Origin: Sutcliffiella horikoshii
GTDB taxonomy: Bacteria; Bacillota; Bacilli; Bacillales; Bacillaceae_I
Length of the DNA: 64,000 bases
NCBI GenBank assembly: GCA_001636495.1
Contig: KV440964.1
Span: 2,682,666-2,746,665 of the forward strand
Direction of reading: 5' to 3'
Part shown: positions 1 to 64,000 of the stretch, piece after piece
How positions within the stretch are numbered: the first letter of the stretch is position 1
How the letters are laid out: each line of letters opens with the position of its first letter
The notes under the pieces: model-generated
The model's input: only the letters and a program-made list of their open reading frames with translations
Database searches by the model: none
What the model was told of the DNA's origin: nothing
Position numbers and translations under genes: made by a program

Positions 1-1
1 A

Positions 2-1546
2 TACAAGGAAGGAGATGTGCTTAGATACGGTTCTCATAGCAGTGAACTGTTAGAAGACCTTCCTGCCATCACTTCGTCGCAACTACTCCAAAACCGTAAC
101 CCCATGCTTGCAGAAGAAAGGGTTAATGTAATGGAAGAAAGGCGACATCTGAAATTAGATTTATCCAAATCATTCAGTAAACGAGACTCTGAAAGTTTAC
201 TAAAACTTGAAACGAAGGTTGCAAGAATTCTGGAGAAGATTCGTGAAAAGGAATTGGATTTTTTACAAGATGCTTTCATTATCGGTACCACCCTGGCGAA
301 AGCGGCGATGGATACTGCGATATATGAAAAAGATTACGATGTGATTATTTTGGACGAGGCAAGCATGGCCTATGTTCCACAAGCTGCTTTTGCAGCGTCG
401 ATGGCTAAAAACATCATTATTTGTGGAGATTTTAAACAACTACCTCCTATTGCTTCTGCCAGACATGAGTTAGTGGGAAAGTGGTTGAGAGAGGATGTAT
501 TTCACCGGACAGGAGTAGCAGATACCGTGCATTCGTCTAACCTGCATCCCCATTTATTTTTGTTGAAAGAACAGCGGAGAATGCATCCTGATATATCAGC
601 TTTTACTAACAAGCATATTTATCACTCCTTAGTAGGTGATCATCCAAGTGTATTAAATGGTAGAAATCATATAGCAAGACAAAAACCTTTTCCCGAAAAA
701 GCGTCGACTCTTTTAAGTACGAGTTATACTGGAGAGCATGCTTTTATAGAAAAAAGCAGCAGATCCCGCATAAATCTTTGGCATCTGCTACAATCATTCC
801 AATTAATTCATGAAGCATATTTGGATGGATCACGTTCAATCGGTTATATCTCTCCATATCGCGCACAGGCACAATGGATGGACATCCTGTTGCAAGATTT
901 GTATCAGCTTGAAAAAGGATCGGCGGATATCTTGGCCGCAACGGTTCATCGGTTCCAAGGAAGTGAGCGGGATGTCATCATATTCGACTCCGTTGACAGC
1001 TATCCCCTTGAGAGACCGGGGATGTTGTTGGTCGGTAAAGAGAGTGAGCGACTTTTGAACGTTGCTGTTACAAGGACTAAGGGGAAGTTTATTCATGTCA
1101 GTGACAGTCAATTTATAAAGAGGAACGTTTCCGCCAATAAAATGATTAGAAAGCTTGTGGATTTTCAGGAAAAATCTCAATACCATGTACGTCCACATGA
1201 AATAGGATCGTGGATCAAGCATCAGCACCCCCGGGTTCAATGGATGCATGCGAGAAAATGGGAAAGAGTATTTGATGATATGAAACAGTGCCACACTTCT
1301 ATTCTAATGGGAACACCTGATCAGGCCACTCTTCCCAAAGAGTGGGAAAACATATTAAGCAACAGGAAAAAAAGGGTTTCGAGGATATCGGAGAATGTAC
1401 CATTTCCTTTTATCATAATTGACAATCGCATTCTTTGGCTTGGAGTGCCGGTAGAAGCAACCAGAAATACAAAGGCTCCTTTTGTAAGTGTGAGGGTGGA
1501 CTCAGAGGCTTTATGTAGAGAGCTAATCCATCAGGTAGGGGTATAG
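2..1546 (+). CDS. Superfamily 1 DNA2/NAM7-type helicase, C-terminal part (5' end outside window)
   Basis: The reading frame is open to the left edge, so the start and the Walker A motif lie outside the window. The visible 514 residues hold a charged, probably coiled-coil stretch (about residues 35-90). Helicase motifs follow in order: DEAS (Walker B, about 115), GDFKQLPP (III), RRMHPDIS (IV), YISPYRAQ, VHRFQGSERDV (V) and NVAVTRTKG (VI). About 130 residues follow motif VI with no catalytic motif I can name; comparable bacterial helicases often carry an extra, sometimes phospholipase D-like, domain there. It is probably an ATP-dependent helicase acting on nucleic acid in the cytoplasm. The GTG codon at 17 should not be taken as the start because upstream codons stay in frame and Walker A would be missing. 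Confidence 0.85.
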   Translation, partial: YKEGDVLRYGSHSSELLEDLPAITSSQLLQNRNPMLAEERVNVMEERRHLKLDLSKSFSKRDSESLLKLETKVARILEKIREKELDFLQDAFIIGTTLAKAAMDTAIYEKDYDVIILDEASMAYVPQAAFAASMAKNIIICGDFKQLPPIASARHELVGKWLREDVFHRTGVADTVHSSNLHPHLFLLKEQRRMHPDISAFTNKHIYHSLVGDHPSVLNGRNHIARQKPFPEKASTLLSTSYTGEHAFIEKSSRSRINLWHLLQSFQLIHEAYLDGSRSIGYISPYRAQAQWMDILLQDLYQLEKGSADILAATVHRFQGSERDVIIFDSVDSYPLERPGMLLVGKESERLLNVAVTRTKGKFIHVSDSQFIKRNVSANKMIRKLVDFQEKSQYHVRPHEIGSWIKHQHPRVQWMHARKWERVFDDMKQCHTSILMGTPDQATLPKEWENILSNRKKRVSRISENVPFPFIIIDNRILWLGVPVEATRNTKAPFVSVRVDSEALCRELIHQVGV

Positions 1547-1547
1547 G

Positions 1548-1622
1548 ATGTCCGTTGTGCACATCGAGTCATCTGTTTCATTGGTAGAACTGCCTCATTT
1601 TAGATATCATCATGGTAAATAG
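1548..1622 (+). CDS. Possible 24-residue leader or small protein
   Basis: An ATG lying 1 nt after the helicase stop opens a 24-codon frame ending in TAG. AGGGG lies about 5 nt upstream of the ATG. The peptide is rich in Val, Ser and His and resembles nothing I recognise. Its stop overlaps the ribosome binding site of the next gene, which is compatible with translational coupling. A frame this short could also be chance, so it is listed only as a candidate. Confidence 0.2.
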   Translation: MSVVHIESSVSLVELPHFRYHHGK

Positions 1623-1640
1623 GAGTGGGGGTTAATCGTA

Positions 1641-3065
1641 ATGGGGAAATTTGACTATGATCTAATTGTGATTGGTGGAGGGTCGGGTGGATTGACCGTA
1701 GCAGCTGGTGCAGCTTCACTTGGCGCAAAGGTAGCACTAATTGAAAAAGAAGCGCAACCTGGTGGAGACTGCCTGCACTTTGGATGTGTTCCGTCCAAAA
1801 CACTTATAGAAGAAGCAAATAAGTTGCATCAAGCAGTTTCGTTAGGATATCGCCCTGATTATGCACAGCATTATAAAAGAGTGCAACAACGAGTCAAAGA
1901 TGTTATTGGAACTATTCAGCACCACGACGATGCCGATCGATTTCGAAAAATGGGAGTGGATGTATTCCAAGGAATTGGGTCATTTATTTCCAAAAATGAA
2001 ATTTCGATAAACAATGGGAAGAAAGTCATTTCAGGAAAAAGAGTGGTCCTCGCCACTGGTTCACGACCTTTCATACCGAATATACCAGGTCTAAAGGAAA
2101 GTGGATATTTAACGAATAAAACCATATTTGATATAGAAGAACTGCCTGCCTCCTTATTGGTTATAGGTGCTGGACCCATTGGAATTGAACTTGCACAAGC
2201 ATTTTCTAGGCTGGGCAGTACTATAACTGTACTGCAAAAATCAGAGAATATACTTATGAAAGAAGATAAAGACATCATTCATGTTGCCGAGAAGAGACTT
2301 TCAGAAGAACTTCAGATTCATAAGGAAGCACAATTGCTGGAAGTAACAATAAAGGAAGGCATTAAAATAGCAACAGTTCAAGTCGGAGAAGAAAAATGGA
2401 CCATCCAAACGGATGCTATTCTTCTAGCGGCAGGGAGAGTGCCTAATACAGATCATCTAGCGCTTGATCGTATCGGGATTGAAACGGATGAAAAAGGGTA
2501 CATCAAGGTCAACCAACAGTTACAGACCTCTATTCCAACCGTCTATGCGGTGGGGGACGTAAACGGAAGCTATCCTTTCACACATGTTGCCGGCATGGAA
2601 GGGAAATTGGCGGTACAAAATGCTGTTTTGGGTTTGCGCCGAAAAGTAAATTATTCACATATCCCTTGGGTAACGTATTCTTCTCCCGAAATATTCCATA
2701 TGGGATTAACGGAACAGGAAGCTATTAAGAACGGAATAAGATATAAAATCTATAAAGTGGAACTATCTGAAGTAGACCGTTTTGTAACAGCAAATTCCAC
2801 AACGGGTTTTGTGAAAATGGTGACAGACAAAAAGGGAACGATTCTCGGTGCCCATGCTATCGGTAAAGGTGCTGGGGACTGGATGCAAGAAGTCGTGGCT
2901 GCTGTCCAATTCGGAAAGCGGATCGGCGATTTGTCCATGGTGGTCCACCCATACCCTAACCATGCTGCAGCGGTACAACGAACCGCAGATCTATACTGGC
3001 GGGAAAAGCTCTTTGAGGGTAAAATTCCGAAGCTAATGAAGAAATACATCAACTGGTTCAGGTAG
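1641..3065 (+). CDS. FAD-dependent pyridine nucleotide-disulfide oxidoreductase (dihydrolipoyl dehydrogenase/mercuric reductase-like)
   Basis: A 474-residue group I flavoprotein. A GGGSGG FAD-binding loop lies at residues 12-17 and the redox pair is Cys44/Cys49 (CLHFGC). A second Rossmann loop (GAGPIG, about residue 177) binds NAD(P)H, a GDV motif sits in the second FAD segment, and a C-terminal dimerisation domain follows. In dihydrolipoyl dehydrogenase the C-terminal His is followed five residues later by a catalytic Glu. Here the matching segment reads HPYPNH, so the Glu position is His. That makes a classical lipoamide substrate less likely. There is no neighbouring 2-oxoacid dehydrogenase or mer gene, so the substrate is unknown. 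The start follows an AGGAGTGGGGG site. Confidence 0.85.
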   Translation: MGKFDYDLIVIGGGSGGLTVAAGAASLGAKVALIEKEAQPGGDCLHFGCVPSKTLIEEANKLHQAVSLGYRPDYAQHYKRVQQRVKDVIGTIQHHDDADRFRKMGVDVFQGIGSFISKNEISINNGKKVISGKRVVLATGSRPFIPNIPGLKESGYLTNKTIFDIEELPASLLVIGAGPIGIELAQAFSRLGSTITVLQKSENILMKEDKDIIHVAEKRLSEELQIHKEAQLLEVTIKEGIKIATVQVGEEKWTIQTDAILLAAGRVPNTDHLALDRIGIETDEKGYIKVNQQLQTSIPTVYAVGDVNGSYPFTHVAGMEGKLAVQNAVLGLRRKVNYSHIPWVTYSSPEIFHMGLTEQEAIKNGIRYKIYKVELSEVDRFVTANSTTGFVKMVTDKKGTILGAHAIGKGAGDWMQEVVAAVQFGKRIGDLSMVVHPYPNHAAAVQRTADLYWREKLFEGKIPKLMKKYINWFR

Positions 3066-3155
3066 GCCCTCTTCTTGATGCATGCATATTGTAAGAGCTT
3101 TTCCGCACATTATGATATGATAATACATACTAGTTTAAAGAGAAGAGGTGCAACG

Positions 3156-3869
3156 ATGAAAATAGAAATCTGGTCTGATTATGTTTGTCCATTCTGCTAT
3201 ATCGGTAAACGAAGATTGGAGAAAGCATTAGAAGATTTCCCACACAAAGATAAAATAGATATCGAATTCAAGAGCTTTGAATTAGATCCTAATGCAAAGC
3301 GTGATACTGATTTGACCATATATGAAATACTTGCTAAAAAATACGGAATGCCTGTGGAAGAGGCAAAGCGGATGAGCGCAGGAGTTGCAAAACAGGCGTC
3401 TGAGGTTGGGTTGCAATTTCACTTTGATACATCCATTCCAACTAACACGTTTGATGCACACCGCCTAGCAAAATATGCGGAGACTCAAGGTAAAGCGAAA
3501 GAAGTGACAGAAAGTCTTCTTAAAGCTTATTTTACAGAGTCAAAGCATATTGGGGATAAAAGCTATTTGAAGAAATTAGCGGTAAGCCTAGGCATGGATG
3601 CTACGGAAGTGGAAGAAGTGTTAGCTGGAGATGCTTATGAAAAAGATGTCCGTTACGATCAGAGGGAAGCAAAAGAAATTGGCGTTCAGGGAGTTCCTTT
3701 CTTTGTATTGAACAGTAAATATGCCATTTCCGGAGCTCAGCCACCCGAAGTATTTGCAGAAGCTTTGGCTAAAGTATGGGAAGAGGAAAATGAAAAGCCA
3801 AAGTTGCAAAATTTTGAGTCCAAGAACAAAAGTGAGACATCCTATTGCTCGGATGATTGTTGTGAGTGA
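3156..3869 (+). CDS. DsbA-family thioredoxin-fold oxidoreductase, FrnE-like
   Basis: A 237-residue cytoplasmic protein with no signal peptide. CPFC (Cys11-Cys14) sits at the end of the first beta strand, and the cis-proline loop is GVPFF near residue 180, followed by SGAQPPE. This order of DsbA fold with helical insertion fits the FrnE/2-hydroxychromene-2-carboxylate isomerase family, in which FrnE members act as cytosolic disulfide isomerases. The tail ends with three more cysteines (CSDDCCE), which could be redox-active or bind metal. The ATG at 3156 is chosen over one 81 nt upstream because AGAGGTG precedes it and the thioredoxin strand begins directly after it. Confidence 0.85.
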   Translation: MKIEIWSDYVCPFCYIGKRRLEKALEDFPHKDKIDIEFKSFELDPNAKRDTDLTIYEILAKKYGMPVEEAKRMSAGVAKQASEVGLQFHFDTSIPTNTFDAHRLAKYAETQGKAKEVTESLLKAYFTESKHIGDKSYLKKLAVSLGMDATEVEEVLAGDAYEKDVRYDQREAKEIGVQGVPFFVLNSKYAISGAQPPEVFAEALAKVWEEENEKPKLQNFESKNKSETSYCSDDCCE

Positions 3870-3937
3870 TTGTGGGGTTGAGGGGACAGTAATTTGACTC
3901 CACTCCCCCACTTGGATTAAGGCAGTGTAAGGATAGA

Positions 3938-3973
3938 ACCAGGACCTTTATTATGGGGTCCTGGTCTTTTTTT
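3938..3973 (+). terminator. Rho-independent terminator after the FrnE-like gene
   Basis: ACCAGGACC pairs with GGTCCTGGT across a 10-nt loop and is followed by CTTTTTTT. The T tract is on the plus strand, so it ends the frnE-like transcript; no T tract follows on the minus strand for citA. Confidence 0.85.
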
Positions 3974-3986
3974 GCGGCAAAACCGC

Positions 3987-5069
3987 CTACTTCCCCACAT
4001 ACCTCGACAACGGGCGATAAATCACATTATCCTCTGCTTGCTCAAGAACATGAGCGGTCCAACCGACCATCCGACTTGCTGTAAAGGTTGGTGTGAAAAG
4101 GGCTGCATCCATATTAATTGCTTTCATGATGGCCGCAGCATAAAATTCTACATTTGTATACAGTCCTCTTCCTGGTTTAAGCTCCTCTAGCACTTTTATT
4201 GCAACACGCTCTACCTCTAAGGCCAAATCCAACCATACATCTTTTCCTACAAGTTCCGTTAAAGTATTCTTTAGTGCAAGGGATCGGGGATCATGAGTTT
4301 TATATATACGATGTCCAAACCCCATTAACTTCTCCCTAGCAAGGATTTTCTCACGCAAATAAAATTCTTTGTCGTTTACTTCACTTAATTCGTTCAACAA
4401 TACTATAACCTCAGAGGGAGCCCCGCCATGAAGGGGTCCTTTCATGGTTCCAATAGCAGAAGTTACTGCAGATACTAGGTCCGATTCGGTCGAAGCGGTA
4501 ACCCTGGCAGAGAAGGTGGAAGCATTCATACCGTGCTCCATCGTCAGGATCATATAGGTTTCCAATGCGCGGATATGCTGTGTACTTGCTGCTTTACCTT
4601 TTAACATATATAGATAATTTTCAACATGACCAAAATATTCAATTGGAGGAATAACCTCTTTTCCTTCTAAAATCCTCTTTCGATAAGCAATGATGGTAGG
4701 AAGAACCGCTGTGAGTTTTATAGCATCTTCAACGGTGGGCTTCCATTTCATCGATGAATCCCCAGCACTTGATATGACTGTTCTAACAACACTCATTAAA
4801 TCCATCTCTTCAGGGAGAGTATGCAAAACTTTTTCCATAGTAGGGGTGAGGTTCCTATGTGAAGCAAAAGAAATTTTAAATTTCTCTAACTGAACATCAG
4901 AAGGAAGTTCACCGAACCATATGAGATAGGCAACCTCTTCAAAGGAATAGTTTGTGGCAATGTCTCTTATCTCATATCCGCGGTAAATTAAACGACCATT
5001 TGAACCATCTACTTCACAAATACTTGTCTCAGCAGCAATGACACCTTTTAACCCTTTTTGTACATTCAT
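3987..5069 (-). CDS. citA: Citrate synthase I (CitA type)
   Basis: A 360-residue short bacterial citrate synthase, close in length and motifs to B. subtilis CitA. It condenses oxaloacetate and acetyl-CoA; some relatives also take propionyl-CoA. The catalytic histidines are His214 (GPLHGGAPSE) and His253 (GFGHRIYK). The third catalytic residue normally lies in NVDFY; here the motif is NVEFY, so the acid is Glu308. It is transcribed divergently from a LysR regulator across about 110 bp, the same arrangement as citA-citR in B. subtilis. This supports citA over the citZ/mmgD paralogues. An AAGGGTG-type site precedes the ATG. Confidence 0.85.
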   Translation of the reverse strand: MNVQKGLKGVIAAETSICEVDGSNGRLIYRGYEIRDIATNYSFEEVAYLIWFGELPSDVQLEKFKISFASHRNLTPTMEKVLHTLPEEMDLMSVVRTVISSAGDSSMKWKPTVEDAIKLTAVLPTIIAYRKRILEGKEVIPPIEYFGHVENYLYMLKGKAASTQHIRALETYMILTMEHGMNASTFSARVTASTESDLVSAVTSAIGTMKGPLHGGAPSEVIVLLNELSEVNDKEFYLREKILAREKLMGFGHRIYKTHDPRSLALKNTLTELVGKDVWLDLALEVERVAIKVLEELKPGRGLYTNVEFYAAAIMKAINMDAALFTPTFTASRMVGWTAHVLEQAEDNVIYRPLSRYVGK

Positions 5070-5179
5070 CCCAAATCACCCTTTCTTTAGTTGCTTATAT
5101 CATATAAAATAACAATGATTATGAATATTAAAGATTATTAAATAAATTGATTATAAAATATAATCAGAGGTGGAGTTTG

Positions 5180-6058
5180 ATGGAGTTAAATTGGCTGAAA
5201 ACCTTTATAATAGCTGCAGAGCATAGTAATTTCAGAAAGGCATCAGAACTTTTATTTATTTCACAGCCAACCGTGACTGTACATATAAAGCAACTGGAAA
5301 AGGAAGTGGGGGCAAACCTGTTTGTCCGAGATGGAAGAAAAGTTATGCTAACCGAAGCGGGGATAAGATATGTAAAGCATGCAAAAACATTGTTATCTCT
5401 ATACGAAGAAGGAATTTCAGAGCTGCATTCCTTTCAGCAGGGGTTTATATCACAACTCACAATCGGCATTTCTCCATTAATTGCAGATACCATTTTGCCC
5501 TTTGTGCTAAAACAATTCATTCAATCACATCCTAACATAGAAATTTCCGTTAAAATTATTGAGTCAATTAAAATCGAACAAGCTGTAGAACTCGAGGAAG
5601 TGGATATTGGATTATCCTGTCTGCCTAACAAAAAAACGGACTTAAACTGTCAACCCTTATATCATGATCCGCTTATTTTAGTTGTCCCCCATGACGGATT
5701 TGATTTTGAGATCGGCGCTCCTATAGAGGAAGAGGACATATTCCAAAATCATACGTTGTTGACACACAATCATCCGGGGTATTGGGATGAATTATGTCAA
5801 CAGATTAAGGCAAAGTATCCTTATTCCAAAATGATGAAGGTCTCACAGACTCATATTACAAAGCGTTTCATTATTGAAGGATTAGGGGTATCCATTCTAC
5901 CTAAATCAACAGTAAGGCGTGAACTGTTAGAGGGGAGGCTACTAGAAGTGGATTGCCATTCGCTAAATCTCCCCGATGCAAAAACGTACGCATTAATGAA
6001 ATATGAGCATACTTTACAAAAGGAGTTTTTGGGGTTTTTATCCCAATACAGAATATAG
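5180..6058 (+). CDS. citR: LysR-family regulator, CitR-like
   Basis: A 292-residue LysR protein. The N-terminal winged helix-turn-helix covers about residues 1-60 and begins MELNWLKTF. A periplasmic-binding-like effector domain follows (about 90-290) with the typical LTIGISPLI entry strand. In B. subtilis, CitR represses the divergent citA, and the head-to-head arrangement here suggests the same role, probably through sites in the AT-rich 5070-5179 interval. The start at 5180 is preferred over an ATG 33 nt upstream because AGAGGTGGAG lies 5 nt before it and it matches the usual LysR N-terminus. The symbol rests mainly on gene context. Confidence 0.8.
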   Translation: MELNWLKTFIIAAEHSNFRKASELLFISQPTVTVHIKQLEKEVGANLFVRDGRKVMLTEAGIRYVKHAKTLLSLYEEGISELHSFQQGFISQLTIGISPLIADTILPFVLKQFIQSHPNIEISVKIIESIKIEQAVELEEVDIGLSCLPNKKTDLNCQPLYHDPLILVVPHDGFDFEIGAPIEEEDIFQNHTLLTHNHPGYWDELCQQIKAKYPYSKMMKVSQTHITKRFIIEGLGVSILPKSTVRRELLEGRLLEVDCHSLNLPDAKTYALMKYEHTLQKEFLGFLSQYRI

Positions 6059-6068
6059 CAATCACCAG

Positions 6069-6111
6069 AAAAACATTACTCCCCACGTTTTGGGAGTAAT
6101 GTTTTTCTTTT
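6069..6111 (+). terminator. Rho-independent terminator after citR
   Basis: A 15-bp perfect stem (6069-6083 with 6092-6106), an 8-nt loop and a following TTTTTCTTTT tract end the citR transcript before the fix operon. Confidence 0.9.
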
Positions 6112-6248
6112 GCCACCGTTTGTCAACAAATCTATAAAAATCGGTATTTTCTCTCAATCTAGTTTATATAGTAATAGTAGTGGGACGAATAGACATTAAT
6201 CACCATGAACGTATGTACTAAATAGATAAAGGGCAGGAGGGAATAGAT

Positions 6249-7079
6249 TTGCTTCACATTATTGCCTGTATAAAGCAAGTACCAGATACGAAAGTAATAA
6301 AGATGAATCCGAAAACGAATACGATGGATCGAGGAAGTGCACCTGCGATATTAAATCCTTACGATGCACACGCGGTAGAAGAGGCTGTACGCCTGAAAAA
6401 TAAATATGGGGGAACTGTTTCGGTTGTAACAATGGGGCCGCCTCCTGCGGTGAAAGCCATTCGTAAATGCATCGAAATTGGAGCGGATGAGGGGTATATG
6501 ATTTCCGACAGGGCCTTTGCAGGTGCAGATACATTGGCTACGAGTTATGCACTCACAAAAGCAATCAATAAAATCAGCGAAATCAAGCCAATCGATTTGA
6601 TTATCTGCGGAAAAATGACCATTGACGGGGATACCGGACAAGTAGGGCCCGGCATTGCCCGGCGCCTTGATATTCCACCTTTAACTTCTGTTAATAGAGT
6701 TGTAGAAGTCCAAAAAGATGATGGATATATGGTTGTCCATAGGAAGCTTGAAGATGGGTATGAAGTCGTCAAAACGACTTTGCCGTGTTTGCTTTCGGTA
6801 GAAAAAGAGATTAATGAAGTACCGTATTCCACCTTCCCGAATATGTTAAAGGCTGCTCGATATCAACCTGTTATTTGGTCTGTGAATGATTTAGAAGATA
6901 TTGACCGGAAACAACTCGGCTTAAAGGGCTCTCCAACCATTGTCGCAAAAGTATGGGCTCCGCCTAAACCAGAAGGTGGAAAAATACTGGAAGGCAAATC
7001 GGAAGAACAAGTGCAACAGTTGTTATCCGTGGTGCTTGAAAGGAAAGAGTTGTTTGCAGAAATGAGGGGATCGAAGTGA
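6249..7079 (+). CDS. fixA: Electron transfer flavoprotein beta subunit, FixA/EtfB type
   Basis: A 276-residue ETF beta subunit, slightly longer than the usual 250-260. It opens with the ETF beta start (IIACIKQVPDT) and carries NPYDAHAVEEAVRLK and DGDTGQVGPGIARRLDIP, which line the nucleotide/flavin site. It is the first gene of a four-gene operon with fixB, fixC and fixX. In that context the beta subunit is expected to take NADH electrons for bifurcation rather than serve an acyl-CoA dehydrogenase. The start codon is TTG, 7 nt after GGCAGGAGGG. Its stop overlaps the fixB start (GTGA), so translation is coupled. Confidence 0.9.
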   Translation: MLHIIACIKQVPDTKVIKMNPKTNTMDRGSAPAILNPYDAHAVEEAVRLKNKYGGTVSVVTMGPPPAVKAIRKCIEIGADEGYMISDRAFAGADTLATSYALTKAINKISEIKPIDLIICGKMTIDGDTGQVGPGIARRLDIPPLTSVNRVVEVQKDDGYMVVHRKLEDGYEVVKTTLPCLLSVEKEINEVPYSTFPNMLKAARYQPVIWSVNDLEDIDRKQLGLKGSPTIVAKVWAPPKPEGGKILEGKSEEQVQQLLSVVLERKELFAEMRGSK

Positions 7080-8098
7080 GTTTTGAGGAATATAGCGGGG
7101 TCTGGGTTTTCATTGAAGAAAATGAAGGGAAGATTGCACCGGTGTCCTTGGAACTACTTGGGGCCGGACGAACGCTTGCAGATAAGCGTGGAGTGGAACT
7201 TGCCGGAATACTAATCGGGGAAAATGTGACTGGACTTGCTGAAACCGTTTTTGAATATGGAGCAGATACGATTTATGTATATGACCAACCAATTTTCCAG
7301 CTCTATCGTACGGAATCTTTTATGAAAGCATTACTTCATTGTAGCGAAAAGTACAAGCCTGAAATCATTCTGTACGGAGCAACCTCCACCGGTAAAGATC
7401 TTGCCAGTGCGGTGGCGACCGATCTTCCAACCGGCTTGACGGCAGATACGACAGAACTGGATGTGGAAGAGGATACAGGACTCCTTTTAGCAAGCCGTCC
7501 GGCCTTTGGAGGCAACATCATGGCAACCATCCTATGTAAAAAATACCGTCCACAAATGGCAACTGTACGCCCGAAAGTGATGAAGGCACTTCCACGGGAA
7601 AAGGGAAGAACAGGTAAATTAATTGAAGAGCAAATTGATATAAAAGAAGAAGATATGCGCACAAAAGTATTGAAGATTGTAAGAGAAGCCACCCAAAAAA
7701 TCAGGATTGATGAAGCGGACATCGTGGTCGCAGGCGGGAAGGGACTTGGCAGTGCACAAGGATTTGAACTTGTCCATCAACTTTCAGCAGCCGTCGGCGG
7801 GGTGGTCGGTGCAAGCCGTGATGTAGTTGAGGCCGGGTGGATAGGACATCATCATCAGGTTGGACAAACAGGAGTCACTGTTACGCCAAAGATCTATTTT
7901 GCCATTGGAATATCTGGTGCCATCCAGCATATCGTGGGAATGAAAAATTCAGGCTTGATTATCGCGATTAACAAAGACCCGGAAGCGGCAATTTTTCAAT
8001 CCTGCCACTATGGCATTGTAGGGGACGCATTCGAAATTGTCCCAATGCTTGTGAAGGAGTTCAATAAAGCGTTACACGGAGAGGAGGTCGAGGTCTAA
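7076..8098 (+). CDS. fixB: Electron transfer flavoprotein alpha subunit, FixB/EtfA type
   Basis: A 340-residue ETF alpha subunit. The N-terminal domain pairs with the beta subunit. The C-terminal FAD domain carries the family signature from about residue 255 (VGQTG, then GISGAIQH) and ends IVPMLVKEF. It begins with GTG inside the fixA stop (4-nt overlap). Together with FixA it forms the flavoprotein core at which NADH electrons are predicted to split, one path to FixC/quinone and the other to FixX-type iron-sulfur carriers. The segment around residues 195-215 (TQKIRIDEADIVVAGGKGLG) is the usual interdomain linker. No ferredoxin extension is fused to the N-terminus. Confidence 0.9.
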   Translation: MSFEEYSGVWVFIEENEGKIAPVSLELLGAGRTLADKRGVELAGILIGENVTGLAETVFEYGADTIYVYDQPIFQLYRTESFMKALLHCSEKYKPEIILYGATSTGKDLASAVATDLPTGLTADTTELDVEEDTGLLLASRPAFGGNIMATILCKKYRPQMATVRPKVMKALPREKGRTGKLIEEQIDIKEEDMRTKVLKIVREATQKIRIDEADIVVAGGKGLGSAQGFELVHQLSAAVGGVVGASRDVVEAGWIGHHHQVGQTGVTVTPKIYFAIGISGAIQHIVGMKNSGLIIAINKDPEAAIFQSCHYGIVGDAFEIVPMLVKEFNKALHGEEVEV

Positions 8099-8099
8099 C

Positions 8100-9395
8100 A
8101 TGCCTGAAAAATTTGATTGTATCGTTGTGGGGGCGGGGCCGGCGGGCATATCATGTGCCTATGAACTTGCTAAAGGGGGTGCGAACGTTCTCTTACTGGA
8201 AAGAGGAGAGTACCCGGGCTCCAAAAACGTGATGGGCGGGGTACTATACCGAAAAATGATGGAAGATATCATTCCAGATTTTCATAAAGAAGCACCTCTT
8301 GAAAGGCCAATTGTCGAACAGCGCTTTATGATGATGGATAAAGAATCCGCTGTCACGTTTGGCTATAAGGGCCTGGAGTGGGCACAAGAACCTTATAATA
8401 ATTTCACCGTACTACGTGCGAAGTTTGATCAGTGGTTTGCCGGAAAAGCGGTGGAACAAGGGGCATTGCTTGTCAATGAAACGGTCGTTCTGGAATGCAT
8501 CGTGGAAAATGGCAAAGTGGTGGGGGTAAGGACAGATCGCCCTGACGGGGAAGTCTATGCTGATGTAGTTGTTCTTGCGGATGGAGTTAACTCCTTGCTT
8601 GGTAAATCGCTTGGCTTCCATAAAGAATATCGCCCTGATGAAGTGGCACTTGCTACGATGGAAATTATTAAGCTGGACAGCAAAGTGATTGAGGATCGTT
8701 TCAACCTGGAAAAGAACCAAGGGTGTACGATTGAACTTTTGGGAGATGCCACGAAAGGCATTCTAGGTACCGGTTTTCTATACACAAATAAAGATACGTT
8801 AAGTATCGGGGTGGGAACACTTCTATCTGGATTAATCGAGCATAAAATAAGACCATATGAGCTGTTGGAATATGTGAAAACACATCCAATGGTCCGTCCG
8901 TTTCTTGCTGGCGGAGAACCCGTTGAGTACTTGGCCCACCTCATTCCTGAGGGAGGACTCAAATCGATGGGGCGTATTGTGGCAGACGGGGTATTGGTGG
9001 TCGGGGATGCCGCCCAGCTCGTTAATGCAATCCACCGTGAAGGGTCAAACCTTGCCATGACTTCCGGGAGATTAGCAGCCGCAACTATTCTGGAAGCTAT
9101 GTCTGTCGGAGATTTTTCCGAACGAACCTTGGATCAATACCGTGTCAATCTAATGAAGAGCTTTGTTGGGCAGGATATGAAAAAGTACAAGGATTCCACT
9201 CATCATTTTAATAAGTTTCCTCAGTACTTCGACCAGTACATTCCGATGGTCAACCGGGCAGCAAGCCAGATGTTTACCGTTGATGGACAGTCCAAATGGG
9301 AGAAACAGAAAAAGATTTGGAAGGACCTGGGCTCACCAAAAGAAAAACTAAAACTAGCCCGAGACGCTTACCGGGCATGGAAGGTGATGAAGTAA
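8100..9395 (+). CDS. fixC: FixC-type ETF-quinone oxidoreductase flavoprotein
   Basis: A 431-residue FAD protein of the FixC/ETF-QO family. An N-terminal GAGPAG dinucleotide motif (about residues 11-16) is followed by a GG-doublet region, and a second FAD motif reads VVGDAAQLVNA (about 300), followed by IHREGSNLAMTSG. The protein is monotopic and likely reaches the membrane to reduce menaquinone. Unlike mitochondrial ETF-QO it lacks its own 4Fe-4S domain, which is supplied by the separate fixX. The start lies 1 nt after the fixB stop, with GAGGAGG inside the end of fixB. The stop overlaps the fixX start by one base. Confidence 0.9.
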   Translation: MPEKFDCIVVGAGPAGISCAYELAKGGANVLLLERGEYPGSKNVMGGVLYRKMMEDIIPDFHKEAPLERPIVEQRFMMMDKESAVTFGYKGLEWAQEPYNNFTVLRAKFDQWFAGKAVEQGALLVNETVVLECIVENGKVVGVRTDRPDGEVYADVVVLADGVNSLLGKSLGFHKEYRPDEVALATMEIIKLDSKVIEDRFNLEKNQGCTIELLGDATKGILGTGFLYTNKDTLSIGVGTLLSGLIEHKIRPYELLEYVKTHPMVRPFLAGGEPVEYLAHLIPEGGLKSMGRIVADGVLVVGDAAQLVNAIHREGSNLAMTSGRLAAATILEAMSVGDFSERTLDQYRVNLMKSFVGQDMKKYKDSTHHFNKFPQYFDQYIPMVNRAASQMFTVDGQSKWEKQKKIWKDLGSPKEKLKLARDAYRAWKVMK

Positions 9396-9691
9396 TGAGT
9401 GAACAAAAGAAGGGGCAGTCTATCGAAGAGAAACAATACCTTGTTCGTTTCAACGCTGACACCAAATCACACCTCACCGTGATGGATGAAGATATATGTT
9501 TGACCAAATGTCCTGATAAGATATGTACCATCTTCTGCCCAGCGGAGATCTACAAATGGGAAAATATCCGTATGCATGTCGGTTATGAAGGCTGTCATGA
9601 GTGTGGTAGCTGCCGCATAGGCTGTCCACACCAGAATATCAAATGGGAGTATCCAAAAGGCGGTCATGGAATTGTGTTTCGATTAGCTTAG
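9395..9691 (+). CDS. fixX: FixX-type ferredoxin-like protein
   Basis: A 98-residue protein with two cysteine groups: CLTKCPDKICTIFC in the first half and CHECGSCRIGC in the second. This is the FixX pattern and supports at least one 4Fe-4S cluster. It is the partner of FixC, equivalent to the C-terminal domain of eukaryotic ETF-QO, and passes electrons between the ETF and the FixC flavin or quinone. The ATG overlaps the fixC stop (TAATG), and AAGGTGATG lies just upstream. It closes the operon and is followed within 1 nt by a terminator. Confidence 0.9.
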   Translation: MSEQKKGQSIEEKQYLVRFNADTKSHLTVMDEDICLTKCPDKICTIFCPAEIYKWENIRMHVGYEGCHECGSCRIGCPHQNIKWEYPKGGHGIVFRLA

Positions 9692-9722
9692 AAGTCTATC
9701 GCATTCGCGGTGGGCTTTTTTT
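9692..9722 (+). terminator. Rho-independent terminator of the fixABCX operon
   Basis: An 11-bp stem with several G-U pairs (9692-9702 with 9707-9717), a 4-nt ATTC loop and a run of seven or more T directly after the fixX stop. Confidence 0.85.
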
Positions 9723-9832
9723 GTAATAGTTGGGATTCTTGAGAGGGTAAATAGAGGATTAGTATGTATATTCTTTCACAAAGCTTTGCAAAAAGAAAAA
9801 CAGGGCGTTTTTCTTTTTTTTCCATAACCGGC

Positions 9833-10171
9833 TTATCCTGCAATGGTATAAAGCTGGCCGTCACTGGCAATCCGTTCCACTTCAGAAGTGTAATCAATTG
9901 CTTCATCAATGGATAGGAAGAACGAAGATACATAGAGTGGGTGCTTGTAATCGAAGCCTCCGCCGATTTCTGCAGGAAAGACAACAACCTGCCAATGATA
10001 GTAATCGTCTCCAGTGCCCATTGCTCTGCCTTCTAGTGCAATCAACCAATGACTGTAATTATCACAGCATTCGAAGTCCGTCACTTTTTCAAGGAAAATA
10101 ACAAGATCATCCTTGTTGATTGGCACCAATGACTTTGGGTAAAATTCTCCGTAATTAGGAGCCTCTCTCAT
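9833..10171 (-). CDS. Hypothetical protein, 112 residues
   Basis: An acidic, aromatic-rich cytoplasmic protein that I do not recognise. It has no signal peptide or membrane segment. Tyr, Trp and Asp cluster in the middle (DDYYHWQVV). The start is decided by the ribosome binding site: AAAGGAGAG lies only 2-3 nt before an ATG at 10177 but 8 nt before the ATG at 10171, so the second is preferred (protein starts MREAPNYG). It stands alone between the fix operon terminator and a 38-codon minus-strand gene. The good ribosome binding site and long clean frame make it likely to be real. Confidence 0.6.
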   Translation of the reverse strand: MREAPNYGEFYPKSLVPINKDDLVIFLEKVTDFECCDNYSHWLIALEGRAMGTGDDYYHWQVVVFPAEIGGGFDYKHPLYVSSFFLSIDEAIDYTSEVERIASDGQLYTIAG

Positions 10172-10275
10172 ATACATCTCTCCTTTTCTAAAAATATGGT
10201 AAGTAGTAGTTGTATTATTATATGAAGGAGTAACTTAAATATTTTGTATTTTTAGAAAATTATTTTATAGACACG

Positions 10276-10304
10276 AAAAAGCCGAATCCATATGGACTCG
10301 ACTT
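10276..10304 (-). terminator. Minus-strand terminator
   Basis: Reading the minus strand, a 13-bp near-palindrome centred on CCATATGG is followed by TTTTTCG. It lies 20 bp after the stop of the 38-residue gene at 10325-10441. Confidence 0.7.
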
Positions 10305-10324
10305 GGTTTCTTGTTTGACATTGT

Positions 10325-10441
10325 TTATCTCTGATGAAAAAAATCGCTGAATGCTTTTACAAATTCAATCCCTTGGAATAATAAGAGACTTAAAGAAGTG
10401 AATGAAAAAAAGCAGATGGCTATTATACGAACCCATAACAT
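10325..10441 (-). CDS. Small single-pass membrane protein, 38 residues
   Basis: An ATG at 10441 lies 9 nt after GGAGGA and opens 38 codons ending in TAA. The product is one hydrophobic helix (about residues 3-25, LWVRIIAICFF then SLSLLLF) with a short polar tail ending HQR. It has its own terminator. It could be a small membrane modulator or a toxin-like peptide, but nothing in the sequence decides this. It shares orientation with the secreted/membrane protein gene at 10493-10780, from which it is separated by about 50 bp, so the two may be co-transcribed. Confidence 0.5.
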   Translation of the reverse strand: MLWVRIIAICFFSFTSLSLLLFQGIEFVKAFSDFFHQR

Positions 10442-10492
10442 GATCAAGTTCCTCCTTCATTTTTTGTAAGAATGAGGTAGATCACCATCGCT

Positions 10493-10780
10493 TCAAATAT
10501 AGCTCCCCTGATAAAAAACTGTTACAAGGTGGAAGGGGGAGTTAGTTTCAGGCTCTTCTGGCATAAGGGACAAGAGGGCAGTTGTGTAAGGAATGCTGAG
10601 AGTCGCTTCCCAAACTTCTCCTTCATCATCAGGACTTTTATCCAAAGAACCATTTTCCATCTCTAAATAAAAGGATTTCTCGTAGATAGCCAGAATATTA
10701 TGGGGAATGGAATGGTCCATGTGAAAAAGGACAGTCATTAGAAATATAACAAACATTGAAACTACTTTTAAAGAATACAT
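10493..10780 (-). CDS. Hypothetical exported or membrane-anchored protein, 95 residues
   Basis: The N-terminus has a short hydrophobic segment (residues 5-20, KVVSMFVIFLMTVLF), either a signal peptide or an anchor. An acidic middle (SPDDEGEVWE) and a Pro/Glu-rich part (LMPEEPETNSP) follow. GGAGGGGGGATGG precedes the ATG. I do not recognise the family. It may form a two-gene unit with the downstream 38-residue membrane protein. Confidence 0.5.
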   Translation of the reverse strand: MYSLKVVSMFVIFLMTVLFHMDHSIPHNILAIYEKSFYLEMENGSLDKSPDDEGEVWEATLSIPYTTALLSLMPEEPETNSPFHLVTVFYQGSYI

Positions 10781-10890
10781 TCCATCCCCCCTCCGTACTT
10801 AAAAGTTATTAATATCTTAAATGATTCTCTGCCAGATGAATAGTGTTTGTTTTTTACAAATTTCATCAGATAGGACAAGGAGTGGTCGAA

Positions 10891-11793
10891 ATGAGTCTAA
10901 CAGAAGTGTTTGCAGACATCCAACAGCTGGAAAAGGAAATCCAGGAAAAGAAAAAGCAATTAGCTGAATTGAAACGCAACTTTAAAAAAGAAGAGGTCGA
11001 TAATTATGTCTTCTCTTCTTTTCAGACTGGAACGGTAAGCTTAGCAGAGTTGTTTGAAGATAAAGATGAGTTGTTCATGGTCCACAATATGGGGAAAAGC
11101 TGTTCTTATTGCACAATGTGGGCTGATGGATTTAACAGTTTGTATCATCATATACGCAGAAAAGCAGCCTTTGTCATATCGACTCCGGACCAACCTGAAG
11201 TACAGGAGAACTTCGCAGCAGAAAGAAGCTGGGTTTTCCCGGTTGTTTCCACAAAAGAAACGACATTTAAAGAAGACATGGGGTTTGTTGTAAATGGTGG
11301 CTATTATCCTGGTGTTACCGTCTTTACAAAAGATGAAAAGGGGAACATATACCGTCATGCAAGTGCATTTTTTGGACCGGGAGATGATTTTTGCTCTGTA
11401 TGGCCATTATTTGACCTGCTCCCATCAGGATACGAAGATTATAAACCTGGTAAGAAAATCAATGAGCGTTCGCCTTACCAGTTGACAAATAACATAGCGA
11501 TACAAGTGAAAGATTACGAGAAAGCCATTGAATTTTATCACCAGATTCTTGGAATGAAGCCTGAAAAAAGTACAAATTCTGAAACACTGTTTACAATCAA
11601 TGGAACGAACTTTTATATAGAAAATCATAATAAGGGTGATAATTCCGTGTTTTTCGAATTCGCTGTAGATGATATTGTAGCTGCAAAGGATACCTTATTA
11701 GCCAATAACTGCACTATTACTAAGGAGTTTAGCAAGAAGAGTCTAATGGTAAAAGACCCTTATGGATTAAAATTTCATCTATTCCAAGTGTAA
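10891..11793 (+). CDS. DUF899-type thioredoxin-like protein fused to a glyoxalase (VOC) domain
   Basis: A 300-residue, two-domain protein. Residues 1-35 look like a coiled coil (QQLEKEIQEKKKQLAELK). Residues about 38-190 match the DUF899 thioredoxin-like family, with Cys71 and Cys74 (SCSYCTMW) in the redox position and a PGDDFCSVWPL segment. Residues about 200-300 form a VOC/glyoxalase-like domain (NNIAIQVKDYEKAIEFYHQILGM). The start at 10891 follows ACAAGGAGTGG; an ATG 48 nt upstream has no such site. The role is unknown; thiol-dependent reduction or detoxification of a small molecule is a reasonable inference. It stands alone and ends at its own hairpin. Confidence 0.75.
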   Translation: MSLTEVFADIQQLEKEIQEKKKQLAELKRNFKKEEVDNYVFSSFQTGTVSLAELFEDKDELFMVHNMGKSCSYCTMWADGFNSLYHHIRRKAAFVISTPDQPEVQENFAAERSWVFPVVSTKETTFKEDMGFVVNGGYYPGVTVFTKDEKGNIYRHASAFFGPGDDFCSVWPLFDLLPSGYEDYKPGKKINERSPYQLTNNIAIQVKDYEKAIEFYHQILGMKPEKSTNSETLFTINGTNFYIENHNKGDNSVFFEFAVDDIVAAKDTLLANNCTITKEFSKKSLMVKDPYGLKFHLFQV

Positions 11794-11807
11794 ATGACCA
11801 GAATTGG

Positions 11808-11841
11808 GAATCGCTTTTCTTTATGGAATGCGGTTCTTTTT
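11808..11841 (+). terminator. Probable terminator after the DUF899-VOC gene
   Basis: GAATCGC pairs with GCGGTTC through a G-U pair across a 15-nt loop and is followed by TTTTT. Confidence 0.5.
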
Positions 11842-11893
11842 GATATACTGGGCTAAATATAGTAATAGTTTAGAAGGAGACTTACTTGCACCT

Positions 11894-12658
11894 ATGAAAT
11901 TGATATCTTGGAACGTGAATGGAATCAGAGCTTGCGTCAAAAAAGGATTCATGGATTATTTTAACGAGATGAACGCGGATATATTTTGCATACAGGAAAC
12001 GAAGCTACAGGAAGGTCAAATTGAAATGGAACTTCCAGGTTACCATCAATTTTGGAATTATGCGATTAAAAAAGGGTATTCCGGAACGGCTGTTTTCAGC
12101 AAAATAAAACCCCTTCAAGTACGGTATGGATTGGATCAGGAAAAAGTGGAAGAATGTGAACCCGAAGGAAGGATACTTACACTTGAATACGAGGACTTCT
12201 TCTTAGTGAACGTCTACACTCCCAACTCCCAGCGTGACCTGGCAAGACTACCGTTCAGGCTAGAATGGGAGGATCGGTTCTTAGCTTACATAAGAATGCT
12301 CGACCAGGCGAAACCGGTCATTGTATGCGGTGATCTGAACGTGGCCCATACAGAAATTGATTTGAAGAACGCTAAATCCAACCGCAATAATTCCGGATTC
12401 ACCGAGGAAGAGAGAGGAAAAATGACCAGGTTGCTTGGAGAAGGATTTACAGATACTTTCCGACATTTCTATCCGGAACTGACGGATAAATACACGTGGT
12501 GGTCTTACATGAATAAAGTCCGTGAAAGGAATATCGGATGGCGCATCGACTATTTTATCGTTTCTGATGGTTTACGGGATTCATTGAAGGACGCTGAGAT
12601 ACACTCCCAAATTATGGGGAGTGACCATTGTCCTGTTGTGCTGCTGTTGAATAAATAA
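11894..12658 (+). CDS. exoA: Exodeoxyribonuclease III / AP endonuclease
   Basis: A 254-residue endonuclease/exonuclease/phosphatase-fold enzyme of the Xth/ExoA family, near the usual 252. It acts at abasic sites in base excision repair. Visible motifs are WNVNGIRA at the start, QETKL (catalytic Glu), GDLNVAHTEID (Asp and Asn), and the C-terminal SDHCPV with the catalytic His. The ATG at 11894 gives the canonical MKLISWNVNG start. Its AAGGAGA site is about 13 nt away, longer than ideal, but no other in-frame start fits better. Confidence 0.93.
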   Translation: MKLISWNVNGIRACVKKGFMDYFNEMNADIFCIQETKLQEGQIEMELPGYHQFWNYAIKKGYSGTAVFSKIKPLQVRYGLDQEKVEECEPEGRILTLEYEDFFLVNVYTPNSQRDLARLPFRLEWEDRFLAYIRMLDQAKPVIVCGDLNVAHTEIDLKNAKSNRNNSGFTEEERGKMTRLLGEGFTDTFRHFYPELTDKYTWWSYMNKVRERNIGWRIDYFIVSDGLRDSLKDAEIHSQIMGSDHCPVVLLLNK

Positions 12659-12679
12659 CACATCTGGAGGTACTGCAAA

Positions 12680-13537
12680 ATGAAAGTTTTGGTGAATGAT
12701 GAGATTTTAGACCGCAATCAAGCAAAAGTGGATATTGAAGACCGAGGCTATCAGTTCGGGGACGGGGTATATGAAGTAATCAATCTATATAATGGTGTAC
12801 CTTTTACTCTGAAAGAGCATATCTCTCGGTTGTATAGAAGTGCAAATGAGATTGGGATGAAAATATACGTAGAGCCAGAACAACTTTGTAAAAGGCTGCT
12901 TGATCTTATTAATGTTAATAATATGAAGGATGGAGGTCTGTATCTCCAAATCACTAGGGGGGTATCACACAGAGCACACCAATATGAAGATTCTATAAAA
13001 CCACGGCTTGTTGCTTATCCACTTCCATACAAAAGTGTACAGACAGCTCAATCGGCGGGAGTTGAAGCAATTACGGCCGACGACCTTCGATGGCTCCGCT
13101 GCGATATAAAAAGCTTGAACCTCTTATATAATATAATGGTGAAGCAAAAAGCACACGAGGCTGGAGCATTTGAAGCAATTCTTATAAGAGATGGTGTAGT
13201 AACAGAAGGCTCATCCTCCAACATTTTCATTGTCAAAGGCGGTATATTGTTTACCCATCCTGCCACTAACAAGATTTTGAACGGGATTACGAGAACCAAA
13301 CTACTCGAAATCTTGGATAAGCACGGATGGCAATATAAAACGGAGCCATTTACAAAAGAAGCACTGATGGAAGCGGACGAAGTATTTCTGACCTCCACAA
13401 CCAGTGAAGTGATGCCAATAACCAACATTGACGGTGTTACATTTTCCCATGGAAAGCCAGGTCCTTATACACAGAAATTCCAGGATGCTTTCCGTAACGT
13501 GGTAAATTCAGAAGTTGGATCTGCAAAAAAAGCATAG
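12680..13537 (+). CDS. dat: D-amino acid aminotransferase
   Basis: A 285-residue fold type IV PLP enzyme, near the 282 of the Bacillus enzyme. It interconverts D-alanine plus 2-oxoglutarate with pyruvate plus D-glutamate, supplying D-amino acids for peptidoglycan. The signature DRGYQFGDGVYEV is near the start. The PLP lysine is Lys144 in RCDIKSLNLLYN, and the phosphate-binding loop EGSSSNIF follows. It lies 21 nt after exoA with its own GGAGG, so it may be partly co-transcribed, and ends in a hairpin shared with the convergent araC-type gene. Confidence 0.93.
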   Translation: MKVLVNDEILDRNQAKVDIEDRGYQFGDGVYEVINLYNGVPFTLKEHISRLYRSANEIGMKIYVEPEQLCKRLLDLINVNNMKDGGLYLQITRGVSHRAHQYEDSIKPRLVAYPLPYKSVQTAQSAGVEAITADDLRWLRCDIKSLNLLYNIMVKQKAHEAGAFEAILIRDGVVTEGSSSNIFIVKGGILFTHPATNKILNGITRTKLLEILDKHGWQYKTEPFTKEALMEADEVFLTSTTSEVMPITNIDGVTFSHGKPGPYTQKFQDAFRNVVNSEVGSAKKA

Positions 13538-13559
13538 AGTTTTTGACTCTACGCTTTTT
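13532..13559. terminator. Bidirectional terminator between dat and the AraC-type gene
   Basis: GCATAGAGT pairs with ACTCTACGC with one mismatch, with T runs on both strands. It overlaps both stop codons. Confidence 0.75.
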
Positions 13560-14310
13560 CTTGTGCCTTTTTCACTTCAGAAGGGGGGACACCCATCCAC
13601 TTCTTAAACATCCTATTGAAATAGGACTGATCGCAATAACCCAGGTATTCTGCTATCTCTTTTATACTCATGCTGGTTGTACTAATCAGATTCCAAGCGT
13701 TATTGATGCGAGTCTGATGAAGGTATTGGATAGGGGTGACACCAAGGACTTCTTTAAATAAAACCGTCACATAATTTGGGGTCACCTCGGAAAGCGATGC
13801 CAGTTCTTCTATTGAGATATTTCTTCGATAATTTTGTAGGATATACTCTTGCATGTCTCTTACGTACGTCTCTTTGACAGGGGAGATGTGCCATTCCGCT
13901 TTTTCCTGAGCAATCATAATTAATAGCTCCGACAGAATGTTTTGTGACAGTTCCTCGTGATAAATCCTATTACTCAGCCACTGTTCGTTTAAGAATGTTA
14001 GCCTTTGTTCATAATAAGCCGACTTTCTTGGTTTGAATAAAAATACTTCCTCCCCTACAAATTCTCGTTTAGTGGTGTTTTCATAAACAATGGTGTATTT
14101 TCTGTGACTTACTTTTTTATCGTTCTCCCAGGCTCTGATCAGGTCGGATGGAATGAACAGAAGATTCCCTTTTGTCAATTCAATTGCCCGATCTCCCACT
14201 TGATAGTGTACTTTACCATCTGTGACATAAACGAGCGTATCCAAGCCTTTTGCTTTTTCCACATTCCAATGAGGAGAAATATCGTAAAAAACACCATGAA
14301 TGATGGGCAT
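13549..14310 (-). CDS. AraC-family transcriptional regulator with cupin sensor domain
   Basis: A 253-residue regulator. The N-terminal half is a cupin-like ligand pocket (about residues 15-90, with a VHYQVGDRAIELTKG strand pair). The C-terminal about 100 residues hold two helix-turn-helix motifs, the second ending SIKEIAEYLGYCDQSYFNRMFKKW, typical of AraC/XylS. AAGGAGA lies 8 nt before the ATG at 14310; a GTG one codon earlier is less well spaced. It is divergent from the glycoamylase-like gene at 14511 and most likely activates it in response to a sugar-type ligand. Confidence 0.88.
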   Translation of the reverse strand: MPIIHGVFYDISPHWNVEKAKGLDTLVYVTDGKVHYQVGDRAIELTKGNLLFIPSDLIRAWENDKKVSHRKYTIVYENTTKREFVGEEVFLFKPRKSAYYEQRLTFLNEQWLSNRIYHEELSQNILSELLIMIAQEKAEWHISPVKETYVRDMQEYILQNYRRNISIEELASLSEVTPNYVTVLFKEVLGVTPIQYLHQTRINNAWNLISTTSMSIKEIAEYLGYCDQSYFNRMFKKWMGVPPSEVKKAQEKA

Positions 14311-14409
14311 CACTAACTCTCCTTTATAATAATAATTGATGAATCATCCAACTATTATAGTTTTATCTATTTTCACGATCTATTAAATTATGTATGATTA
14401 ATTATAACA

Positions 14410-14439
14410 TTTACAGATTTCTATGTGTTTTCTTATAAT
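14410..14439 (+). promoter_or_regulatory. Sigma-A promoter of the glycoamylase-like gene
   Basis: TTTACA (14410-14415), an 18-bp spacer and a perfect TATAAT (14434-14439), about 70 bp before the start codon. Confidence 0.6.
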
Positions 14440-14454
14440 GTATACGTTTACAAA
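14438..14454 (+). promoter_or_regulatory. cre-like CcpA site over the transcription start
   Basis: ATGTATACGTTTACAAA fits the cre consensus WTGNAARCGNWWNCAWW with one mismatch. It begins inside the -10 box, so CcpA binding would block initiation when glucose is present. Confidence 0.5.
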
Positions 14455-14510
14455 AAATGATGAAATATACAAATTAATTCCAATATAGAGGATGAAAGGG
14501 GCAAGGAAGT

Positions 14511-15785
14511 ATGCCAACCAACACTTATGAAGCCTTACCAAGCCAAGTCAAAGCATTTTTTGATCGTCAATATAAGGATTCTTATGCACTTTTTGAAGCT
14601 TCTCGTCACCCAAAAACAGGTCTTTATGCGGATGGCTATATGACACTGGGTGAAAATCCTGACTTTCGCAGCTCTATTGCTGCGACAGGTGTGGGATTGA
14701 TCAGTCTAGCTGTAGCGGATAAGGAAGGCTGGGATGAACATGCGGCTAAGAAAGCTTTGATAACATTAAAAGCGGTATCCGGGGAGATAGATGGATGTCG
14801 TGTTGCACGAGATGAAAAATCAGGTTTCTTTGCTCACTTCGTAGATATGGAAACAGGAGAAAACTTGGATTCGGAGTTTTCTACAATTGATACCACTCTT
14901 TTAGTAACAGGTGCCCTTTTTGCTGGAAAGCACTTTGCAGAAAAAGAGCCAAAGATTATGGAAATGGCTGAAGAGCTTCTTTCCTCCATTGATTGGAACA
15001 TCGTGGTGGCAGATAAGGATAATGGGGTCATCCATATGATTTCAAAGAATGGAGAGGGGATTGCTCCTCTTCCGGCCTATAATGAATATGTCATGGTTTC
15101 CTACCTGGCACTTCTAGGAAGACCTGATGACGAAGATATAAAGGCACTTTGGTTGAACAATTTTGCTGAAGATAAAATAAACAAACTTCCACAAGAGGAT
15201 TTTCGCGGACTAGCGGTTTTAAATGACCATCCAGGAGCTTTTTTATCTTCTTTTGTACATCAGTTTCCATATTATCTAGTCCCAGAGTATGCGGAAAGTA
15301 AAACCTACCTGGAGTATTATAAGAATGCTTGTCTTGCTGATCGAATGAAATGGACAGAACTAGAGGACGTTCCTTCCTACATATGGGGATATGGTGCGGG
15401 TCCTAATGACGGTCTCTTTGGAGGATATCATGCGGATAGAATTAATGATGCACCGCACAATATAGCTTCCTCCTATATTATTGGCGGCTACTTGCCAGTG
15501 TACCCAGCAGGGATCTATGATCTTTATGCACAATATTCGCTGCACATCCCTTACGATGTGTATACCAACCCAGAGGATAAAGAGGACGAGGAAAAATTCA
15601 AAGCAGCCTATAAGTATGGATTGCATCGCTTATCTTGGTGGCATCTCGAGCAACCGGACCGTTGGTATCCGACAAAGGTTACCCTTATTGATTGGAGCAG
15701 CATGCTATATGGATTGGCTGCATTTAAGCATGGCATGTCATTCTTCAGCACAAACCTCCCAAGAGTAAGCTCGGTTTTAAGATAA
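14511..15785 (+). CDS. Cytosolic glycoamylase-like (alpha/alpha)6-barrel protein
   Basis: A 424-residue protein without a signal peptide. Two stretches resemble the putative glucoamylase (PF10091-type) family, which includes beta-1,2-glucan-acting enzymes. The first is SEFSTIDTTLLVTGALFAG (about residues 123-141), which carries the acidic and substrate-binding residues. The second is YGAGPNDG (about 290), which normally forms a sugar-binding loop. The C-terminal segment is rich in Trp and Tyr. A sigma-A promoter and a cre-like site lie upstream, and the AraC regulator is divergent, so a role in degrading or phosphorylating a carbohydrate inside the cell is likely. No transporter lies nearby. 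The substrate cannot be told from sequence. Confidence 0.65.
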   Translation: MPTNTYEALPSQVKAFFDRQYKDSYALFEASRHPKTGLYADGYMTLGENPDFRSSIAATGVGLISLAVADKEGWDEHAAKKALITLKAVSGEIDGCRVARDEKSGFFAHFVDMETGENLDSEFSTIDTTLLVTGALFAGKHFAEKEPKIMEMAEELLSSIDWNIVVADKDNGVIHMISKNGEGIAPLPAYNEYVMVSYLALLGRPDDEDIKALWLNNFAEDKINKLPQEDFRGLAVLNDHPGAFLSSFVHQFPYYLVPEYAESKTYLEYYKNACLADRMKWTELEDVPSYIWGYGAGPNDGLFGGYHADRINDAPHNIASSYIIGGYLPVYPAGIYDLYAQYSLHIPYDVYTNPEDKEDEEKFKAAYKYGLHRLSWWHLEQPDRWYPTKVTLIDWSSMLYGLAAFKHGMSFFSTNLPRVSSVLR

Positions 15786-15814
15786 TTATAGAAATGAAAA
15801 TCATTAACAAGTAA

Positions 15815-15846
15815 GGCAGTGACTACTATGGTTACTGTCTTTTCTT
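15815..15846 (+). terminator. Terminator after the glycoamylase-like gene
   Basis: GGCAGTGAC pairs with GTTACTGTC (two G-U pairs), with a 7-nt loop and TTTTCTT tail. Confidence 0.65.
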
Positions 15847-15924
15847 GTAGGTTAAACTAGACAAATCTTAGCGAACATGATATTTTTTGGGAACATAGGG
15901 AATTTCTAAGGAGGTAACTACATA

Positions 15925-17154
15925 ATGAATCTTTTACAAACGACCATGGAGAAATATGCGGAACTTGCTGTAAAAGTCGGGGTAAACGTCCAAAAGGGGC
16001 AAACACTTATTGTAAACGCTGACATTGCAACAGCACCTTTTGTTCGACTTGTGACAAAGAAGGCATATGAAGCAGGAGCAAAGCTGGTACAAATTGAGTG
16101 GGCGGATGAACAGGTTACAAGAATCCGGTATGACCATGCACCTGATGAATCATTTGAATATTTCCCTACTTGGAGAGCGGAAATGTTTGAAAAAGCATAT
16201 GAAGAAGGAGCTGCTATGCTCGCCATCACGTCTGTTAACCCAGATTTATTGAAGGGTGTGGATGCATCGAAAATTGCCAGCTTGCAGAAGGCCGCAGGCG
16301 AAGCTACCAAAGGCTACAGGAAAATGGTCATGGCCGATAAAATCAGCTGGTCGATAGTAGCCGTCCCATCTAAAGGCTGGTCGGCAAAGGTTTTCCCTGA
16401 CTTAACAGAGCAAGAACAGGAAGAAAAATTATGGGAAGCTATTTTCCATGCAACTAGAGCAAATCTCGAAGACCCTGTCCAAGCCTGGATAGATCACAAA
16501 GAAAAACTAAGTGAGAAAGTGGAGTTTTTGAACAATAAGAAATTCAAATCTCTGCATTATAAGGCAGCAGGAACGGACCTGACCATTGATTTGGCTGAAA
16601 AGCATATATGGATTGGACCGGAAAGTATTAATGAAGATGGAGTTGCTTTTATCGCTAATATGCCGACAGAGGAAGTGTTCACAACCCCTTTGAAGACGGG
16701 TGTGAATGGAACGGTAAGAAGCTCCAAACCGTTAAACTATGGTGGAAACATGATTGATAATTTCTCTATTACCTTTGAAAATGGCAGAATTGTCTCATTT
16801 GAAGCGGAAGAAGGATATGAAACGCTGCAAAAACTGATTGAAACGGATGAGGGATCACATTTTCTGGGAGAAGTGGCATTAGTACCCCATGACTCTCCTA
16901 TTTCAAATACGAATCTTATTTTCTATAATACGTTATTTGATGAAAATGCATCTCATCACTTGGCAATTGGCAATGCCTATTCTTTCGCACTTGAGGGTGG
17001 CAAACAGATGTCAGAAGAAGAACTGGAAGCAGCAGGTGCAAACTCCAGTATCACCCACGTTGATTTCATGATCGGGTCGAGCGACATGGATATCGATGGA
17101 ATTACCCAAGATGGAGAGAGAGTCCCTGTATTCCGTCAAGGAAATTGGGCATAA
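15925..17154 (+). CDS. ampS: M29-family metallo-aminopeptidase
   Basis: A 409-residue thermophilic-aminopeptidase (M29) protein, the usual family length. It trims N-terminal residues from peptides in the cytosol using two metal ions. The metal-ligand pattern is present: Glu in NMPTEEVFT (about residue 250), Glu in FLGEVALV (about 316), His in ASHHLAIGNAY with the conserved Tyr (about 345-352), and the final HVD pair in ITHVDFMIG (about 375). AAGGAGGTAAC gives a strong start. It is a single-gene unit. Confidence 0.92.
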   Translation: MNLLQTTMEKYAELAVKVGVNVQKGQTLIVNADIATAPFVRLVTKKAYEAGAKLVQIEWADEQVTRIRYDHAPDESFEYFPTWRAEMFEKAYEEGAAMLAITSVNPDLLKGVDASKIASLQKAAGEATKGYRKMVMADKISWSIVAVPSKGWSAKVFPDLTEQEQEEKLWEAIFHATRANLEDPVQAWIDHKEKLSEKVEFLNNKKFKSLHYKAAGTDLTIDLAEKHIWIGPESINEDGVAFIANMPTEEVFTTPLKTGVNGTVRSSKPLNYGGNMIDNFSITFENGRIVSFEAEEGYETLQKLIETDEGSHFLGEVALVPHDSPISNTNLIFYNTLFDENASHHLAIGNAYSFALEGGKQMSEEELEAAGANSSITHVDFMIGSSDMDIDGITQDGERVPVFRQGNWA

Positions 17155-17167
17155 TCCACTAAAATAA

Positions 17168-17234
17168 CCCTCCTTAGCCTATACGTAGGACACGTATCAT
17201 GCATAGATTGTATTGTAGTCTACGTGAAGGAGGG
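17168..17234 (+). promoter_or_regulatory. Leader hairpin masking the ribosome binding site of the YjcZ-type gene
   Basis: CCCTCCTT (17168-17175) is the exact complement of AAGGAGGG (17227-17234), the ribosome binding site of the gene at 17241. An inner arm CACGTA (17191-17196) pairs with TACGTG (17221-17226). Between the arms lies a sigma-K-like promoter: AC at 17183-17184, 17 bp, then CATAGATTG from 17202 (consensus CATANNNTA, one mismatch). A transcript starting there would lack the 5' arm, so only read-through RNA would be masked. Confidence 0.4.
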
Positions 17235-17240
17235 AAATAT

Positions 17241-17333
17241 ATGTCAGGTGGAAACTATGGTGGAGGCTTTGCACTGATTGTAGTGCTTTTCATTATCTTG
17301 ATTATCGCAGGTGCCGGTGCGTTAAGATACTAA
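17241..17333 (+). CDS. YjcZ-family small sporulation-associated protein
   Basis: A 30-residue protein: a glycine-rich start (MSGGNYGGGF) and one membrane helix (ALIVVLFIILIIAGAGAL). This is the pattern of the YjcZ family found in many copies in spore-forming Bacillaceae, several expressed during sporulation. AAGGAGGG lies 6 nt before the ATG. The candidate sigma-K promoter and terminator on either side make it a single-gene unit. Confidence 0.85.
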   Translation: MSGGNYGGGFALIVVLFIILIIAGAGALRY

Positions 17334-17347
17334 TTAAACAAAGAGTG

Positions 17348-17378
17348 AATGGTTGGAGTGTTCTTCCAACCATTTTTT
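17348..17378 (+). terminator. Terminator after the YjcZ-type gene
   Basis: AATGGTTGGA pairs with the matching arm ending at 17374, with a 6-nt loop and TTTTTT. Confidence 0.85.
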
Positions 17379-17416
17379 GTTATCCATAATAGGACAAGAT
17401 TAGGGGAGGTCTAAGA

Positions 17417-18640
17417 ATGGCTCAATTACAAGACAAACTAATACTACCTAATGGCGTAGAGATAAAAAACAGGTTTTTTAAAGCTGCAATGAGCGAAGGG
17501 ATGGCGGACAAAAACAATAGTCCGACAGAAAAATTAGTCCGCCTTTATGAAAGATGGGCAGAAAGTGAATCGGGTATTGTAGTGACGGGCAATGTTATGG
17601 TGGATAAAACAGCACTAGGTGAACCTAGAAACGTCGTGGTGGAGAATGAAAAAGATTTAGATTTGTTGAAGAGGTGGGCGAAAGCTGGAACAAAAAATGC
17701 TACACATTTATGGATGCAAATTAATCATCCCGGTAAACAAGTATTCAAAGGAATTGTAAAGGAAGCTGTCGCTCCGTCTCAAGTAGAATTTGAACCAAAA
17801 CTTCAACGCTATTTCCCTGTAGCAAGGGAACTGCAAGAAAAAGAGATACTAGATATAATCCAACGATTTGCCACCACAGCAAAAATCGCAAAGAAAGCAG
17901 GATTTTCAGGGGTTCAACTCCATGGTGCCCATGGCTATCTAATAAGTCAGTTTTTATCCCCTAGACATAACAAAAGAACAGACCAATGGGGCGGTTCCCT
18001 TGAAAATAGGATGAGATTTCTTTTGGAAATATATAAAAGAGTTAGAGATGAAGTAGGTCATTCTTTCCCGATAGGAGTTAAACTTAATTCTGCAGACTTT
18101 ATGAAAGCTGGTTTTTCAGAGGAAGAAGCTCTGCAGGTAATAAAAACATTGGATCAATTGGGGATAGACTTGATTGAAATTTCAGGGGGATCCTATGAAA
18201 GTCCCAATATGACAGGACTGAATGTCAAAGAGAGCACCAAAAAAAGGGAAGCTTACTTTCTTGAATTTGCAACAGAAGCTAGGAAAATTTCACAAGCACC
18301 ACTTGTTGTCACCGGTGGATTCAGGACGTTAAGTGGAATGCAGGAAGCAATCCTTGAAGGAGCAACGTCAATGATAGGATTAGCTCGCCCAATGGCCGTT
18401 TATCCTCATCTTCCTAAAGAAATGCTAGAAGGAAAACGGGAATCTATAGAACTAAAACCAAGAAAGACAGGGATAAAATTAATAGATCAAACTGCCATGT
18501 TAGAATTGACATGGTATAGCAATCAGTTAGAGCGAATAGGAAAAGGAAAGGACACAAAAGCAAGCTTATCCCCAAAGGTAGCACTAATCCAAACCCTTTG
18601 GAAAAATGGATTAGATGTTTTTCAAATGAGAAGAGTATAA
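17417..18640 (+). CDS. Old-yellow-enzyme-family NADH:flavin oxidoreductase
   Basis: A 407-residue TIM-barrel FMN protein without the C-terminal FAD/NAD domain of 2,4-dienoyl-CoA reductase. Family marks are NGVEIKNRFFKAAMSE at the first strand, the QLHGAHGYLISQFLSP catalytic loop with RTDQWGGSLENR directly after it, and LVVTGGFRT with GATSMIGLARP at the phosphate-binding end. It would reduce an activated double bond with NAD(P)H; the substrate is unknown. GGGGAGG precedes the ATG. It lies just upstream of an M20 hydrolase and a luciferase-like enzyme but has its own terminator. Confidence 0.88.
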   Translation: MAQLQDKLILPNGVEIKNRFFKAAMSEGMADKNNSPTEKLVRLYERWAESESGIVVTGNVMVDKTALGEPRNVVVENEKDLDLLKRWAKAGTKNATHLWMQINHPGKQVFKGIVKEAVAPSQVEFEPKLQRYFPVARELQEKEILDIIQRFATTAKIAKKAGFSGVQLHGAHGYLISQFLSPRHNKRTDQWGGSLENRMRFLLEIYKRVRDEVGHSFPIGVKLNSADFMKAGFSEEEALQVIKTLDQLGIDLIEISGGSYESPNMTGLNVKESTKKREAYFLEFATEARKISQAPLVVTGGFRTLSGMQEAILEGATSMIGLARPMAVYPHLPKEMLEGKRESIELKPRKTGIKLIDQTAMLELTWYSNQLERIGKGKDTKASLSPKVALIQTLWKNGLDVFQMRRV

Positions 18641-18685
18641 GCTTCGGGAGTTTCCATTAAGTTGGGAGCTCCCAAAGCTTTTTTA
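18639..18685 (+). terminator. Terminator after the OYE-type gene
   Basis: AAGCTT-C-GGGAG pairs with CTCCC-A-AAGCTT, followed by TTTTT. The stem starts inside the stop codon. Confidence 0.8.
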
Positions 18686-18767
18686 TAGGCAAATTATTAT
18701 TATTTAAAGAAACTTCATGTTACGATATTTCCATTCACTAAATAAATAGTGCGAAGGGGAAAAATAA

Positions 18768-19937
18768 ATGAAACAAAACATAACAGATTTCCTTGATTCA
18801 TATAAGAATGATTTTTTTGAAATTAGTACATATATTGGAGAAAACCCAGAACTTGGTCATGAGGAGTTTAAATCGTCCAAGATCCTTGCTGACAAACTTT
18901 TAGAACATGGATTTCATGTTGAGCTAGGGATTTGTGAGCTGCCAACAGCTTTTGAGGCGGTATTTGACAGTGGGAAACCCGGTCCAACTATTGGATTCAT
19001 GTGTGAATATGACGCACTGCCTGAGATAGGACATGCATGTGGCCATAATCTAATTGGCACGATGGGCATTGCAGCTGGTATTGCCACAAGTAAAGTATTG
19101 CAAGAGACTGGAGGCAAAGTTATCGTCTATGGTACTCCTGCAGAAGAGACCAAGGGCGGAAAGGTAACAATGGCTGAGCAGGGGGTATTTGACAAATTGG
19201 ATGTAGCCATGATGGTCCACCCATTGCATTCCTATGTGAAGAGTGGCACTTCGCTTGCCATGGATGCGGTTCAGTTTGAATTCTTCGGTAAACCTGCGCA
19301 TGCAGCGGCTAATCCGGAAAAAGGGATTAATGCATTGGATGCCGTAATTCAAACCTTTAACGGTATCAACGCCCTTAGGCAACATGTTACCTCGGATACG
19401 CGTATTCATGGCATTATTCCTGAGGGTGGAAAAGCTGCCAATGTGGTGCCAGATTATGCTGTTGCTCAATTTTACGTCCGTGCCAAAACACGCAGTTACG
19501 TGAATGAATTGGTAGAAAAAGTGAAATCTATAGCAGAAGGCGCAGCACTGATGACTGGAGCTTCCATGAAAATGTTCAACTATGAATTATCCTACGATAA
19601 CATGGTTACCAATGAAACACTGTCTGATATCTTTACAGAACAGCTGATATCACTTGGAGTGGACTCCGGAGAGATTGTTGAAAATAGAGACGGATCTGGT
19701 TCATTGGATATGGGAAATGTAAGTCTAGTTGTTCCGTCGATCCATCCATATATTAAAATCTGTAATGAGTTATATAGTTGCCATACAACAGAATTTCGGG
19801 ATGCAGCTCTCAGCCACCAAGGAAAAGAAGCAATGATCCTTGGAGCAAAAGCGATGGCAACTACCGCTTATGAACTTTTAACTAATCAAGAGCAACTTGT
19901 GAAAATTAAAGAGGAGTTCGACAAAGCTCCTAAGTAA
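18768..19937 (+). CDS. M20D-family amidohydrolase/peptidase
   Basis: A 389-residue M20 metallo-hydrolase, the usual length. The two-metal site is visible: EYDALPEIGHACGHN (about residues 82-96, Cys and His ligands), AEETKGGK (about 127), and MVHPLHS with a later PYIKICNELYSCHTTEF. The lid domain lies about 165-275. The relatives AbgB and amide hydrolases remove N-acyl or p-aminobenzoyl groups from amino acids; the substrate here is not known. GAAGGGG precedes the ATG. The luciferase-like gene follows after 31 nt with no terminator, so the two probably form an operon. Confidence 0.88.
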   Translation: MKQNITDFLDSYKNDFFEISTYIGENPELGHEEFKSSKILADKLLEHGFHVELGICELPTAFEAVFDSGKPGPTIGFMCEYDALPEIGHACGHNLIGTMGIAAGIATSKVLQETGGKVIVYGTPAEETKGGKVTMAEQGVFDKLDVAMMVHPLHSYVKSGTSLAMDAVQFEFFGKPAHAAANPEKGINALDAVIQTFNGINALRQHVTSDTRIHGIIPEGGKAANVVPDYAVAQFYVRAKTRSYVNELVEKVKSIAEGAALMTGASMKMFNYELSYDNMVTNETLSDIFTEQLISLGVDSGEIVENRDGSGSLDMGNVSLVVPSIHPYIKICNELYSCHTTEFRDAALSHQGKEAMILGAKAMATTAYELLTNQEQLVKIKEEFDKAPK

Positions 19938-19968
19938 CTTGTTTTTTTCAAAAAAAGGAGAATGATTG

Positions 19969-20973
19969 ATGACAACTATAGATAGCCAGATACCATTATC
20001 CGTTTTGGACTTGGCACCCATTGTAGAAGGAAGTAATGCTCGAGCATCTTTTATGAATAGTGTAGAACTTGCAAGACATGTGGAAAGTTTGGGATATACC
20101 CGTTATTGGCTTGCAGAGCACCATAATATGAGAGGAATCGCAAGCTCTGCTACTTCTGTCGTGATTGGGCATATCGCGGGAGCAACTAAGACGATAAGGG
20201 TGGGGTCAGGCGGCATTATGCTTCCAAATCATGCCCCGCTTGTCATAGCAGAACAATTTGGTACGTTAGAATCCTTATATCCTGGCAGAATTGACCTTGG
20301 GCTCGGACGGGCACCTGGAAGTGACCAACTGACAGCTGCGGCACTCAGGAGAGAACGCAGGAGCGGGGGAGAGGATTTTCCTAACCAACTGGCTGAATTA
20401 CAAGCCTATTTCCACCCTGATGGGACAACAAGAGTAAAAGCAGTACCCGGCGAAGGCTTGCATGTTCCTATTTGGTTGCTAGGTTCAAGCGGCTTTAGCG
20501 CAAAGCTTTCTGCAGAACAAGGTTTACCTTTTGCTTTTGCCAGCCATTTCTCACCAGACTATACGCTGCCTGCACTACAAATCTATCGTAGTTCTTTCAA
20601 GCCTTCTGAGCAATTGGAGAAGCCGTATGCCATGATTGGTGTGAACGTGATTGCTGCAGATAGTGATGAGGAAGCGGAATATTTAGCTACGTCGATTCAG
20701 CAACAGTTCCTTAATTTAATCCGTGGCAACCCAGGCCAGCTGAAGCCACCAGTGGAAGATATGGACACACTATGGAGTGCGTATGAAAAGAATATCGTAG
20801 CCCAGCAGTTGAAATATACGGTAACGGGGAATGCGGAAACAGTTAGGAAAAAGCTTGAAGCGATAGTGGAAGAGACCCAAGCAGATGAACTAATTGTAAA
20901 CACCCATGTGTATGATCAACAAGCAAGGTTAAAATCATATCAGATCCTGGCAGATACTTGGTTTGGACAATAA
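19969..20973 (+). CDS. Luciferase-like flavin-dependent monooxygenase (LLM class)
   Basis: A 334-residue TIM-barrel flavoprotein of the bacterial luciferase family. Marks are LSVLDLAPI at the start, [39 protein letters not shown], and [14 protein letters not shown]. It uses reduced flavin and oxygen on an unknown small substrate. AAAGGAG lies 8 nt before the ATG at 19969; the in-frame TTG one codon earlier is less likely. It is second in a probable operon with the M20 hydrolase, which hints at a shared degradation pathway. Confidence 0.88.
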
Positions 20974-20996
20974 AAGCAAGATATTTAGATACTTTG

Positions 20997-21028
20997 ACCT
21001 CTACTTTTAGGAGTAGGGGTTTTTGTTT
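20997..21028 (+). terminator. Terminator after the LLM oxidoreductase
   Basis: ACCTCTACT pairs with AGTAGGGGT with one G-U pair, with a short loop and TTTTTGTTTTG tail. Confidence 0.75.
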
Positions 21029-21079
21029 TGTTTATTTGGAAACAAGTTTAGTATTAGCGGTAACTTATAAAGTTTGGAA

Positions 21080-21331
21080 TGAAGACCTCCTCTTATTAAA
21101 ATCTCAGAAACAGAGGTCTTCATACCGTTTATGAGGACTTCTCTCGGCTGATAACAACTTCCTTGAGGTCTTCATACCGTTTATGAGGACTTCTCTCAGC
21201 TAAAAACAGCTTCCCTGAGGTCTTCATACCGTTTATGAGGACTTCTCTCAGCCAGAAACCGCTTCCCCGAGGTCTTCATACCGTTTATGAGGACTTTTCT
21301 CGGCTGAAAACAGCTTCCCTGAGGTCTTCAT
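21080..21331. repeat. 52-bp tandem repeat array (four full copies plus a partial)
   Basis: Copies start at 21113, 21165, 21217 and 21269, each exactly 52 bp, with a truncated fifth at 21321. The first 29 bases of every full copy are identical. They contain a small hairpin (GTCTTCAT and ATGAGGAC around ACCGTTT). The last 19 bases vary at a few positions but stay similar and can form a second small hairpin. A reversed copy of the first ten bases (TGAAGACCTC, 21080-21089) precedes the array and pairs perfectly with 21113-21122. No reading frame runs through. The interval 21029-21437 holds no other feature. Confidence 0.9.
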
Positions 21332-21437
21332 GAAGGCCTAGCTGGTTATTCCAAGAAACGGATGAATCTTTTTCCTTTAACCAATATGGAAATTCATGTA
21401 TCCTAAAACTAAGAGACAAGAGAAGGTGGGGGCTTCA

Positions 21438-23417
21438 ATGAAAAAGGTGTTTTTTGTAATAATCATTTTGTTAATACTAGCAGGGTGTCAAAAAGAACCT
21501 GTCAATCCTTATGATGTTTTAAACAGCTACATAACCACATGGGAGGAACAAAATTTCTCAAACATGTACGAGGAATATCTCCAAGCTGAATCAAAAGAAA
21601 ACGTACCTCAACAAGTTTTTGAAGAAAAATATAAAGAAGTTTATGAGCTTTTTGAAATGGAAAACTTAAAAGTAGAAGTGTTGGATCAAGAGGTAGAATA
21701 GGAAGATCAGGAATCCGTCAGCACCCCTGGCAAAATCACTTATGACACTTTTGCTAGAAAGATAGATTACGAAGTTAACTTCGTAATGGATAAAGCGCTT
21801 AATGAAGAGGAAAACGAGCAATGGTATATTCAATGGGATCCAAGCTTTATATTTCCTGATTATGAATTAACAGATGAATTTGAAATAGAGTACACCAAAG
21901 CCACTCGTGGAGAGATTTTAGACAGCAAAGGGAACAAGCTTGCTGCGAATGAAGAAGTGATGAATCTACAAATTGTACCAGGTGAGTTTAATGCAGAAAG
22001 AGATTTAACAAAACTTGCTGAGATGATTGATATGTCAGAGGAAAACATTACAAGTCTTTATACAATAAGCTGGGCACAGCCTCATTATGCCATGCCTATC
22101 AAAGACTTTCGAGAAGGCGAGAGGGACCTCGTTTTAGAATTAATAGAAATAGAAGGAGTTACAAATGGAAGATCGATGGAACGTGTTTATCCATTTGCAG
22201 AAGCAACAGCTCATTTAATAGGCTATATAGATGAGGTTACTGCGCAGGATTTAGAAGATTATGAAGGGTATGAACAGGGTGATAGATTAGGTGTCACCGG
22301 GATTGAAGGGTTGTATGAAAAGGAATTAAAAGGCAAGAAAGGCTTAGAAGTTACCCAGATTAAAGGAGACGGCACTGAAAAGACAATAGCGAGAACAGAG
22401 CCAGAGCGTGGTAAAGATATTACCTTGACAATTGATGCCAACATGCAACAGAAATTGTATGATGTCATGAAAGATGATGCAGGGCATGCAGCTACCATTG
22501 ACCCTAGTACCGGAAAGGTGTTAAGTCTTGTGAGTACGCCGGCATATGATCCAAACACTGTTACTATGGGAACTTCACTGAGCAAGAAAAAGAGGTTGGA
22601 TGAATTAAAGGAAGCAGGGATTAATGCGAGTGAAAATCGTTTCCGTAGTACGTATTCCCCTGGCTCCACAATGAAACTTCTTACTTCAATAATCGGCCTT
22701 GAAAGCGGTAAGCTTGACCCGAACCACCAATATGATATACCTGACAAGCAATGGGATATCGGAGGCAGTAAAGTAACTAGAGTTTATGAAGACGACAAGA
22801 AAGTGAATCTAGTAAGTGGATTAAACAATTCAGACAATATTTATTTTGCTAAAGCCGCAATCGACATTGGAATAGAGGAATTTGAAGAGGGATTGACGAA
22901 ATTAGGTATTGGGGAAGAACTTCCTTTCGCTTATCCACCAGTAACCGACTCTCAAATTTCCAACTCTGGATCCTTTGGCGATGAGGTACTATTGGCCCAC
23001 ACCGCATATGGTCAAGGAGAGGTCTTGATGAATATTGTACACCTTGCAAGCATTTATGGAGGAATAGTGAATGACGGATCGATGATGAAGCCGTTATTGC
23101 TTGAGGAGGAATCATCTGAAGTGTGGAAGGATATTGTCTCACCTGAAAATGCTAAACTCCTACAAGACGATCTTAGAAAAACTGTTACAGAAGGAAAATC
23201 TAGTGTTGCTAATCTACCTGGTCGTGAAATTGCAGGGAAGACAGGTACTGCTGAGATTAATAAAGAAGAAAGATTGGAAAACGGATTATGGGTTTCTTAC
23301 GATCAAAAGGATCCTTCATTATTGACGGCAATGTTGATTGAGGATGTAATAGACAGAGGTGGTAGCAGGTACACAATAGAATTAACGAACAAGTTTTACC
23401 AGGCTCTTTCAAACTAA
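21438..23417 (+). pseudogene. pbpC: Class B penicillin-binding protein (PBP3/MecA type) interrupted by one amber codon
   Basis: 660 codons in one frame, matching B. subtilis PbpC (668). An N-terminal lipobox (ILAGCQKE) and a MecA-type NTF2-like domain come first. A TAG stands at 21699-21701 (codon 88). The same frame then continues to the end: WDPSFIF, a dimerisation domain, and a transpeptidase domain with SPGSTMK, SDN and KTGTAE. All transpeptidase motifs are intact, so the break is recent, or read through, or a sequencing error. The separate products would be an 87-residue lipoprotein and an unanchored transpeptidase from the ATG at 21786, which has no strong ribosome binding site. AGAAGGTGGGGG precedes the first ATG. 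Confidence 0.8.
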
Positions 23418-23435
23418 ATAGGGCGGGTGTTGTAG

Positions 23436-23708
23436 ATGGAAAGTTTTATTGGTGTATCTAAGAGTAAAAAACAAGATATCGTCACCAAGGTTATCAATGA
23501 ATGGGATCCGATGGACCTTCTTGCAATGGGAGCGGGGGAAGATAGGTACCAAATTGAAATTGATAAAATTGTAGATGCGCTAGATCAAATTAACTCGGTA
23601 GACGAATTAGCAGTGTGTATCAAACAATACATGGACGCTTCTTTTTCAACCGACTTACCCTCTATAACATGCTTGCAAGTAGCGGTGTTAATCTGGGAAG
23701 AAAAATAA
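23436..23708 (+). CDS. DUF1871-family protein (YugE-like)
   Basis: A 90-residue cytoplasmic helical protein. VINEWDPMDLLAMGAGEDRYQIEIDKIV matches the DUF1871 pattern typified by B. subtilis YugE (NEWDP..LL....ED.Y..EI). Function unknown; the family fold is a small helical bundle. It starts 19 nt after the broken pbpC, with a weak GGGCGGGTG site, so it is probably read from the pbpC transcript, and it ends at a shared terminator. Confidence 0.75.
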   Translation: MESFIGVSKSKKQDIVTKVINEWDPMDLLAMGAGEDRYQIEIDKIVDALDQINSVDELAVCIKQYMDASFSTDLPSITCLQVAVLIWEEK

Positions 23709-23716
23709 GACTAAAC

Positions 23717-23753
23717 AAAAAGGGAATTGCCACTGTGTGGCAATTCCCTTTTC
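23717..23753. terminator. Bidirectional terminator between the DUF1871 gene and yceI
   Basis: GGGAATTGCCAC pairs perfectly with GTGGCAATTCCC around a 3-nt loop, with A and T tracts on both sides. Confidence 0.9.
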
Positions 23754-23759
23754 TTCAAT

Positions 23760-24290
23760 TTATCCCTTAGCAGCTTGTAATTGCAAGGCTATCTTAATTT
23801 GGTCCCCAACGAGTACGCCACCGGCTTCTAGTGGAGCATTCCATGTCAGACCGTAGTCACTGCGCTTGATTTTGCCTTCTACTGCAAAACCTGCTTTTTC
23901 ATTTCCCCAAGGATCTTGACCAGTACCTTCAAAAACAACAGAGAACGTTTCTGATTTCGTCGTACCACGTAGTGTTAGATTTCCTGTTACTTTATATTCG
24001 TTGTCGTCTGTTTTTTCAATGCTTGTAGCTTTAAATGTCATTTTCGGATGGTTATCCACGTCGAAGAAGTCTGCAGAGCGAAGGTGAGCATCACGATCAC
24101 TGCTGCGTGTATCGATACTTGCAACATCCACTGAAAACTCAATATCAGCAGTTGTTAAATCTGTAGGATCCGCTACAATCGTTGCATCATATTCATGAAA
24201 TCCGCCTTTTACTGTAGCAAACATCATATGCTTTACCGAAAAATCCACTGTACTGTGTGATTTGTCTACATTCCAAACTGTTTTAGCCAT
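23760..24290 (-). CDS. YceI-family isoprenoid-binding lipocalin-like protein
   Basis: A 176-residue YceI protein without a signal peptide, hence cytoplasmic. It begins with WNVDKSHSTVDFSVKHM, the diagnostic YceI start. VDVASIDTRSSDRDAHLRSADFFDV, then TGNLTLRGTTK, and KIKRSDYGL are the other family blocks. The fold is a beta barrel that in relatives binds polyisoprenoid or quinone-type lipids. AGGAGG precedes the ATG. The promoter is near-consensus and is followed by an MhqR-like palindrome, so quinone or electrophile stress is the probable inducer. Confidence 0.9.
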   Translation of the reverse strand: MAKTVWNVDKSHSTVDFSVKHMMFATVKGGFHEYDATIVADPTDLTTADIEFSVDVASIDTRSSDRDAHLRSADFFDVDNHPKMTFKATSIEKTDDNEYKVTGNLTLRGTTKSETFSVVFEGTGQDPWGNEKAGFAVEGKIKRSDYGLTWNAPLEAGGVLVGDQIKIALQLQAAKG

Positions 24291-24325
24291 AATAATATTC
24301 CTCCTAAATTCCCTTTTGGTAAAAT

Positions 24326-24358
24326 ATCTTTAATTCAAGATTTATAACTTCAAGATAA
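24326..24358 (-). promoter_or_regulatory. MhqR-like operator of yceI
   Basis: TATCTTTAATTCAAGATT (24326-24343, plus strand) matches the B. subtilis MhqR consensus TATCTCGAATTCGAGATA at 14 of 18 positions. A second half-site TTCAAGATA lies at 24350-24358. Both sit at or just after the predicted transcription start, a repressor position. Confidence 0.5.
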
Positions 24359-24359
24359 A

Positions 24360-24388
24360 TTATATGCTCGGTATGAAAAATTGTCAAC
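24360..24388 (-). promoter_or_regulatory. Sigma-A promoter of yceI
   Basis: On the minus strand, TTGACA (complement of 24383-24388), a 17-bp spacer and TATAAT (complement of 24360-24365) are both perfect hexamers. Confidence 0.8.
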
Positions 24389-24502
24389 TACTATTTTTTC
24401 CTATAATTTACTCTGTTTTAAAAATATGAGATGCAACTCGTGACAAGGGAATATTCTTATGATATGTTGCAAGAAACAATGATGAATGAAAGGGGTGTAG
24501 CT

Positions 24503-25279
24503 ATGAAAAAGGAAGAAGAGGGAGAGATACAGGAGCAGTTCGAGGAACCTTCATTTGAGGACTTTCAAATAACTGAGGAAGAAATAGCAGCAAAAGCAAG
24601 GAAAAAACAAAAACGTCAAAAGACAGTAAAGTACATAACATTTGTTATCATTTTGGCACTGTTAGTAAATATATGGGGCCTCTTTCCACGTATAGTGAAT
24701 ATCCCTTCCATACAATTTTTGTTAAAATCCAACGAATTATCAAAAGATAGTAATATACAGGCATGGAAAGAAGCTGTTGTTACGATTAATGGGAACGGAA
24801 GAAAAGGAACTGGTTTTGTTATTGATTCAAGTGGATTAATTGTCACAAACTTTCATGTTATTGATAAAATGAATCTAATACAGATTTCATTCTCAAATGG
24901 AGAGATGTATTCCGCTGAAGTTATCAAGACGAACCCTGATAATGATTTAGCTTTGATGAAGGTGAAGGAGAATAATAATGATTTACCGGCATTACCGTTA
25001 ATTCAAGAACAGATTGACCCGAATCAACCTATATATATAATAGGTAATCCACTTGCACATAATTTTATTGTAAATGAAGGGACTACTGGAGAAATGGTTA
25101 AAACTAACCTAAGTTCAGACGCTATAATTATTAATGCTCCGGTTCATTCCGGGAACAGTGGGAGCCCCGTCATCACATCCGATGGGATTGTGCTAGGTGT
25201 CATATATGCGACAACGAAGGACAACCAGGGACTAGCAATCCCAGCTAAACAAATACTAGAGCTTTTAGACATAGAGTGA
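24503..25279 (+). CDS. Membrane-anchored trypsin-like serine protease (HtrA-related, no PDZ domain)
   Basis: A 258-residue protein. An acidic cytoplasmic tail (residues 1-40), one transmembrane helix (about 42-66, KYITFVIILALLVNIWGLF), and an external S1C protease domain follow. The triad is visible: His in IVTNFHVI, Asp in NPDNDLALMKV, Ser in GNSGSPVI. The protein ends soon after the protease domain, so the PDZ domain of HtrA is absent. The ATG at 24503 is preferred (AAAGGGGTG before it) over one 72 nt upstream. It is divergent from yceI. A TTGTCA-15-TATAAT promoter (24382-24408) overlaps the yceI promoter but has a short spacer. Confidence 0.8.
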   Translation: MKKEEEGEIQEQFEEPSFEDFQITEEEIAAKARKKQKRQKTVKYITFVIILALLVNIWGLFPRIVNIPSIQFLLKSNELSKDSNIQAWKEAVVTINGNGRKGTGFVIDSSGLIVTNFHVIDKMNLIQISFSNGEMYSAEVIKTNPDNDLALMKVKENNNDLPALPLIQEQIDPNQPIYIIGNPLAHNFIVNEGTTGEMVKTNLSSDAIIINAPVHSGNSGSPVITSDGIVLGVIYATTKDNQGLAIPAKQILELLDIE

Positions 25280-25324
25280 ATAAAAATCTAAAGTCTCTAA
25301 ACATACATAGAAGGAGACTTTCTT

Positions 25325-27919
25325 ATGAACAAATTGACCATCATTTATTCCATAGCCTTGGATCAGACTAAATACAAAATTAAAGAGGATATACAACAAT
25401 ACTTTGAAACAAAAGAAGACCTTCCTACCTTCACCGAGTATTTGCAGGACCGCAAGCATTATGTGGAACAAATCTGGTTTAATGTGTGGTTAAACAAGGT
25501 AACAAACGATGTTGCACGAAAAGAGAAGAAACAGGTCTTGAGTGAACGAGGGTTTGAAGTAGAAGGAGTAGATAAGAAAATAATCAACCAATTATTTAAA
25601 AATGAAATGAGGGAATATAATCCCTTTGATGCTCTAGAGTGGCTGAAGACTTCATCCAAAACAAACCCAACAGTTTGGGAAGAGGAGTACATTCAAGCCC
25701 GTAAAAATTTTCAAAAAAGAATGGAAGAAAAACGTTACCAACATAGAATGGAAGAGGCAAGGGACAAGGTCGATCAGGCAGCCCATAAGATAGTAGAAGT
25801 CAATCAAGCGGATTTCTTCCTGTACGTCAGACATTTTGTTGCCAAGAAAGTAAAAGAGGACTTTAAGAAAAATCCTAAATTCGAGGAAACAGATTCATAT
25901 CGTAGAGAGGATGTGTTAAAGGAGGCTGGACCTCTAAGTGCTTCCGATTATCACACTCTAAAGGATTTTTTCAGTGAACTGACCGGGGCTGTTCATCAAA
26001 GCTTTGATTATTATGAGGAATACCTAGAATACGAAACATATTATTTTTATTATGAAAAAAGAATAACGGACTATTTGTTCGGTTTTCTTCCAGGATTAAT
26101 AATGGAGGAACTTCCGGGAGAACTTCTATCGGAATATGAGACCATTACAATGGAAGAATTTACGGTATCCAAACTTAGAAAGTTACTAGCAAACTCCTTT
26201 TATTTATTGGTTAACGATTATATGGATAAACTCCAAGAAGAATTCGTGATGGACCTGCTCCATCTTGCTGAACAACCGTTCGACTTTAAGGCCCATGAGC
26301 AATACCTAGAACAGGATATCAAAGACAGGAAAAGAAAAGAAGAAGAGATACTGGCAGAAATCCGTAGGAAACAAGAAGAAGAGGAAAGGATGCTTGAAGA
26401 CATCTTCGGAAGAGAATATATTCCCTCAACCGGAAGAAGTACTCGGTATGTATTGCATGTAGGGGAAACTAATACGGGTAAGACTTTTCAGGCTCTGCAG
26501 AAGATGAAGGAAGCTAAAAGCGGCCTTTATCTTGCCCCATTGAGACTTTTGGCTTTGGAGGTATACGATACGTTAAATTCCGATGGAGTCCCATGCTCCC
26601 TTAAGACGGGAGAAGAAGAAAAGCTTTCTCCAGGAGCAGCCCACTTCTCCAGTACGGTGGAAATGTTTTATGAAAAAGAATTCTATGAAGTAATTGTCAT
26701 TGATGAAGCACAAATGATTGCAGATAAAGATAGAGGCTTCTCCTGGTATAAAGCAATTACGAAGGCTAATGCAGATGAAGTCCACATAGTCGGAAGCTTC
26801 AGTATGAAGGAAATGGTCCTGCAACTTTTAGGAAATGCTAATATTGAAATAAACGAATATAAAAGGGAAACACCTCTTCAAGTGGAAAACCGTCCTTTCT
26901 CTCTTTCGGATACAAAGAGGGGGGATGCACTTGTCTGCTTCTCCCGTAAACGTGTCCTTGAAACGGCATCCGTTCTTCAAAATAACGGACATCAGGTAAG
27001 CATGATATATGGCAGTATGCCTCCGGAAACAAGGAAAAAGCAAATGCAACGTTTTCTTGAAGGAGAAACTACGGTTATAGTGGCTACGGATGCCATCGGG
27101 ATGGGCTTGAATCTCCCAATCAGAAGAGTTGTCTTTTTGCAAAATGAGAAGTTTGATGGAATAAGAAGAAGGCGCCTGACCTCACAGGAAGTCAAACAAA
27201 TTGCAGGTCGCGCGGGTCGTAAAGGAATGTATGACATCGGGAAGGTGGCTTTTACAGGAGACATAAAAGCAATGGAAAGGTTGTTAGGTGGGGAAGATCG
27301 TCAAGTTCACACCTTTGCCATTGCCCCTACAAGTTCCATTCTTGAACGGTTTCAAAAGTATTCCAACAAACTCGGTGTATTCTTTGAGTTGTGGGATAAA
27401 TTTGAAAGTCCAGTGGGAACGGAAAAGGCGTCACTTGCCGAGGAACAGATACTTTACGAAACAATAGAGGACACCATGATTGAAGCAAGGCTTACGGTCA
27501 ACGATCTATATGGATTTTTACATCTTCCGTTTTCTACAAAAGAACAGACCCTTGTTAACCAATGGAAGCTAACGATGGAAGCTATCGTAACAAGGGAAGA
27601 ATTGCCGGAACCGTTCATGAATAAAGATAGCCTGGAAAATGTGGAGTTATCGTATAAATCTATTGGGCTTCATTTGTTATTTTTATATAGATTGGACAGA
27701 AGGACGGAAGCAGCGTATTGGGAAAAAGTACGTGAATCCTTCAGTGATGAGGTGCACGAACGACTGCAGACAGATGTTAAAATGCTGACGAAACAATGCA
27801 AGAAATGCGGTAAGAAGCTGGATCCAGAGTATAAATATGCAGTGTGTGATGCTTGTCACTTTTCCAAGCTACACAAAAAGCATAAAGATTTTCAAATAAA
27901 AAGACCTTTTAAAAATTGA
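25325..27919 (+). CDS. SUV3-like superfamily 2 RNA/DNA helicase
   Basis: An 864-residue protein. The first about 370 residues are charged, helical and of unknown function. The helicase core then begins with GETNTGKT (Walker A, about 379) and APLRLLALEV (Ia), typical of mitochondrial SUV3. It continues with VIDEAQMI (DEAQ, about 459), VGSFSMKE (III), SRKRV, VATDAIGMGLNLP (V) and QIAGRAGRKG (VI, about 625). A SUV3-type C-terminal helical region and a four-cysteine zinc ribbon (CKKCGKK and CDACHF, about 825-850) close it. It is probably a 3'-to-5' RNA helicase in RNA turnover; no exonuclease lies next to it. The start follows GAAGGAGAC. Confidence 0.85.
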   Translation: MNKLTIIYSIALDQTKYKIKEDIQQYFETKEDLPTFTEYLQDRKHYVEQIWFNVWLNKVTNDVARKEKKQVLSERGFEVEGVDKKIINQLFKNEMREYNPFDALEWLKTSSKTNPTVWEEEYIQARKNFQKRMEEKRYQHRMEEARDKVDQAAHKIVEVNQADFFLYVRHFVAKKVKEDFKKNPKFEETDSYRREDVLKEAGPLSASDYHTLKDFFSELTGAVHQSFDYYEEYLEYETYYFYYEKRITDYLFGFLPGLIMEELPGELLSEYETITMEEFTVSKLRKLLANSFYLLVNDYMDKLQEEFVMDLLHLAEQPFDFKAHEQYLEQDIKDRKRKEEEILAEIRRKQEEEERMLEDIFGREYIPSTGRSTRYVLHVGETNTGKTFQALQKMKEAKSGLYLAPLRLLALEVYDTLNSDGVPCSLKTGEEEKLSPGAAHFSSTVEMFYEKEFYEVIVIDEAQMIADKDRGFSWYKAITKANADEVHIVGSFSMKEMVLQLLGNANIEINEYKRETPLQVENRPFSLSDTKRGDALVCFSRKRVLETASVLQNNGHQVSMIYGSMPPETRKKQMQRFLEGETTVIVATDAIGMGLNLPIRRVVFLQNEKFDGIRRRRLTSQEVKQIAGRAGRKGMYDIGKVAFTGDIKAMERLLGGEDRQVHTFAIAPTSSILERFQKYSNKLGVFFELWDKFESPVGTEKASLAEEQILYETIEDTMIEARLTVNDLYGFLHLPFSTKEQTLVNQWKLTMEAIVTREELPEPFMNKDSLENVELSYKSIGLHLLFLYRLDRRTEAAYWEKVRESFSDEVHERLQTDVKMLTKQCKKCGKKLDPEYKYAVCDACHFSKLHKKHKDFQIKRPFKN

Positions 27920-27944
27920 TTTTTAATCAGATGAAGTAGTAAAA

Positions 27945-27979
27945 AAATGATCCTCGCAACTTTCGGGGATCATTTTTAT
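27945..27979 (+). terminator. Terminator after the SUV3-like helicase
   Basis: A 12-bp stem (AAATGATCCTCG and its complement, one G-U) with a 7-nt loop and a TTTTTATATTTTTT tail. Confidence 0.85.
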
Positions 27980-28050
27980 ATTTTTTGAATGTTTCTTGAA
28001 ATGATTAATACAGTATAAAAAGGAGTCTTTTTGGGGAAGGAGTGTTGATA

Positions 28051-29532
28051 TTGTCTACTTGGATATTACGTGGTGAAGCCAATAATATACAATCAAACAC
28101 CATTTCTTTTCCACTAGATATGTATGAACTGTTTCATATAAATCAAATGAAGGTAGGGGACAAAGTATACTATTGCGATAAAACTGATATTATCTGCATC
28201 TGCCAGGTAAAAACAATTACCCTATATAATCAAATTATCATTACGTTAAATATTGTAGAGCAGGGAGAGCCACTTTCATTAAAGTTTGTAAGGAAGCTTT
28301 GGGGTCTAAGGAATTTGGATATTTTCAAAATAGAGGATATTAAGGTGCTAGCACTTGAAATAGAAGAGGATGAAATTTTAAATTCTTATTGGAATAAACC
28401 TGGATCTGTGGAAGGATTGGTGAAGTATGATTTTTTGGATTTACATTTGTTTTTGTACAGTCGAGTTGCAGAGGTTTGGATAGGAGACATAGAGAAACAA
28501 ATATCCAAATATCATTTCTTCCATGCTTTTAGAAAACAAGAATATTTATCCATTATGACCTGGGAGGATTTCCAGAATTTCAGAGAGCAATTGTCGTTTT
28601 TACAAACAACTCTGCCAATGGAGAGGTTCTTTTCTGAGCAAAAAGCACCGATTGAACAATACAGACAATATTTTTTAGATATTCTTTTTGGAGAAGATAC
28701 TATTGATAAACGTTTGGACAGTTTCTACAAGGATCCTGTACGAAGGTTGATCGGTTTTGGTCATAAAGAAATCGGTGAATTAATTCATTATCTTTTCCCG
28801 AATTTCTTTTGTCGATTTACTCATAAAGAGATAGTGGCAGTAGAAAGACTGTTTAAAGAAACACTTTTGAAAAGTACATATAATACCATTGGTTCTAAAG
28901 TTTATCATTATCAAAAATTAATCAACGAAAGCTATTTATTAAATAAGTATATTAACATTGTAGGTAGAAAGACGGAATTACCGATCTATTATGAAATTAA
29001 CTGTTTTTTACAATATATATACGATACACATTCTGAAAGTGAAAATGGTGACAAAGAAGAAACGTCCGAGGCGAAAGAGAATAAGAAGTATTGGATTTAC
29101 ACTATTCAAAATGGAATGGATACCAATTCTTTTTTTGAAGAAGGGATGCTTACTTTTAATCACGGGAAGCTGGGGAATATTAGAAACTATTCATCTCGAA
29201 AAGAAATCTGGGATAGTTACCGGCAGATTTATAGCGCGACCAAAGTTCCTTATTTAGAAACTTCTGCTTTATATCAATTTTGTCATGAGATGGATGAGGG
29301 TGATTATGTTTTTGTTAAGAATGATAAAGAGCAGATCGTTGGCTTAGGCCGAGTGTGCTCACCTTACATGTTTCCTAAATTCCCTAACTCTCCGTCCTTC
29401 AGAAAAATAGAATGGATTCGCACTGGAAGCTGGACTGTAAATGGGATGCTGTTCTCTAGAAAGACACTTGTCAATATTACAGCTAAACAAATCTCATTAT
29501 CCTATTTGCTCGATATCATTCCTGAAAGGTAA
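28051..29532 (+). CDS. Protein with two predicted PUA/EVE-superfamily reader domains and no catalytic domain
   Basis: A 493-residue, AT-rich, aromatic-rich cytoplasmic protein. The N-terminal about 100 residues (STWILRGEANN, then VGDKVYYCDKT and ICQVKTI) read like an EVE/PUA-type fold. The middle (about 110-330) is helical with no known motif. The C-terminal about 150 residues follow the pattern of the modified-base-sensing N-terminal domain of McrB-like restriction proteins. They run from YWIYTIQNGMD to EGMLTFNHGKLGNIRNYSS, then ALYQFCHEMDEGDYVFVK, VGLGRVCSPY and FRKIEWIRTGSW. No GTPase, AAA or nuclease motif is present. AAGGAG lies 8 nt before the TTG at 28051, better spaced than the GTG at 28042. 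Binding of modified nucleic acid is inferred, not shown. Confidence 0.55.
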   Translation: MSTWILRGEANNIQSNTISFPLDMYELFHINQMKVGDKVYYCDKTDIICICQVKTITLYNQIIITLNIVEQGEPLSLKFVRKLWGLRNLDIFKIEDIKVLALEIEEDEILNSYWNKPGSVEGLVKYDFLDLHLFLYSRVAEVWIGDIEKQISKYHFFHAFRKQEYLSIMTWEDFQNFREQLSFLQTTLPMERFFSEQKAPIEQYRQYFLDILFGEDTIDKRLDSFYKDPVRRLIGFGHKEIGELIHYLFPNFFCRFTHKEIVAVERLFKETLLKSTYNTIGSKVYHYQKLINESYLLNKYINIVGRKTELPIYYEINCFLQYIYDTHSESENGDKEETSEAKENKKYWIYTIQNGMDTNSFFEEGMLTFNHGKLGNIRNYSSRKEIWDSYRQIYSATKVPYLETSALYQFCHEMDEGDYVFVKNDKEQIVGLGRVCSPYMFPKFPNSPSFRKIEWIRTGSWTVNGMLFSRKTLVNITAKQISLSYLLDIIPER

Positions 29533-29534
29533 TA

Positions 29535-29570
29535 AAGCACCTCACAAATTTACAGTGAGGTGCTTCTTGT
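29535..29570. terminator. Bidirectional terminator
   Basis: AAGCACCTCAC pairs perfectly with GTGAGGTGCTT around a 9-nt loop. It serves the reader-domain gene on plus and overlaps the end of the SGNH gene on minus. Confidence 0.85.
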
Positions 29571-30925
29571 TATTGAAATCTAGTTTTTCTTCTGAGAATC
29601 AGTACAATTGACATGTATGAAAGACCAACAAACAGTAAGCCCGCTCCCCAAACTAAGTAGTTATAAGAAGTTGTAGCTGTATTCGGAAGTTTATTTCCAC
29701 TCTTAGCCACTTTCTTCTTTTCTACCGGTTGTTTCGTTTCAACTTTTTTTACAGGTGGAGGAGGAGTGTTATCTTCTTCTTCAACTGGAGGTGATTCTTC
29801 CGCAGGAGGCTCCTCTTCGACAGGCGGTTCTTCTTCTGCAGGAGGCTCAACAGGCGGAACAATATTTGTAATATCTATTTTCTCTAAAGCATAGATTTGT
29901 TGGTTATTGAGAGCTAAAACTGTATATATCCCGTTATCAGTTACTTCAAAAGAGAATGTTTCAAGGATATCATTTCCCCCTTCACTAAAATCAGAAAGGT
30001 CTCTATCGCCTTGTAACCAGAATAGCAGTTGAACATCATCCTTATTTTCGGTTTCAATATTAACAGTAACTGGCCCTTCTGTCTCTTCAGTAGTAGATAC
30101 AGAAACCTTTATTTCAAAAACAGGTTGGGGTTCTGGTGCTGGCAGTAACTCAACTAGTTTTTCTGTCGTTACAGCCGCCAATGCAGCATGTCCCTTTGGA
30201 GTAGGATGAATATCCATCGGGTAAACATAAGTACTCTGGTTACCTTCGAATACTGTATAGGCATCAATGATGAAGACACCTATGCTCGATAGCTCCTCTG
30301 ACTGAGAAGCCATGTTTACGTTGACAGCTGCAGCAATTTGTCCTCCCACATCATTTAGAAAGTACCCAAAAGGACTAACTTCTTGGTCCACTGCTGGGAA
30401 TGGATTATATATATTATAGATGAAAATTGGTGCTTCTGACTTTGATCTTATAGTTGCAAAAATGGTAGATAGGTTTTTTGCTAAGTCTTGACTTGCTTGT
30501 AAAGCACTAGCCTGCATCTGCGCTAGTTGAACTGGGTCAGTAACAGGAGTTTGCCTTTCTACTATCTCACTAAAACCAATTGCTTGTAAGATATCATTAC
30601 TGCCTATGTTTATTGTTATAAGATCCGCATTTTCTACTTCTGTTAATACTTTAGCATCAATGCTACTTAATAAAGCACTGGATGTAGCTCCTGGAACACT
30701 TAAATTAACAACTTCTTGATTACCTCCCAGTATTAAGTTAGGGAAGGCAATTGGAGATGGAAATGAGTTGGGTTCTTTCGGAACGTACCCGAAGGAAATG
30801 GAATCCCCTAGAGATACAATCTTAGCCTTAGGATCAGATACTTCTTCTGCAGAAACAAAGTTGGAGTCGAAAAGGTTAAAAACGAGCAACACAGCAAACA
30901 AAAATGACAGGTGTTTCAGCTTCAA
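29570..30925 (-). CDS. Sortase-anchored SGNH/GDSL hydrolase (LPNTA)
   Basis: A 451-residue surface enzyme. Signal peptide about 1-27. The SGNH catalytic blocks are SLGDSISFG (Ser, about 42), a Gly in the LSVPGATS segment, NIGSND (Asn, about 107) and DIHPTPKGH (Asp and His, about 238-246). A Pro/Glu-rich spacer (about 355-395) follows. The C-terminus is a sorting signal: LPNTA (about 413), a hydrophobic helix and RRKTRFQ. LPNTA suits class D-type sortases rather than the usual LPXTG enzyme; none is in the window. It is probably an esterase or lipase on the cell wall. AAGGGGGA lies 8 nt before the TTG at 30925. The upstream interval to 31191 holds the cstA control region. Confidence 0.85.
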   Translation of the reverse strand: MKLKHLSFLFAVLLVFNLFDSNFVSAEEVSDPKAKIVSLGDSISFGYVPKEPNSFPSPIAFPNLILGGNQEVVNLSVPGATSSALLSSIDAKVLTEVENADLITINIGSNDILQAIGFSEIVERQTPVTDPVQLAQMQASALQASQDLAKNLSTIFATIRSKSEAPIFIYNIYNPFPAVDQEVSPFGYFLNDVGGQIAAAVNVNMASQSEELSSIGVFIIDAYTVFEGNQSTYVYPMDIHPTPKGHAALAAVTTEKLVELLPAPEPQPVFEIKVSVSTTEETEGPVTVNIETENKDDVQLLFWLQGDRDLSDFSEGGNDILETFSFEVTDNGIYTVLALNNQQIYALEKIDITNIVPPVEPPAEEEPPVEEEPPAEESPPVEEEDNTPPPPVKKVETKQPVEKKKVAKSGNKLPNTATTSYNYLVWGAGLLFVGLSYMSIVLILRRKTRFQ

Positions 30926-31128
30926 CAAAAAATCCCCCTTGATTGGTTATGTATTCATATAAAATTACATGAATCTTCCACATTATAAGACTATTTGTCG
31001 GAATCTTCAATAAAAATTAGTTCTTACGACATACTTAGTGATTAACCGACAAAGTACTACTATCCTCCTGATTTAAGACCTACTATTAAAAGTTACGTGT
31101 ATTTAGTATGAATTTTCAGATATTAATA

Positions 31129-31145
31129 TTGACAACGCTTACATT
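31129..31145 (+). promoter_or_regulatory. cre (CcpA) site before cstA
   Basis: TTGACAACGCTTACATT matches the cre consensus with one mismatch. Its first six bases are a perfect -35 hexamer; a weak TACTCT stands 17 bp later. CcpA bound here would block RNA polymerase, in agreement with catabolite repression known for cstA in B. subtilis. Confidence 0.65.
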
Positions 31146-31191
31146 GATTAGTACTCTTTTCTTGTATACATAGAAAGAGGGAGGAGTTAGG

Positions 31192-32934
31192 GTGAATTCT
31201 GTATGGTTGGCTGTTATCGGAATTATTGTATTTGCTTTAGGCTATCGTTATTATTCAAAATTCATTGCAGAAAAGATTTACCGCCTGGATCCTGATTATG
31301 TAACACCTGCCCACAAGTATAACGATGGGGTGGATTTTGTACCGACAAAAAAAGTGGTTCTTTGGGGACATCATTTCTCCTCTGTTGCAGGAGCATCCCC
31401 TATATTAGGTCCTGCAATTGCACTTTATTGGGGATGGGGGCCAGCATTCCTTTGGGTCATACTTGGTACCGTGTTTGCTGCTGGCGTTCATGATTTTGGG
31501 ACACTGGTGCTTTCGGTCCGTAACAAAGGACAATCTATCGGTACATTGACTGACCGCTTAATCGGCAAGCGTGCAAAAATGCTATTTTTATTTATCATTT
31601 TAATTTTAGTTCTCATGGTCAACGCCGTGTTCGCATGGGTTATCTCGAACCTGTTCATTCAGTTTCCTGCAGCGGTATTGCCAATTTTCATCGAAATTCC
31701 AATTGCAATCTGGATCGGCTATGCCGTTTATAAAAGAAAAGCAAAAATGCTCCTTCCATCCTTGATTGCCTTAGCAGTTATGTATGGGACAGCGGTATTG
31801 ACAAGTAAGGTGCAGTTCTTGCAAATCGATTTGGTCCGTTATTTCGGTGGAGCGGATAACACAGTTATCTTCGGGTTGGATGGAGTATCGATGTCCTTCT
31901 TCGTCTGGATAGTGATATTGCTGATTTACTGCTATATAGCATCTACATTACCAGTATGGAAGCTACTTCAACCGCGTGACTATATCAATTCCCACCAATT
32001 GGTTGTAGGTTTATTGATGCTTTATGCCGGGTTGCTTGTACTTCGCCCTGAACTTACGGCTCCAATGACAAATGAAGTGAGCGATGTTTCCTGGTTCCCG
32101 TTGCTTTTCATTACTATAGCTTATGGTGCCATTTCAGGATTCCACGGACTTGTCGCATCGGGGACTACCTCGAAGCAGTTGGATAAAGAAACAGATGCAC
32201 GTTTTGTAGGTTATTTAGGGTCTGTCGGAGAAGGGGTTCTTGCACTGATCTCCATTATCGCAGTAGCGACATTATTCGCCAATGCAGGTGATTTCAGAGC
32301 AGCCTATTCTGACTTCGGAGCAGCAAGTCTAGGTGGTATGTCCAACTTTATCAACGGTGCTGCCCAGCTTGCTACGGGTATCGCGATACCCGCTGATATT
32401 GCCAGAACTATCGTTACGGTCATTGTTGTTAGTTTTGCGGCAACAAGCTTGGATACCTCTCTACGATTAATGCGTTACATCATCGCGGAAATCGGAAGTG
32501 AATACAATTTCAAGCCGTTGACAAAAATGCATGTGGCAACCTCTGTAGCTGTGGTATCAAGTGCTGCATTGGTTTTAATACCTAAAGGTCCGAACGGGTT
32601 CGGGTCAGGTGGTTACTTGCTCTGGCCGCTATTCGGTACAAGTAATCAGCTATTGGCGGGTGTCAGCCTACTGTTAATCTCCGTATGGTTGAAGAAGCAA
32701 GGAAGGAATTTCTTCTATACATTTGTGCCGATGGTATTCGTATTCTCCATGACGCTTTATGCCATGTTTGTTCAAGTGGTATTCCAATGGTCAGGACTTG
32801 GGGAAACAGACGCGAACATGCTTCTATTCATTCTAGGTGGAATCATCTTCGTGTTCGCATTTTGGATCATACTCGAGGCGTTCAGAGTATTTTTCAAAAG
32901 TGACAAGTCTCCTCCAATAGATCGATCCATGTAA
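31192..32934 (+). CDS. cstA: CstA-family transporter (pyruvate/peptide uptake)
   Basis: A 580-residue polytopic membrane protein of the carbon starvation family. Marks are YRYYSKFIAEKIYRLD at the first loop, VLWGHHFSSVAGASPILGPAIA, AAGVHDFG, SGFHGLVASGTTSKQL, and the C-terminal LWPLFGTSNQLLAG. Relatives take up pyruvate (BtsT, CstA) or peptides when preferred carbon is scarce. The GTG start follows GGGAGGAG. It is controlled by the overlapping cre site and ends with a strong terminator. No two-component lytS/lytT-type regulator is adjacent. Confidence 0.92.
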   Translation: MNSVWLAVIGIIVFALGYRYYSKFIAEKIYRLDPDYVTPAHKYNDGVDFVPTKKVVLWGHHFSSVAGASPILGPAIALYWGWGPAFLWVILGTVFAAGVHDFGTLVLSVRNKGQSIGTLTDRLIGKRAKMLFLFIILILVLMVNAVFAWVISNLFIQFPAAVLPIFIEIPIAIWIGYAVYKRKAKMLLPSLIALAVMYGTAVLTSKVQFLQIDLVRYFGGADNTVIFGLDGVSMSFFVWIVILLIYCYIASTLPVWKLLQPRDYINSHQLVVGLLMLYAGLLVLRPELTAPMTNEVSDVSWFPLLFITIAYGAISGFHGLVASGTTSKQLDKETDARFVGYLGSVGEGVLALISIIAVATLFANAGDFRAAYSDFGAASLGGMSNFINGAAQLATGIAIPADIARTIVTVIVVSFAATSLDTSLRLMRYIIAEIGSEYNFKPLTKMHVATSVAVVSSAALVLIPKGPNGFGSGGYLLWPLFGTSNQLLAGVSLLLISVWLKKQGRNFFYTFVPMVFVFSMTLYAMFVQVVFQWSGLGETDANMLLFILGGIIFVFAFWIILEAFRVFFKSDKSPPIDRSM

Positions 32935-32937
32935 GCT

Positions 32938-32979
32938 AAAAAGAGAGGATGAAGCATTTTGCAGCATCCTCTCTTTTTT
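32938..32979 (+). terminator. Terminator after cstA
   Basis: AAGAGAGGATG pairs with CATCCTCTCTT around a 13-nt loop that folds further, with a T tract after. Confidence 0.85.
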
Positions 32980-33008
32980 AACAACGGAAAGTAGAAAGGA
33001 GTTACCAA

Positions 33009-33272
33009 ATGGATATCCTGGAAAAATTCAAAAAAGTCATAGATATCTATGATGAAATATTACAACAGCCTCATAGAACTGAAATTGCAAGAGAGCTTAG
33101 AGATGAAGAGGACCTTTTCACCTTACTCTGCTTTTCAGAAATGCTGGGACTACCAAATCCTGCATTCTACTATACCTTGGAGCTATATCCATTTGTCATC
33201 GAACGCTTTCATGACTGGCATCTCCGAATGGGAATGGAAAAATCACCGCTAAATGGAATACGTTGCTGTTAG
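33009..33272 (+). CDS. Small protein ending in Cys-Cys (cory-CC-star-like)
   Basis: An 87-residue, helical, acidic protein with no signal peptide. The C-terminus is RCC directly before the stop. This, with the following ArsA-type ATPase, fits the family that annotation pipelines call cory-CC-star. Function unknown. The end CC could bind metal, form a mixed disulfide or be a lipid or carrier attachment point. AGAAAGGAG precedes the ATG. The ATPase starts 15 nt downstream, so the two are co-transcribed and probably act together. Confidence 0.65.
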   Translation: MDILEKFKKVIDIYDEILQQPHRTEIARELRDEEDLFTLLCFSEMLGLPNPAFYYTLELYPFVIERFHDWHLRMGMEKSPLNGIRCC

Positions 33273-33286
33273 GAGGGGAGTAATGA

Positions 33287-34240
33287 ATGAGTATGTTTTT
33301 TAGCCATAAAATCATGTTTATCGGTGGGAAAGGGGGAGTAGGTAAATCAACTACAGCCTCTGCAATCACACAATTATTATCGGAAGACAATAAAAAGGTC
33401 TTGCTGGTATCAACAGATCCTGCCCACAATATAGGAGACATCTTTCATGTGAGGCCAAAAGATACCGCATTATCAATCAATACTTACCTGCATCTATTGG
33501 AAATAAACCCTCAGTCAGAATCGAAGAGATATATAGAAGAAGTCAAAACGAATTTAAAGGGACTTGTAAAGGCAACCATGGTGGAAGAAGTGCACCGGCA
33601 AATTGACCTTGCCAGCGCGTCACCGGGTGCTGATGAAGCGGCTCTGTTTGATAAGATTACCTCCATAGTATTGGAAGAATACGGCTCCTATGACCATATC
33701 ATTTTTGACACCGCTCCAACGGGACATACGATTCGGCTACTTACATTGCCTGAACTGATGAACGTTTGGATCAGTGGACTTTTGGAAAAAAGAAGGAAGG
33801 TCCAGCAGAACTACTCTCAGTTGTTAAATGATGGAGAGCCGGTTGATGATCCAATATTCGATAAACTTCAGGAAAGAAAGCAGAAATTCGTAAAAGTAAG
33901 GGATATTCTGCTTGATCATAAAAAGACTGGCTATGCATTCGTCCTGAATGCAGAACGACTTCCCATTCTTGAGACAGAAAAAGCTATAAGCATGTTGGAA
34001 AAGCATGACATGAACGTATCAACCGTTTTTGTCAATAAGGTTATTCCTGATCATGCAGATGGTGTTTTTATGGAGAACAGGAGAAAAAATGAACTTCCTT
34101 ATTTAGAACAGATAAAGGATATTTTCCGTAAACAAGAAATCATTAAAACTCCTTTGTTTGAACACGATATATCTACTAAGGAACATTTGAAGAAATACGC
34201 GGATACACTGATATCTACTCACAGTTTTTTGAATTCCTAA
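33287..34240 (+). CDS. ArsA/Get3-family ATPase
   Basis: A 317-residue deviant-Walker ATPase. GGKGGVGKST (about residues 13-22) is the signature P-loop, with STDPAHN as switch I, DTAPTGHTIR as switch II, and VLNAERLPILETEKA as the adenine-side helix. It is single-domain, so it works as a homodimer as Get3 does. The CxxC zinc motif of eukaryotic Get3 is not visible. No arsB/arsR gene is near, so arsenite export is unlikely; the constant partner is the Cys-Cys protein just upstream. AGGAGGGGAG precedes the ATG. It ends inside a strong terminator. Confidence 0.85.
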   Translation: MSMFFSHKIMFIGGKGGVGKSTTASAITQLLSEDNKKVLLVSTDPAHNIGDIFHVRPKDTALSINTYLHLLEINPQSESKRYIEEVKTNLKGLVKATMVEEVHRQIDLASASPGADEAALFDKITSIVLEEYGSYDHIIFDTAPTGHTIRLLTLPELMNVWISGLLEKRRKVQQNYSQLLNDGEPVDDPIFDKLQERKQKFVKVRDILLDHKKTGYAFVLNAERLPILETEKAISMLEKHDMNVSTVFVNKVIPDHADGVFMENRRKNELPYLEQIKDIFRKQEIIKTPLFEHDISTKEHLKKYADTLISTHSFLNS

Positions 34241-34280
34241 GAAAAGGGTCATGTTCACCCTTTTTCTTAGGAGTTTTTTA
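34236..34280 (+). terminator. Terminator after the ArsA-type gene
   Basis: CTAAGAAAAGGGT pairs with ACCCTTTTTCTTAG (one bulge) around a 7-nt loop, followed by GAGTTTTTTATT. It overlaps the stop codon. Confidence 0.85.
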
Positions 34281-34328
34281 TTGGTAGATGGAAAGCCTAA
34301 TAAGAAACGAGTGCGGGAGTTAGTGTAC

Positions 34329-35240
34329 ATGAAAATGTTATGTCTTGATGGGGGAGGAATACGTGGTGTTTTTGCCGTTTCCATTCTGCATGAGATTGAA
34401 AAAGAATACAATCAGCCGATAGCAGCATTGGTGGACCTCGTTGCAGGAACAAGTACAGGGTCAATCATTGCTTCATCTATTTCCATTAAAAAGCCGATGG
34501 AAGAGGTTTTGGCTGGTTATAAGGTATATGGGAAAAAGATTTTCACCCGTCAAGCAAAAGTGGGACTGTTTAAAAGTATATATAGCGACCGCCATCTCCG
34601 CCGTTTTATCATGCTGGCGTTTGGAAAGCGGAGGATGGCTGATATTACAAGTCCCCTGTTAATTCCAGCAGTGGACTTAACACATGGCAGACCTTTTATA
34701 CACCGGTCCAATTATGGAAACAAGGCTACAAAGGATCTTTCCATTCATCTTTGGGATGCCGTACTTTCCTCTTGTTCTGCTCCTGTATATTTCCCTCCTA
34801 ACAATATAGGAAATGACTATCTCTCGATTGACGGAGGATTGTGGGCGAACAACCCCTCGATGGTTTGCATAACGGAAGGGGTGGAGTACTTTAAAATGAA
34901 ACTAGAAGACATGGAGATACTCTCGATTGGAACAGGGCTTCAGAAAATTGATTTTACCATTCAGAAAAATAAATATTGGGGAGTGAAACAATGGCTCCCA
35001 TTTCAATTTCCATCAATGAAGGTCACTCCTAAACTATTGGACCTTGCTTTACAGTTATCATCTGAATCAGTTTCTTATCAATGCAAGCACCTATTGGGGG
35101 ACAATTACATCAGGCTCAATAAAGAGTTGGGAGAAGAAGTCCCATTTGACGATGTAACATATATGGAGGAACTGATTCAACTAGGTCAAGCGGTTTATCA
35201 TGAGCAGAAGGAAGGGATCAGAAGGTTTCTGAAATCCTGA
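34329..35240 (+). CDS. Patatin-like phospholipase
   Basis: A 303-residue cytoplasmic patatin. DGGGIRG (about residues 7-13) forms the oxyanion hole. GTSTGS (about 40) carries the nucleophilic Ser, and the catalytic Asp is in DGGLWANNP (about 178). It hydrolyses acyl esters of lipids. Patatins also serve as CBASS effectors (CapV), but no cyclase gene lies next to it. GGGAG lies 9 nt before the ATG at 34329, which gives the canonical start just before the DGGGIRG loop; longer frames lack a site. It is a single-gene unit. Confidence 0.88.
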   Translation: MKMLCLDGGGIRGVFAVSILHEIEKEYNQPIAALVDLVAGTSTGSIIASSISIKKPMEEVLAGYKVYGKKIFTRQAKVGLFKSIYSDRHLRRFIMLAFGKRRMADITSPLLIPAVDLTHGRPFIHRSNYGNKATKDLSIHLWDAVLSSCSAPVYFPPNNIGNDYLSIDGGLWANNPSMVCITEGVEYFKMKLEDMEILSIGTGLQKIDFTIQKNKYWGVKQWLPFQFPSMKVTPKLLDLALQLSSESVSYQCKHLLGDNYIRLNKELGEEVPFDDVTYMEELIQLGQAVYHEQKEGIRRFLKS

Positions 35241-35306
35241 TTTGTTTTTTTCTATCACAGAAAGGGTACTATAGATAATAGAAAAATTTGAAGGGGGAAT
35301 ATTGAT

Positions 35307-36128
35307 TTGACTTCAGAAAAAAGGATAACATTACATGAATTTAATAATCTAACCAAGTCTCTGAGCTTCAATATGTATGATATCTGCTATACAAAAACAA
35401 GGCAGGAACGTGAATCCTATATAGATTACATCGATGAACAATATAATGCTGATCGCTTAACGAAAATATTAAAGAATGTAGCGGATCTCATTGGTGCCCA
35501 TGTCTTGAATGTAGCCAAACAGGACTATGTTCCACAGGGTGCAAGTGTAACTGTCCTCGTTTCTGAGGGACCTGTGGTAGAGGTTCCGACAGAATCCTAT
35601 GAAGAATCACCAGGACCTTTGCCCGATTCAGTGGTATGTCAGCTCGACAAAAGCCATATAACGGTACACACTTATCCTGAATACCATCCGGTAGAAGGCA
35701 TTAGTACGTTTCGCGCTGATATTGATGTATCGACTTGTGGAGAAATTTCACCATTGAAAGCATTAAATTATCTGATACATTCCTTTGAAACGGATATTAT
35801 GACCATGGATTACCGTGTGCGTGGCTTTACTAGGGATATCAATGGAAACAAACTATTTATTGATCATGACATCAACTCCATCCAAAACTACATACCAAAT
35901 GAAGTGAAAAGCCTGTACGATATGATTGATGTCAACATTTATCAGGAAAATATATTTCACACAAAGTGTAGATTAAAGGAATTTGATTTGAACAACTACC
36001 TGTTTGGTTATTCCAAAGATACCCTATCAGATGACGAACGTTACGAAATAACAAACAAGCTGACAAATGAAATGGATGAAATTTTCTACGGTAAAAATAT
36101 CAATTTCGGTCACTCCGAAAAAGATTAA
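35307..36128 (+). CDS. speD: S-adenosylmethionine decarboxylase, long E. coli type
   Basis: A 273-residue proenzyme that matches E. coli SpeD (264) over its length. It makes decarboxylated SAM for spermidine synthesis. Self-cleavage is expected between Lys115 and Ser116 in [13 protein letters not shown], turning the Ser into pyruvoyl. Other family blocks are [35 protein letters not shown] and [21 protein letters not shown]. subtilis and many relatives use the short (about 126-residue) form instead. The TTG start lies 8 nt after AAGGGGGA. No speE or speA is in the window. Confidence 0.93.
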
Positions 36129-36139
36129 AAATACAGAGA

Positions 36140-36172
36140 AGCGATAAGTCAATGAGACTTATTGCTTTTTTT
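36140..36172 (+). terminator. Terminator after speD
   Basis: AGCGATAAGTC pairs with GACTTATTGCT (one G-U) with a 5-nt loop and TTTTTTT tail. Confidence 0.85.
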
Positions 36173-36236
36173 ATGGTATGAATCCCCCAAGTTCCGAATA
36201 ACTCCTATTAATAGGCTAAATAAAGGGGTTGTCACC

Positions 36237-36668
36237 ATGGGACATGATAACGATCCGAATTTGAATGTCACAGATAAAATCATCCTGGCCATTTCTATGA
36301 CGGTTCTTGTATTCCTGGCCATTTTTGTAATTGGAGGAGGATTTATTTTTGGATTTGCCGGACTTTTCCAGCTCTTCAGTGTGCATTATGAAACCAAGAG
36401 TGCTTTAGTGTATTATGTCATGTTATTGATCCCTCTCACTTTATTGTTTGAAGTCGCTACATTCTTCCTTATTCTACGAATAGTCGTTTTTCTTAAAAAA
36501 CCATGGGCCATCATTACAGCAACAATTGCTATCAAGTATCTTTTCATATGGTTACCACTATATATAACCGATGAGTTAATACACACAATAGCCGTTCCGC
36601 TACATACGGAACTGGTTGCCGCAGTCCTCCTTTGTCTACTCGATAGTGTTTTTTATCAAAAAAGATGA
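36237..36668 (+). CDS. YrvL-type membrane regulatory protein
   Basis: A 143-residue protein with four predicted helices: about residues 15-40 (ILAISMTVLVFLAIFVIGGG), 58-80, 83-105 and 115-135. Length and layout fit YrvL, which in B. subtilis modulates sigma-factor-linked control; that role is not transferable from sequence alone. AAAGGGG lies 7 nt before the ATG at 36237. The reading frame upstream has no site and overlaps the speD terminator. Confidence 0.5.
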   Translation: MGHDNDPNLNVTDKIILAISMTVLVFLAIFVIGGGFIFGFAGLFQLFSVHYETKSALVYYVMLLIPLTLLFEVATFFLILRIVVFLKKPWAIITATIAIKYLFIWLPLYITDELIHTIAVPLHTELVAAVLLCLLDSVFYQKR

Positions 36669-36760
36669 CTACCTTGACTGTTAATTGTAAAGTCAATATT
36701 AAAATTATATCTATAAAGTTGTTTTTTGTAAGATGGCTTTAATCTTTTCTTTATTCCTCC

Positions 36761-36788
36761 TTTACATGAACTTGCTATCTTGTTTATG
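36761..36788 (+). promoter_or_regulatory. Possible PhoP box before alkaline phosphatase
   Basis: TTTACA, TTGCTA and TTTATG occur exactly 11 bp apart (36761, 36772, 36783), the spacing of PhoP direct repeats (consensus TTAACA). The fit of the last two is moderate, and the box is close to the start codon. Confidence 0.35.
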
Positions 36789-36817
36789 TAGTAAAAATGC
36801 TTAAGGAGGAAGAAAAC

Positions 36818-38146
36818 ATGTACAAAAAGATTGCAAGTCTTGGCATCGTAGCAGGTTTATTATTTTCAGGTATGCAGGTAGATTTTAGTGAAGCTCAAGC
36901 AAAAAAGGCAGAGGTTAATGGACAGCAAAAACAAGGTAAAGTTAAAAATGTTATTTATATGATTCCTGATGGATATAACTCAGGCTATGCAACGAATTAT
37001 CGTTGGTATAAAGGGGAGGAATCCTCGTTCGATCCCCATGTTAAAGGATTGATCAAGACTCATTCAGCTGACACAGAAGTTACTGATTCCGCAGCAGCAG
37101 GAACAGCGATGGCAACTGGTGAGAAAACAAATAATGGGATGATCGGCGTGACACCTGATGGGGAAGAAGTGAATTCTATTTTGGATGCAGCTGAATCCTC
37201 ACAAAAATCTACTGGTCTAGTAGCTACTTCCACTATCACTCATGCCACTCCGGCAGTTTTTGGTGCAAGTGTTTTATCGCGAGACGATGAATCAAGTATA
37301 GCTCCTCAGTATTTTGAAAATGGAGTTGACGTACTGCTTGGGGGTGGTAGAGATTATTTCATCAGTAAGGATGAAGGAGGAAAGCAGGAAGGCGACAACT
37401 TAATAGAGAAAGCAAAGAAAGATGGTTATCAATATGTAATGGATAAAGATGAATTAAAAAGCGCGGATGGAGAAAAAATATTAGGATTATTTGCTGATGA
37501 TGCCATGGCTCCTGAAATGGAACGTGAAGGGACTAAAGAGCCTAGTTTAGCGGAAATGACTAACACGGCAATCGATACATTAAAACAAAATAAACAAGGG
37601 TTCTTCTTAATGGTGGAAGGCTCCCAAATTGACTGGGCTGGACATGCGCACGACCCAGCATGGGCAATGAGTGATTCACAAGCATTTGATAAGGCAGTAG
37701 AAGCTGCACTTGAGTTTGCCGAAAAGGATGGTAATACATTGGTGGTGGTAGCAGGCGACCATGAAACTGGAGGCATGTCTGTAGGTGCGAACGGTGAATA
37801 TGATTTGAATATTGATGTTTTACATGATGTTACTGCGACAGGTGACACCATGGCCAGTGCGTTAGATAAAGAAAAAAGCAACGTAAAAGACGTGGTAAAG
37901 AAATACACTTCCATTGATCTAAGTGATGAAGAAGTGGAAAGAATCAAGGAAGCGCAGGAACCAGCAATTGCTATTAATGAGGTAGTAAGTGACCGTGCAC
38001 TTATTGGATGGACTAGCACCGTTCACACAGGAACGGACCTTCCAGTCTACGCTTACGGCCCTAAATCTGAAATGTTTAGTGGTTTGCTAGACAATACAGA
38101 TCTTCCTAAATTAATGGCAGAAGCAATGAAGATAAAACTTAACTAA
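36818..38146 (+). CDS. Secreted alkaline phosphatase, PhoA family
   Basis: A 442-residue enzyme. Signal peptide about 1-30 (IASLGIVAGLLFSG, then a SEAQAK processing region). Metal and catalytic motifs are present: MIPDG (Asp ligand, about 48), VTDSAAAGTAMATG (nucleophile Ser, about 91), STITHATPA, VEGSQIDWAGHAHD (about 273), GDHETGG (about 320) and a late HTGTDLP. It hydrolyses phosphomonoesters outside the cell to supply phosphate. It resembles B. subtilis PhoA/PhoB; which one is not clear. TAAGGAGGA precedes the ATG. Confidence 0.9.
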   Translation: MYKKIASLGIVAGLLFSGMQVDFSEAQAKKAEVNGQQKQGKVKNVIYMIPDGYNSGYATNYRWYKGEESSFDPHVKGLIKTHSADTEVTDSAAAGTAMATGEKTNNGMIGVTPDGEEVNSILDAAESSQKSTGLVATSTITHATPAVFGASVLSRDDESSIAPQYFENGVDVLLGGGRDYFISKDEGGKQEGDNLIEKAKKDGYQYVMDKDELKSADGEKILGLFADDAMAPEMEREGTKEPSLAEMTNTAIDTLKQNKQGFFLMVEGSQIDWAGHAHDPAWAMSDSQAFDKAVEAALEFAEKDGNTLVVVAGDHETGGMSVGANGEYDLNIDVLHDVTATGDTMASALDKEKSNVKDVVKKYTSIDLSDEEVERIKEAQEPAIAINEVVSDRALIGWTSTVHTGTDLPVYAYGPKSEMFSGLLDNTDLPKLMAEAMKIKLN

Positions 38147-38157
38147 CAGATTAATAG

Positions 38158-38188
38158 AAGCTCATTCTTTAAGGAGAATGGGCTTTTT
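38158..38188 (+). terminator. Terminator after alkaline phosphatase
   Basis: AAGCTCATTCT pairs with AGAATGGGCTT (one G-U) with a short loop and TTTTTG tail. Confidence 0.75.
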
Positions 38189-38270
38189 GTTTCGATGGAA
38201 TTGAGAACAATCCGCAAATCCTGTACACTTATCAAAGATATAATAAAGAAAAAAGAAAAGGGGCATACGA

Positions 38271-39395
38271 ATGAAAAGTGTAGCAATAATTGGGGCGGGC
38301 ATACTTGGGGCCTCTACCGCCTACCACCTTGCAAAATGCGGAGTGAAAGTGACCGTAGTAGACCGGTTTGATAAGGGACAAGCCACAGATGCTGCAGCTG
38401 GAATCATCTGTCCGTGGATTTCCCAACGAAGAAACAAAGCTTGGTATACACTTGTTAAAAAAGGAGCCAAATATTATACATCGTTAATAGAACAGCTCCA
38501 GCAAGATGGTGAAACAGAAATCGGTTATAACCGCGTAGGAGCCATCAGTTTACATAAAGACCCGGAAAAACTGATAAAAATGGCGGAAAGAGCCATAAAA
38601 AGAAGAGAAGATGCACCGGAAATCGGGGAGGTCACAATATTAACCCCTGCTCAAACAAAAGAGCTGTTTCCAGCGTTGGCTGAGGATTACGGGTCCGTTC
38701 TTGTTAGCGGAGGAGCTAAAGTAAATGGAAGAGCTTTACGTAATGCATTGATAAATGCATCTAAGAAACATGCTGCTACCTATGTTTCAGGTGATGCAAG
38801 ACTTGCTATGGAGGGAGAAATGGTTACAGGGGTGCAAGTAGGAGAAAACCGAATCCAAGCAGATCGAGTATTACTGACCGGTGGTGCTTGGTCAATGGAA
38901 GTTCTTCAGCCACTTGGGATCCACTTTGAAGTTGTCCCGCAAAAAGCTCAAATCATCCACCTGGAAATTGATAACAAAGAGACACAAAACTGGCCGGTGG
39001 TGATGCCGCCAAACAATCAGTACATCCTCACTTTTGACAATGGAAGGATAGTAGTTGGTGCCACACATGAAGATGAAGCAGGATTTGATAACAGAGTGAC
39101 CGCAGGAGGTATGACTGAAATCTTAAGTAAGTGCCTAGAGATAGCTCCCGGCCTGTCTGATGCGACTGTGCTGGAAACAAGAGTTGGCTTTCGTCCTTTC
39201 ACACCAGGATTTCTACCTATTATCGGAAGGGTGCCAACACATGAAAATGTCCTACTAGCAAATGGATTGGGTGCATCTGGGTTAACTAGCGGTCCGTTTT
39301 TAGGCGCGGAGCTTGCAAGGCTCTCAATGGGGGTACCAATGGAACTCGATATTCACAACTACGATGTCAGTGCTGCTTTAAGTAAGCAAGTGTAA
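38271..39395 (+). CDS. FAD-dependent D-amino acid/glycine oxidase-like protein (DAO family)
   Basis: A 374-residue flavoprotein with the DAO/DadA fold. GAGILGAS (about residues 7-14) binds FAD, Glu/Asp at the second strand end is in VVDRFDKGQATDAAAG, and the C-terminal block GFRPFTPGFLPIIGRVP and LANGLGASGLTSGPFLG closes the flavin site. Substrates in the family are D-amino acids, glycine or sarcosine. The presence of dat in the same window is suggestive but not proof of a D-amino acid role. AAAAGGGG precedes the ATG. It stands alone. Confidence 0.85.
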   Translation: MKSVAIIGAGILGASTAYHLAKCGVKVTVVDRFDKGQATDAAAGIICPWISQRRNKAWYTLVKKGAKYYTSLIEQLQQDGETEIGYNRVGAISLHKDPEKLIKMAERAIKRREDAPEIGEVTILTPAQTKELFPALAEDYGSVLVSGGAKVNGRALRNALINASKKHAATYVSGDARLAMEGEMVTGVQVGENRIQADRVLLTGGAWSMEVLQPLGIHFEVVPQKAQIIHLEIDNKETQNWPVVMPPNNQYILTFDNGRIVVGATHEDEAGFDNRVTAGGMTEILSKCLEIAPGLSDATVLETRVGFRPFTPGFLPIIGRVPTHENVLLANGLGASGLTSGPFLGAELARLSMGVPMELDIHNYDVSAALSKQV

Positions 39396-39468
39396 GAAAA
39401 TGATTATAGCAATTACCCGCTGATTGTGTTAGTATTTAGCTCTACTGAAAAAGAGGACGTGACATACA

Positions 39469-39843
39469 ATGATAAAAATATCTATACCAAATCCGAGCGT
39501 TTCCATTACAGAACGCCAACAAATCCGTGTACAGGATGAACCGATCATTACACCTATAAACGGGTTTATTGATTTTCATAAAATACCAAGAGACCAAGGC
39601 GGCATCTTCATGTTTTTTAACATAAATGATGACTTGCTATTCGTAGGGAAAGCGAGAAAGCTTCGCCAACGAGTTAAAAAGCATTTTGAGGACAACGTTT
39701 CCCCAATCAAAAACCATCGTGATGAAGTATATCGTATCGATGTGTGCATTGTGGAAAATCCGATGGAACGAGAAATATACGAAACATATATCGTCAATAC
39801 GCTCCAAGCAAAATACAATGTCGACAAAGTATTTTATAAATAA
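39469..39843 (+). CDS. GIY-YIG domain protein (UvrC N-terminal-like)
   Basis: A 124-residue protein with a single GIY-YIG nuclease fold from about residue 44. GIFMFF and LLFVGKA are the two strands, then RKLRQRVKKHF, and a C-terminal Glu in NPMEREIYETYIVNTLQAKYN. The first Tyr of GIY is replaced by Phe and YIG is FVG, so nuclease activity is uncertain. Bacillaceae carry short proteins of this kind annotated as excision-repair endonucleases. GAGGACGTGA precedes the ATG. Confidence 0.75.
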   Translation: MIKISIPNPSVSITERQQIRVQDEPIITPINGFIDFHKIPRDQGGIFMFFNINDDLLFVGKARKLRQRVKKHFEDNVSPIKNHRDEVYRIDVCIVENPMEREIYETYIVNTLQAKYNVDKVFYK

Positions 39844-39852
39844 GAGCTAAAT

Positions 39853-39897
39853 GAGCTGTTTTTTCACTAAACAAGGTGAAAGGACGGCTCTTTTTTT
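39853..39897 (+). terminator. Terminator after the GIY-YIG gene
   Basis: A long stem from GAGCTGTTTTTTCAC to GTGAAAGGACGGCTC with several G-U pairs, followed by TTTTTTT. Confidence 0.85.
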
Positions 39898-40028
39898 ATG
39901 TTCTTTTTTAGATAGTAATCCAATAGGAAAATGCATCCAATTTTACCTAAGTGGTTTACTTATGGAAATTTATGTGTATTTAACCAAATATAGAATGAAC
40001 TTACAAAAATAATAAAATGGAGGCTTCT

Positions 40029-41513
40029 ATGAAAAATTCAATTTCTGTTACGACTTTTATTTTATGTTTACTCATTTTGTCAGGATGCAACAGTGAATTG
40101 GTAGAGGAAACAACAGCCGAAGCTGAAACTGTAAATGAAATTATGACGGTAGAAGAAATAGTGGAAGAATATATGGCTGCCCATGAAAAGGTAACAGATT
40201 TGGAAGTTAGGTTTGAAGAAAGGGTTCAATCTCCAGAAGAATACACAACGGATGGAACGATGCAATTCGACTTGGAAAATGACAAATCTTATTTAGAGAA
40301 TAAGGCAGATGACGAGACAACCATCATGTTTAGAGAAAGCGAAAGTGTCATGATTAGTGATGGCGATTATACACAAGAAAGTATGGGCCATGAGCTGCAA
40401 CAGTTGCTGATGATTATCAATTTGGAACAGGAAATGCGTTCCAATTCCATTTCGTTTTATCAAAAGTATGATTCTGCTTTTACAGATAAGCTTAGCCTCC
40501 AAGAAGAAAATGATGAGTACTATGTCCTTATCTATGAGGCAGACCCGGAAGAAAAAGAACAATTGATGACGGATGTGATGGTAGATTATTATTTTGATGA
40601 AGACGGCAGTTCCATTTTTCCTGGTATAGCACCAGATCGTTTAAAAGGAAAAGATTTCGCCTTTACTGTCTATATTGCAAAGGATACTTTTCTTACAGTA
40701 GAAGTGGAAGAAACAGTCGGTTATATATTATCAAGTTCAGGGGGAGATTTTGAGTGGGAAGCAACAAGTAATTACACTTATTTATTTAATGAAACTGATC
40801 AAATAAAAACTTTAGCTTTGGACAATACAAATATGGTTGTTGAAGAGGAAAGCGAAGAAATAACTTCATTAGAAAATAACAACACATATGAAAGCAATCC
40901 GGAACTGGAACTCCATACATTAGAAGCCCAGCTATATGTAGATGCACTTATACAGGCTACGGTTTTTCAGGATGTAGAAGCTTTTGTCAACCTGCATCCA
41001 TACTCAACAGACATGGAGTTTGTTAGAAAAAAAGGAGAAAACCATCGAACAATGTTTAATGATATCTTTATCTCCGACTTTATGAGGGGCTTTAACCAAA
41101 ATTCCATCTCGCACTTTATAAGCGATGAACAAGCAAATGAGTTCATGGAAGCCTTCTTATCAGCTTTAAGTCAGACAAGATATTATACGGAAGGTGCCAT
41201 CTATGATGAAACGAACGATATCTTTCTAGTAAGTGTTTCAATCGAAGGGTTCAGTATCGAAAAGTTAATTACAGAAGTTCTCCTGCCTATTGCTTACCGT
41301 TTTGAAAACGGAGAGTTAAGCGAGTCTCAAGCGATGGAAATGTACATCACGAACCTCACCATCCGACTTCAAGAACCAATCGTACTTGAACCTCCGTCAA
41401 CAGCCGAAGTTCCCGTAGTAAGAAATGGAGAAAGCCACTATGAAGTCCTCATGCAAGACTCTTATTTAACCCATTTTGTAAATTGGACAGAACAGGAAAT
41501 GGATGCTTGGTAA
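40029..41513 (+). CDS. Large lipoprotein of unknown function
   Basis: A 494-residue acidic lipoprotein with a clear lipobox (LLILSGCNSE, Cys about 20). Residues about 40-270 look like the outer-sheet lipoprotein fold of LppX/LolA-type (DUF6612-like) proteins: VEEYMAAHEKVTDLEVRFEE, TDGTMQFDLEND, DYYFDE. A second domain (about 300-490) is helical, with LYVDALIQATVFQDVEAFVNLHP, and may be a separate stress-type module. The protein sits on the outer membrane face. TGGAGG lies 5 nt before the ATG at 40029. It is upstream of the MoxR cluster but separated by a hairpin. Confidence 0.6.
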   Translation: MKNSISVTTFILCLLILSGCNSELVEETTAEAETVNEIMTVEEIVEEYMAAHEKVTDLEVRFEERVQSPEEYTTDGTMQFDLENDKSYLENKADDETTIMFRESESVMISDGDYTQESMGHELQQLLMIINLEQEMRSNSISFYQKYDSAFTDKLSLQEENDEYYVLIYEADPEEKEQLMTDVMVDYYFDEDGSSIFPGIAPDRLKGKDFAFTVYIAKDTFLTVEVEETVGYILSSSGGDFEWEATSNYTYLFNETDQIKTLALDNTNMVVEEESEEITSLENNNTYESNPELELHTLEAQLYVDALIQATVFQDVEAFVNLHPYSTDMEFVRKKGENHRTMFNDIFISDFMRGFNQNSISHFISDEQANEFMEAFLSALSQTRYYTEGAIYDETNDIFLVSVSIEGFSIEKLITEVLLPIAYRFENGELSESQAMEMYITNLTIRLQEPIVLEPPSTAEVPVVRNGESHYEVLMQDSYLTHFVNWTEQEMDAW

Positions 41514-41536
41514 GTATATAATCTATAGAAGAATGG

Positions 41537-41580
41537 TGCCTTCATTTCTAAGAATGTTTAGGATGGGGGCATTTCGTTTG
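41537..41580 (+). terminator. Probable terminator after the lipoprotein gene
   Basis: TGCCTTCAT pairs with ATGGGGGCA (two G-U pairs) around a 17-nt loop, with TTTCGTTT tail. Confidence 0.5.
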
Positions 41581-41680
41581 TAAATTTGTAAAAAGGCATA
41601 AATAAAACTCGAAAATTGATAGATTAATGGTAAAATAGTCGATATGACAACATATGGAATATGTAAGAGGAGGAAACGTG

Positions 41681-42589
41681 TTGAATAATCAATTAAATAA
41701 ACCTAAAGGATTCGGAGAGATTTTAGATCAGACATTCCGGATAAGCAAATACAAATTCAAGGATTTCATCACTATTCTATTGCTCCTTGTCGGACCGGTA
41801 TATTTACTGCAAGCACTAATCGAATTGGCTGCAGGTAAGAGCTTTTTACGGCAAGAGGGAGGGGCAGCCACTTGGTATGAGCAAATGTTGAACAATTTTG
41901 AACTGACAGAAGAAGCTTCCACCAATTTTGCAGCCGACATAGGACTTGGCTTTGTTTCTTTATTGATTTTATTTACTTATCCAATGGCACAAGCTGCTAT
42001 ATTAATAGGTGTTAATCACATCAAACATAATCGTGAATTTACATTCGGTGCATTAATTAAACAGGCATTTAGCCGGTTTGCTCCATTAATCGGTTCCACC
42101 CTTTTATACATACTTATTTTTTTTGGTATTATTATAGGTTTTGTTTTTGTTGGAATATTCACATCCGTAATTGTATTGGCTATCGACATGGTTATAGGGA
42201 TTATTATTTCCATTGTTTTAACAATCGCATTATTCCTTATTGGAGCATTCCTACTTACAAGATGGAGTTTTTTCTTCGGATCCGTTGTATTGGATAGAAA
42301 CTCTCCTGGATTAACACGGAGTTGGAGACTTTCCAAAGGTAGAACATTCAAGTTAATAGGAATTTATATTATTTTCTTTTTAATCACGCTTTCCATAGGA
42401 GCAGCCGTGGAAATTTCTTTTCAGGCAGTACTTGGTAACAGTGTGCTGCTTGGATTGATTGTCAGCTTTACAACCTTATTTACTTCTCTCATCATGTCAG
42501 TTGGATATGCAGTCATGTATTTGGATCTGAAGGTACGGCATGATGCTGACGATTTAAGAGATTTAATTGATGATTATCACACTAGTTAA
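41681..42589 (+). CDS. Multi-pass membrane protein, first gene of MoxR/DUF58 cluster
   Basis: A 302-residue protein with about six hydrophobic helices. The cytoplasmic start NKPKGFGEILDQTFRISKYKFKDF resembles the N-terminus of the membrane proteins related to the glycerophosphodiester phosphodiesterase membrane domain. A poly-helix middle (GIIIGFVFVGIFTSVIVLAIDM) and an acidic tail (HDADDLRDLIDDYHTS) follow. AGGAGG lies 7 nt before the TTG at 41681, better than the GTG one codon earlier. It starts the cluster of genes that runs to 46658. Function unknown; a membrane partner of the MoxR system is inferred from position. Confidence 0.6.
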   Translation: MNNQLNKPKGFGEILDQTFRISKYKFKDFITILLLLVGPVYLLQALIELAAGKSFLRQEGGAATWYEQMLNNFELTEEASTNFAADIGLGFVSLLILFTYPMAQAAILIGVNHIKHNREFTFGALIKQAFSRFAPLIGSTLLYILIFFGIIIGFVFVGIFTSVIVLAIDMVIGIIISIVLTIALFLIGAFLLTRWSFFFGSVVLDRNSPGLTRSWRLSKGRTFKLIGIYIIFFLITLSIGAAVEISFQAVLGNSVLLGLIVSFTTLFTSLIMSVGYAVMYLDLKVRHDADDLRDLIDDYHTS

Positions 42590-42629
42590 TAAATGCATAC
42601 GTACGTTTTCAAGAGGCAGGTGATGAACA

Positions 42630-43265
42630 ATGCTGAAAGAAGAAGAAGCTAGAGAGAAACTGGAAGAAATATTAAACAGGGATGAGTATCGAATTTATTA
42701 TGCTGACAATAGAAACTCACTGCAGATGTGGTGGGATGAAGTGAAAGCCTGGCTGGCGGACTTACTCTCCAGGCTTTTTCCTTCCATGGAAAATACAAGC
42801 GGGACAGCCGGTAACATTTTGATTCTAATTTTAGGGCTTGTCATCATAGGTATGGTAGTCGTCCTGTCCATCTACATTAGCAGATACAGAAAGAATCGAA
42901 CCATTAAAGCCAAACAGCCATTTCAATCCAGTAATGAAATGGAATGGTCCTATCATCAACATGTGGCAGAGGCAAAAAAATATGAAGATGTGGAAAACTA
43001 TTCGCTTGCAACACGCCATCTTTTTCTGGGAATGCTTTTATATTTCCATGAAAAAGAATGGCTCGAGGCAAAAATCTGGAAAACGAACTGGGAATATTAT
43101 GAGGAACTGAGAAAAGGACATAAAAATCAAGCAGATGTATTTTTCAACTTTGCTCTCTTGTTTGATCGGGCAACATATGGGAAGCAACAAGTTTTTAGAG
43201 ATGATTATCAACCTTATCGGGAGATTGCGATGAAATGGTTGAATGATAATGACGATGAGAGTTAG
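42630..43265 (+). CDS. DUF4129-domain membrane protein
   Basis: A 211-residue protein. The amphipathic N-terminus (LEEILNRDEYRIYY, then WWDEVKAWLADLLSRLFP) is typical of the domain, followed by one transmembrane helix (about 60-85) and a cytoplasmic C-terminal DUF4129-type domain from about 110 (YSLATRHLFLGMLLYFHEKEW). DUF4129 proteins regularly accompany MoxR and DUF58 genes. Spacing to the next gene is 18 nt, so the genes are co-transcribed. AGGTGATG lies upstream of the ATG. Confidence 0.75.
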   Translation: MLKEEEAREKLEEILNRDEYRIYYADNRNSLQMWWDEVKAWLADLLSRLFPSMENTSGTAGNILILILGLVIIGMVVVLSIYISRYRKNRTIKAKQPFQSSNEMEWSYHQHVAEAKKYEDVENYSLATRHLFLGMLLYFHEKEWLEAKIWKTNWEYYEELRKGHKNQADVFFNFALLFDRATYGKQQVFRDDYQPYREIAMKWLNDNDDES

Positions 43266-43283
43266 ACGGAAGGAGGGAGTCAT

Positions 43284-44420
43284 TTGCAAAGATCTACTGC
43301 TAAGAAAAAAGGTTGGCTATGGCTCGGTCTACTACTCTTTTTATTCCTAATTTGCATCTACTTTATATTATCCAAACAGCCACAGGAATACTCACCATAC
43401 GATTCTAGGTCACCTTCCCCTAGTGGCATAAAGGCATTCTATACATACTTGGGCAATGAGACCTCCGTTGTGGACAGATGGGAACAGTCTTCCAAACTAC
43501 TTCCCGAATCTCAAGGACGTCATTTGTTGCTGTTGGTGGAACCATTTGTCATACCGGACACGGAAGAAATGGAAGCATACATTGATTTCATGGAACAAGG
43601 AAATACCATCCTCTTGATGAAGAACAATCCGAGGGGATTCTTTGATATACGTACCATGTTTGTAGAAATGATGTTCTCTGAACAAACAGTTTTTGATTCA
43701 ACCGAAACGAGTTATGAAGCGGATATCCATTCTTCCGTAAGAATAGAAAAATCGGTAGATGACAAAGTTCTGCTTTCTGATTTTCACGGTGCTATTGCTG
43801 TGAAGCGGGAATACGGGGAAGGTGCACTTATTGTCTCATTGGCACCGAACTGGCTTATGAATGGCGAAATACTAGCGAAGGATCATCTTCCTTTAGTACT
43901 CGGACTATTGCAGGAAGAAGGAATGGATTATAGCCATATTCTCTTTGATGAGTACAATCACGGGGAGACAGGAACATCATCTCTTGATGTCTATCAGTCT
44001 TGGTTCTTGCTTCTACTTTTTCAAGGTCTATTATTGACGATTCTATTGCTTTGGATGCTCGGAAAAAGGTTTGGCCCTATTCTACAGCCAAGAGAAGAAA
44101 CTGTCCGTTATAGTGATGAGAGCATTCGGGCATTGGCAGCTTGGCATATTAAAGGTAATGCCTACCAGGATTCCCTCCAAACACAGGCGGGATATGTAAA
44201 GTACTTGATGCAAGAAAAGTGGGGAGTACCTTTTAATAGGGATTGGAAAGATTGTACCGGAATTCTTCATAAAAAATGGACGACGATGGATAACGGGAAA
44301 ATAGATTTATTTTTGCATCAGTTAACCATGATTTTAAGGAAAGATAAGATTTCAAAACAGGAATATTTACTCTGGTCCAAACAACTGGATACTTTACGAA
44401 AAGAGGTGGAAGAGGGATGA
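43284..44420 (+). CDS. DUF4350-domain membrane protein
   Basis: A 378-residue protein. A transmembrane helix lies at about 10-30, then an external DUF4350 domain (about 40-230; SPYDSRSPSPSGIKAFYTYL, with a ThuA-like Rossmann layout). A second transmembrane helix (about 235-260, FLLLLFQGLLLTILLLWMLG) and a cytoplasmic tail with RRFGPILQPREE-like start follow. The TTG start lies after AAGGAGGGAG. Its stop overlaps the start of the MoxR gene (ATGA, 4 nt), so the two are translationally coupled. Confidence 0.75.
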   Translation: MQRSTAKKKGWLWLGLLLFLFLICIYFILSKQPQEYSPYDSRSPSPSGIKAFYTYLGNETSVVDRWEQSSKLLPESQGRHLLLLVEPFVIPDTEEMEAYIDFMEQGNTILLMKNNPRGFFDIRTMFVEMMFSEQTVFDSTETSYEADIHSSVRIEKSVDDKVLLSDFHGAIAVKREYGEGALIVSLAPNWLMNGEILAKDHLPLVLGLLQEEGMDYSHILFDEYNHGETGTSSLDVYQSWFLLLLFQGLLLTILLLWMLGKRFGPILQPREETVRYSDESIRALAAWHIKGNAYQDSLQTQAGYVKYLMQEKWGVPFNRDWKDCTGILHKKWTTMDNGKIDLFLHQLTMILRKDKISKQEYLLWSKQLDTLRKEVEEG

Positions 44421-45346
44421 AGCCGGAATTAGCATCTCTACTTGAAAGATATGAGGAAAGAATACTGGGACAAAACTTGAATGTAAGGCTATTACTAGCT
44501 TCCGTATTAGCTGGCGGGCACGTTCTATTAGAAGGTGTGCCTGGCACGGGGAAAACACAGATGGTACGTACACTTTCAACATTATTGGGAGGTACATTTA
44601 ATAGAATTCAGTTTACCCCGGACCTGTTGCCAAGTGATATTACGGGAAGCTCCATTTACAATATGAAGGAAGGGACCTTTGAAACGTTGAAAGGCCCCAT
44701 CTTTACAAACATTATGCTTGCAGATGAAATAAATCGGACCCCGGCCAAAACCCAGGCGGCATTGCTTGAGGCGATGGAAGAGAAGCAGGTAACCATACAA
44801 GGGGAAACCTTTCCTTTGCCAGAGGTGTTTTTCGTAGTTGCAACTCAAAATCCAATTGAGTATGAAGGGACTTATCCGTTGCCAGAAGCACAGCAGGATC
44901 GCTTCCTTTTCAAGTTAAATATCGATTTTCCTAGTCTTGAAGAAGAGACCGCCGTTCTGAAACAGGTAATAGGCAAGAAGTTTACCCACACTGATGTCCA
45001 GCCCGTCTTGGACATAGAAACCTTTCTTTCCATAAGAGAGGAAATACAGCAGGTCACACTTAGTGACAACATCATGGATTACATCATGCAAATCGTGAGA
45101 AAGACGCGTGATTCGGATTCCATCCGCTTTGGAGCAAGTACTCGTGCTGCAATATCAATCGGAAGAGCTGCGCAAGCGTGGGCTTACTTAAGCAACCGGA
45201 ACTATGTGACGCCTGATGATATAAAAATGGTAACAAAACCAGCTTTACGACACCGTATACAATTATCTCCTCATATGGAATTGGAGGGATCGACTGTTGA
45301 GCAAATCATTGAAGAACTTGTGGGGGCGGTTCCTGTTCCGAGATAA
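44417..45346 (+). CDS. MoxR-family AAA+ ATPase
   Basis: A 309-residue MoxR ATPase. Walker A GVPGTGKT (about residues 40-47), Walker B LADEINRT (about 105-110), sensor 1 VATQNPIEYEGTYPLPEAQQDRF, and sensor 2 SIGRAAQAWAYL with TRAAISIGRA. MoxR proteins act as chaperone ATPases for von Willebrand factor A domain partners, here the DUF58 protein encoded next. The last 50 nt overlap the DUF58 start. Confidence 0.9.
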   Translation: MKPELASLLERYEERILGQNLNVRLLLASVLAGGHVLLEGVPGTGKTQMVRTLSTLLGGTFNRIQFTPDLLPSDITGSSIYNMKEGTFETLKGPIFTNIMLADEINRTPAKTQAALLEAMEEKQVTIQGETFPLPEVFFVVATQNPIEYEGTYPLPEAQQDRFLFKLNIDFPSLEEETAVLKQVIGKKFTHTDVQPVLDIETFLSIREEIQQVTLSDNIMDYIMQIVRKTRDSDSIRFGASTRAAISIGRAAQAWAYLSNRNYVTPDDIKMVTKPALRHRIQLSPHMELEGSTVEQIIEELVGAVPVPR

Positions 45347-46658
45347 AGGTGTTCTGCCAACAAAAAAACTGGTACTGTTACATGCATTGCTATCGTTATC
45401 CTTTATCATTGCCAGCTTCTTTGTTGCAATTTCCTGGCCGGTCATCTTTTTACTGAACGGATTTTACTTACTTTTCAGCTTGGTAGACCTGGTATTTTCT
45501 CCAAGTAAAAAAGCAGTGAAAGTTGAAAGGGTTCTACCTGCAGAGATGGAGCGCGGCATCACCTATCCTGTTCAGATTGTCGTGGATAATCCAACTGACG
45601 AAGCTATGATTTGTGAGTTGAAAGATGGAATTCCACAATCCTTTGTCAGGCCGTTCCCATTAAGGGCTGTAGTCGAAAAAGGTTCCAGAAAGTCATTCAC
45701 CTATAATACAGTCGCTCCAGTAAGAGGGGACTATAAGGTAGAAAAACTTTTTTTACGCTATAATAGCCGAATCGGTTTGTGGAAAAAACAAATAGTGGTG
45801 GAGCAAAGTCATTCCGTTATAGTGATTCCAGATATGACGGAAACTAAGCAATACTTGGAGAATGCTCAAAGATTTTTGATTCATGAAGGTGTTAACATCC
45901 GAAAACAAAAAAGCGGCGTCGGGGAATTTGCAAAAATCCGGTCCTATGTTGTCGGTGATGATCCCCGGAAGATAAATTGGCGCCAGACTGCAAAACTACA
46001 GGAAGTCATGACCAATGAGTATGAACCAGAACACGGAAAATATATTACGATACTTGTGGATTGCGGAAGGATGATGGGGGCCGAACTAAAAAAAGGGAAT
46101 CGCTTGGAAAAATCGCTCGAAGCAGCACTTACCGTGGCTGCAGCTGCTCTGCAAAAAGGGGACTATGTCGCTGTACTGGCATTTTCTAAAAAAGTGAAAG
46201 CCTATATTCCACCTGCAAAAGGAATGCCTCACTTGCAAACTATCTTGAAGGCAATCTACAATGTTCAAGTGGACGCGGCAGAATCGAATTATGCAGAGGT
46301 TTTCCAATATCTCCAGCTTGTACAAAAAAAGCGAAGTCTCATTCTTTTGTTCAGCGATGTGAAAACTTTTCTGCATGAAGAAAGTGCCCTCATCTACTTA
46401 AAAAAAGTTAGACAGAGGCACCTTTTCTTCATGATTGGCGTCGACGATGAGACCTTGGTGACAAGGGCAAAGACAGTTTCCAACACACTAGAAGAAACCA
46501 TGGTGAAAGGAGTCGCCCAACAGCAACTTCTCATAAAGAAACGCGAGAAGTCAAAGTGGGAAAAACAAGGCCTCCTAATGATGGAGGCCCGTGAAGAACG
46601 GCTTGCAACAGCCGCGGTATCCCATTATATTGACACAATAAATAGAGGTCTATTGTAA
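45297..46658 (+). CDS. DUF58 domain protein (VWA-like partner of MoxR)
   Basis: A 453-residue protein. Two adjacent N-terminal transmembrane helices (about 24-65), a beta-rich extracytoplasmic or linker region, then the DUF58 block (about 200-235; GVGEFAKIRSYVVGDDPRKINWRQTA) and a von Willebrand-A-like domain with VDCGRMM in the metal-site position. The TTG start at 45297 lies inside the MoxR gene, 8 nt after GGAGGG, giving a 50-nt out-of-frame overlap. The 3' end overlaps the convergent SpoIIM-like gene by 9 nt. Confidence 0.85.
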   Translation: MSKSLKNLWGRFLFRDKGVLPTKKLVLLHALLSLSFIIASFFVAISWPVIFLLNGFYLLFSLVDLVFSPSKKAVKVERVLPAEMERGITYPVQIVVDNPTDEAMICELKDGIPQSFVRPFPLRAVVEKGSRKSFTYNTVAPVRGDYKVEKLFLRYNSRIGLWKKQIVVEQSHSVIVIPDMTETKQYLENAQRFLIHEGVNIRKQKSGVGEFAKIRSYVVGDDPRKINWRQTAKLQEVMTNEYEPEHGKYITILVDCGRMMGAELKKGNRLEKSLEAALTVAAAALQKGDYVAVLAFSKKVKAYIPPAKGMPHLQTILKAIYNVQVDAAESNYAEVFQYLQLVQKKRSLILLFSDVKTFLHEESALIYLKKVRQRHLFFMIGVDDETLVTRAKTVSNTLEETMVKGVAQQQLLIKKREKSKWEKQGLLMMEAREERLATAAVSHYIDTINRGLL

Positions 46659-47612
46659 CTGCGCTTTTTGCAATCTGAATTTACCTATTGCAACATAAAG
46701 TATCAAACCGACGACTGTCAAACCTGCCACAGAATATTTGGCTTCCAACGGTATAGCAGCAGGGGTAATAAAACCTTCAATTATCCCTGCTATAATGAAT
46801 AAAGGTATTGTCCCAAGTAACAGCTGGACAGAACGCTTGGCATTGACTTTCAGCTGGTAGCCTCTTGAATATTCTCCAGGTACGAACAGCTTATAACCCA
46901 TCAGCAGGCCCGCACCACCAGCTATAAAAATCGCTGTCAATTCAATCATTCCGTGGGGAACGATGTACGCCCAGAACTCATACGTCATACTATGGTGCCA
47001 AAATAATCCGGCAATGGCTCCGACAATGATGCCATTGTAAATCAATACATATACTGTCAGCAAACCAAATGTGACCCCACCTGCAAACGCAAGAATTGCC
47101 ACCTGAATATTATTAGTCAAAATACTGGCAGACATCACCGGCGCATCCTGCATTCCATCACTAGTACCAAGCTTTTCCGGATCGATGCTTTGAGCCATAT
47201 CTGGAGAAAGAATGGAATACACATAAAGTGGGTCTTGCAATACGGCAAAGAATGCCCCGAGCCCTCCAATAGTAAATAGAAGCATGGCAATCACGACAAA
47301 CTTCCATTGTTCATAGAGAAGTCCGATGAACTTATGTCCAAAGAAATCAGCCGCCTGCTTCCAGCTCGTAATCTGATCTTTATAGAGTAGATTATGAGAT
47401 TTAGAAACAAGACCATTTAAATAGGATGTCACTTCCTCATCCGGAAAGTAGGTCTGACTATAGGACAGATGTTGTGCAGCCTTTTGGTAGAGACGATGGA
47501 ATTTTTCCAGGTTTTCACCCGTAATATTTTTTCTTTTATGTAAATCGGAGGCAAGCTGTTCAAGCTCTTTCCATTGATCACGATGTTGTTTTATAAATTG
47601 TTTGACATTCAT
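46650..47612 (-). CDS. SpoIIM-like (DUF95) multi-pass membrane protein
   Basis: A 320-residue protein. The N-terminal about 100 residues are soluble and helical; then come about six membrane helices with the DUF95 core (AGGVTFGLLTVYVLIYNGIIVGAIAG, HGMIELTAIFIAGGAGL). SpoIIM of the B. subtilis engulfment complex shares this core but lacks the long N-terminal part. This longer form commonly travels with RDD, MoxR and DUF58 genes outside sporulation. The ATG at 47612 is preferred (AGGTG 7 nt before it). It is convergent with DUF58 and divergent from the RDD gene. Confidence 0.75.
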   Translation of the reverse strand: MNVKQFIKQHRDQWKELEQLASDLHKRKNITGENLEKFHRLYQKAAQHLSYSQTYFPDEEVTSYLNGLVSKSHNLLYKDQITSWKQAADFFGHKFIGLLYEQWKFVVIAMLLFTIGGLGAFFAVLQDPLYVYSILSPDMAQSIDPEKLGTSDGMQDAPVMSASILTNNIQVAILAFAGGVTFGLLTVYVLIYNGIIVGAIAGLFWHHSMTYEFWAYIVPHGMIELTAIFIAGGAGLLMGYKLFVPGEYSRGYQLKVNAKRSVQLLLGTIPLFIIAGIIEGFITPAAIPLEAKYSVAGLTVVGLILYVAIGKFRLQKAQLQ

Positions 47613-47720
47613 TCCTTTACACCTCGTGTCTGATTTCATCAATCTATTCCATTATAGTAATATTGTAGAAAAATAGAAACACTTCTTAGTTAAATTTATC
47701 CATAGAAAGAGGGAATCATC

Positions 47721-48524
47721 TTGAACACAGAACAAGTGGATATCAAAACCCCCGAATATGTATCCTTGCAATTCCAAGCAGCAGGCCTGGGCAGCCGGGC
47801 AGCCGCATTCATAATCGATTCACTCATCTTAATCGCAATCAATATTCTCATTGTGATAGCACTAATAATTGGACTGAATGCTAGTTTTTTCGATTACTTC
47901 CAGTCAGACATTCCATCCTACCTGTTTGCAGGCATCATCATTCTTATGTTTGTCCTAAACTGGAGCTACTATTTCCTACTGGAGTATTTTACAGGCGGAC
48001 GAACACTGGGTAAAAAAGCGCTCGGAATCCGTGTCATCCAGGAAAATGGCCATAGCATCACTTTGCTTTCTAGTCTGATACGAAACTTCTTACGAATCAT
48101 TGATATGCTGCCTGTCAATTACCTGGTTGGAATGCTCATGATCTTTTTCCACTCCAAGCATAAACGACTTGGAGACCTGGTTGCCGGAACGATTGTCGTA
48201 CATGAAAGAAGAGGGAAGAAGAAAAAGAAGAATTCGAAGCTAGACAAACTGATTGCCAAAAAAGGTATTAGCGCTGAGGTTGGTCTAGTAGACGAGTGGG
48301 CTTTGAGATCCCTAGGAGCCAAGGAATGGAAACTGTTGAAGACATACGCGGAACGTTTTAACACCTTAAACACAGATGACCGCATCGTATTGACCCGCAA
48401 AATGGCCGATATCCTATTTCCGAAGATCGGACTTGATCCTACGAGTAAACATTATGATGAGTTGGAAGATATGCTGCTGATGCTTTATTTGCAGATGAAG
48501 GAAGAATGGGAGTATGAGTTGTAG
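47721..48524 (+). CDS. RDD-family membrane protein
   Basis: A 267-residue protein. The RDD domain spans about 12-165: GSRAAAFIIDSLIL at helix 1 (the R and D of the name), SYYFLLEYFTGGRTLGKKALGIRVI between, and KRLGDLVAGTIVV at the end of helix 3. The remaining about 100 residues form a soluble tail of charged helices with a KKKKKN linker. The TTG start follows AGAAAGAGGG. It is divergent from the SpoIIM-like gene; together they form the membrane half of the MoxR-associated cluster. The transport substrate, if any, is unknown. Confidence 0.8.
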   Translation: MNTEQVDIKTPEYVSLQFQAAGLGSRAAAFIIDSLILIAINILIVIALIIGLNASFFDYFQSDIPSYLFAGIIILMFVLNWSYYFLLEYFTGGRTLGKKALGIRVIQENGHSITLLSSLIRNFLRIIDMLPVNYLVGMLMIFFHSKHKRLGDLVAGTIVVHERRGKKKKKNSKLDKLIAKKGISAEVGLVDEWALRSLGAKEWKLLKTYAERFNTLNTDDRIVLTRKMADILFPKIGLDPTSKHYDELEDMLLMLYLQMKEEWEYEL

Positions 48525-48559
48525 GCGGGGGTTAGTTTTTGAGTTTGTTATAGGAGGGG

Positions 48560-48645
48560 AGCGGCGTTGGAATATGCGTGTTATGTGTGTTGGCTAGGTT
48601 CCACATGGGAGGAGAGCCTGATTTCCAGGATACGCCGCTTTTTTC
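48560..48645 (+). terminator. Terminator-like long hairpin after the RDD gene
   Basis: AGCGGCGT (48560-48567) pairs with ACGCCGCT (48632-48639), followed by TTTTTT. An inner TGGAA/TTCCA pair extends the stem. The loop is long (about 50 nt). Confidence 0.5.
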
Positions 48646-48748
48646 ACTGAAGGGGGGATTGGTGCATTAGAACTTCGGTTTTGGTTTTTATTTAAAATAA
48701 CAAATTAGGGATTTAGGTGGTGTAAGTAGATGCATAATATTATGGTGC

Positions 48749-48840
48749 CGCCGAATTGTTCTTTGTTTTCGCTGAAAAAAATTCATTTTCGCCGGATTAA
48801 TTTCAAAATCGCTGAATTATCCATATTTTCGCCGGAATGA
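48749..48840. repeat. 20-bp tandem CGCYGRA repeat (five copies)
   Basis: CGCCGAA, CGCTGAA, CGCCGGA, CGCTGAA and CGCCGGA start at 48749, 48770, 48790, 48810 and 48830: spacing 21, 20, 20, 20. Four are preceded by TTTT or AAAT and followed by an A/T-rich filler. No reading frame or spacer logic is visible. Apart from this array and the hairpin before it, the interval 48525-48930 holds only a TATAAT-like promoter element near 48894. Confidence 0.75.
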
Positions 48841-48930
48841 GAAAAACTGAGATTAAATCATCGTGTGAATCGGGACTAAATCCCTATATTAATGTATAAT
48901 TTACTACACACAACTGATTGGAGGAAGAAA

Positions 48931-49911
48931 ATGATACTTAAAACGAGAGAATTGCCTCTCAATATACTAGTTTTAGAAGCTATTGAAAGACGACTCGAAA
49001 ATGACCACCCCAAAATGCCTCGTATTAAAGAGTTATTAGCTAAGTATAGAAAAGGACACAGAGGCGAACACTCCATTGATTACCCTTTAAGCATTCTCCC
49101 TGAAAAGGAATACCTCATTCTACACAACATCCGCTTACAGTTCCAAAAACTTCATTTTCAAATTGACACTTTACTTATTTGCTCTAGATTTATTCTATTG
49201 TTAGAGGTGAAAAACTTTGGTGGCACCATTTTTTTCGATAGGAAATTCAATCAACTTATTCAAACATATCACGGAAACGTTAAAAGTTATACATGTCCAA
49301 TTATTCAAGTTAGTAACCAAGAAAGACTTCTCCGACAGTGGTGTGGACAACACAATTTTAATGAAATCCCCATAATTTCCTTAGTAGTGATAAGCGACCC
49401 TTCTTCAATGATTAAAATAGATCCTGCTGATAGAACAACTTTTCAAAAAGTTATTCATAGTCATTACCTACCAACTAAGATTGAGCAGCAAAAAACCATT
49501 ACGAATAAGACCGTATATTCTTTAAAAGAGATGAAAAAGCTGGCACGAACATTAATAAAACACCACAAACTTAATACCACTCATATCCTTCGTTTGTTAG
49601 ACATAGACCCCTCGGAAATAAAAACTGGAGTACAATGCCCAATCTGTAGTTACATCCCTATGGTAAGAAATAATGCACTATGGCATTGTGATGAGTGTCT
49701 ACACAGAGCTAAGGAGGCACACATGCCTGCTTTGAAAGACTTTTTCCTTATTTTCAATGAGACAATTACAAACAAAGAAGCAAGAGAGTTTTTGCATTGC
49801 TCATCACCTGACACCATCAAAAGGATTCTTTGTTCTCTACATCTACCAACTTCAGGAAAAACAAAATCTAGAAAGTATTCTTTAACACCCCTTATTCACC
49901 CGCCACCAATT
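48931..49911 (+). CDS. NERD-domain (nuclease-related) protein with zinc finger
   Basis: A 327-residue protein; the stop codon overlaps the mhqO promoter. The NERD domain covers about 40-160: KGHRGEHSIDYPLSIL, then HFQIDTLLICSRFILLLEVKNFGGTI, holding the D-ExK type acidic and Lys residues of the nuclease fold. A C-terminal four-cysteine zinc finger (CPICSY and CDEC, about 245-265) follows. GGAGGAAG precedes the ATG at 48931. It is a single-gene unit with a TATAAT-like element upstream near 48894. The cellular DNA target is unknown. Confidence 0.8.
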
Positions 49912-49957
49912 TGACATCCACCTTAAACCACAATATAATTATCCCGAATTCAAGATA
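49911..49957 (+). promoter_or_regulatory. Perfect sigma-A promoter followed by MhqR-like operator
   Basis: TTGACA (49911-49916), 17 bp, TATAAT (49934-49939), both perfect. Directly after it, TATCCCGAATTCAAGATA (49940-49957) matches the MhqR consensus TATCTCGAATTCGAGATA at 16 of 18 positions. The site covers the transcription start. Confidence 0.8.
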
Positions 49958-49996
49958 TTTAAAATGACAACATATAATTAAAGGGGAGATCCTTAT

Positions 49997-50977
49997 ATGA
50001 TAAACGGTTTAAAAGGAATACATCACGTAACAGCCATAACCAGCAGTGCCGAAAAAAACTATGAATTTTTCACCTATGTTTTAGGAATGAGACTTGTAAA
50101 GAAGACGGTAAATCAGGACGACATCCAAACGTATCACCTGTTTTTTGCTGATGATACCGGAAGCCCAGGAACGGACATGACCTTCTTTGATTTTCCTGGC
50201 ATTCCTAAAGGAAGCCATGGAACAAATGAGATTTTCAGAACCGGCTTTAGGGTTCCATCTGACAAGGCTTTAGCATATTGGGTAGATCGTTTTGACCGAT
50301 TAAATGTAAAACACGATGGCATCAAAGATCAGTTCGAGACAAAAACCCTTTCATTTGTTGATTTTGACGATCAGCAGTATCAACTGGTTTCTGATGAAAA
50401 TAACAGTGGAGTAGAGTCAGGAACACCATGGCAGAAGGGGCCGATTCCTTTAGAATATGCAATTACTGGGTTAGGACCTCTCCACATTCGTGTGGCAAAC
50501 TTTGACTACTTTAAGGAAGTATTGGAGAAAGTTCTACTCTTTAAAGAAATTGCTCATGACGGGCATACTCACCTGTTTGAGGTAGGAGAAGGAGGTAACG
50601 GGGCACAGATTGTTGTGGAACACAATGCGACACTGCCTCAAGCTCAGCAAGGATTCGGTACGGTTCACCACGCAGCTTTCCGAGTGGAAAATCGAGCGGT
50701 CATTGATGAATGGGATGCTAGACTGAAGGGATTCGGTTTTAATACCTCCGGACATGTGGACCGCTATTTCTTTGAGTCCTTATATGCAAGGGTTGCACCG
50801 CAGATTCTATTCGAGTTTGCAACGGATGGTCCTGGATTCATGGGAGACGAGCCGTATGAAACGTTAGGTGAGAAACTTTCTTTACCTCCGTTCCTCGAAC
50901 CTAAGAGGGAACAAATCGAGAAGCTTGTCAGACCAATTGATACAGTCAGAAGTACTAAAGACTTAAAAAAAGAATAA
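49997..50977 (+). CDS. mhqO: Ring-cleaving dioxygenase of the MhqO/MhqE/MhqA type
   Basis: A 326-residue tandem VOC-fold enzyme. Two repeated glyoxalase modules begin with GIHHVTAITSSAEKNYEFFTYVLGMRLVKK and, in the second half, with LGPLHIRVANFDYFKEVL. Metal ligands are His in GIHHVT, His in VHHAAFRV and Glu in LFEFATDGPGF. Family members (MhqO, MhqA, MhqE) are induced by hydroquinones and electrophiles and are thought to open aromatic rings. The MhqR-like operator upstream supports this. Which of the paralogues it is cannot be fixed, so the symbol is tentative. AAAGGGGAG precedes the ATG. Confidence 0.8.
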   Translation: MINGLKGIHHVTAITSSAEKNYEFFTYVLGMRLVKKTVNQDDIQTYHLFFADDTGSPGTDMTFFDFPGIPKGSHGTNEIFRTGFRVPSDKALAYWVDRFDRLNVKHDGIKDQFETKTLSFVDFDDQQYQLVSDENNSGVESGTPWQKGPIPLEYAITGLGPLHIRVANFDYFKEVLEKVLLFKEIAHDGHTHLFEVGEGGNGAQIVVEHNATLPQAQQGFGTVHHAAFRVENRAVIDEWDARLKGFGFNTSGHVDRYFFESLYARVAPQILFEFATDGPGFMGDEPYETLGEKLSLPPFLEPKREQIEKLVRPIDTVRSTKDLKKE

Positions 50978-50989
50978 GTAAATTGCTAT

Positions 50990-51027
50990 AAGCCTATCTC
51001 TTTACCGTTAAGGAGATAGGCTTTTAT
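50990..51027 (+). terminator. Terminator after the mhqO-like gene
   Basis: AAGCCTATCTCTT pairs with AAGGAGATAGGCTT with a short loop and TTTTATTAG tail. Confidence 0.85.
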
Positions 51028-51116
51028 TAGTTTGAGAAAAAATACAACCCCTTCCAACGTACATTCCCAATTAAACTGCATAGGATAACTTAATGAAATT
51101 TTAAGGGGTTGGTGGA

Positions 51117-51905
51117 ATGTATTATCCTACAAACATGTATCATTATCCATATTTTTACAACGAAAACCATGCAAGAAATAATTACTGGATGTATCCTAAT
51201 GCTTATTACCAAAACTACTTCCAGAACGGTTTCAGAGCAATTGAATTAAAGGACTATGGGCCAAATCCTTTTGCAGAAGATATAAACGAACTCACGTTGC
51301 AAAATAATACGTTTCGTACCGCTTTATGGACGGGAACACATTTTCAAATCACTTTAATGAGCCTGAATCCTGGAGAAGATATCGGGTTGGAAATGCATCC
51401 TGATGTGGATCAGTTTCTGCGTTTGGAACAAGGGCAGGGAATGGTTCAAATGGGAGAGAGCAAGGATAATCTAACGTTTGAGCGAATGGTATCAGATGAC
51501 TATGCCATAGTGATTCCCGCCGGTACCTGGCATAACCTGACCAATACAGGTAATACTCCGCTTAAGCTTTACTCGATTTATGCTCCTCCAAATCATCCTT
51601 TTGGAACGGTTCATGCTACCAAGGCCGATGCGGAGGCGGCGGAGGCAGCGGAAGAGCATGGAGAAGGAACCCCTGTTATTGATGGAAAGACACCGGATGA
51701 ATGGGTCCAGTACACAGAATTCTTGGTTAAGGAAGGGTTAGAGGATGTGAAAAGAGGAATAAATGCTCTTCACATTTTACAAGAATTCGTCCTGATGGGG
51801 GTTCTTGTAGGAAAAGGTTATTCGCCTCAAAAAGCATATGAGACCGTAGAGGAATGGGAACGAACTGGAGTATCCAAGCTTCTTCAACAAAGCAAAAATA
51901 TGTAG
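51117..51905 (+). CDS. Cupin-domain protein with aromatic N-terminus
   Basis: A 262-residue protein. The first about 38 residues are Tyr/Asn/His-rich (MYYPTNMYHYPYFYNENHA), as in spore coat and surface proteins. A cupin core spans about 65-155: FQITLMSLNPGEDIGLEMHPDVDQFLRLEQG with metal-type His and Glu, then PAGTWHNLTNTG. An Ala/Glu-rich linker and a helical tail follow. A spore-coat link is suggested by composition only. TTAAGGGGTTGGTGG precedes the ATG. It ends at a strong terminator. Confidence 0.7.
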   Translation: MYYPTNMYHYPYFYNENHARNNYWMYPNAYYQNYFQNGFRAIELKDYGPNPFAEDINELTLQNNTFRTALWTGTHFQITLMSLNPGEDIGLEMHPDVDQFLRLEQGQGMVQMGESKDNLTFERMVSDDYAIVIPAGTWHNLTNTGNTPLKLYSIYAPPNHPFGTVHATKADAEAAEAAEEHGEGTPVIDGKTPDEWVQYTEFLVKEGLEDVKRGINALHILQEFVLMGVLVGKGYSPQKAYETVEEWERTGVSKLLQQSKNM

Positions 51906-51911
51906 CATAAA

Positions 51912-51942
51912 AAAACGGCACCGTCTCAAACGGTGCTGTTTT
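51912..51942 (+). terminator. Terminator after the cupin gene
   Basis: AAAACGGCACCGT pairs with ACGGTGCTGTTTT (one G-U) around a 5-nt loop. Confidence 0.85.
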
Positions 51943-51998
51943 CCATGCCAGTCCTGAAGGATTCTTACAGGTTTTTTACATAGTGGAGCATAAATCGA

Positions 51999-52139
51999 TC
52001 AATCAATCAGATCGTCCAAGCGGCGGGCTACTCTCTTGATGATTTTCTTGGCCATTTTTGCTCTTCTTTCCAAGTAATCTTCGCCCTCTTCGATCAGGTT
52101 TTCCCCTAACCTTGTCACAAAACGGTAATAACGTAACAT
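51999..52139 (-). CDS. Small charged helical protein, 46 residues
   Basis: An ATG at 52139 opens 46 codons ending in TGA. GGGGGTG lies about 8 nt upstream. The protein is mostly one or two amphipathic helices, with an acidic segment (GEDYLEER) and then a strongly basic segment (AKMAKKIIKRVARRLDD). It has no membrane helix. It could bind nucleic acid or a membrane surface; it resembles no family I know. It lies downstream of the DUF3307 gene on the same strand, with about 115 bp between. Confidence 0.5.
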   Translation of the reverse strand: MLRYYRFVTRLGENLIEEGEDYLERRAKMAKKIIKRVARRLDDLID

Positions 52140-52256
52140 GTTGGTCACCCCCTTTGTTTCTATCATATGAAAGTTGATAGAATTGGACAGGGTGTTTACC
52201 TGCTTTCTAGTATTTTTTTAAAATCTACTAATATAAAAATTGAGTTTTCATATATA

Positions 52257-53123
52257 TTAACCGAATAACACAACTTTCAAGATAACTCCATAAATGATGG
52301 CCAATAAGAAGGAGGTCAGGGTTCCCAGCAGAAAATACTCTGCCCAATCGCGGTCATCCATCTGCTTGAACCGGGTAAGGGATTTCGCAGCAACAATGAA
52401 CCCGACTGCATGAAAGGAGCCCATGAGGATCAATGCGACCACCAACAACCTTTCCAAATAGCCGATTACTTTACCTCGCGAAAGATCCTGGTGTTTCATC
52501 ACCATGTAGGTATATTCTTCCGACATGTTTTTTTCACTATTGGGGCTGACGGCTAAATCGCGCAAGGTGTATTTACCTTCGAATAAGGAGATATGCTTGG
52601 TCAGGGATCCCAGCATGATACGAATTAGGTGTCCTGTTACCGTGGTACAGAGGATGAACATGATTAGGATAAACAACAGACTGTTTGCAAGCCCTAGCTC
52701 CGGCTGTACTCCTTCTACTAATTTCAATGTTAACAGCAACTGTTGAAGCAATTCATTCAAATCTACCTGTAAAGCAAAATAGCAAACTGCTAAAATAGTA
52801 ATGACATGCAAGACCTGATCACCTATGAACAGTCCCAGATTCCAAGCGTTTCTCTGGGACCATCTTGCACCATTCTCCTGTAGGACAATTTTTGAAAAAT
52901 CAATAATTCCATGAAAGATCACCAGGAGAACGGTGGGCATTACCACTTCATTCAAGAAATTCTGTCCTTGGATGAAAAACAGGATGCAAAGGGATAGGAA
53001 CATAATTACCGCGTGGTGGGATAGGTGAAGCTTGAAATATCTTCGTTTCTCCTTCACCATTTTTTCTGTCTGAAGATAAAAATCAGCTACCAAATGGGCT
53101 AAGATAAGGCACAGGACAATCAT
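52257..53123 (-). CDS. DUF3307 multi-pass membrane protein
   Basis: A 288-residue protein beginning with the DUF3307 signature LILAHLVADFYLQTEKMVKEKR, followed by a HLSHHAVIMF segment with paired His and several membrane helices (about 8 hydrophobic segments to the C-terminus). DUF3307 proteins are usually encoded next to SatD-like proteins, as here: the SatD gene ends 24 nt upstream, on the same strand, so the two form an operon. Function unknown. AGGAGC lies before the ATG. Confidence 0.8.
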   Translation of the reverse strand: MIVLCLILAHLVADFYLQTEKMVKEKRRYFKLHLSHHAVIMFLSLCILFFIQGQNFLNEVVMPTVLLVIFHGIIDFSKIVLQENGARWSQRNAWNLGLFIGDQVLHVITILAVCYFALQVDLNELLQQLLLTLKLVEGVQPELGLANSLLFILIMFILCTTVTGHLIRIMLGSLTKHISLFEGKYTLRDLAVSPNSEKNMSEEYTYMVMKHQDLSRGKVIGYLERLLVVALILMGSFHAVGFIVAAKSLTRFKQMDDRDWAEYFLLGTLTSFLLAIIYGVILKVVLFG

Positions 53124-53147
53124 TTAAACCGCTCCTAACTTTCCAGT

Positions 53148-53894
53148 TCACGAAGAGATAATAGTGTTGATATTCTGATGAAGCTGGTTTCTTATCGTTT
53201 TTGTCAATTCTTTTGTGATATGGTTCGGATAGTTCCCTATCGTTTTCGCTTCGATTTGATCTAGTGTTTCCTGGATGGTTTTAAGGGTTTTCAATATTAT
53301 CTCACAATTCCCTTTCTTGTAGTGGCTGGAGATAGTAGATGGAGACTTATTTACTAGTCCTGCTATTGCTTTTTGCTCATCGAGTATGGCGAAAAGCTTC
53401 GTGATCAAATGCTGTAGCGCAGTTTGTTCGCTCATTAATTTATGCTGGTAAGCTAATAACAAGTTTGCCATGTCCAATGATTCGCTTGGCATTATCTCAT
53501 CCTCTGGTAACAACAGCATGGATGGCCTTTGAGAAGAAAGCTTTATTTTTTCATTCGCATTCCGTGCAAGACCCATTAATGGATGGTTCCATTTGTCCAG
53601 ATCAATATTCTTAATATCATCCTCAACGATACCAAAGGTAATACCAAAATAGGGCGGCTGTTCTCTGTGCTCCCAAAGTTGGCTGATATAAAAAGCAACC
53701 GTATAGGCAGTAGAATAGTGGTCGAATATCCCGACAATCTCGTCACCAAGACGATGCTTCACTTTTGTATTAGGCAAACCTCTTGTCCATTTTTTTGTAA
53801 TACTTTCCACTTCCTCGAGATAACCCGTTATTTCATTCCAGTTCTTTGTAGAATTAGTAACATCCATTATGAATATGGAGATCGGCTTTTTCAT
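53148..53894 (-). CDS. SatD-family protein with C-terminal helix-turn-helix
   Basis: A 248-residue cytoplasmic protein. The N-terminal half (IFIMDVTNSTKNWNEI, HRLGDEIVGIFDHYSTAYTVAFYISQ, GITFGIVEDDI) has a cyclase/GGDEF-like core pattern with LGDE at the metal-site position. The C-terminal part contains AIAGLVNKSPSTISSHYKKGN, a helix-turn-helix. This pattern matches the SatD family. It may regulate its own operon through the palindrome upstream at 53980. AAAGGATTG lies before the ATG. First gene of a two-gene unit with the DUF3307 protein. Confidence 0.7.
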   Translation of the reverse strand: MKKPISIFIMDVTNSTKNWNEITGYLEEVESITKKWTRGLPNTKVKHRLGDEIVGIFDHYSTAYTVAFYISQLWEHREQPPYFGITFGIVEDDIKNIDLDKWNHPLMGLARNANEKIKLSSQRPSMLLLPEDEIMPSESLDMANLLLAYQHKLMSEQTALQHLITKLFAILDEQKAIAGLVNKSPSTISSHYKKGNCEIILKTLKTIQETLDQIEAKTIGNYPNHITKELTKTIRNQLHQNINTIISS

Positions 53895-53979
53895 TTATTC
53901 ACAATCCTTTCTAACGCCCCTACATGATAGTATCTTCATTCATTGTATTTCAATTCGACTATTTAATCAACATACAAGA

Positions 53980-54001
53980 AATTCGATAGATTAATCGAAT
54001 T
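53980..54001. promoter_or_regulatory. Palindrome upstream of the SatD gene
   Basis: AATTCGAT and ATCGAATT form a perfect 8-bp inverted repeat with a 6-nt spacer, 86 bp before the SatD start. A half-like AATTCGAC lies at about 53952. The place and symmetry fit an operator, possibly for the SatD helix-turn-helix. Confidence 0.4.
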
Positions 54002-54139
54002 ATAGATAAGTAGACAAAAAAGTCAAATTTTTAAAGAAATATAGAATACAAGCTAGAAGGTTTACAACCGTGTCCAAAAAAGTTATCATAGCAACTAATA
54101 TAAATTCCGATAAAAACAATAGGATAAGGTGTGATTAGG

Positions 54140-55402
54140 ATGGAACATACAACTATAACAACCGGACATGCAATGGACCGGGAAAAACCAAAAACGACCA
54201 TCGTAACAAAGTTAAACCCTATACAGAAACCATTTTTAACACTTGGATTGGCAGCAGGTATCCTATTACTGGTTGCGATAATCGCTACCACTGATTGGGT
54301 ACAGGGAACTCTCTATATAATAGGGGTGGCACTTGGTATGACGCTGTTGCATGCCAGGTTCGGCTTCACTTCTGCATTCAGACGACTGATGTCTGTCGGT
54401 AATGTTCAAGGCTTGCAAGCACATATGCTGATGCTTGCTGTGGCAACAACCTTGTTTGCCATCATTTTAAGTACTGGTTTCAGCTTTACAGGTAACACTC
54501 CTGCAGGGTATGTATCTCCTGTTGGAATAAGTGTACTTGTAGGAGCCTTTTTATTTGGGATCGGCATGCAGCTCGGGAGTGGCTGTGCATCAGGAACTTT
54601 ATATTCAGTCGGTGGGGGATCTTCCTCCATGATATTAACACTACTATCCTTTATAGTAGGTTCTGTTATCGGAGCTTATCACTTTACGTTCTGGATGGAA
54701 GATACTGCAGCACTTCCGCCAATTTCCCTTGCAGAGTCGACGGGCCTTGGCTTCTTTGGAGGTTGGGCTGTTCAAATGGTACTATTCGCAGGTATCTATT
54801 GGATCACCGTACAGATTGCCAAGAAAAAGAAGCCGCCTCATATGAAACCTTTAGCCACAACGACAGGTTGGAAAAAGGTAGTTCGAGGTTCTTGGCCATT
54901 ATTTGCGGCTGCCATAATACTGGCTCTGTTAAATGCCCTAACGTTGGCAGTACGCGGCAACCCTTGGGGCATCACCTCGGCATTTGCCCTTTGGGGAGGA
55001 AAGGCCCTGATGGCAGTAGGGGTAGACGTATCAAACTGGGGGTACTTCGCTGGGGAAAACGGAGAGGCCTTGACCCAGACTGTGCTGGCGGATTCCACAA
55101 GTGTGATGAACTTTGGGATCATCCTCGGGGCATTCATTGCAGCATCCGCGCAAGGTACCTTTAAACCTAAGAAAATAAAGCCCGGCATAGCAGGGGCCTC
55201 TATTGTCGGAGGCCTGCTGATGGGGTACGGGGCAAGGCTTGCATTCGGTTGTAACATCGGAGCATATTTCGGTGGCATAGCGTCCTTCAGCTTGCATGGT
55301 TGGGTCTGGATGGTCATGGCCATGCTTGGAACACTCTTGGCTCTATTTATACGGCCAATGTTCGGATTGAAAAACCCTAAGCCAACAGATTCAGTGTGTT
55401 AA
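54140..55402 (+). CDS. YeeE/YedE-family (thiosulfate-type) sulfur transporter
   Basis: A 420-residue, 10-or-more-helix membrane protein. The two conserved cysteine motifs are GMQLGSGCASGTLYSVGGG (about residues 145-160) and LAFGCNIGAYFGGIAS (about 370-385), which line the pore in TsuA-type thiosulfate importers. The middle cytoplasmic loop (KKKKPPHMKPLATTTG) separates the halves. AAGGTG lies 9 nt before the ATG at 54140; the GTG at 54131 is less well placed. No tusA-like gene follows. It is a single-gene unit with a strong terminator. Confidence 0.85.
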   Translation: MEHTTITTGHAMDREKPKTTIVTKLNPIQKPFLTLGLAAGILLLVAIIATTDWVQGTLYIIGVALGMTLLHARFGFTSAFRRLMSVGNVQGLQAHMLMLAVATTLFAIILSTGFSFTGNTPAGYVSPVGISVLVGAFLFGIGMQLGSGCASGTLYSVGGGSSSMILTLLSFIVGSVIGAYHFTFWMEDTAALPPISLAESTGLGFFGGWAVQMVLFAGIYWITVQIAKKKKPPHMKPLATTTGWKKVVRGSWPLFAAAIILALLNALTLAVRGNPWGITSAFALWGGKALMAVGVDVSNWGYFAGENGEALTQTVLADSTSVMNFGIILGAFIAASAQGTFKPKKIKPGIAGASIVGGLLMGYGARLAFGCNIGAYFGGIASFSLHGWVWMVMAMLGTLLALFIRPMFGLKNPKPTDSVC

Positions 55403-55410
55403 CTATTTTA

Positions 55411-55443
55411 AAGCGACTCGGAAGCCGGGTCGCTTTTTTTTTT
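55411..55443 (+). terminator. Terminator after the YeeE/YedE gene
   Basis: AAGCGACTCGG pairs with CCGGGTCGCTT with a 3-nt loop and a run of ten T. Confidence 0.9.
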
Positions 55444-55709
55444 GAGAGAAAATAGGATAAGCCTGGAACGAACCAAATAAGTCTAATTATCAAGACCTCG
55501 GGAAATAAAATCAAGAAAATTATTCAAGTTTTAAACAATCATTATTTTAGAAAAGTATGGGATTGCAACTGAGTTAAGTTGGTGTTATTTCACAAAAATA
55601 ACGAAAGTATTTAGTGATAAAAAATTTCCCGAACGCTGAAAAATGTCAAAATACATAGAATATTGAAGGCGGTTATTATAAAATAGGAAGAACTCAGGAG
55701 GAGATCTAG
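55444..55709. other. AT-rich upstream region of the two-component system
   Basis: No gene seen between 55403 and 55709. An inverted repeat GTTATTT/AAATAAC with a 5-nt spacer lies at 55584-55602. No promoter with good hexamers and spacing is clear; TTATAAAAT at about 55675 may be a -10 element. Confidence 0.4.
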
Positions 55710-57317
55710 ATGAGACTGAATAATAAACCTGTACGTCTGCAAACGAAGATAATTATCATGATTGTGACGTTACTCATCAGTATTATCGTGTTAATATGTG
55801 GCGTGTTTTTTTATCTGGAGATGAAAGAACTCAAAATAAATACAGGCAACCGCGCTCTTCAGATGGCCAACATTATATCGAGGATGCCAGAAGTATTGGA
55901 AGCAATGGAAACGGATAACCCAAGTGTGAAACTACAACCTTTAGTATTAGAAATGCAAAACGAGATTGACGCCCAATTTGTGGTGATTGGAAATACGGAA
56001 GGCATACGATATACCCATCCTGATGCAGATAAACTTGGACAACACATGGTAGGTGGGGATAATTCCAAGGCTTTGGTAGAAGGGGAGGCGTACATATCGG
56101 AGGCAACGGGGTCACTTGGATTATCTATAAGAGGGAAAGCCCCTATCATCTCGGAAGATGGAAGAATCCTCGGGGTGGTATCAGTGGGATATCTTATGGA
56201 AAATGTAAAAAGCCGGATGGAAGAAAAGCTGTTGGAAATATTGTTGATAGCTTTGCTGGCAATTAATATTGGAGTGGGTGGAGGATATTTGCTGGCCAGA
56301 AACATACGGCAAGATACACTCGGTCTGGAACCACATGAAATCGCTTCCTTGTACCGAGAAAGAAATGCGATCCTCCAATCTGTCAAAGAAGGAATCATAG
56401 CCGTTGATTCTGAAGGCTACATCACCATGGTTAATCCTTCAGCTCTTGAAATATTAGAGCTAGGGGAACAAGAACTGATACATAAACGAATAACCGACAT
56501 TGTGCCCGATACCGATATTCTGGAGGTTGCCCGGACAGGACATGCACAGGAGAACAAAGAAATATATTTGTTTAATAAAGACATCATCGTTAATAGAATT
56601 CCTATTTTGGAAAGAGAAACCGTCGTAGGAGTGGTCTCGAGTTTCCGTGACAAAACAGATATGAAAAAGTTACTTCATACACTTGTTGAGGTGAAGAAAT
56701 ATTCGGAGGAGCTGCGAGCACAGACCCACGAATTTACAAACAAGCTTTATGTTATATCAGGCATGCTGGAATTAGGAAAATATAAAGAAGCTTTAGAGTG
56801 GATTCAATCAGAATATAAGGTTCACCAAGAGCAAAATGATATTCTCTTTGATAGAATTAAAGACGAAAAAATTCAGGCGATCCTGCTTGGGAAACTTGCT
56901 GTCGCTTCCGAAAAAAAGATACTACTTCAGCTTGATGAGGGAAGTTCGGTTCAAGAGGTTCCTTCTAATATAGGATTTTCCAGTTTAGTGGCCGTTGTAG
57001 GGAATCTGCTAGATAATGCCATGGAGGCAGTGGAGCAAAAAGAGGACGGAATCGTATCCTTTTTTGCTGTCGATTATGGTAACGATCTAATCTTGGAGAT
57101 AAGCGATAATGGGCCAGGTATTCCTGCTGGAACACTAGACCATATATTCAGGAAGGGATATAGCACAAAACAAGAACATCAACAAAGAGGATTCGGACTG
57201 GCTATAGTGAAAAAAGAGGTAGAACAGCTGGGAGGAACGGTTGAAGTTCAAAGATCCCCGGATCACACCACGGTCTTCACTGTTTACCTTCCAAAGAACG
57301 AGGGGGTTGTAGCATGA
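55710..57317 (+). CDS. CitA/DcuS-type sensor histidine kinase
   Basis: A 535-residue membrane kinase. Transmembrane helix 1 (about 15-36), an external PASTA-free PAS-type sensor domain (about 40-170; IRYTHPDADKLGQH is the carboxylate-binding loop), transmembrane helix 2 (about 175-196), and a cytoplasmic PAS domain (about 215-310). The kinase part has His340 in AQTHEFTNKLYVISGML, N box NLLDNAMEAV (about 418), and GPGIP and GFGLAI. The sensor layout is that of citrate, malate and tricarboxylate sensors (CitS, MalK, DctS). Gene context next to tctCBA supports a tricarboxylate ligand. Stop overlaps the regulator start by 4 nt. Confidence 0.9.
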   Translation: MRLNNKPVRLQTKIIIMIVTLLISIIVLICGVFFYLEMKELKINTGNRALQMANIISRMPEVLEAMETDNPSVKLQPLVLEMQNEIDAQFVVIGNTEGIRYTHPDADKLGQHMVGGDNSKALVEGEAYISEATGSLGLSIRGKAPIISEDGRILGVVSVGYLMENVKSRMEEKLLEILLIALLAINIGVGGGYLLARNIRQDTLGLEPHEIASLYRERNAILQSVKEGIIAVDSEGYITMVNPSALEILELGEQELIHKRITDIVPDTDILEVARTGHAQENKEIYLFNKDIIVNRIPILERETVVGVVSSFRDKTDMKKLLHTLVEVKKYSEELRAQTHEFTNKLYVISGMLELGKYKEALEWIQSEYKVHQEQNDILFDRIKDEKIQAILLGKLAVASEKKILLQLDEGSSVQEVPSNIGFSSLVAVVGNLLDNAMEAVEQKEDGIVSFFAVDYGNDLILEISDNGPGIPAGTLDHIFRKGYSTKQEHQQRGFGLAIVKKEVEQLGGTVEVQRSPDHTTVFTVYLPKNEGVVA

Positions 57318-58003
57318 TAAAGGTTGCGATTGCAGAAGATGACTTTCGGGTAGCAAACATCCATGAGCAATTTATAAAAAAATTGGAAGGCGTACAAATG
57401 ATTGATAAGGCTCTTAATGCCGCTCAAACGATAGAGCTTCTTGCTAAAGGGGAAACCGACCTTATCCTCCTGGATAATTATATGCCAGATGAATGCGGGG
57501 CTGCACTTCTTCCTGCCATTCGGGAGAGATTCCCTGAAGTGGACGTCATCATGATAACGGCTGCAACAGAGAAGACGGTGGTAGAAGCCTCTTTGAAGTA
57601 TGGCGTGGTAGATTACCTGATCAAGCCGGTTACCTTTGAAAGGTTTCAACATGCCATTAAAAGCTACCTTGAAAGAAAAGCCTTTATTCAAAAGAATGAA
57701 TCGTATAATCAAGCGATGATAGATGAGTATTTTCATAGAAAAGATTTGTCTGAGGATGAGACCGAAAAGACACCACTCCCAAAAGGAATTGACCAGTTAA
57801 CCTTGGGGAAAGTGGAAAAACTGCTTCTTTGCAATTCCGGAAATGGTTGGACAGCTGAACAAATAGGGGAACAGATGGGGGCATCGCGGACAACGGCAAG
57901 GAGATATCTTGAATACTTAATATCTATGGATAAAGCAAAAGCTGAGTTGGAATATGGTATGGTAGGAAGACCTGAAAGAAAATACTATAGTATAGGAAAA
58001 TGA
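57314..58003 (+). CDS. CitT/DctR-type response regulator
   Basis: A 229-residue regulator with a receiver domain (1-120; Asp9-Asp10, phosphorylation site Asp54 in LLDNYMPD, Lys near 103 in YLIKPV) and a C-terminal DNA-binding domain (about 160-225; TLGKVEKLLL, EQIGEQMGASRTTARRYLEYL). This is the CitB/DctR layout. It is coupled to the kinase (ATGA overlap). The expected target is the downstream tctCBA operon. Confidence 0.9.
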   Translation: MIKVAIAEDDFRVANIHEQFIKKLEGVQMIDKALNAAQTIELLAKGETDLILLDNYMPDECGAALLPAIRERFPEVDVIMITAATEKTVVEASLKYGVVDYLIKPVTFERFQHAIKSYLERKAFIQKNESYNQAMIDEYFHRKDLSEDETEKTPLPKGIDQLTLGKVEKLLLCNSGNGWTAEQIGEQMGASRTTARRYLEYLISMDKAKAELEYGMVGRPERKYYSIGK

Positions 58004-58007
58004 GACA

Positions 58008-58625
58008 ATGGAACAGTTAAAGGTATTTAATAAGGATAGACAGTATATAGGCATTGCATCGAGAGATGAGGTACATCTAATGGGCCTCTGGCATGAAACT
58101 TTTCATTGCTGGATAATGGCAGAGATAGACGGCAAGGAGTATCTCTATTTTCAATTGAGAAGCCAGGAGAAGAAGGATTATCCTGGCTTATTAGACATAA
58201 CAGCGGCCGGGCATCTGTTATCCCATGAAAAAGTGGAAGATGGTATCAGGGAGCTAGAGGAGGAAATAGGCATTTATGTCGCCATGGATGAAATGACTTA
58301 CCTTGGTATCATTCCTTATGAGAAGGAAATGGAAGGCTTTATCGATAAGGAGCATGCACATGTGTACTTGCTGAAGAGGAACATCCCTTTTGACACATTC
58401 AGCCTGCAAGAAGAAGAGGTGAGCGGGATTTTTCTTGTTCCATTCGATGATTTTTACCGGCTTTGGTTTGGGATTGAACAGTATATGTCAATAGAAGGTA
58501 TGCAGGAAGAAGAGAACGGTGAAAGAGTAAGAATTTCCATGAGAGTGGACAAAGGGATGTTTGTTCCGCACAGCGATTCCTTTTACAGGGCAACATTAGA
58601 TGCCATAAAGTCGAAAGTGAAGTAG
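58008..58625 (+). CDS. Nudix hydrolase (isopentenyl-diphosphate isomerase-like)
   Basis: A 205-residue Nudix protein. The Nudix box is GHLLSHEKVEDGIRELEEEIGI, that is GX5EX7REUXEEXGU. The beginning WHETFHCWIMAEIDGKEYLYFQLRS resembles the idi-type Nudix subfamily that includes short isomerase-like enzymes, but the substrate cannot be told. It begins 5 nt after the response regulator stop, so it may be co-transcribed with the two-component system. A terminator follows. Confidence 0.85.
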   Translation: MEQLKVFNKDRQYIGIASRDEVHLMGLWHETFHCWIMAEIDGKEYLYFQLRSQEKKDYPGLLDITAAGHLLSHEKVEDGIRELEEEIGIYVAMDEMTYLGIIPYEKEMEGFIDKEHAHVYLLKRNIPFDTFSLQEEEVSGIFLVPFDDFYRLWFGIEQYMSIEGMQEEENGERVRISMRVDKGMFVPHSDSFYRATLDAIKSKVK

Positions 58626-58638
58626 CTGCATATTATTA

Positions 58639-58686
58639 AGAGGTTGTCCTTAGGATTAATAGTCCAAGTGGCAGCCTCTTTTTTAT
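58639..58686 (+). terminator. Terminator after the Nudix gene
   Basis: AAGAGGTTG pairs with CAGCCTCTT (one G-U), with a branched loop and TTTTTTAT tail. Confidence 0.6.
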
Positions 58687-58750
58687 AGAGATTTCCTTCC
58701 CCGTGAACATAATGAACAAAATAACCTCTATTTCTTTTATGCCGTTTATA

Positions 58751-58767
58751 TTGTAAACGGTTACATT
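58751..58767 (+). promoter_or_regulatory. cre (CcpA) site before tctC
   Basis: TTGTAAACGGTTACATT is a full match to the cre consensus WTGNAARCGNWWNCAWW. A TACAAT-like -10 lies at 58783, with the site over the -35 region, so CcpA would repress the transporter. Similar double control (two-component activator plus CcpA) is known for Bacillus citM. Confidence 0.8.
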
Positions 58768-58864
58768 TATGTGAATATTCTTTACAATCACTTACAAGAC
58801 AAGGCTCCAAACAAATGAGCCAAATCTAATAACAGATAACAGCAGCAAAGGGGAGTATTTAAAA

Positions 58865-59878
58865 ATGAAAGTTAAAATGAAGAAGAAGGCAGGTATAGTC
58901 GGATTGACCTTATTGTTATCTTTTACAGCAGCTTGTTCCAGCTCAACAGGAGGAACCAATCCGGATGGTACCTGGTCTCCGCAAAAACCGATTGAAATGG
59001 TGGCACCGGCCGGGGCAGGAGGAGGCTGGGATACGACTGCAAGGATGGCAGCTCAGACATTTGAGCAGGAGGAATTGATTGATAAAAGAATGCCAGTAGT
59101 AAATAAACCAGGTGGTGGCGGTGCAGTTGCATGGTCCTATATCGCAAAGAAAGAGGGAGACGCTCATCATTTATTTGTTTCTTCCCCTCCATTATTATTG
59201 GTGCCGTTGAATGGGCAGTCAGACAACACGTATGAGGATTTCACACCGATTGCAAATGTTATCGCAGACTACGGTGCTTTTGCTGTAAGGGCCGATGCAA
59301 AATGGAACAATTTAAATGAGTTATTTGAAGATATGAAAAAAGATCCAGCCAGCATCACGGTTATCGGAGTTTCATCACCAGGAAGCATGGATCATATCCA
59401 GTTCGTCAAAATAGCTAAAGCAGCAGGCGTAGATATCAGCAAAATTAAGTATGTTTCCGAACAAGAGGGGGGAACATTGACAGCACTGCTTAATGGAAGT
59501 GTGGATGTCTATTCTGCTGGCACAGCAGAAACAGTGGAGCAGGTGAAAGCAGGGAAGATCAAGGTTCTTGGCATAACAGCAGAGGAGCGTCTTGAAGGGG
59601 AGGTACTCTCAGACTTCCCAACTGCCAAGGAACAGGGGATTGATGAAACATTCGTCAACTGGAGAGGGTTCTTCGGGCCACCTAACATGGATGACGCGGC
59701 AATCAATTACTATGTGGGAAAATTCACAGAATTGAACGACTCAGAGGCATGGGATGCAATTAGAAAAAAATACGGCTGGAATGAGCTATTCATGACAGGG
59801 GAGGAATACCAGGAATTCCTCCAAAAAGAGAATGAAGAAATGCAGGCTTTGTTGGATGAATTGGGTCTTGGAAACTAA
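58865..59878 (+). CDS. tctC: TctC tricarboxylate-binding lipoprotein
   Basis: A 337-residue solute-binding protein of the tripartite tricarboxylate transporter. Lipobox TAACSSS (Cys24). GAGGGWDTTAR (about 54-64) and NKPGGGGAVAW (about 79-90) are the family ligand-binding blocks; GSPGSMD-type segment GVSSPGSMDHIQ follows. It captures a di- or tricarboxylate outside the membrane for TctAB. AAAGGGGAG precedes the ATG. The gene ends about 300 bp before tctB, separated by a GC-rich element in the loop of a stem. Confidence 0.9.
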   Translation: MKVKMKKKAGIVGLTLLLSFTAACSSSTGGTNPDGTWSPQKPIEMVAPAGAGGGWDTTARMAAQTFEQEELIDKRMPVVNKPGGGGAVAWSYIAKKEGDAHHLFVSSPPLLLVPLNGQSDNTYEDFTPIANVIADYGAFAVRADAKWNNLNELFEDMKKDPASITVIGVSSPGSMDHIQFVKIAKAAGVDISKIKYVSEQEGGTLTALLNGSVDVYSAGTAETVEQVKAGKIKVLGITAEERLEGEVLSDFPTAKEQGIDETFVNWRGFFGPPNMDDAAINYYVGKFTELNDSEAWDAIRKKYGWNELFMTGEEYQEFLQKENEEMQALLDELGLGN

Positions 59879-59908
59879 AGATTAATAGATGGATCCGCTA
59901 GCCTTAAA

Positions 59909-60130
59909 AGAGGCCACTGAAATACTGAAAACGTATTATTTTTATGGTTTCTAGCTGTTGATTGTAGCAAAGGGCGAAGACTCCAGCGGGAGAGTAGCGA
60001 CAATGTTGAGACCCCGCAGGGCATAGCCCGAGGAGGCTCAAGGTCGCCCCGCGGAAAGCGAAGCCATTTGCGGAAATCAACAGCGGTGATTAACTAGTAC
60101 CAAAAGTAAAGTGCTTTTTCAGTGGCCTCT
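59909..60130. other. Stem between tctC and tctB, interrupted by a GC-rich element
   Basis: AGAGGCCACTGAAA (59909-59922) and TTTCAGTGGCCTCT (60117-60130) are perfect 14-bp complements. They sit 31 and 39 nt from the genes. Between them lies the repeat at 59954-60084. Without the element the loop would be about 63 nt. The T tract after the right arm is weak (CTTTAG), so the stem may stabilise or attenuate tctC mRNA rather than end it fully. Confidence 0.55.
59954..60084. repeat. GC-rich extragenic repeat element, copy 1
   Basis: 131 bp bounded by a perfect 10-bp inverted repeat (GCTGTTGATT and AATCAACAGC). Inside are GACTCC, GCGGGAG, AGACCCCGCA, AGGAGGCT and CCGCGGAAAGCGAAGC, all also found in copy 2 in the same order. 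GC content is much higher than in the surroundings. It encodes nothing visible and folds on itself. Confidence 0.85.
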
Positions 60131-60179
60131 CTTTAGAAGAGGGAGCGGCTCCTCTATAGATTGTAGGAGGTTAGAAATC

Positions 60180-60641
60180 ATGATATTAAAACCGATTAAT
60201 CGGAAACTTGGATTGGTCTTAGCCGGCTTTGCAGGATTGTATCTCTTTTTAAGCTACCAGATTCCAAGTTATGCATATGCGTTGGTTGATGCCGACGTGG
60301 TACCTAAGGGACTGGGTTTTTTGCTTTTATTATTGTCCGTTCTCCTATTTTTACAAAAAAAAGAAGAAACAGAACAAGAAAAACAAAAGCGGTCCATACC
60401 TAAAAAAGAACTATATATCCTGTTAGGTGTCGCGGCATTTATTCTGATCTATATCTTCTTACTTGAAATTGTAGGGTTTGTCATCATGACTTCTTTGTTT
60501 GTTTTTACCTGTTCTTCGTTTCTTGGTTACAAAAAATATAAAACAAGTGCACTTGTTGCAATCATATTTTCGTTAATCTTGTATTTTCTGTTCAATTACT
60601 TGCTCCTCATTCATTTACCACCAGGAGTGTTACCATTTTAG
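60180..60641 (+). CDS. tctB: TctB small membrane subunit
   Basis: A 153-residue protein with four predicted helices (about 12-30, 40-60, 80-100 and 110-145) and a charged cytoplasmic loop (QKKEETEQEKQKR). Low conservation is normal for TctB. TAGGAGG lies 10 nt before the ATG at 60180. tctA starts 12 nt after its stop. It is the small partner of the TctA permease in the tripartite tricarboxylate transporter. Confidence 0.85.
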   Translation: MILKPINRKLGLVLAGFAGLYLFLSYQIPSYAYALVDADVVPKGLGFLLLLLSVLLFLQKKEETEQEKQKRSIPKKELYILLGVAAFILIYIFLLEIVGFVIMTSLFVFTCSSFLGYKKYKTSALVAIIFSLILYFLFNYLLLIHLPPGVLPF

Positions 60642-60653
60642 GAGGTGAGTCAG

Positions 60654-62162
60654 ATGGGTTCAATGGAGGGTCTTTTTTCCGGCTTTCAAGTTGCCTTTAG
60701 TATTGAAGGAATTTTATTTGTATTTTTAGGAGTGTTTATTGGAACATTCATTGGGATGATGCCGGGTCTCGGACCTATCAGCGCCATCGCCATCATGATT
60801 CCTGTCACTTACAGCATGGACCCGGCACTTGCATTGGTCATGATGGCAGGAGTTTATTATGGAGCGGTTTTTGGAGGATCTTCATCATCCATACTTCTGA
60901 ATGCACCGGGTATTTCAGGAACAGTCGCGACTGCATTTGATGGATATCCTATGGCACAACAAGGGAAGGCAGGAAAAGCATTGGCCATCGCGGCCATCGC
61001 ATCCTTCACAGGAGGGACGATAAGTGTTATCCTTCTGATGCTCTTTACCCCATTACTTGCTTCTGTTGCAGTCGTGTTTGGACCCGTCGAGTATTTTGCA
61101 TTGATGCTGATGGGATTGACTGCCATATCGAGCTTGTCCGACGGTTCCACTGTAAAAGCGATGATTTCAGCAGTATTGGGGTTTATGGCTGTGACGATCG
61201 GTATAGATGCACAGACAGGAACACAGCGATTTACTTTCGGGAATATCAATCTCTTGGAGGGAATTGACTTTCTTGTCATCGCTCTTGGATTGTTCGCACT
61301 AGCAGAAGTTTGTATGCTGATTTTCAACCGTAAGGACAGCTCAGGCGGAATGAGTGGGAACATCGGCAGTCTGAAGCTTTCCCGAGAAGACGTAAATGAA
61401 ATGAAGGGGCCCGTTGCGAGGCAGTCCTTCCTTGGATTCCTGCTAGGTGTTCTGCCCGGAGCAGGGGCGACCATCGCTTCATTTATTGCTTACGTGACGG
61501 AAAAGAGAATCGCAAAAAATCCAGAAGAGTTCGGGAAAGGTTCTATAAAAGGTCTCGCTGCACCGGAAGCAGCAAACAATGCAGCAACAGGCGGGGCCTT
61601 TGTACCTTTGCTCAGTTTAGGCATCCCTGGGTCAGGTACGACAGCGGTCCTGCTTGGTGCCTTCCTAGTTCTCGGCGTACAACCAGGTCCGCTTCTAGTA
61701 CAGGATAATCCAGAAGTATTCTGGGGCATCATTGCCAGCATGTATATAGGTAATGTCTTCTTACTGGTATTGAACCTGCCGCTAATTCCATATATCGCTA
61801 AAGTCCTTAAAGTTCCAAGACCGTTGCTGATCTCCTTGGTCATCATGTTCAGTCTTATCGGGGTCTATGCGATCAGTTTCAATACATTTGATTTATATAT
61901 TTTACTTTTGTTCGGTGTGGCAGGATTTCTGATGAGGATTTTCTCCTTTCCTGCAGCTCCATTCATTCTGGCTTTCATACTCGGAGGCATGATGGAACAG
62001 GCTATGCGTCAATCGCTGACCATTTCCAATGGTGACTGGCTGGTCTTTGTAAAAAGCCCCATCTCCGCAACCTTAATAGGTATAGCATTATTATCCCTTA
62101 TCATCCCGCTAATCAAAAAGAAGCCAGCATTGGTTCCTGATAAAAAGAATCTGGATCTATAA
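60654..62162 (+). CDS. tctA: TctA large permease subunit
   Basis: A 502-residue permease with about 11-12 helices. Family marks are IGMMPGLGPISAIAIMIP and YYGAVFGGSSSSILLNAPG (TctA first half), and the related second copy GVLPGAGATIASFIAY and AAPEAANNAATGGAFVPLLSLGIPG. It drives carboxylate uptake using the ion gradient with TctB and TctC. AGGAGG lies 8 nt before the ATG at 60654; the earlier GTG overlaps that site. Confidence 0.93.
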   Translation: MGSMEGLFSGFQVAFSIEGILFVFLGVFIGTFIGMMPGLGPISAIAIMIPVTYSMDPALALVMMAGVYYGAVFGGSSSSILLNAPGISGTVATAFDGYPMAQQGKAGKALAIAAIASFTGGTISVILLMLFTPLLASVAVVFGPVEYFALMLMGLTAISSLSDGSTVKAMISAVLGFMAVTIGIDAQTGTQRFTFGNINLLEGIDFLVIALGLFALAEVCMLIFNRKDSSGGMSGNIGSLKLSREDVNEMKGPVARQSFLGFLLGVLPGAGATIASFIAYVTEKRIAKNPEEFGKGSIKGLAAPEAANNAATGGAFVPLLSLGIPGSGTTAVLLGAFLVLGVQPGPLLVQDNPEVFWGIIASMYIGNVFLLVLNLPLIPYIAKVLKVPRPLLISLVIMFSLIGVYAISFNTFDLYILLLFGVAGFLMRIFSFPAAPFILAFILGGMMEQAMRQSLTISNGDWLVFVKSPISATLIGIALLSLIIPLIKKKPALVPDKKNLDL

Positions 62163-62169
62163 AGACCTT

Positions 62170-62291
62170 GTTGATTGGAGTGAAAGGCGCGCAGACTCCT
62201 GCGGGAGGAAGGGACAGGGAAGACCCCGCAACGAAGTGAGGAGGCTTCCGGACCGCCCGCGGAAAGCGAAGCGCCTGGAACGGAAATCAAC
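62170..62291. repeat. GC-rich extragenic repeat element, copy 2
   Basis: 122 bp bounded by GTTGATT and AATCAAC, with an inner GGCGC/GCGCC pair (62186-62190 with 62271-62275). It shares ordered blocks with copy 1 in the same orientation: GACTCC, GCGGGAG, AGACCCCGCA, GAGGAGGCT and CCGCGGAAAGCGAAGC. It lies 8 nt after tctA. Confidence 0.85.
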
Positions 62292-62301
62292 CGCTTTACG
62301 A

Positions 62302-62351
62302 AAACAAAAAAACTGTAGACAGACCCAATTTCCATCGTGTTTGTCTACAGT
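62302..62351 (-). terminator. Terminator of the cyd operon (minus strand)
   Basis: ACTGTAGACA and TGTCTACAGT form a perfect 10-bp stem (62312-62321 with 62342-62351). On the minus strand it is followed by TTTTTTTGTTTTC. Confidence 0.8.
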
Positions 62352-62354
62352 CTG

Positions 62355-62393
62355 AAAGGTTGCCCTACCAATATTGGATAGGGCAACCTTTTT
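62355..62393. terminator. Hairpin between tctA and cydS
   Basis: AAAGGTTGCCCTA pairs perfectly with TAGGGCAACCTTT and is followed by TT on plus. It ends tctA-side transcription and adds to the minus-strand terminator. Confidence 0.8.
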
Positions 62394-62397
62394 CGTT

Positions 62398-62499
62398 CTA
62401 TTTATATTTTTCCTTCCCCTTAGCTCCCCACAAGAACAAGAGAAAGATTCCGGTTACCACAATCAAGGGGGAAGCATACATAATCAAGAAGTTTTCCAT
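62398..62499 (-). CDS. cydS: CydS small subunit of cytochrome bd oxidase
   Basis: A 33-residue single-helix protein (MENFLIMYASPLIVV, then TGIFLLFLWGAKGKEKYK). Length, the N-terminal FLIMYA and the place directly after cydB fit the CydS subunit first described in Geobacillus cytochrome bd (33 residues). AAGGAGG lies 8 nt before the ATG, and the gene begins 11 nt after cydB. CydS fills the site next to heme b595 in that enzyme. Confidence 0.8.
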   Translation of the reverse strand: MENFLIMYASPLIVVTGIFLLFLWGAKGKEKYK

Positions 62500-62510
62500 A
62501 ATAGACCTCC

Positions 62511-63524
62511 TTATTTTTTACCCTGCACGTATTTGTTATCAAATAAGAACAAACGCATCAAGAGATATAATGAAGGAATCAGTAGGCAAAGCCCTGCAAT
62601 AAAGGCGGTGATTAGAGCTATCGCCATCGCCTCATTAGTGAATCCATCATAGATGGTCAGGTACGGGTATAACAGATACGGCATATGAGATGCTCCGTAC
62701 CCGAAAAATGCCGTTGCAAACTGAAGCATAACCAAAATAAATGCTACACCGAGATGTTTCTTTTTCCACATTAAGTATACCGCTCCGAGGAAAAAGAGGA
62801 AGGAAAGGCTGAACATCCAGGAAAGCTCCAGCATTTTATCAAAGTGTACAGGATTATGATCACTTAAAGCGAAGAACACAAGAACACTGGCCAAGATGGT
62901 TGGAAGGCTCCAGTTCAACGCATATTTCCGTAACACCTCGAAAGCTTTTTCATCACGAGCTGTTTTGGCGTAGTATGCCAGGAAATACGCAGAGATATAA
63001 AGGACACTCACTAACGCCAAAATGACAACGGCCCAGGAATAGAAGCTGGTGAATAATGCCGCATAATCAAGCCAAACCGTATCTTCGTATTTGTAGATGA
63101 ATCCCCCTTCTGAAATCGTCAGCACCACAGAAAGGGATGCAGGAATCAACAATCCAGTTGCACCATATAATGCCTGATAAAAGTTGTTCCCTTTTTCACC
63201 GTAATGGTGAAATGCATAATACGATCCACGAATTGCCAAAAGTACGATGGCAATACTTCCAGGTACCAACAGCGTTGTTCCATAATAATAAGCTGTAGAG
63301 GGAAAGAACCCTACAATTCCGATAAAGAAGAAAACGAGAAAGACATTCGTTACCTCCCAGACAGGGGAGAGGTAACGGACAATCACTTTGTTGATAAGGT
63401 GATTCTTCTTGGTGATCGTTGAATAATAGCTAAAAAAGCCTGCTCCAAAATCTATGGAGGCTACGATCAGGTATCCGTATAAAAATGTCCACAATACCGT
63501 GATTCCAATTACTTCATAACTCAT
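62511..63524 (-). CDS. cydB: Cytochrome bd oxidase subunit II
   Basis: A 337-residue membrane protein with about nine helices. The start SYEVIGITVLWTFLYGYLIVASIDFGAGFF matches CydB helix 1 with the FDLGG-like turn. AYYYGTTLLVPG and IRGSYYAFHHYGEKG follow. It builds the membrane scaffold of the menaquinol oxidase of the bd type. AAGGAGG precedes the ATG; 12 nt separate it from cydA. Its closest Bacillus counterpart may be ythB rather than the canonical cydB. Confidence 0.9.
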   Translation of the reverse strand: MSYEVIGITVLWTFLYGYLIVASIDFGAGFFSYYSTITKKNHLINKVIVRYLSPVWEVTNVFLVFFFIGIVGFFPSTAYYYGTTLLVPGSIAIVLLAIRGSYYAFHHYGEKGNNFYQALYGATGLLIPASLSVVLTISEGGFIYKYEDTVWLDYAALFTSFYSWAVVILALVSVLYISAYFLAYYAKTARDEKAFEVLRKYALNWSLPTILASVLVFFALSDHNPVHFDKMLELSWMFSLSFLFFLGAVYLMWKKKHLGVAFILVMLQFATAFFGYGASHMPYLLYPYLTIYDGFTNEAMAIALITAFIAGLCLLIPSLYLLMRLFLFDNKYVQGKK

Positions 63525-63536
63525 CCGTTATCCTCC

Positions 63537-64000
63537 TTACTCCATGCCCCTGTCGCGAAGCTCTTTCTCCACGGGGTTATTTTTAAACATTTTCCTTAAG
63601 ACTGTCGCACAAGTAGTACATAAGACAATATAAAGAAGGACAAACAGGACAATCATCAAATCAACATGTTCCGATGTCGTAGCACCTTCCTCGACCGTCA
63701 TATATCCAACCAGAAGCCATGGTTGCCTTCCTAGTTCTGCAAAGAACCATCCCATCTCAATTGCCAAGAGGGAAAGTGGACCACCGGCTACAATTGCCCA
63801 TAAGAGAGGCTTGTTCCATTCATTCCATTTCCGAACCCTTGCAAACAAGACATATAAGATGGAAACAAATGCAAGGAACATGCCGATTCCCACCATCAAG
63901 TCAAAGAAATAATGGACAATCAGAGGAGGGAGTTCCTCTTCCGGAAACTCTTCCAACCCTATAACCTCAGCGTCTGGAGTCCCGTGTGCCAAAATGCTTA
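63537..64000 (-). CDS. cydA: Cytochrome bd oxidase subunit I, C-terminal part (start beyond window)
   Basis: The frame is open to the right edge. The visible 154 residues hold the conserved GRQPWLLVGYMTVEEGATT block of CydA, an ETL-like helix before it (LAIEMGWFFAELGRQPW), and the last three helices. The heme ligands and the Q loop lie outside. The stop is 12 nt before cydB. It is the first gene of the cydA-cydB-cydS operon. Confidence 0.92.
   Translation of the reverse strand, partial: SILAHGTPDAEVIGLEEFPEEELPPLIVHYFFDLMVGIGMFLAFVSILYVLFARVRKWNEWNKPLLWAIVAGGPLSLLAIEMGWFFAELGRQPWLLVGYMTVEEGATTSEHVDLMIVLFVLLYIVLCTTCATVLRKMFKNNPVEKELRDRGME

Follow-up and report, generated by a model that had tools for sequence, protein, structure and literature searches.

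A conserved MhqR-type operator upstream of yceI points to a probable role of YceI in bacterial defence against toxic quinones

The yceI and mhqO-type loci

The window, that is, the whole 64 kb stretch of Sutcliffiella horikoshii DNA analysed here, carries a yceI gene on one strand and a gene for a ring-cleaving dioxygenase of the mhqO/mhqA type on the other, each preceded by a promoter with an MhqR-type palindrome (Table 1). The name mhqO presumably applies to the second gene, going by its context; among the curated NCBIfam models, neither an MhqO nor an MhqR model gave a match.

Table 1. Features of the yceI and mhqO-type loci (positions in the window)
Feature	Position	Strand	Basis or remark
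yceI, 176 aa	23760-24290	minus	Pfam PF04264 YceI, E 1.5e-51
O2, strong MhqR-type operator of yceI, AATCTTGAATTAAAGATA	24325-24342	minus	14/18 to consensus TATCTCGAATTCGAGATA
O1, weaker half-operator of yceI, TATCTTGAAGTTATAAAT	24340-24357	minus	10/18 to consensus; directly after -10 box
-10 box TATAAT of yceI	24359-24364	minus	17-base spacer from -35 box; aligned across family
-35 box TTGACA of yceI	24382-24387	minus	Aligned across family
-35 box TTGACA of mhqO-type gene	49911-49916	plus	Sequence
-10 box TATAAT of mhqO-type gene	49934-49939	plus	17-base spacer from -35 box
MhqR-type operator of mhqO-type gene, TATCCCGAATTCAAGATA	49940-49957	plus	16/18 to consensus; directly after -10 box
mhqO/mhqA-type ring-cleaving dioxygenase, glyoxalase fold, 326 aa	49997-50977	plus	Pfam Glyoxalase, E 1.1e-11; NCBIfam

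At yceI, the promoter (TTGACA-17-TATAAT) is followed by a T and then by TATCTTGAAGTTATAAATCTTGAATTAAAGATA. A 9-9 bp inverted repeat is present at the inferred transcription start, accompanied by the weaker O1. The two operators are offset by 15 bp and overlap by 3 bp. O1 occupies, within a base, the register in which the single operator is found at the mhqO-type gene, and O2, at about +11 to +28 from the inferred transcription start, lies about 15 bp downstream of that register. In Staphylococcus aureus the mhqRED operator also stands directly after the -10 box, at -6 to +12 (PMC6798810), and the mhqO-type operator would be in the same register if its -10 box spans -12 to -7. Both promoters and their palindromes had been proposed in an earlier, sequence-only reading of the window, and its coordinates, its 14 of 18 and 16 of 18 consensus matches at yceI and at the mhqO-type gene, respectively, and its extra half-site at yceI were all confirmed.

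A double operator with this 15-bp offset is seen at the yceI promoter and at the azoR promoter, where both arms are present in a comparable composite of 33 bp. At yceI, such an arrangement could accommodate two overlapping repressor dimers, with O2 partly blocking elongation.

The YceI product is predicted, from an AlphaFold2 model with a pLDDT of 90.5, to have the YceI fold. The closest folds are E. coli YceI 1y0g, 7bwl and the polyisoprenoid-binding TT1927b 1wub, with TM-scores (by query length) of 0.87 to 1wub, 0.87 to 1y0g and approximately 0.7 to the polyisoprenoid-binding Saccharophagus structures 2x32/2x34; the structural alignment with 1wub gives 38% identity. The protein thus has both the YceI domain (Pfam) and the lipocalin-like barrel (model) by which a YceI bacterial lipocalin is recognized. 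There is no N-terminal extension ahead of the barrel, the first predicted strand being residues 4-8, and the protein is therefore probably cytosolic. YceI was found in all 18 genomes of the family, the window's copy being 78-98% identical to those of the other 17.

In YceI relatives, which according to the sequence-only reading bind polyisoprenoids, octaprenyl lipids or ubiquinone-8 have been reported (PMC9113575, PMC8981238, PMC5350466). More specifically, octaprenyl phosphate, octaprenylphenol or ubiquinone-8 has been described inside the barrel (PMC9113575), and one Saccharophagus YceI-type structure contains ubiquinone-8 (PMC8981238). The physiological role of these widespread proteins has been called unclear (PMC5350466). 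A YceI-family lipocalin is already used in defence in Burkholderia cenocepacia, where ubiquinone-8 has been named as a possible natural ligand of the BcnA/LcoA system (PMC9113575). That protein is secreted and tied to a cytochrome b561 gene, whereas the YceI of the window lacks an N-terminal extension and appears to be tied to MhqR and to quinone enzymes.

Site searches in the window and in the genome

Sites were scored with a matrix derived from six MhqR-type sites, five of them from this genome (none from yceI) and one from S. aureus. Within the 64 kb window, the yceI site, which is outside the training set, and the mhqO-type site, which is part of it, are the only two places of at least 14 bits, the next best reaching 12.2. 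For the whole genome a degenerate palindrome was used, which with up to two mismatches gave 41/42 matches (forward/reverse) compared to 15/18 for a reversed control pattern. Seven distinct places have at most one mismatch: five are located at promoters (mhqD, yceI, both mhqO-type genes and a catE-type gene) and two, at 1985474 and 2186662, inside ORFs. Six further places with two mismatches were picked by eye, namely those at azoR, mhqR, a bdbC-type gene and a wrbA-type gene, and those at 4025218 and 2105048. The palindrome at 4025218 is upstream of a DUF4397 gene, and that at 2105048 is upstream of an ORF.

Conservation of the yceI operator

A site such as that of yceI, with 14 of 18 matches in AT-rich DNA, is no strong evidence by itself, and the palindromes at yceI and at the mhqO-type gene might be chance AT-rich matches at unrelated promoters. 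The sequence-only reading had put forward conservation of the yceI palindrome in sister species as a check, and the operator turned out to be kept in 18/18 family genomes and in many other genera as well. Across the window's genus (16 genomes), TTGACA, TATAAT and the next 34 bases upstream of yceI are nearly unchanged while the rest diverges. The family's two other genera have several differences at the promoter, yet a site scoring 18 to 20 bits is kept. O1 follows the same division, hardly varying within the genus but altered at several positions in the two other genera.

On a wider scale, 111 upstream regions of yceI were searched with a matrix trained without yceI sites (110 regions from 198 genomes of the order with YceI, plus genome G003). 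Second yceI copies in two-copy genomes were left out, as was, from the upstream alignment, the second YceI of genome G002 (L058, 48% identical). A site was found in 71/111 regions, in 15/27 families and 24/50 genera, compared to 0/111 reversed regions and 0.27% of 2220 shuffles. Distal windows (-500 to -300) contained a site in 2/111 cases, both from a single genus in which the proximal site is present too. The majority of the sites (57/71) are found at about -40 to -70 relative to the start codon, and several are perfect palindromes; in the remaining 14/71 regions the best match is farther upstream than 70 bases, which counts against yceI as a regulon member. Over 16 genera, the offset of -15 from O2 has the second-highest mean matrix score, a low one (-3.2, against 20.9 at O2). 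The low match of O1 to the consensus (10 of 18) is another point against yceI as a regulon member. With the operator near-invariant where its flanks diverge, and with the reversed, shuffled and distal controls nearly empty, a chance origin of the palindromes was rejected; its probability is negligible in our judgement.

Among the best 80 of at least 555 yceI loci, 34 have a site of at least 14 bits within 200 bp, among them loci of Sutcliffiella, Litchfieldia, Fredinandcohnia, Cytobacillus, Neobacillus, Peribacillus and Robertmurraya; for the flavobacteria among these 80 loci the count is 0/15. A YceI of S. horikoshii in this set is 96% identical to that of the window, which assigns the window to Sutcliffiella.

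The occurrence of the site was also compared to that of MhqR. The site is present in 70/103 examined genomes with an MhqR match, the other 33 counting against a general link, in 0/7 examined genomes with no MhqR match at E<=1e-15, and in G003, which was outside the MhqR search. These seven were drawn from 12 named yceI genomes without an MhqR match, where absence was for several taken from the list of matching genomes. The comparison is weak, because 4/7 belong to one family (f41) in which the site is also missing from all 9 examined members that do have MhqR. The Fisher value of 5e-4 for site versus MhqR presence counts G003 as MhqR-bearing, ignores shared ancestry and includes these four genomes of f41. 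Moreover, co-occurrence is nearly useless as a test, since 355/397 genomes of the order have an MhqR match.

The MhqR homologue and its neighbourhood

An MhqR homologue, on whose presence the proposal of the sequence-only reading depended, is encoded in the genome at C1:3350516-3350974. Its best solved relative is PDB 9QDR (E 1.3e-27), the structure of S. aureus MhqR (PMC12893000), to which it is 39.7% identical over 136 residues; for comparison, the S. aureus and Bacillus subtilis MhqR proteins are 39.4% identical (PMC12893000). The quinone-pocket residues F11, F39, E43 and H111 of S. aureus MhqR are all kept (F17, F45, E49 and H117 in the alignment, the numbering offset of 3 being inferred from residue types). 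As for the DNA-reading residues, S64, S66, Y69 and R90 are kept, S65 is replaced by G and S68 by T. Two of the five base-reading residues differ (S65G and S68T), which counts against the regulon reading, and S65 has been reported as indispensable for DNA binding by S. aureus MhqR (PMC12893000).

The genome has 10 PF01047 matches at E<=0.001, of which 8 pass the cut-off, so the MarR family offers other candidates. MarR paralogues can have operators that resemble one another, and a different MarR-type repressor with the same operator preference might act at yceI instead of MhqR. This is improbable in view of three observations: a search of the genome with its own MhqR homologue gives only one match at E<=1e-15, mhqR, mhqD and the mhqO-type genes all have the same operator in front of them, and yceI adjoins mhqR in five distinct genomes. 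The sequence TAGTTTTAATTCAAGATA or a close variant is found just upstream of mhqR in all 15 examined loci of the window's genus (L152-L166), with at least 14 bits in 14/15 and 12.4 in the 15th, the window genome's own site being part of the training set.

The adjacency of the two genes takes several forms. An MhqR gene is located within 1.5 kb on either side of yceI in 6/111 loci, from 5 distinct genomes. In Litchfieldia salsa (L063 and L142, which count once because they are identical over the stretch compared) yceI, mhqR and mhqD follow each other on one strand. The same order is found in two further genomes, L145 and L139, the latter with a small gene between yceI and mhqR. In L141, yceI and mhqR are divergent, and in L119, a Clostridia MAG, an MhqR-like gene (48.6% identical) precedes yceI on one strand.

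The predicted regulon

Genome pattern searches and a reading of the neighbourhoods led to a set of predicted operators before mhqD, two mhqO-type genes, a catE-type dioxygenase gene, azoR, a gene for a wrbA-type quinone reductase, a bdbC-type gene, mhqR and yceI. Counting the best copy in each family genome, the site is present in 18/18 cases for mhqD (with yojF and bshB2 downstream in 18/18), 18/18 for the window's mhqO-type gene, 17/17 for azoR (the 18th genome having no azoR match), 15/17 for the wrbA-type gene (one genome having no match) and 13/18 for both the bdbC-type and the catE-type gene. The misses in the last two are mostly lower-identity copies, some of which may be non-orthologues. 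Second copies are mostly without a site (0/2 examined for each of mhqD, wrbA-type, catE-type and bdbC-type). An orthologue of the window's mhqO-type gene exists in 18/18 family genomes, and in the other 17 the operator of this orthologue matches the consensus at 17/18 or 18/18 positions. For the second mhqO-type gene 19 loci were found, and 10/11 of those examined have a site of 15/18 or better. The Sutcliffiella MhqD matches the NCBIfam MhqD model over its full length, below the cut-off (210 vs 325 bits).

The known MhqR regulons comprise azoR2, mhqNOP, mhqED and mhqA in B. subtilis and mhqRED in S. aureus (PMC6798810, PMC12893000). The Sutcliffiella prediction is like them in operator sequence and in its mhqO, mhqD and azoreductase members (PMC6798810, PMC12893000), and the MarR repressor of these species has the same quinone pocket as the homologue described above (PMC12893000). 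It differs in the addition of yceI and of the wrbA-, catE- and bdbC-type genes, in having yojF-bshB2 after mhqD, and in the double operators of yceI and azoR. The member lists of the MhqR regulon consulted in PMC6798810 and PMC12893000 do not include yceI, and two points from the former count against a general MhqR-yceI link: S. aureus MhqR is reported to control mhqRED only, and YceI is not named in its main text. In the open-licence literature, nothing was found that links MhqR with YceI or a polyisoprenoid, or that describes MhqR control of yceI. Still, the conserved operators and the MhqR homologue support the proposal of the sequence-only reading that yceI and the mhqO-type gene belong to one predicted MhqR regulon, and this prediction can be regarded as well supported and as wider than originally proposed.

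A possible role of YceI in quinone defence

The presence of the same operator before yceI in many related bacteria makes YceI probably a part of the defence against toxic quinones. We infer the following course of events. In the absence of quinones, MhqR dimers would bind O2 and, more weakly, O1 beside the -10 box, keeping yceI from being transcribed, and one more dimer would bind the mhqO-type operator. Once a quinone occupies its pocket, MhqR would leave the DNA, and yceI would then be expressed alongside the mhqO- and catE-type dioxygenases, the azoR- and wrbA-type reductases, the hydrolase MhqD and MhqR itself. Inside the cell, the YceI barrel may bind hydrophobic or prenylated quinones, or similar electrophiles, and either sequester them or pass them to reductases. 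Taken together, membership of yceI in the MhqR regulon, with MhqR holding the gene and quinones freeing it along with the quinone enzymes, is very probable in our view. The operator would in this way tie lipid-quinone binding to electrophile defence, with YceI, judging from its relatives, as a putative binder of prenyl quinones in this organism.

Data from staphylococci point in both directions. With kendomycin, a quinone methide, the average ratio in S. aureus was 5.93 for a YceI-like protein and 5.38 for an azoreductase (PMC4721675, Table 2). In S. epidermidis treated with alpha-mangostin, yceI was down (log FC -1.26; PMC6372523), which counts against induction.

It is also conceivable, although on the doubtful side, that yceI is under MhqR but its product does not act on quinones as such, being instead a carrier of membrane lipids or of undecaprenyl-type compounds, co-induced as quinones and similar drugs harm the membrane and the respiratory chain. 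YceI relatives have been crystallised not only with ubiquinone-8 but with octaprenyl phosphate or octaprenylphenol (PMC9113575), and an mhqR insertion aids L-form growth of B. subtilis, as does inactivation of ispA, a gene of the polyprenoid/menaquinone pathway (PMC4510147). However, most other predicted members of the regulon are enzymes that cleave rings, reduce, hydrolyse or handle thiols, a make-up that favours a YceI role aimed at the quinone itself. Should YceI and MhqR indeed be linked, this suggests that cells protect themselves from quinones with a binding protein in addition to dioxygenases and reductases. Moreover, a conserved link to a repressor of known ligand makes the role of YceI directly testable in a relative that is not a pathogen.

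A second palindrome at yceI in other Bacillales

A different palindrome, TTACN5GTAA[CG], is found within 200 bp of yceI in 16/40 regions without the MhqR-type site and in 8/71 with it, compared to 0/111 distal windows and 0.18% of shuffles. Its presence at yceI promoters of some other Bacillales suggests a regulator swap, which is taken here as a lead. Tentatively, YceI could be a core quinone-binding arm, located in the cytosol, of the Gram-positive response to electrophiles. In many Bacillaceae-type genera, where its gene sometimes stands in line with mhqR and mhqD, it would be controlled by MhqR, and in other Bacillales by another repressor, perhaps of the HxlR/DUF24 type; the link to electrophile sensing would be kept and the regulator exchanged, with YceI carrying menaquinone or lipophilic quinones to reductases. 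Using the two HxlR proteins of the genome as queries, an HxlR-type gene was found beside yceI at two of the 111 loci, L104, where the TTACN5GTAA palindrome is absent, and L077, where it is present.

Genes associated with MhqR-type operators

The two genes yojF and bshB2 lie downstream of an operator-bearing mhqD in all 18 genomes examined from the family, the gap upstream of yojF being 91 bases in this genome, and the bshB2 product scores 330 bits against the model of the bacillithiol deacetylase BshB2. Through a putative mhqD-yojF-bshB2 operon, bacillithiol metabolism may be linked to MhqR. At the bdbC-type gene the promoter reads TTGCAT-17-TATAAT and carries an MhqR-like site, which is kept in 13 of the 18 family genomes. 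The composite at azoR and the double operator of yceI have a 15-bp offset in common.

Upstream region and neighbours of yceI

Certain Bacillales whose yceI gene lacks the MhqR site carry a distinct palindrome, TTACN5GTAA, close to the start of that gene; in family f39, both are present upstream of yceI (4/4 examined). The small membrane protein encoded ahead of yceI in one locus is presumably DoxX-like.

Features and their positions (L, loci in their own coordinates; C1, contig of this genome)
Feature	Position	Further loci
MhqR-like site, promoter of bdbC-type disulfide oxidoreductase gene	L032:4197-4214	L350-L361, L364
Weaker MhqR-like site TAGTTTCAATTCAAGATA, upstream of DUF4397 gene	L035:4219-4236	
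azoR promoter composite, two inverted MhqR half-sites, 33 bp	L037:4202-4234	L294-L309
mhqD with MhqR-type operator, then yojF and bshB2	L031:4431-6209 = C1:2577430-2579208 (this genome)	L311-L328
TTACN5GTAA, upstream of yceI		L187, L188, L192, L218-L220, L239-L242 and others
HxlR/DUF24-type regulator genes immediately adjoining yceI	L077:2199-2510; L104:1003-1368	
Small membrane-protein gene ahead of yceI, mhqR-mhqD cluster	L139:2183-2686
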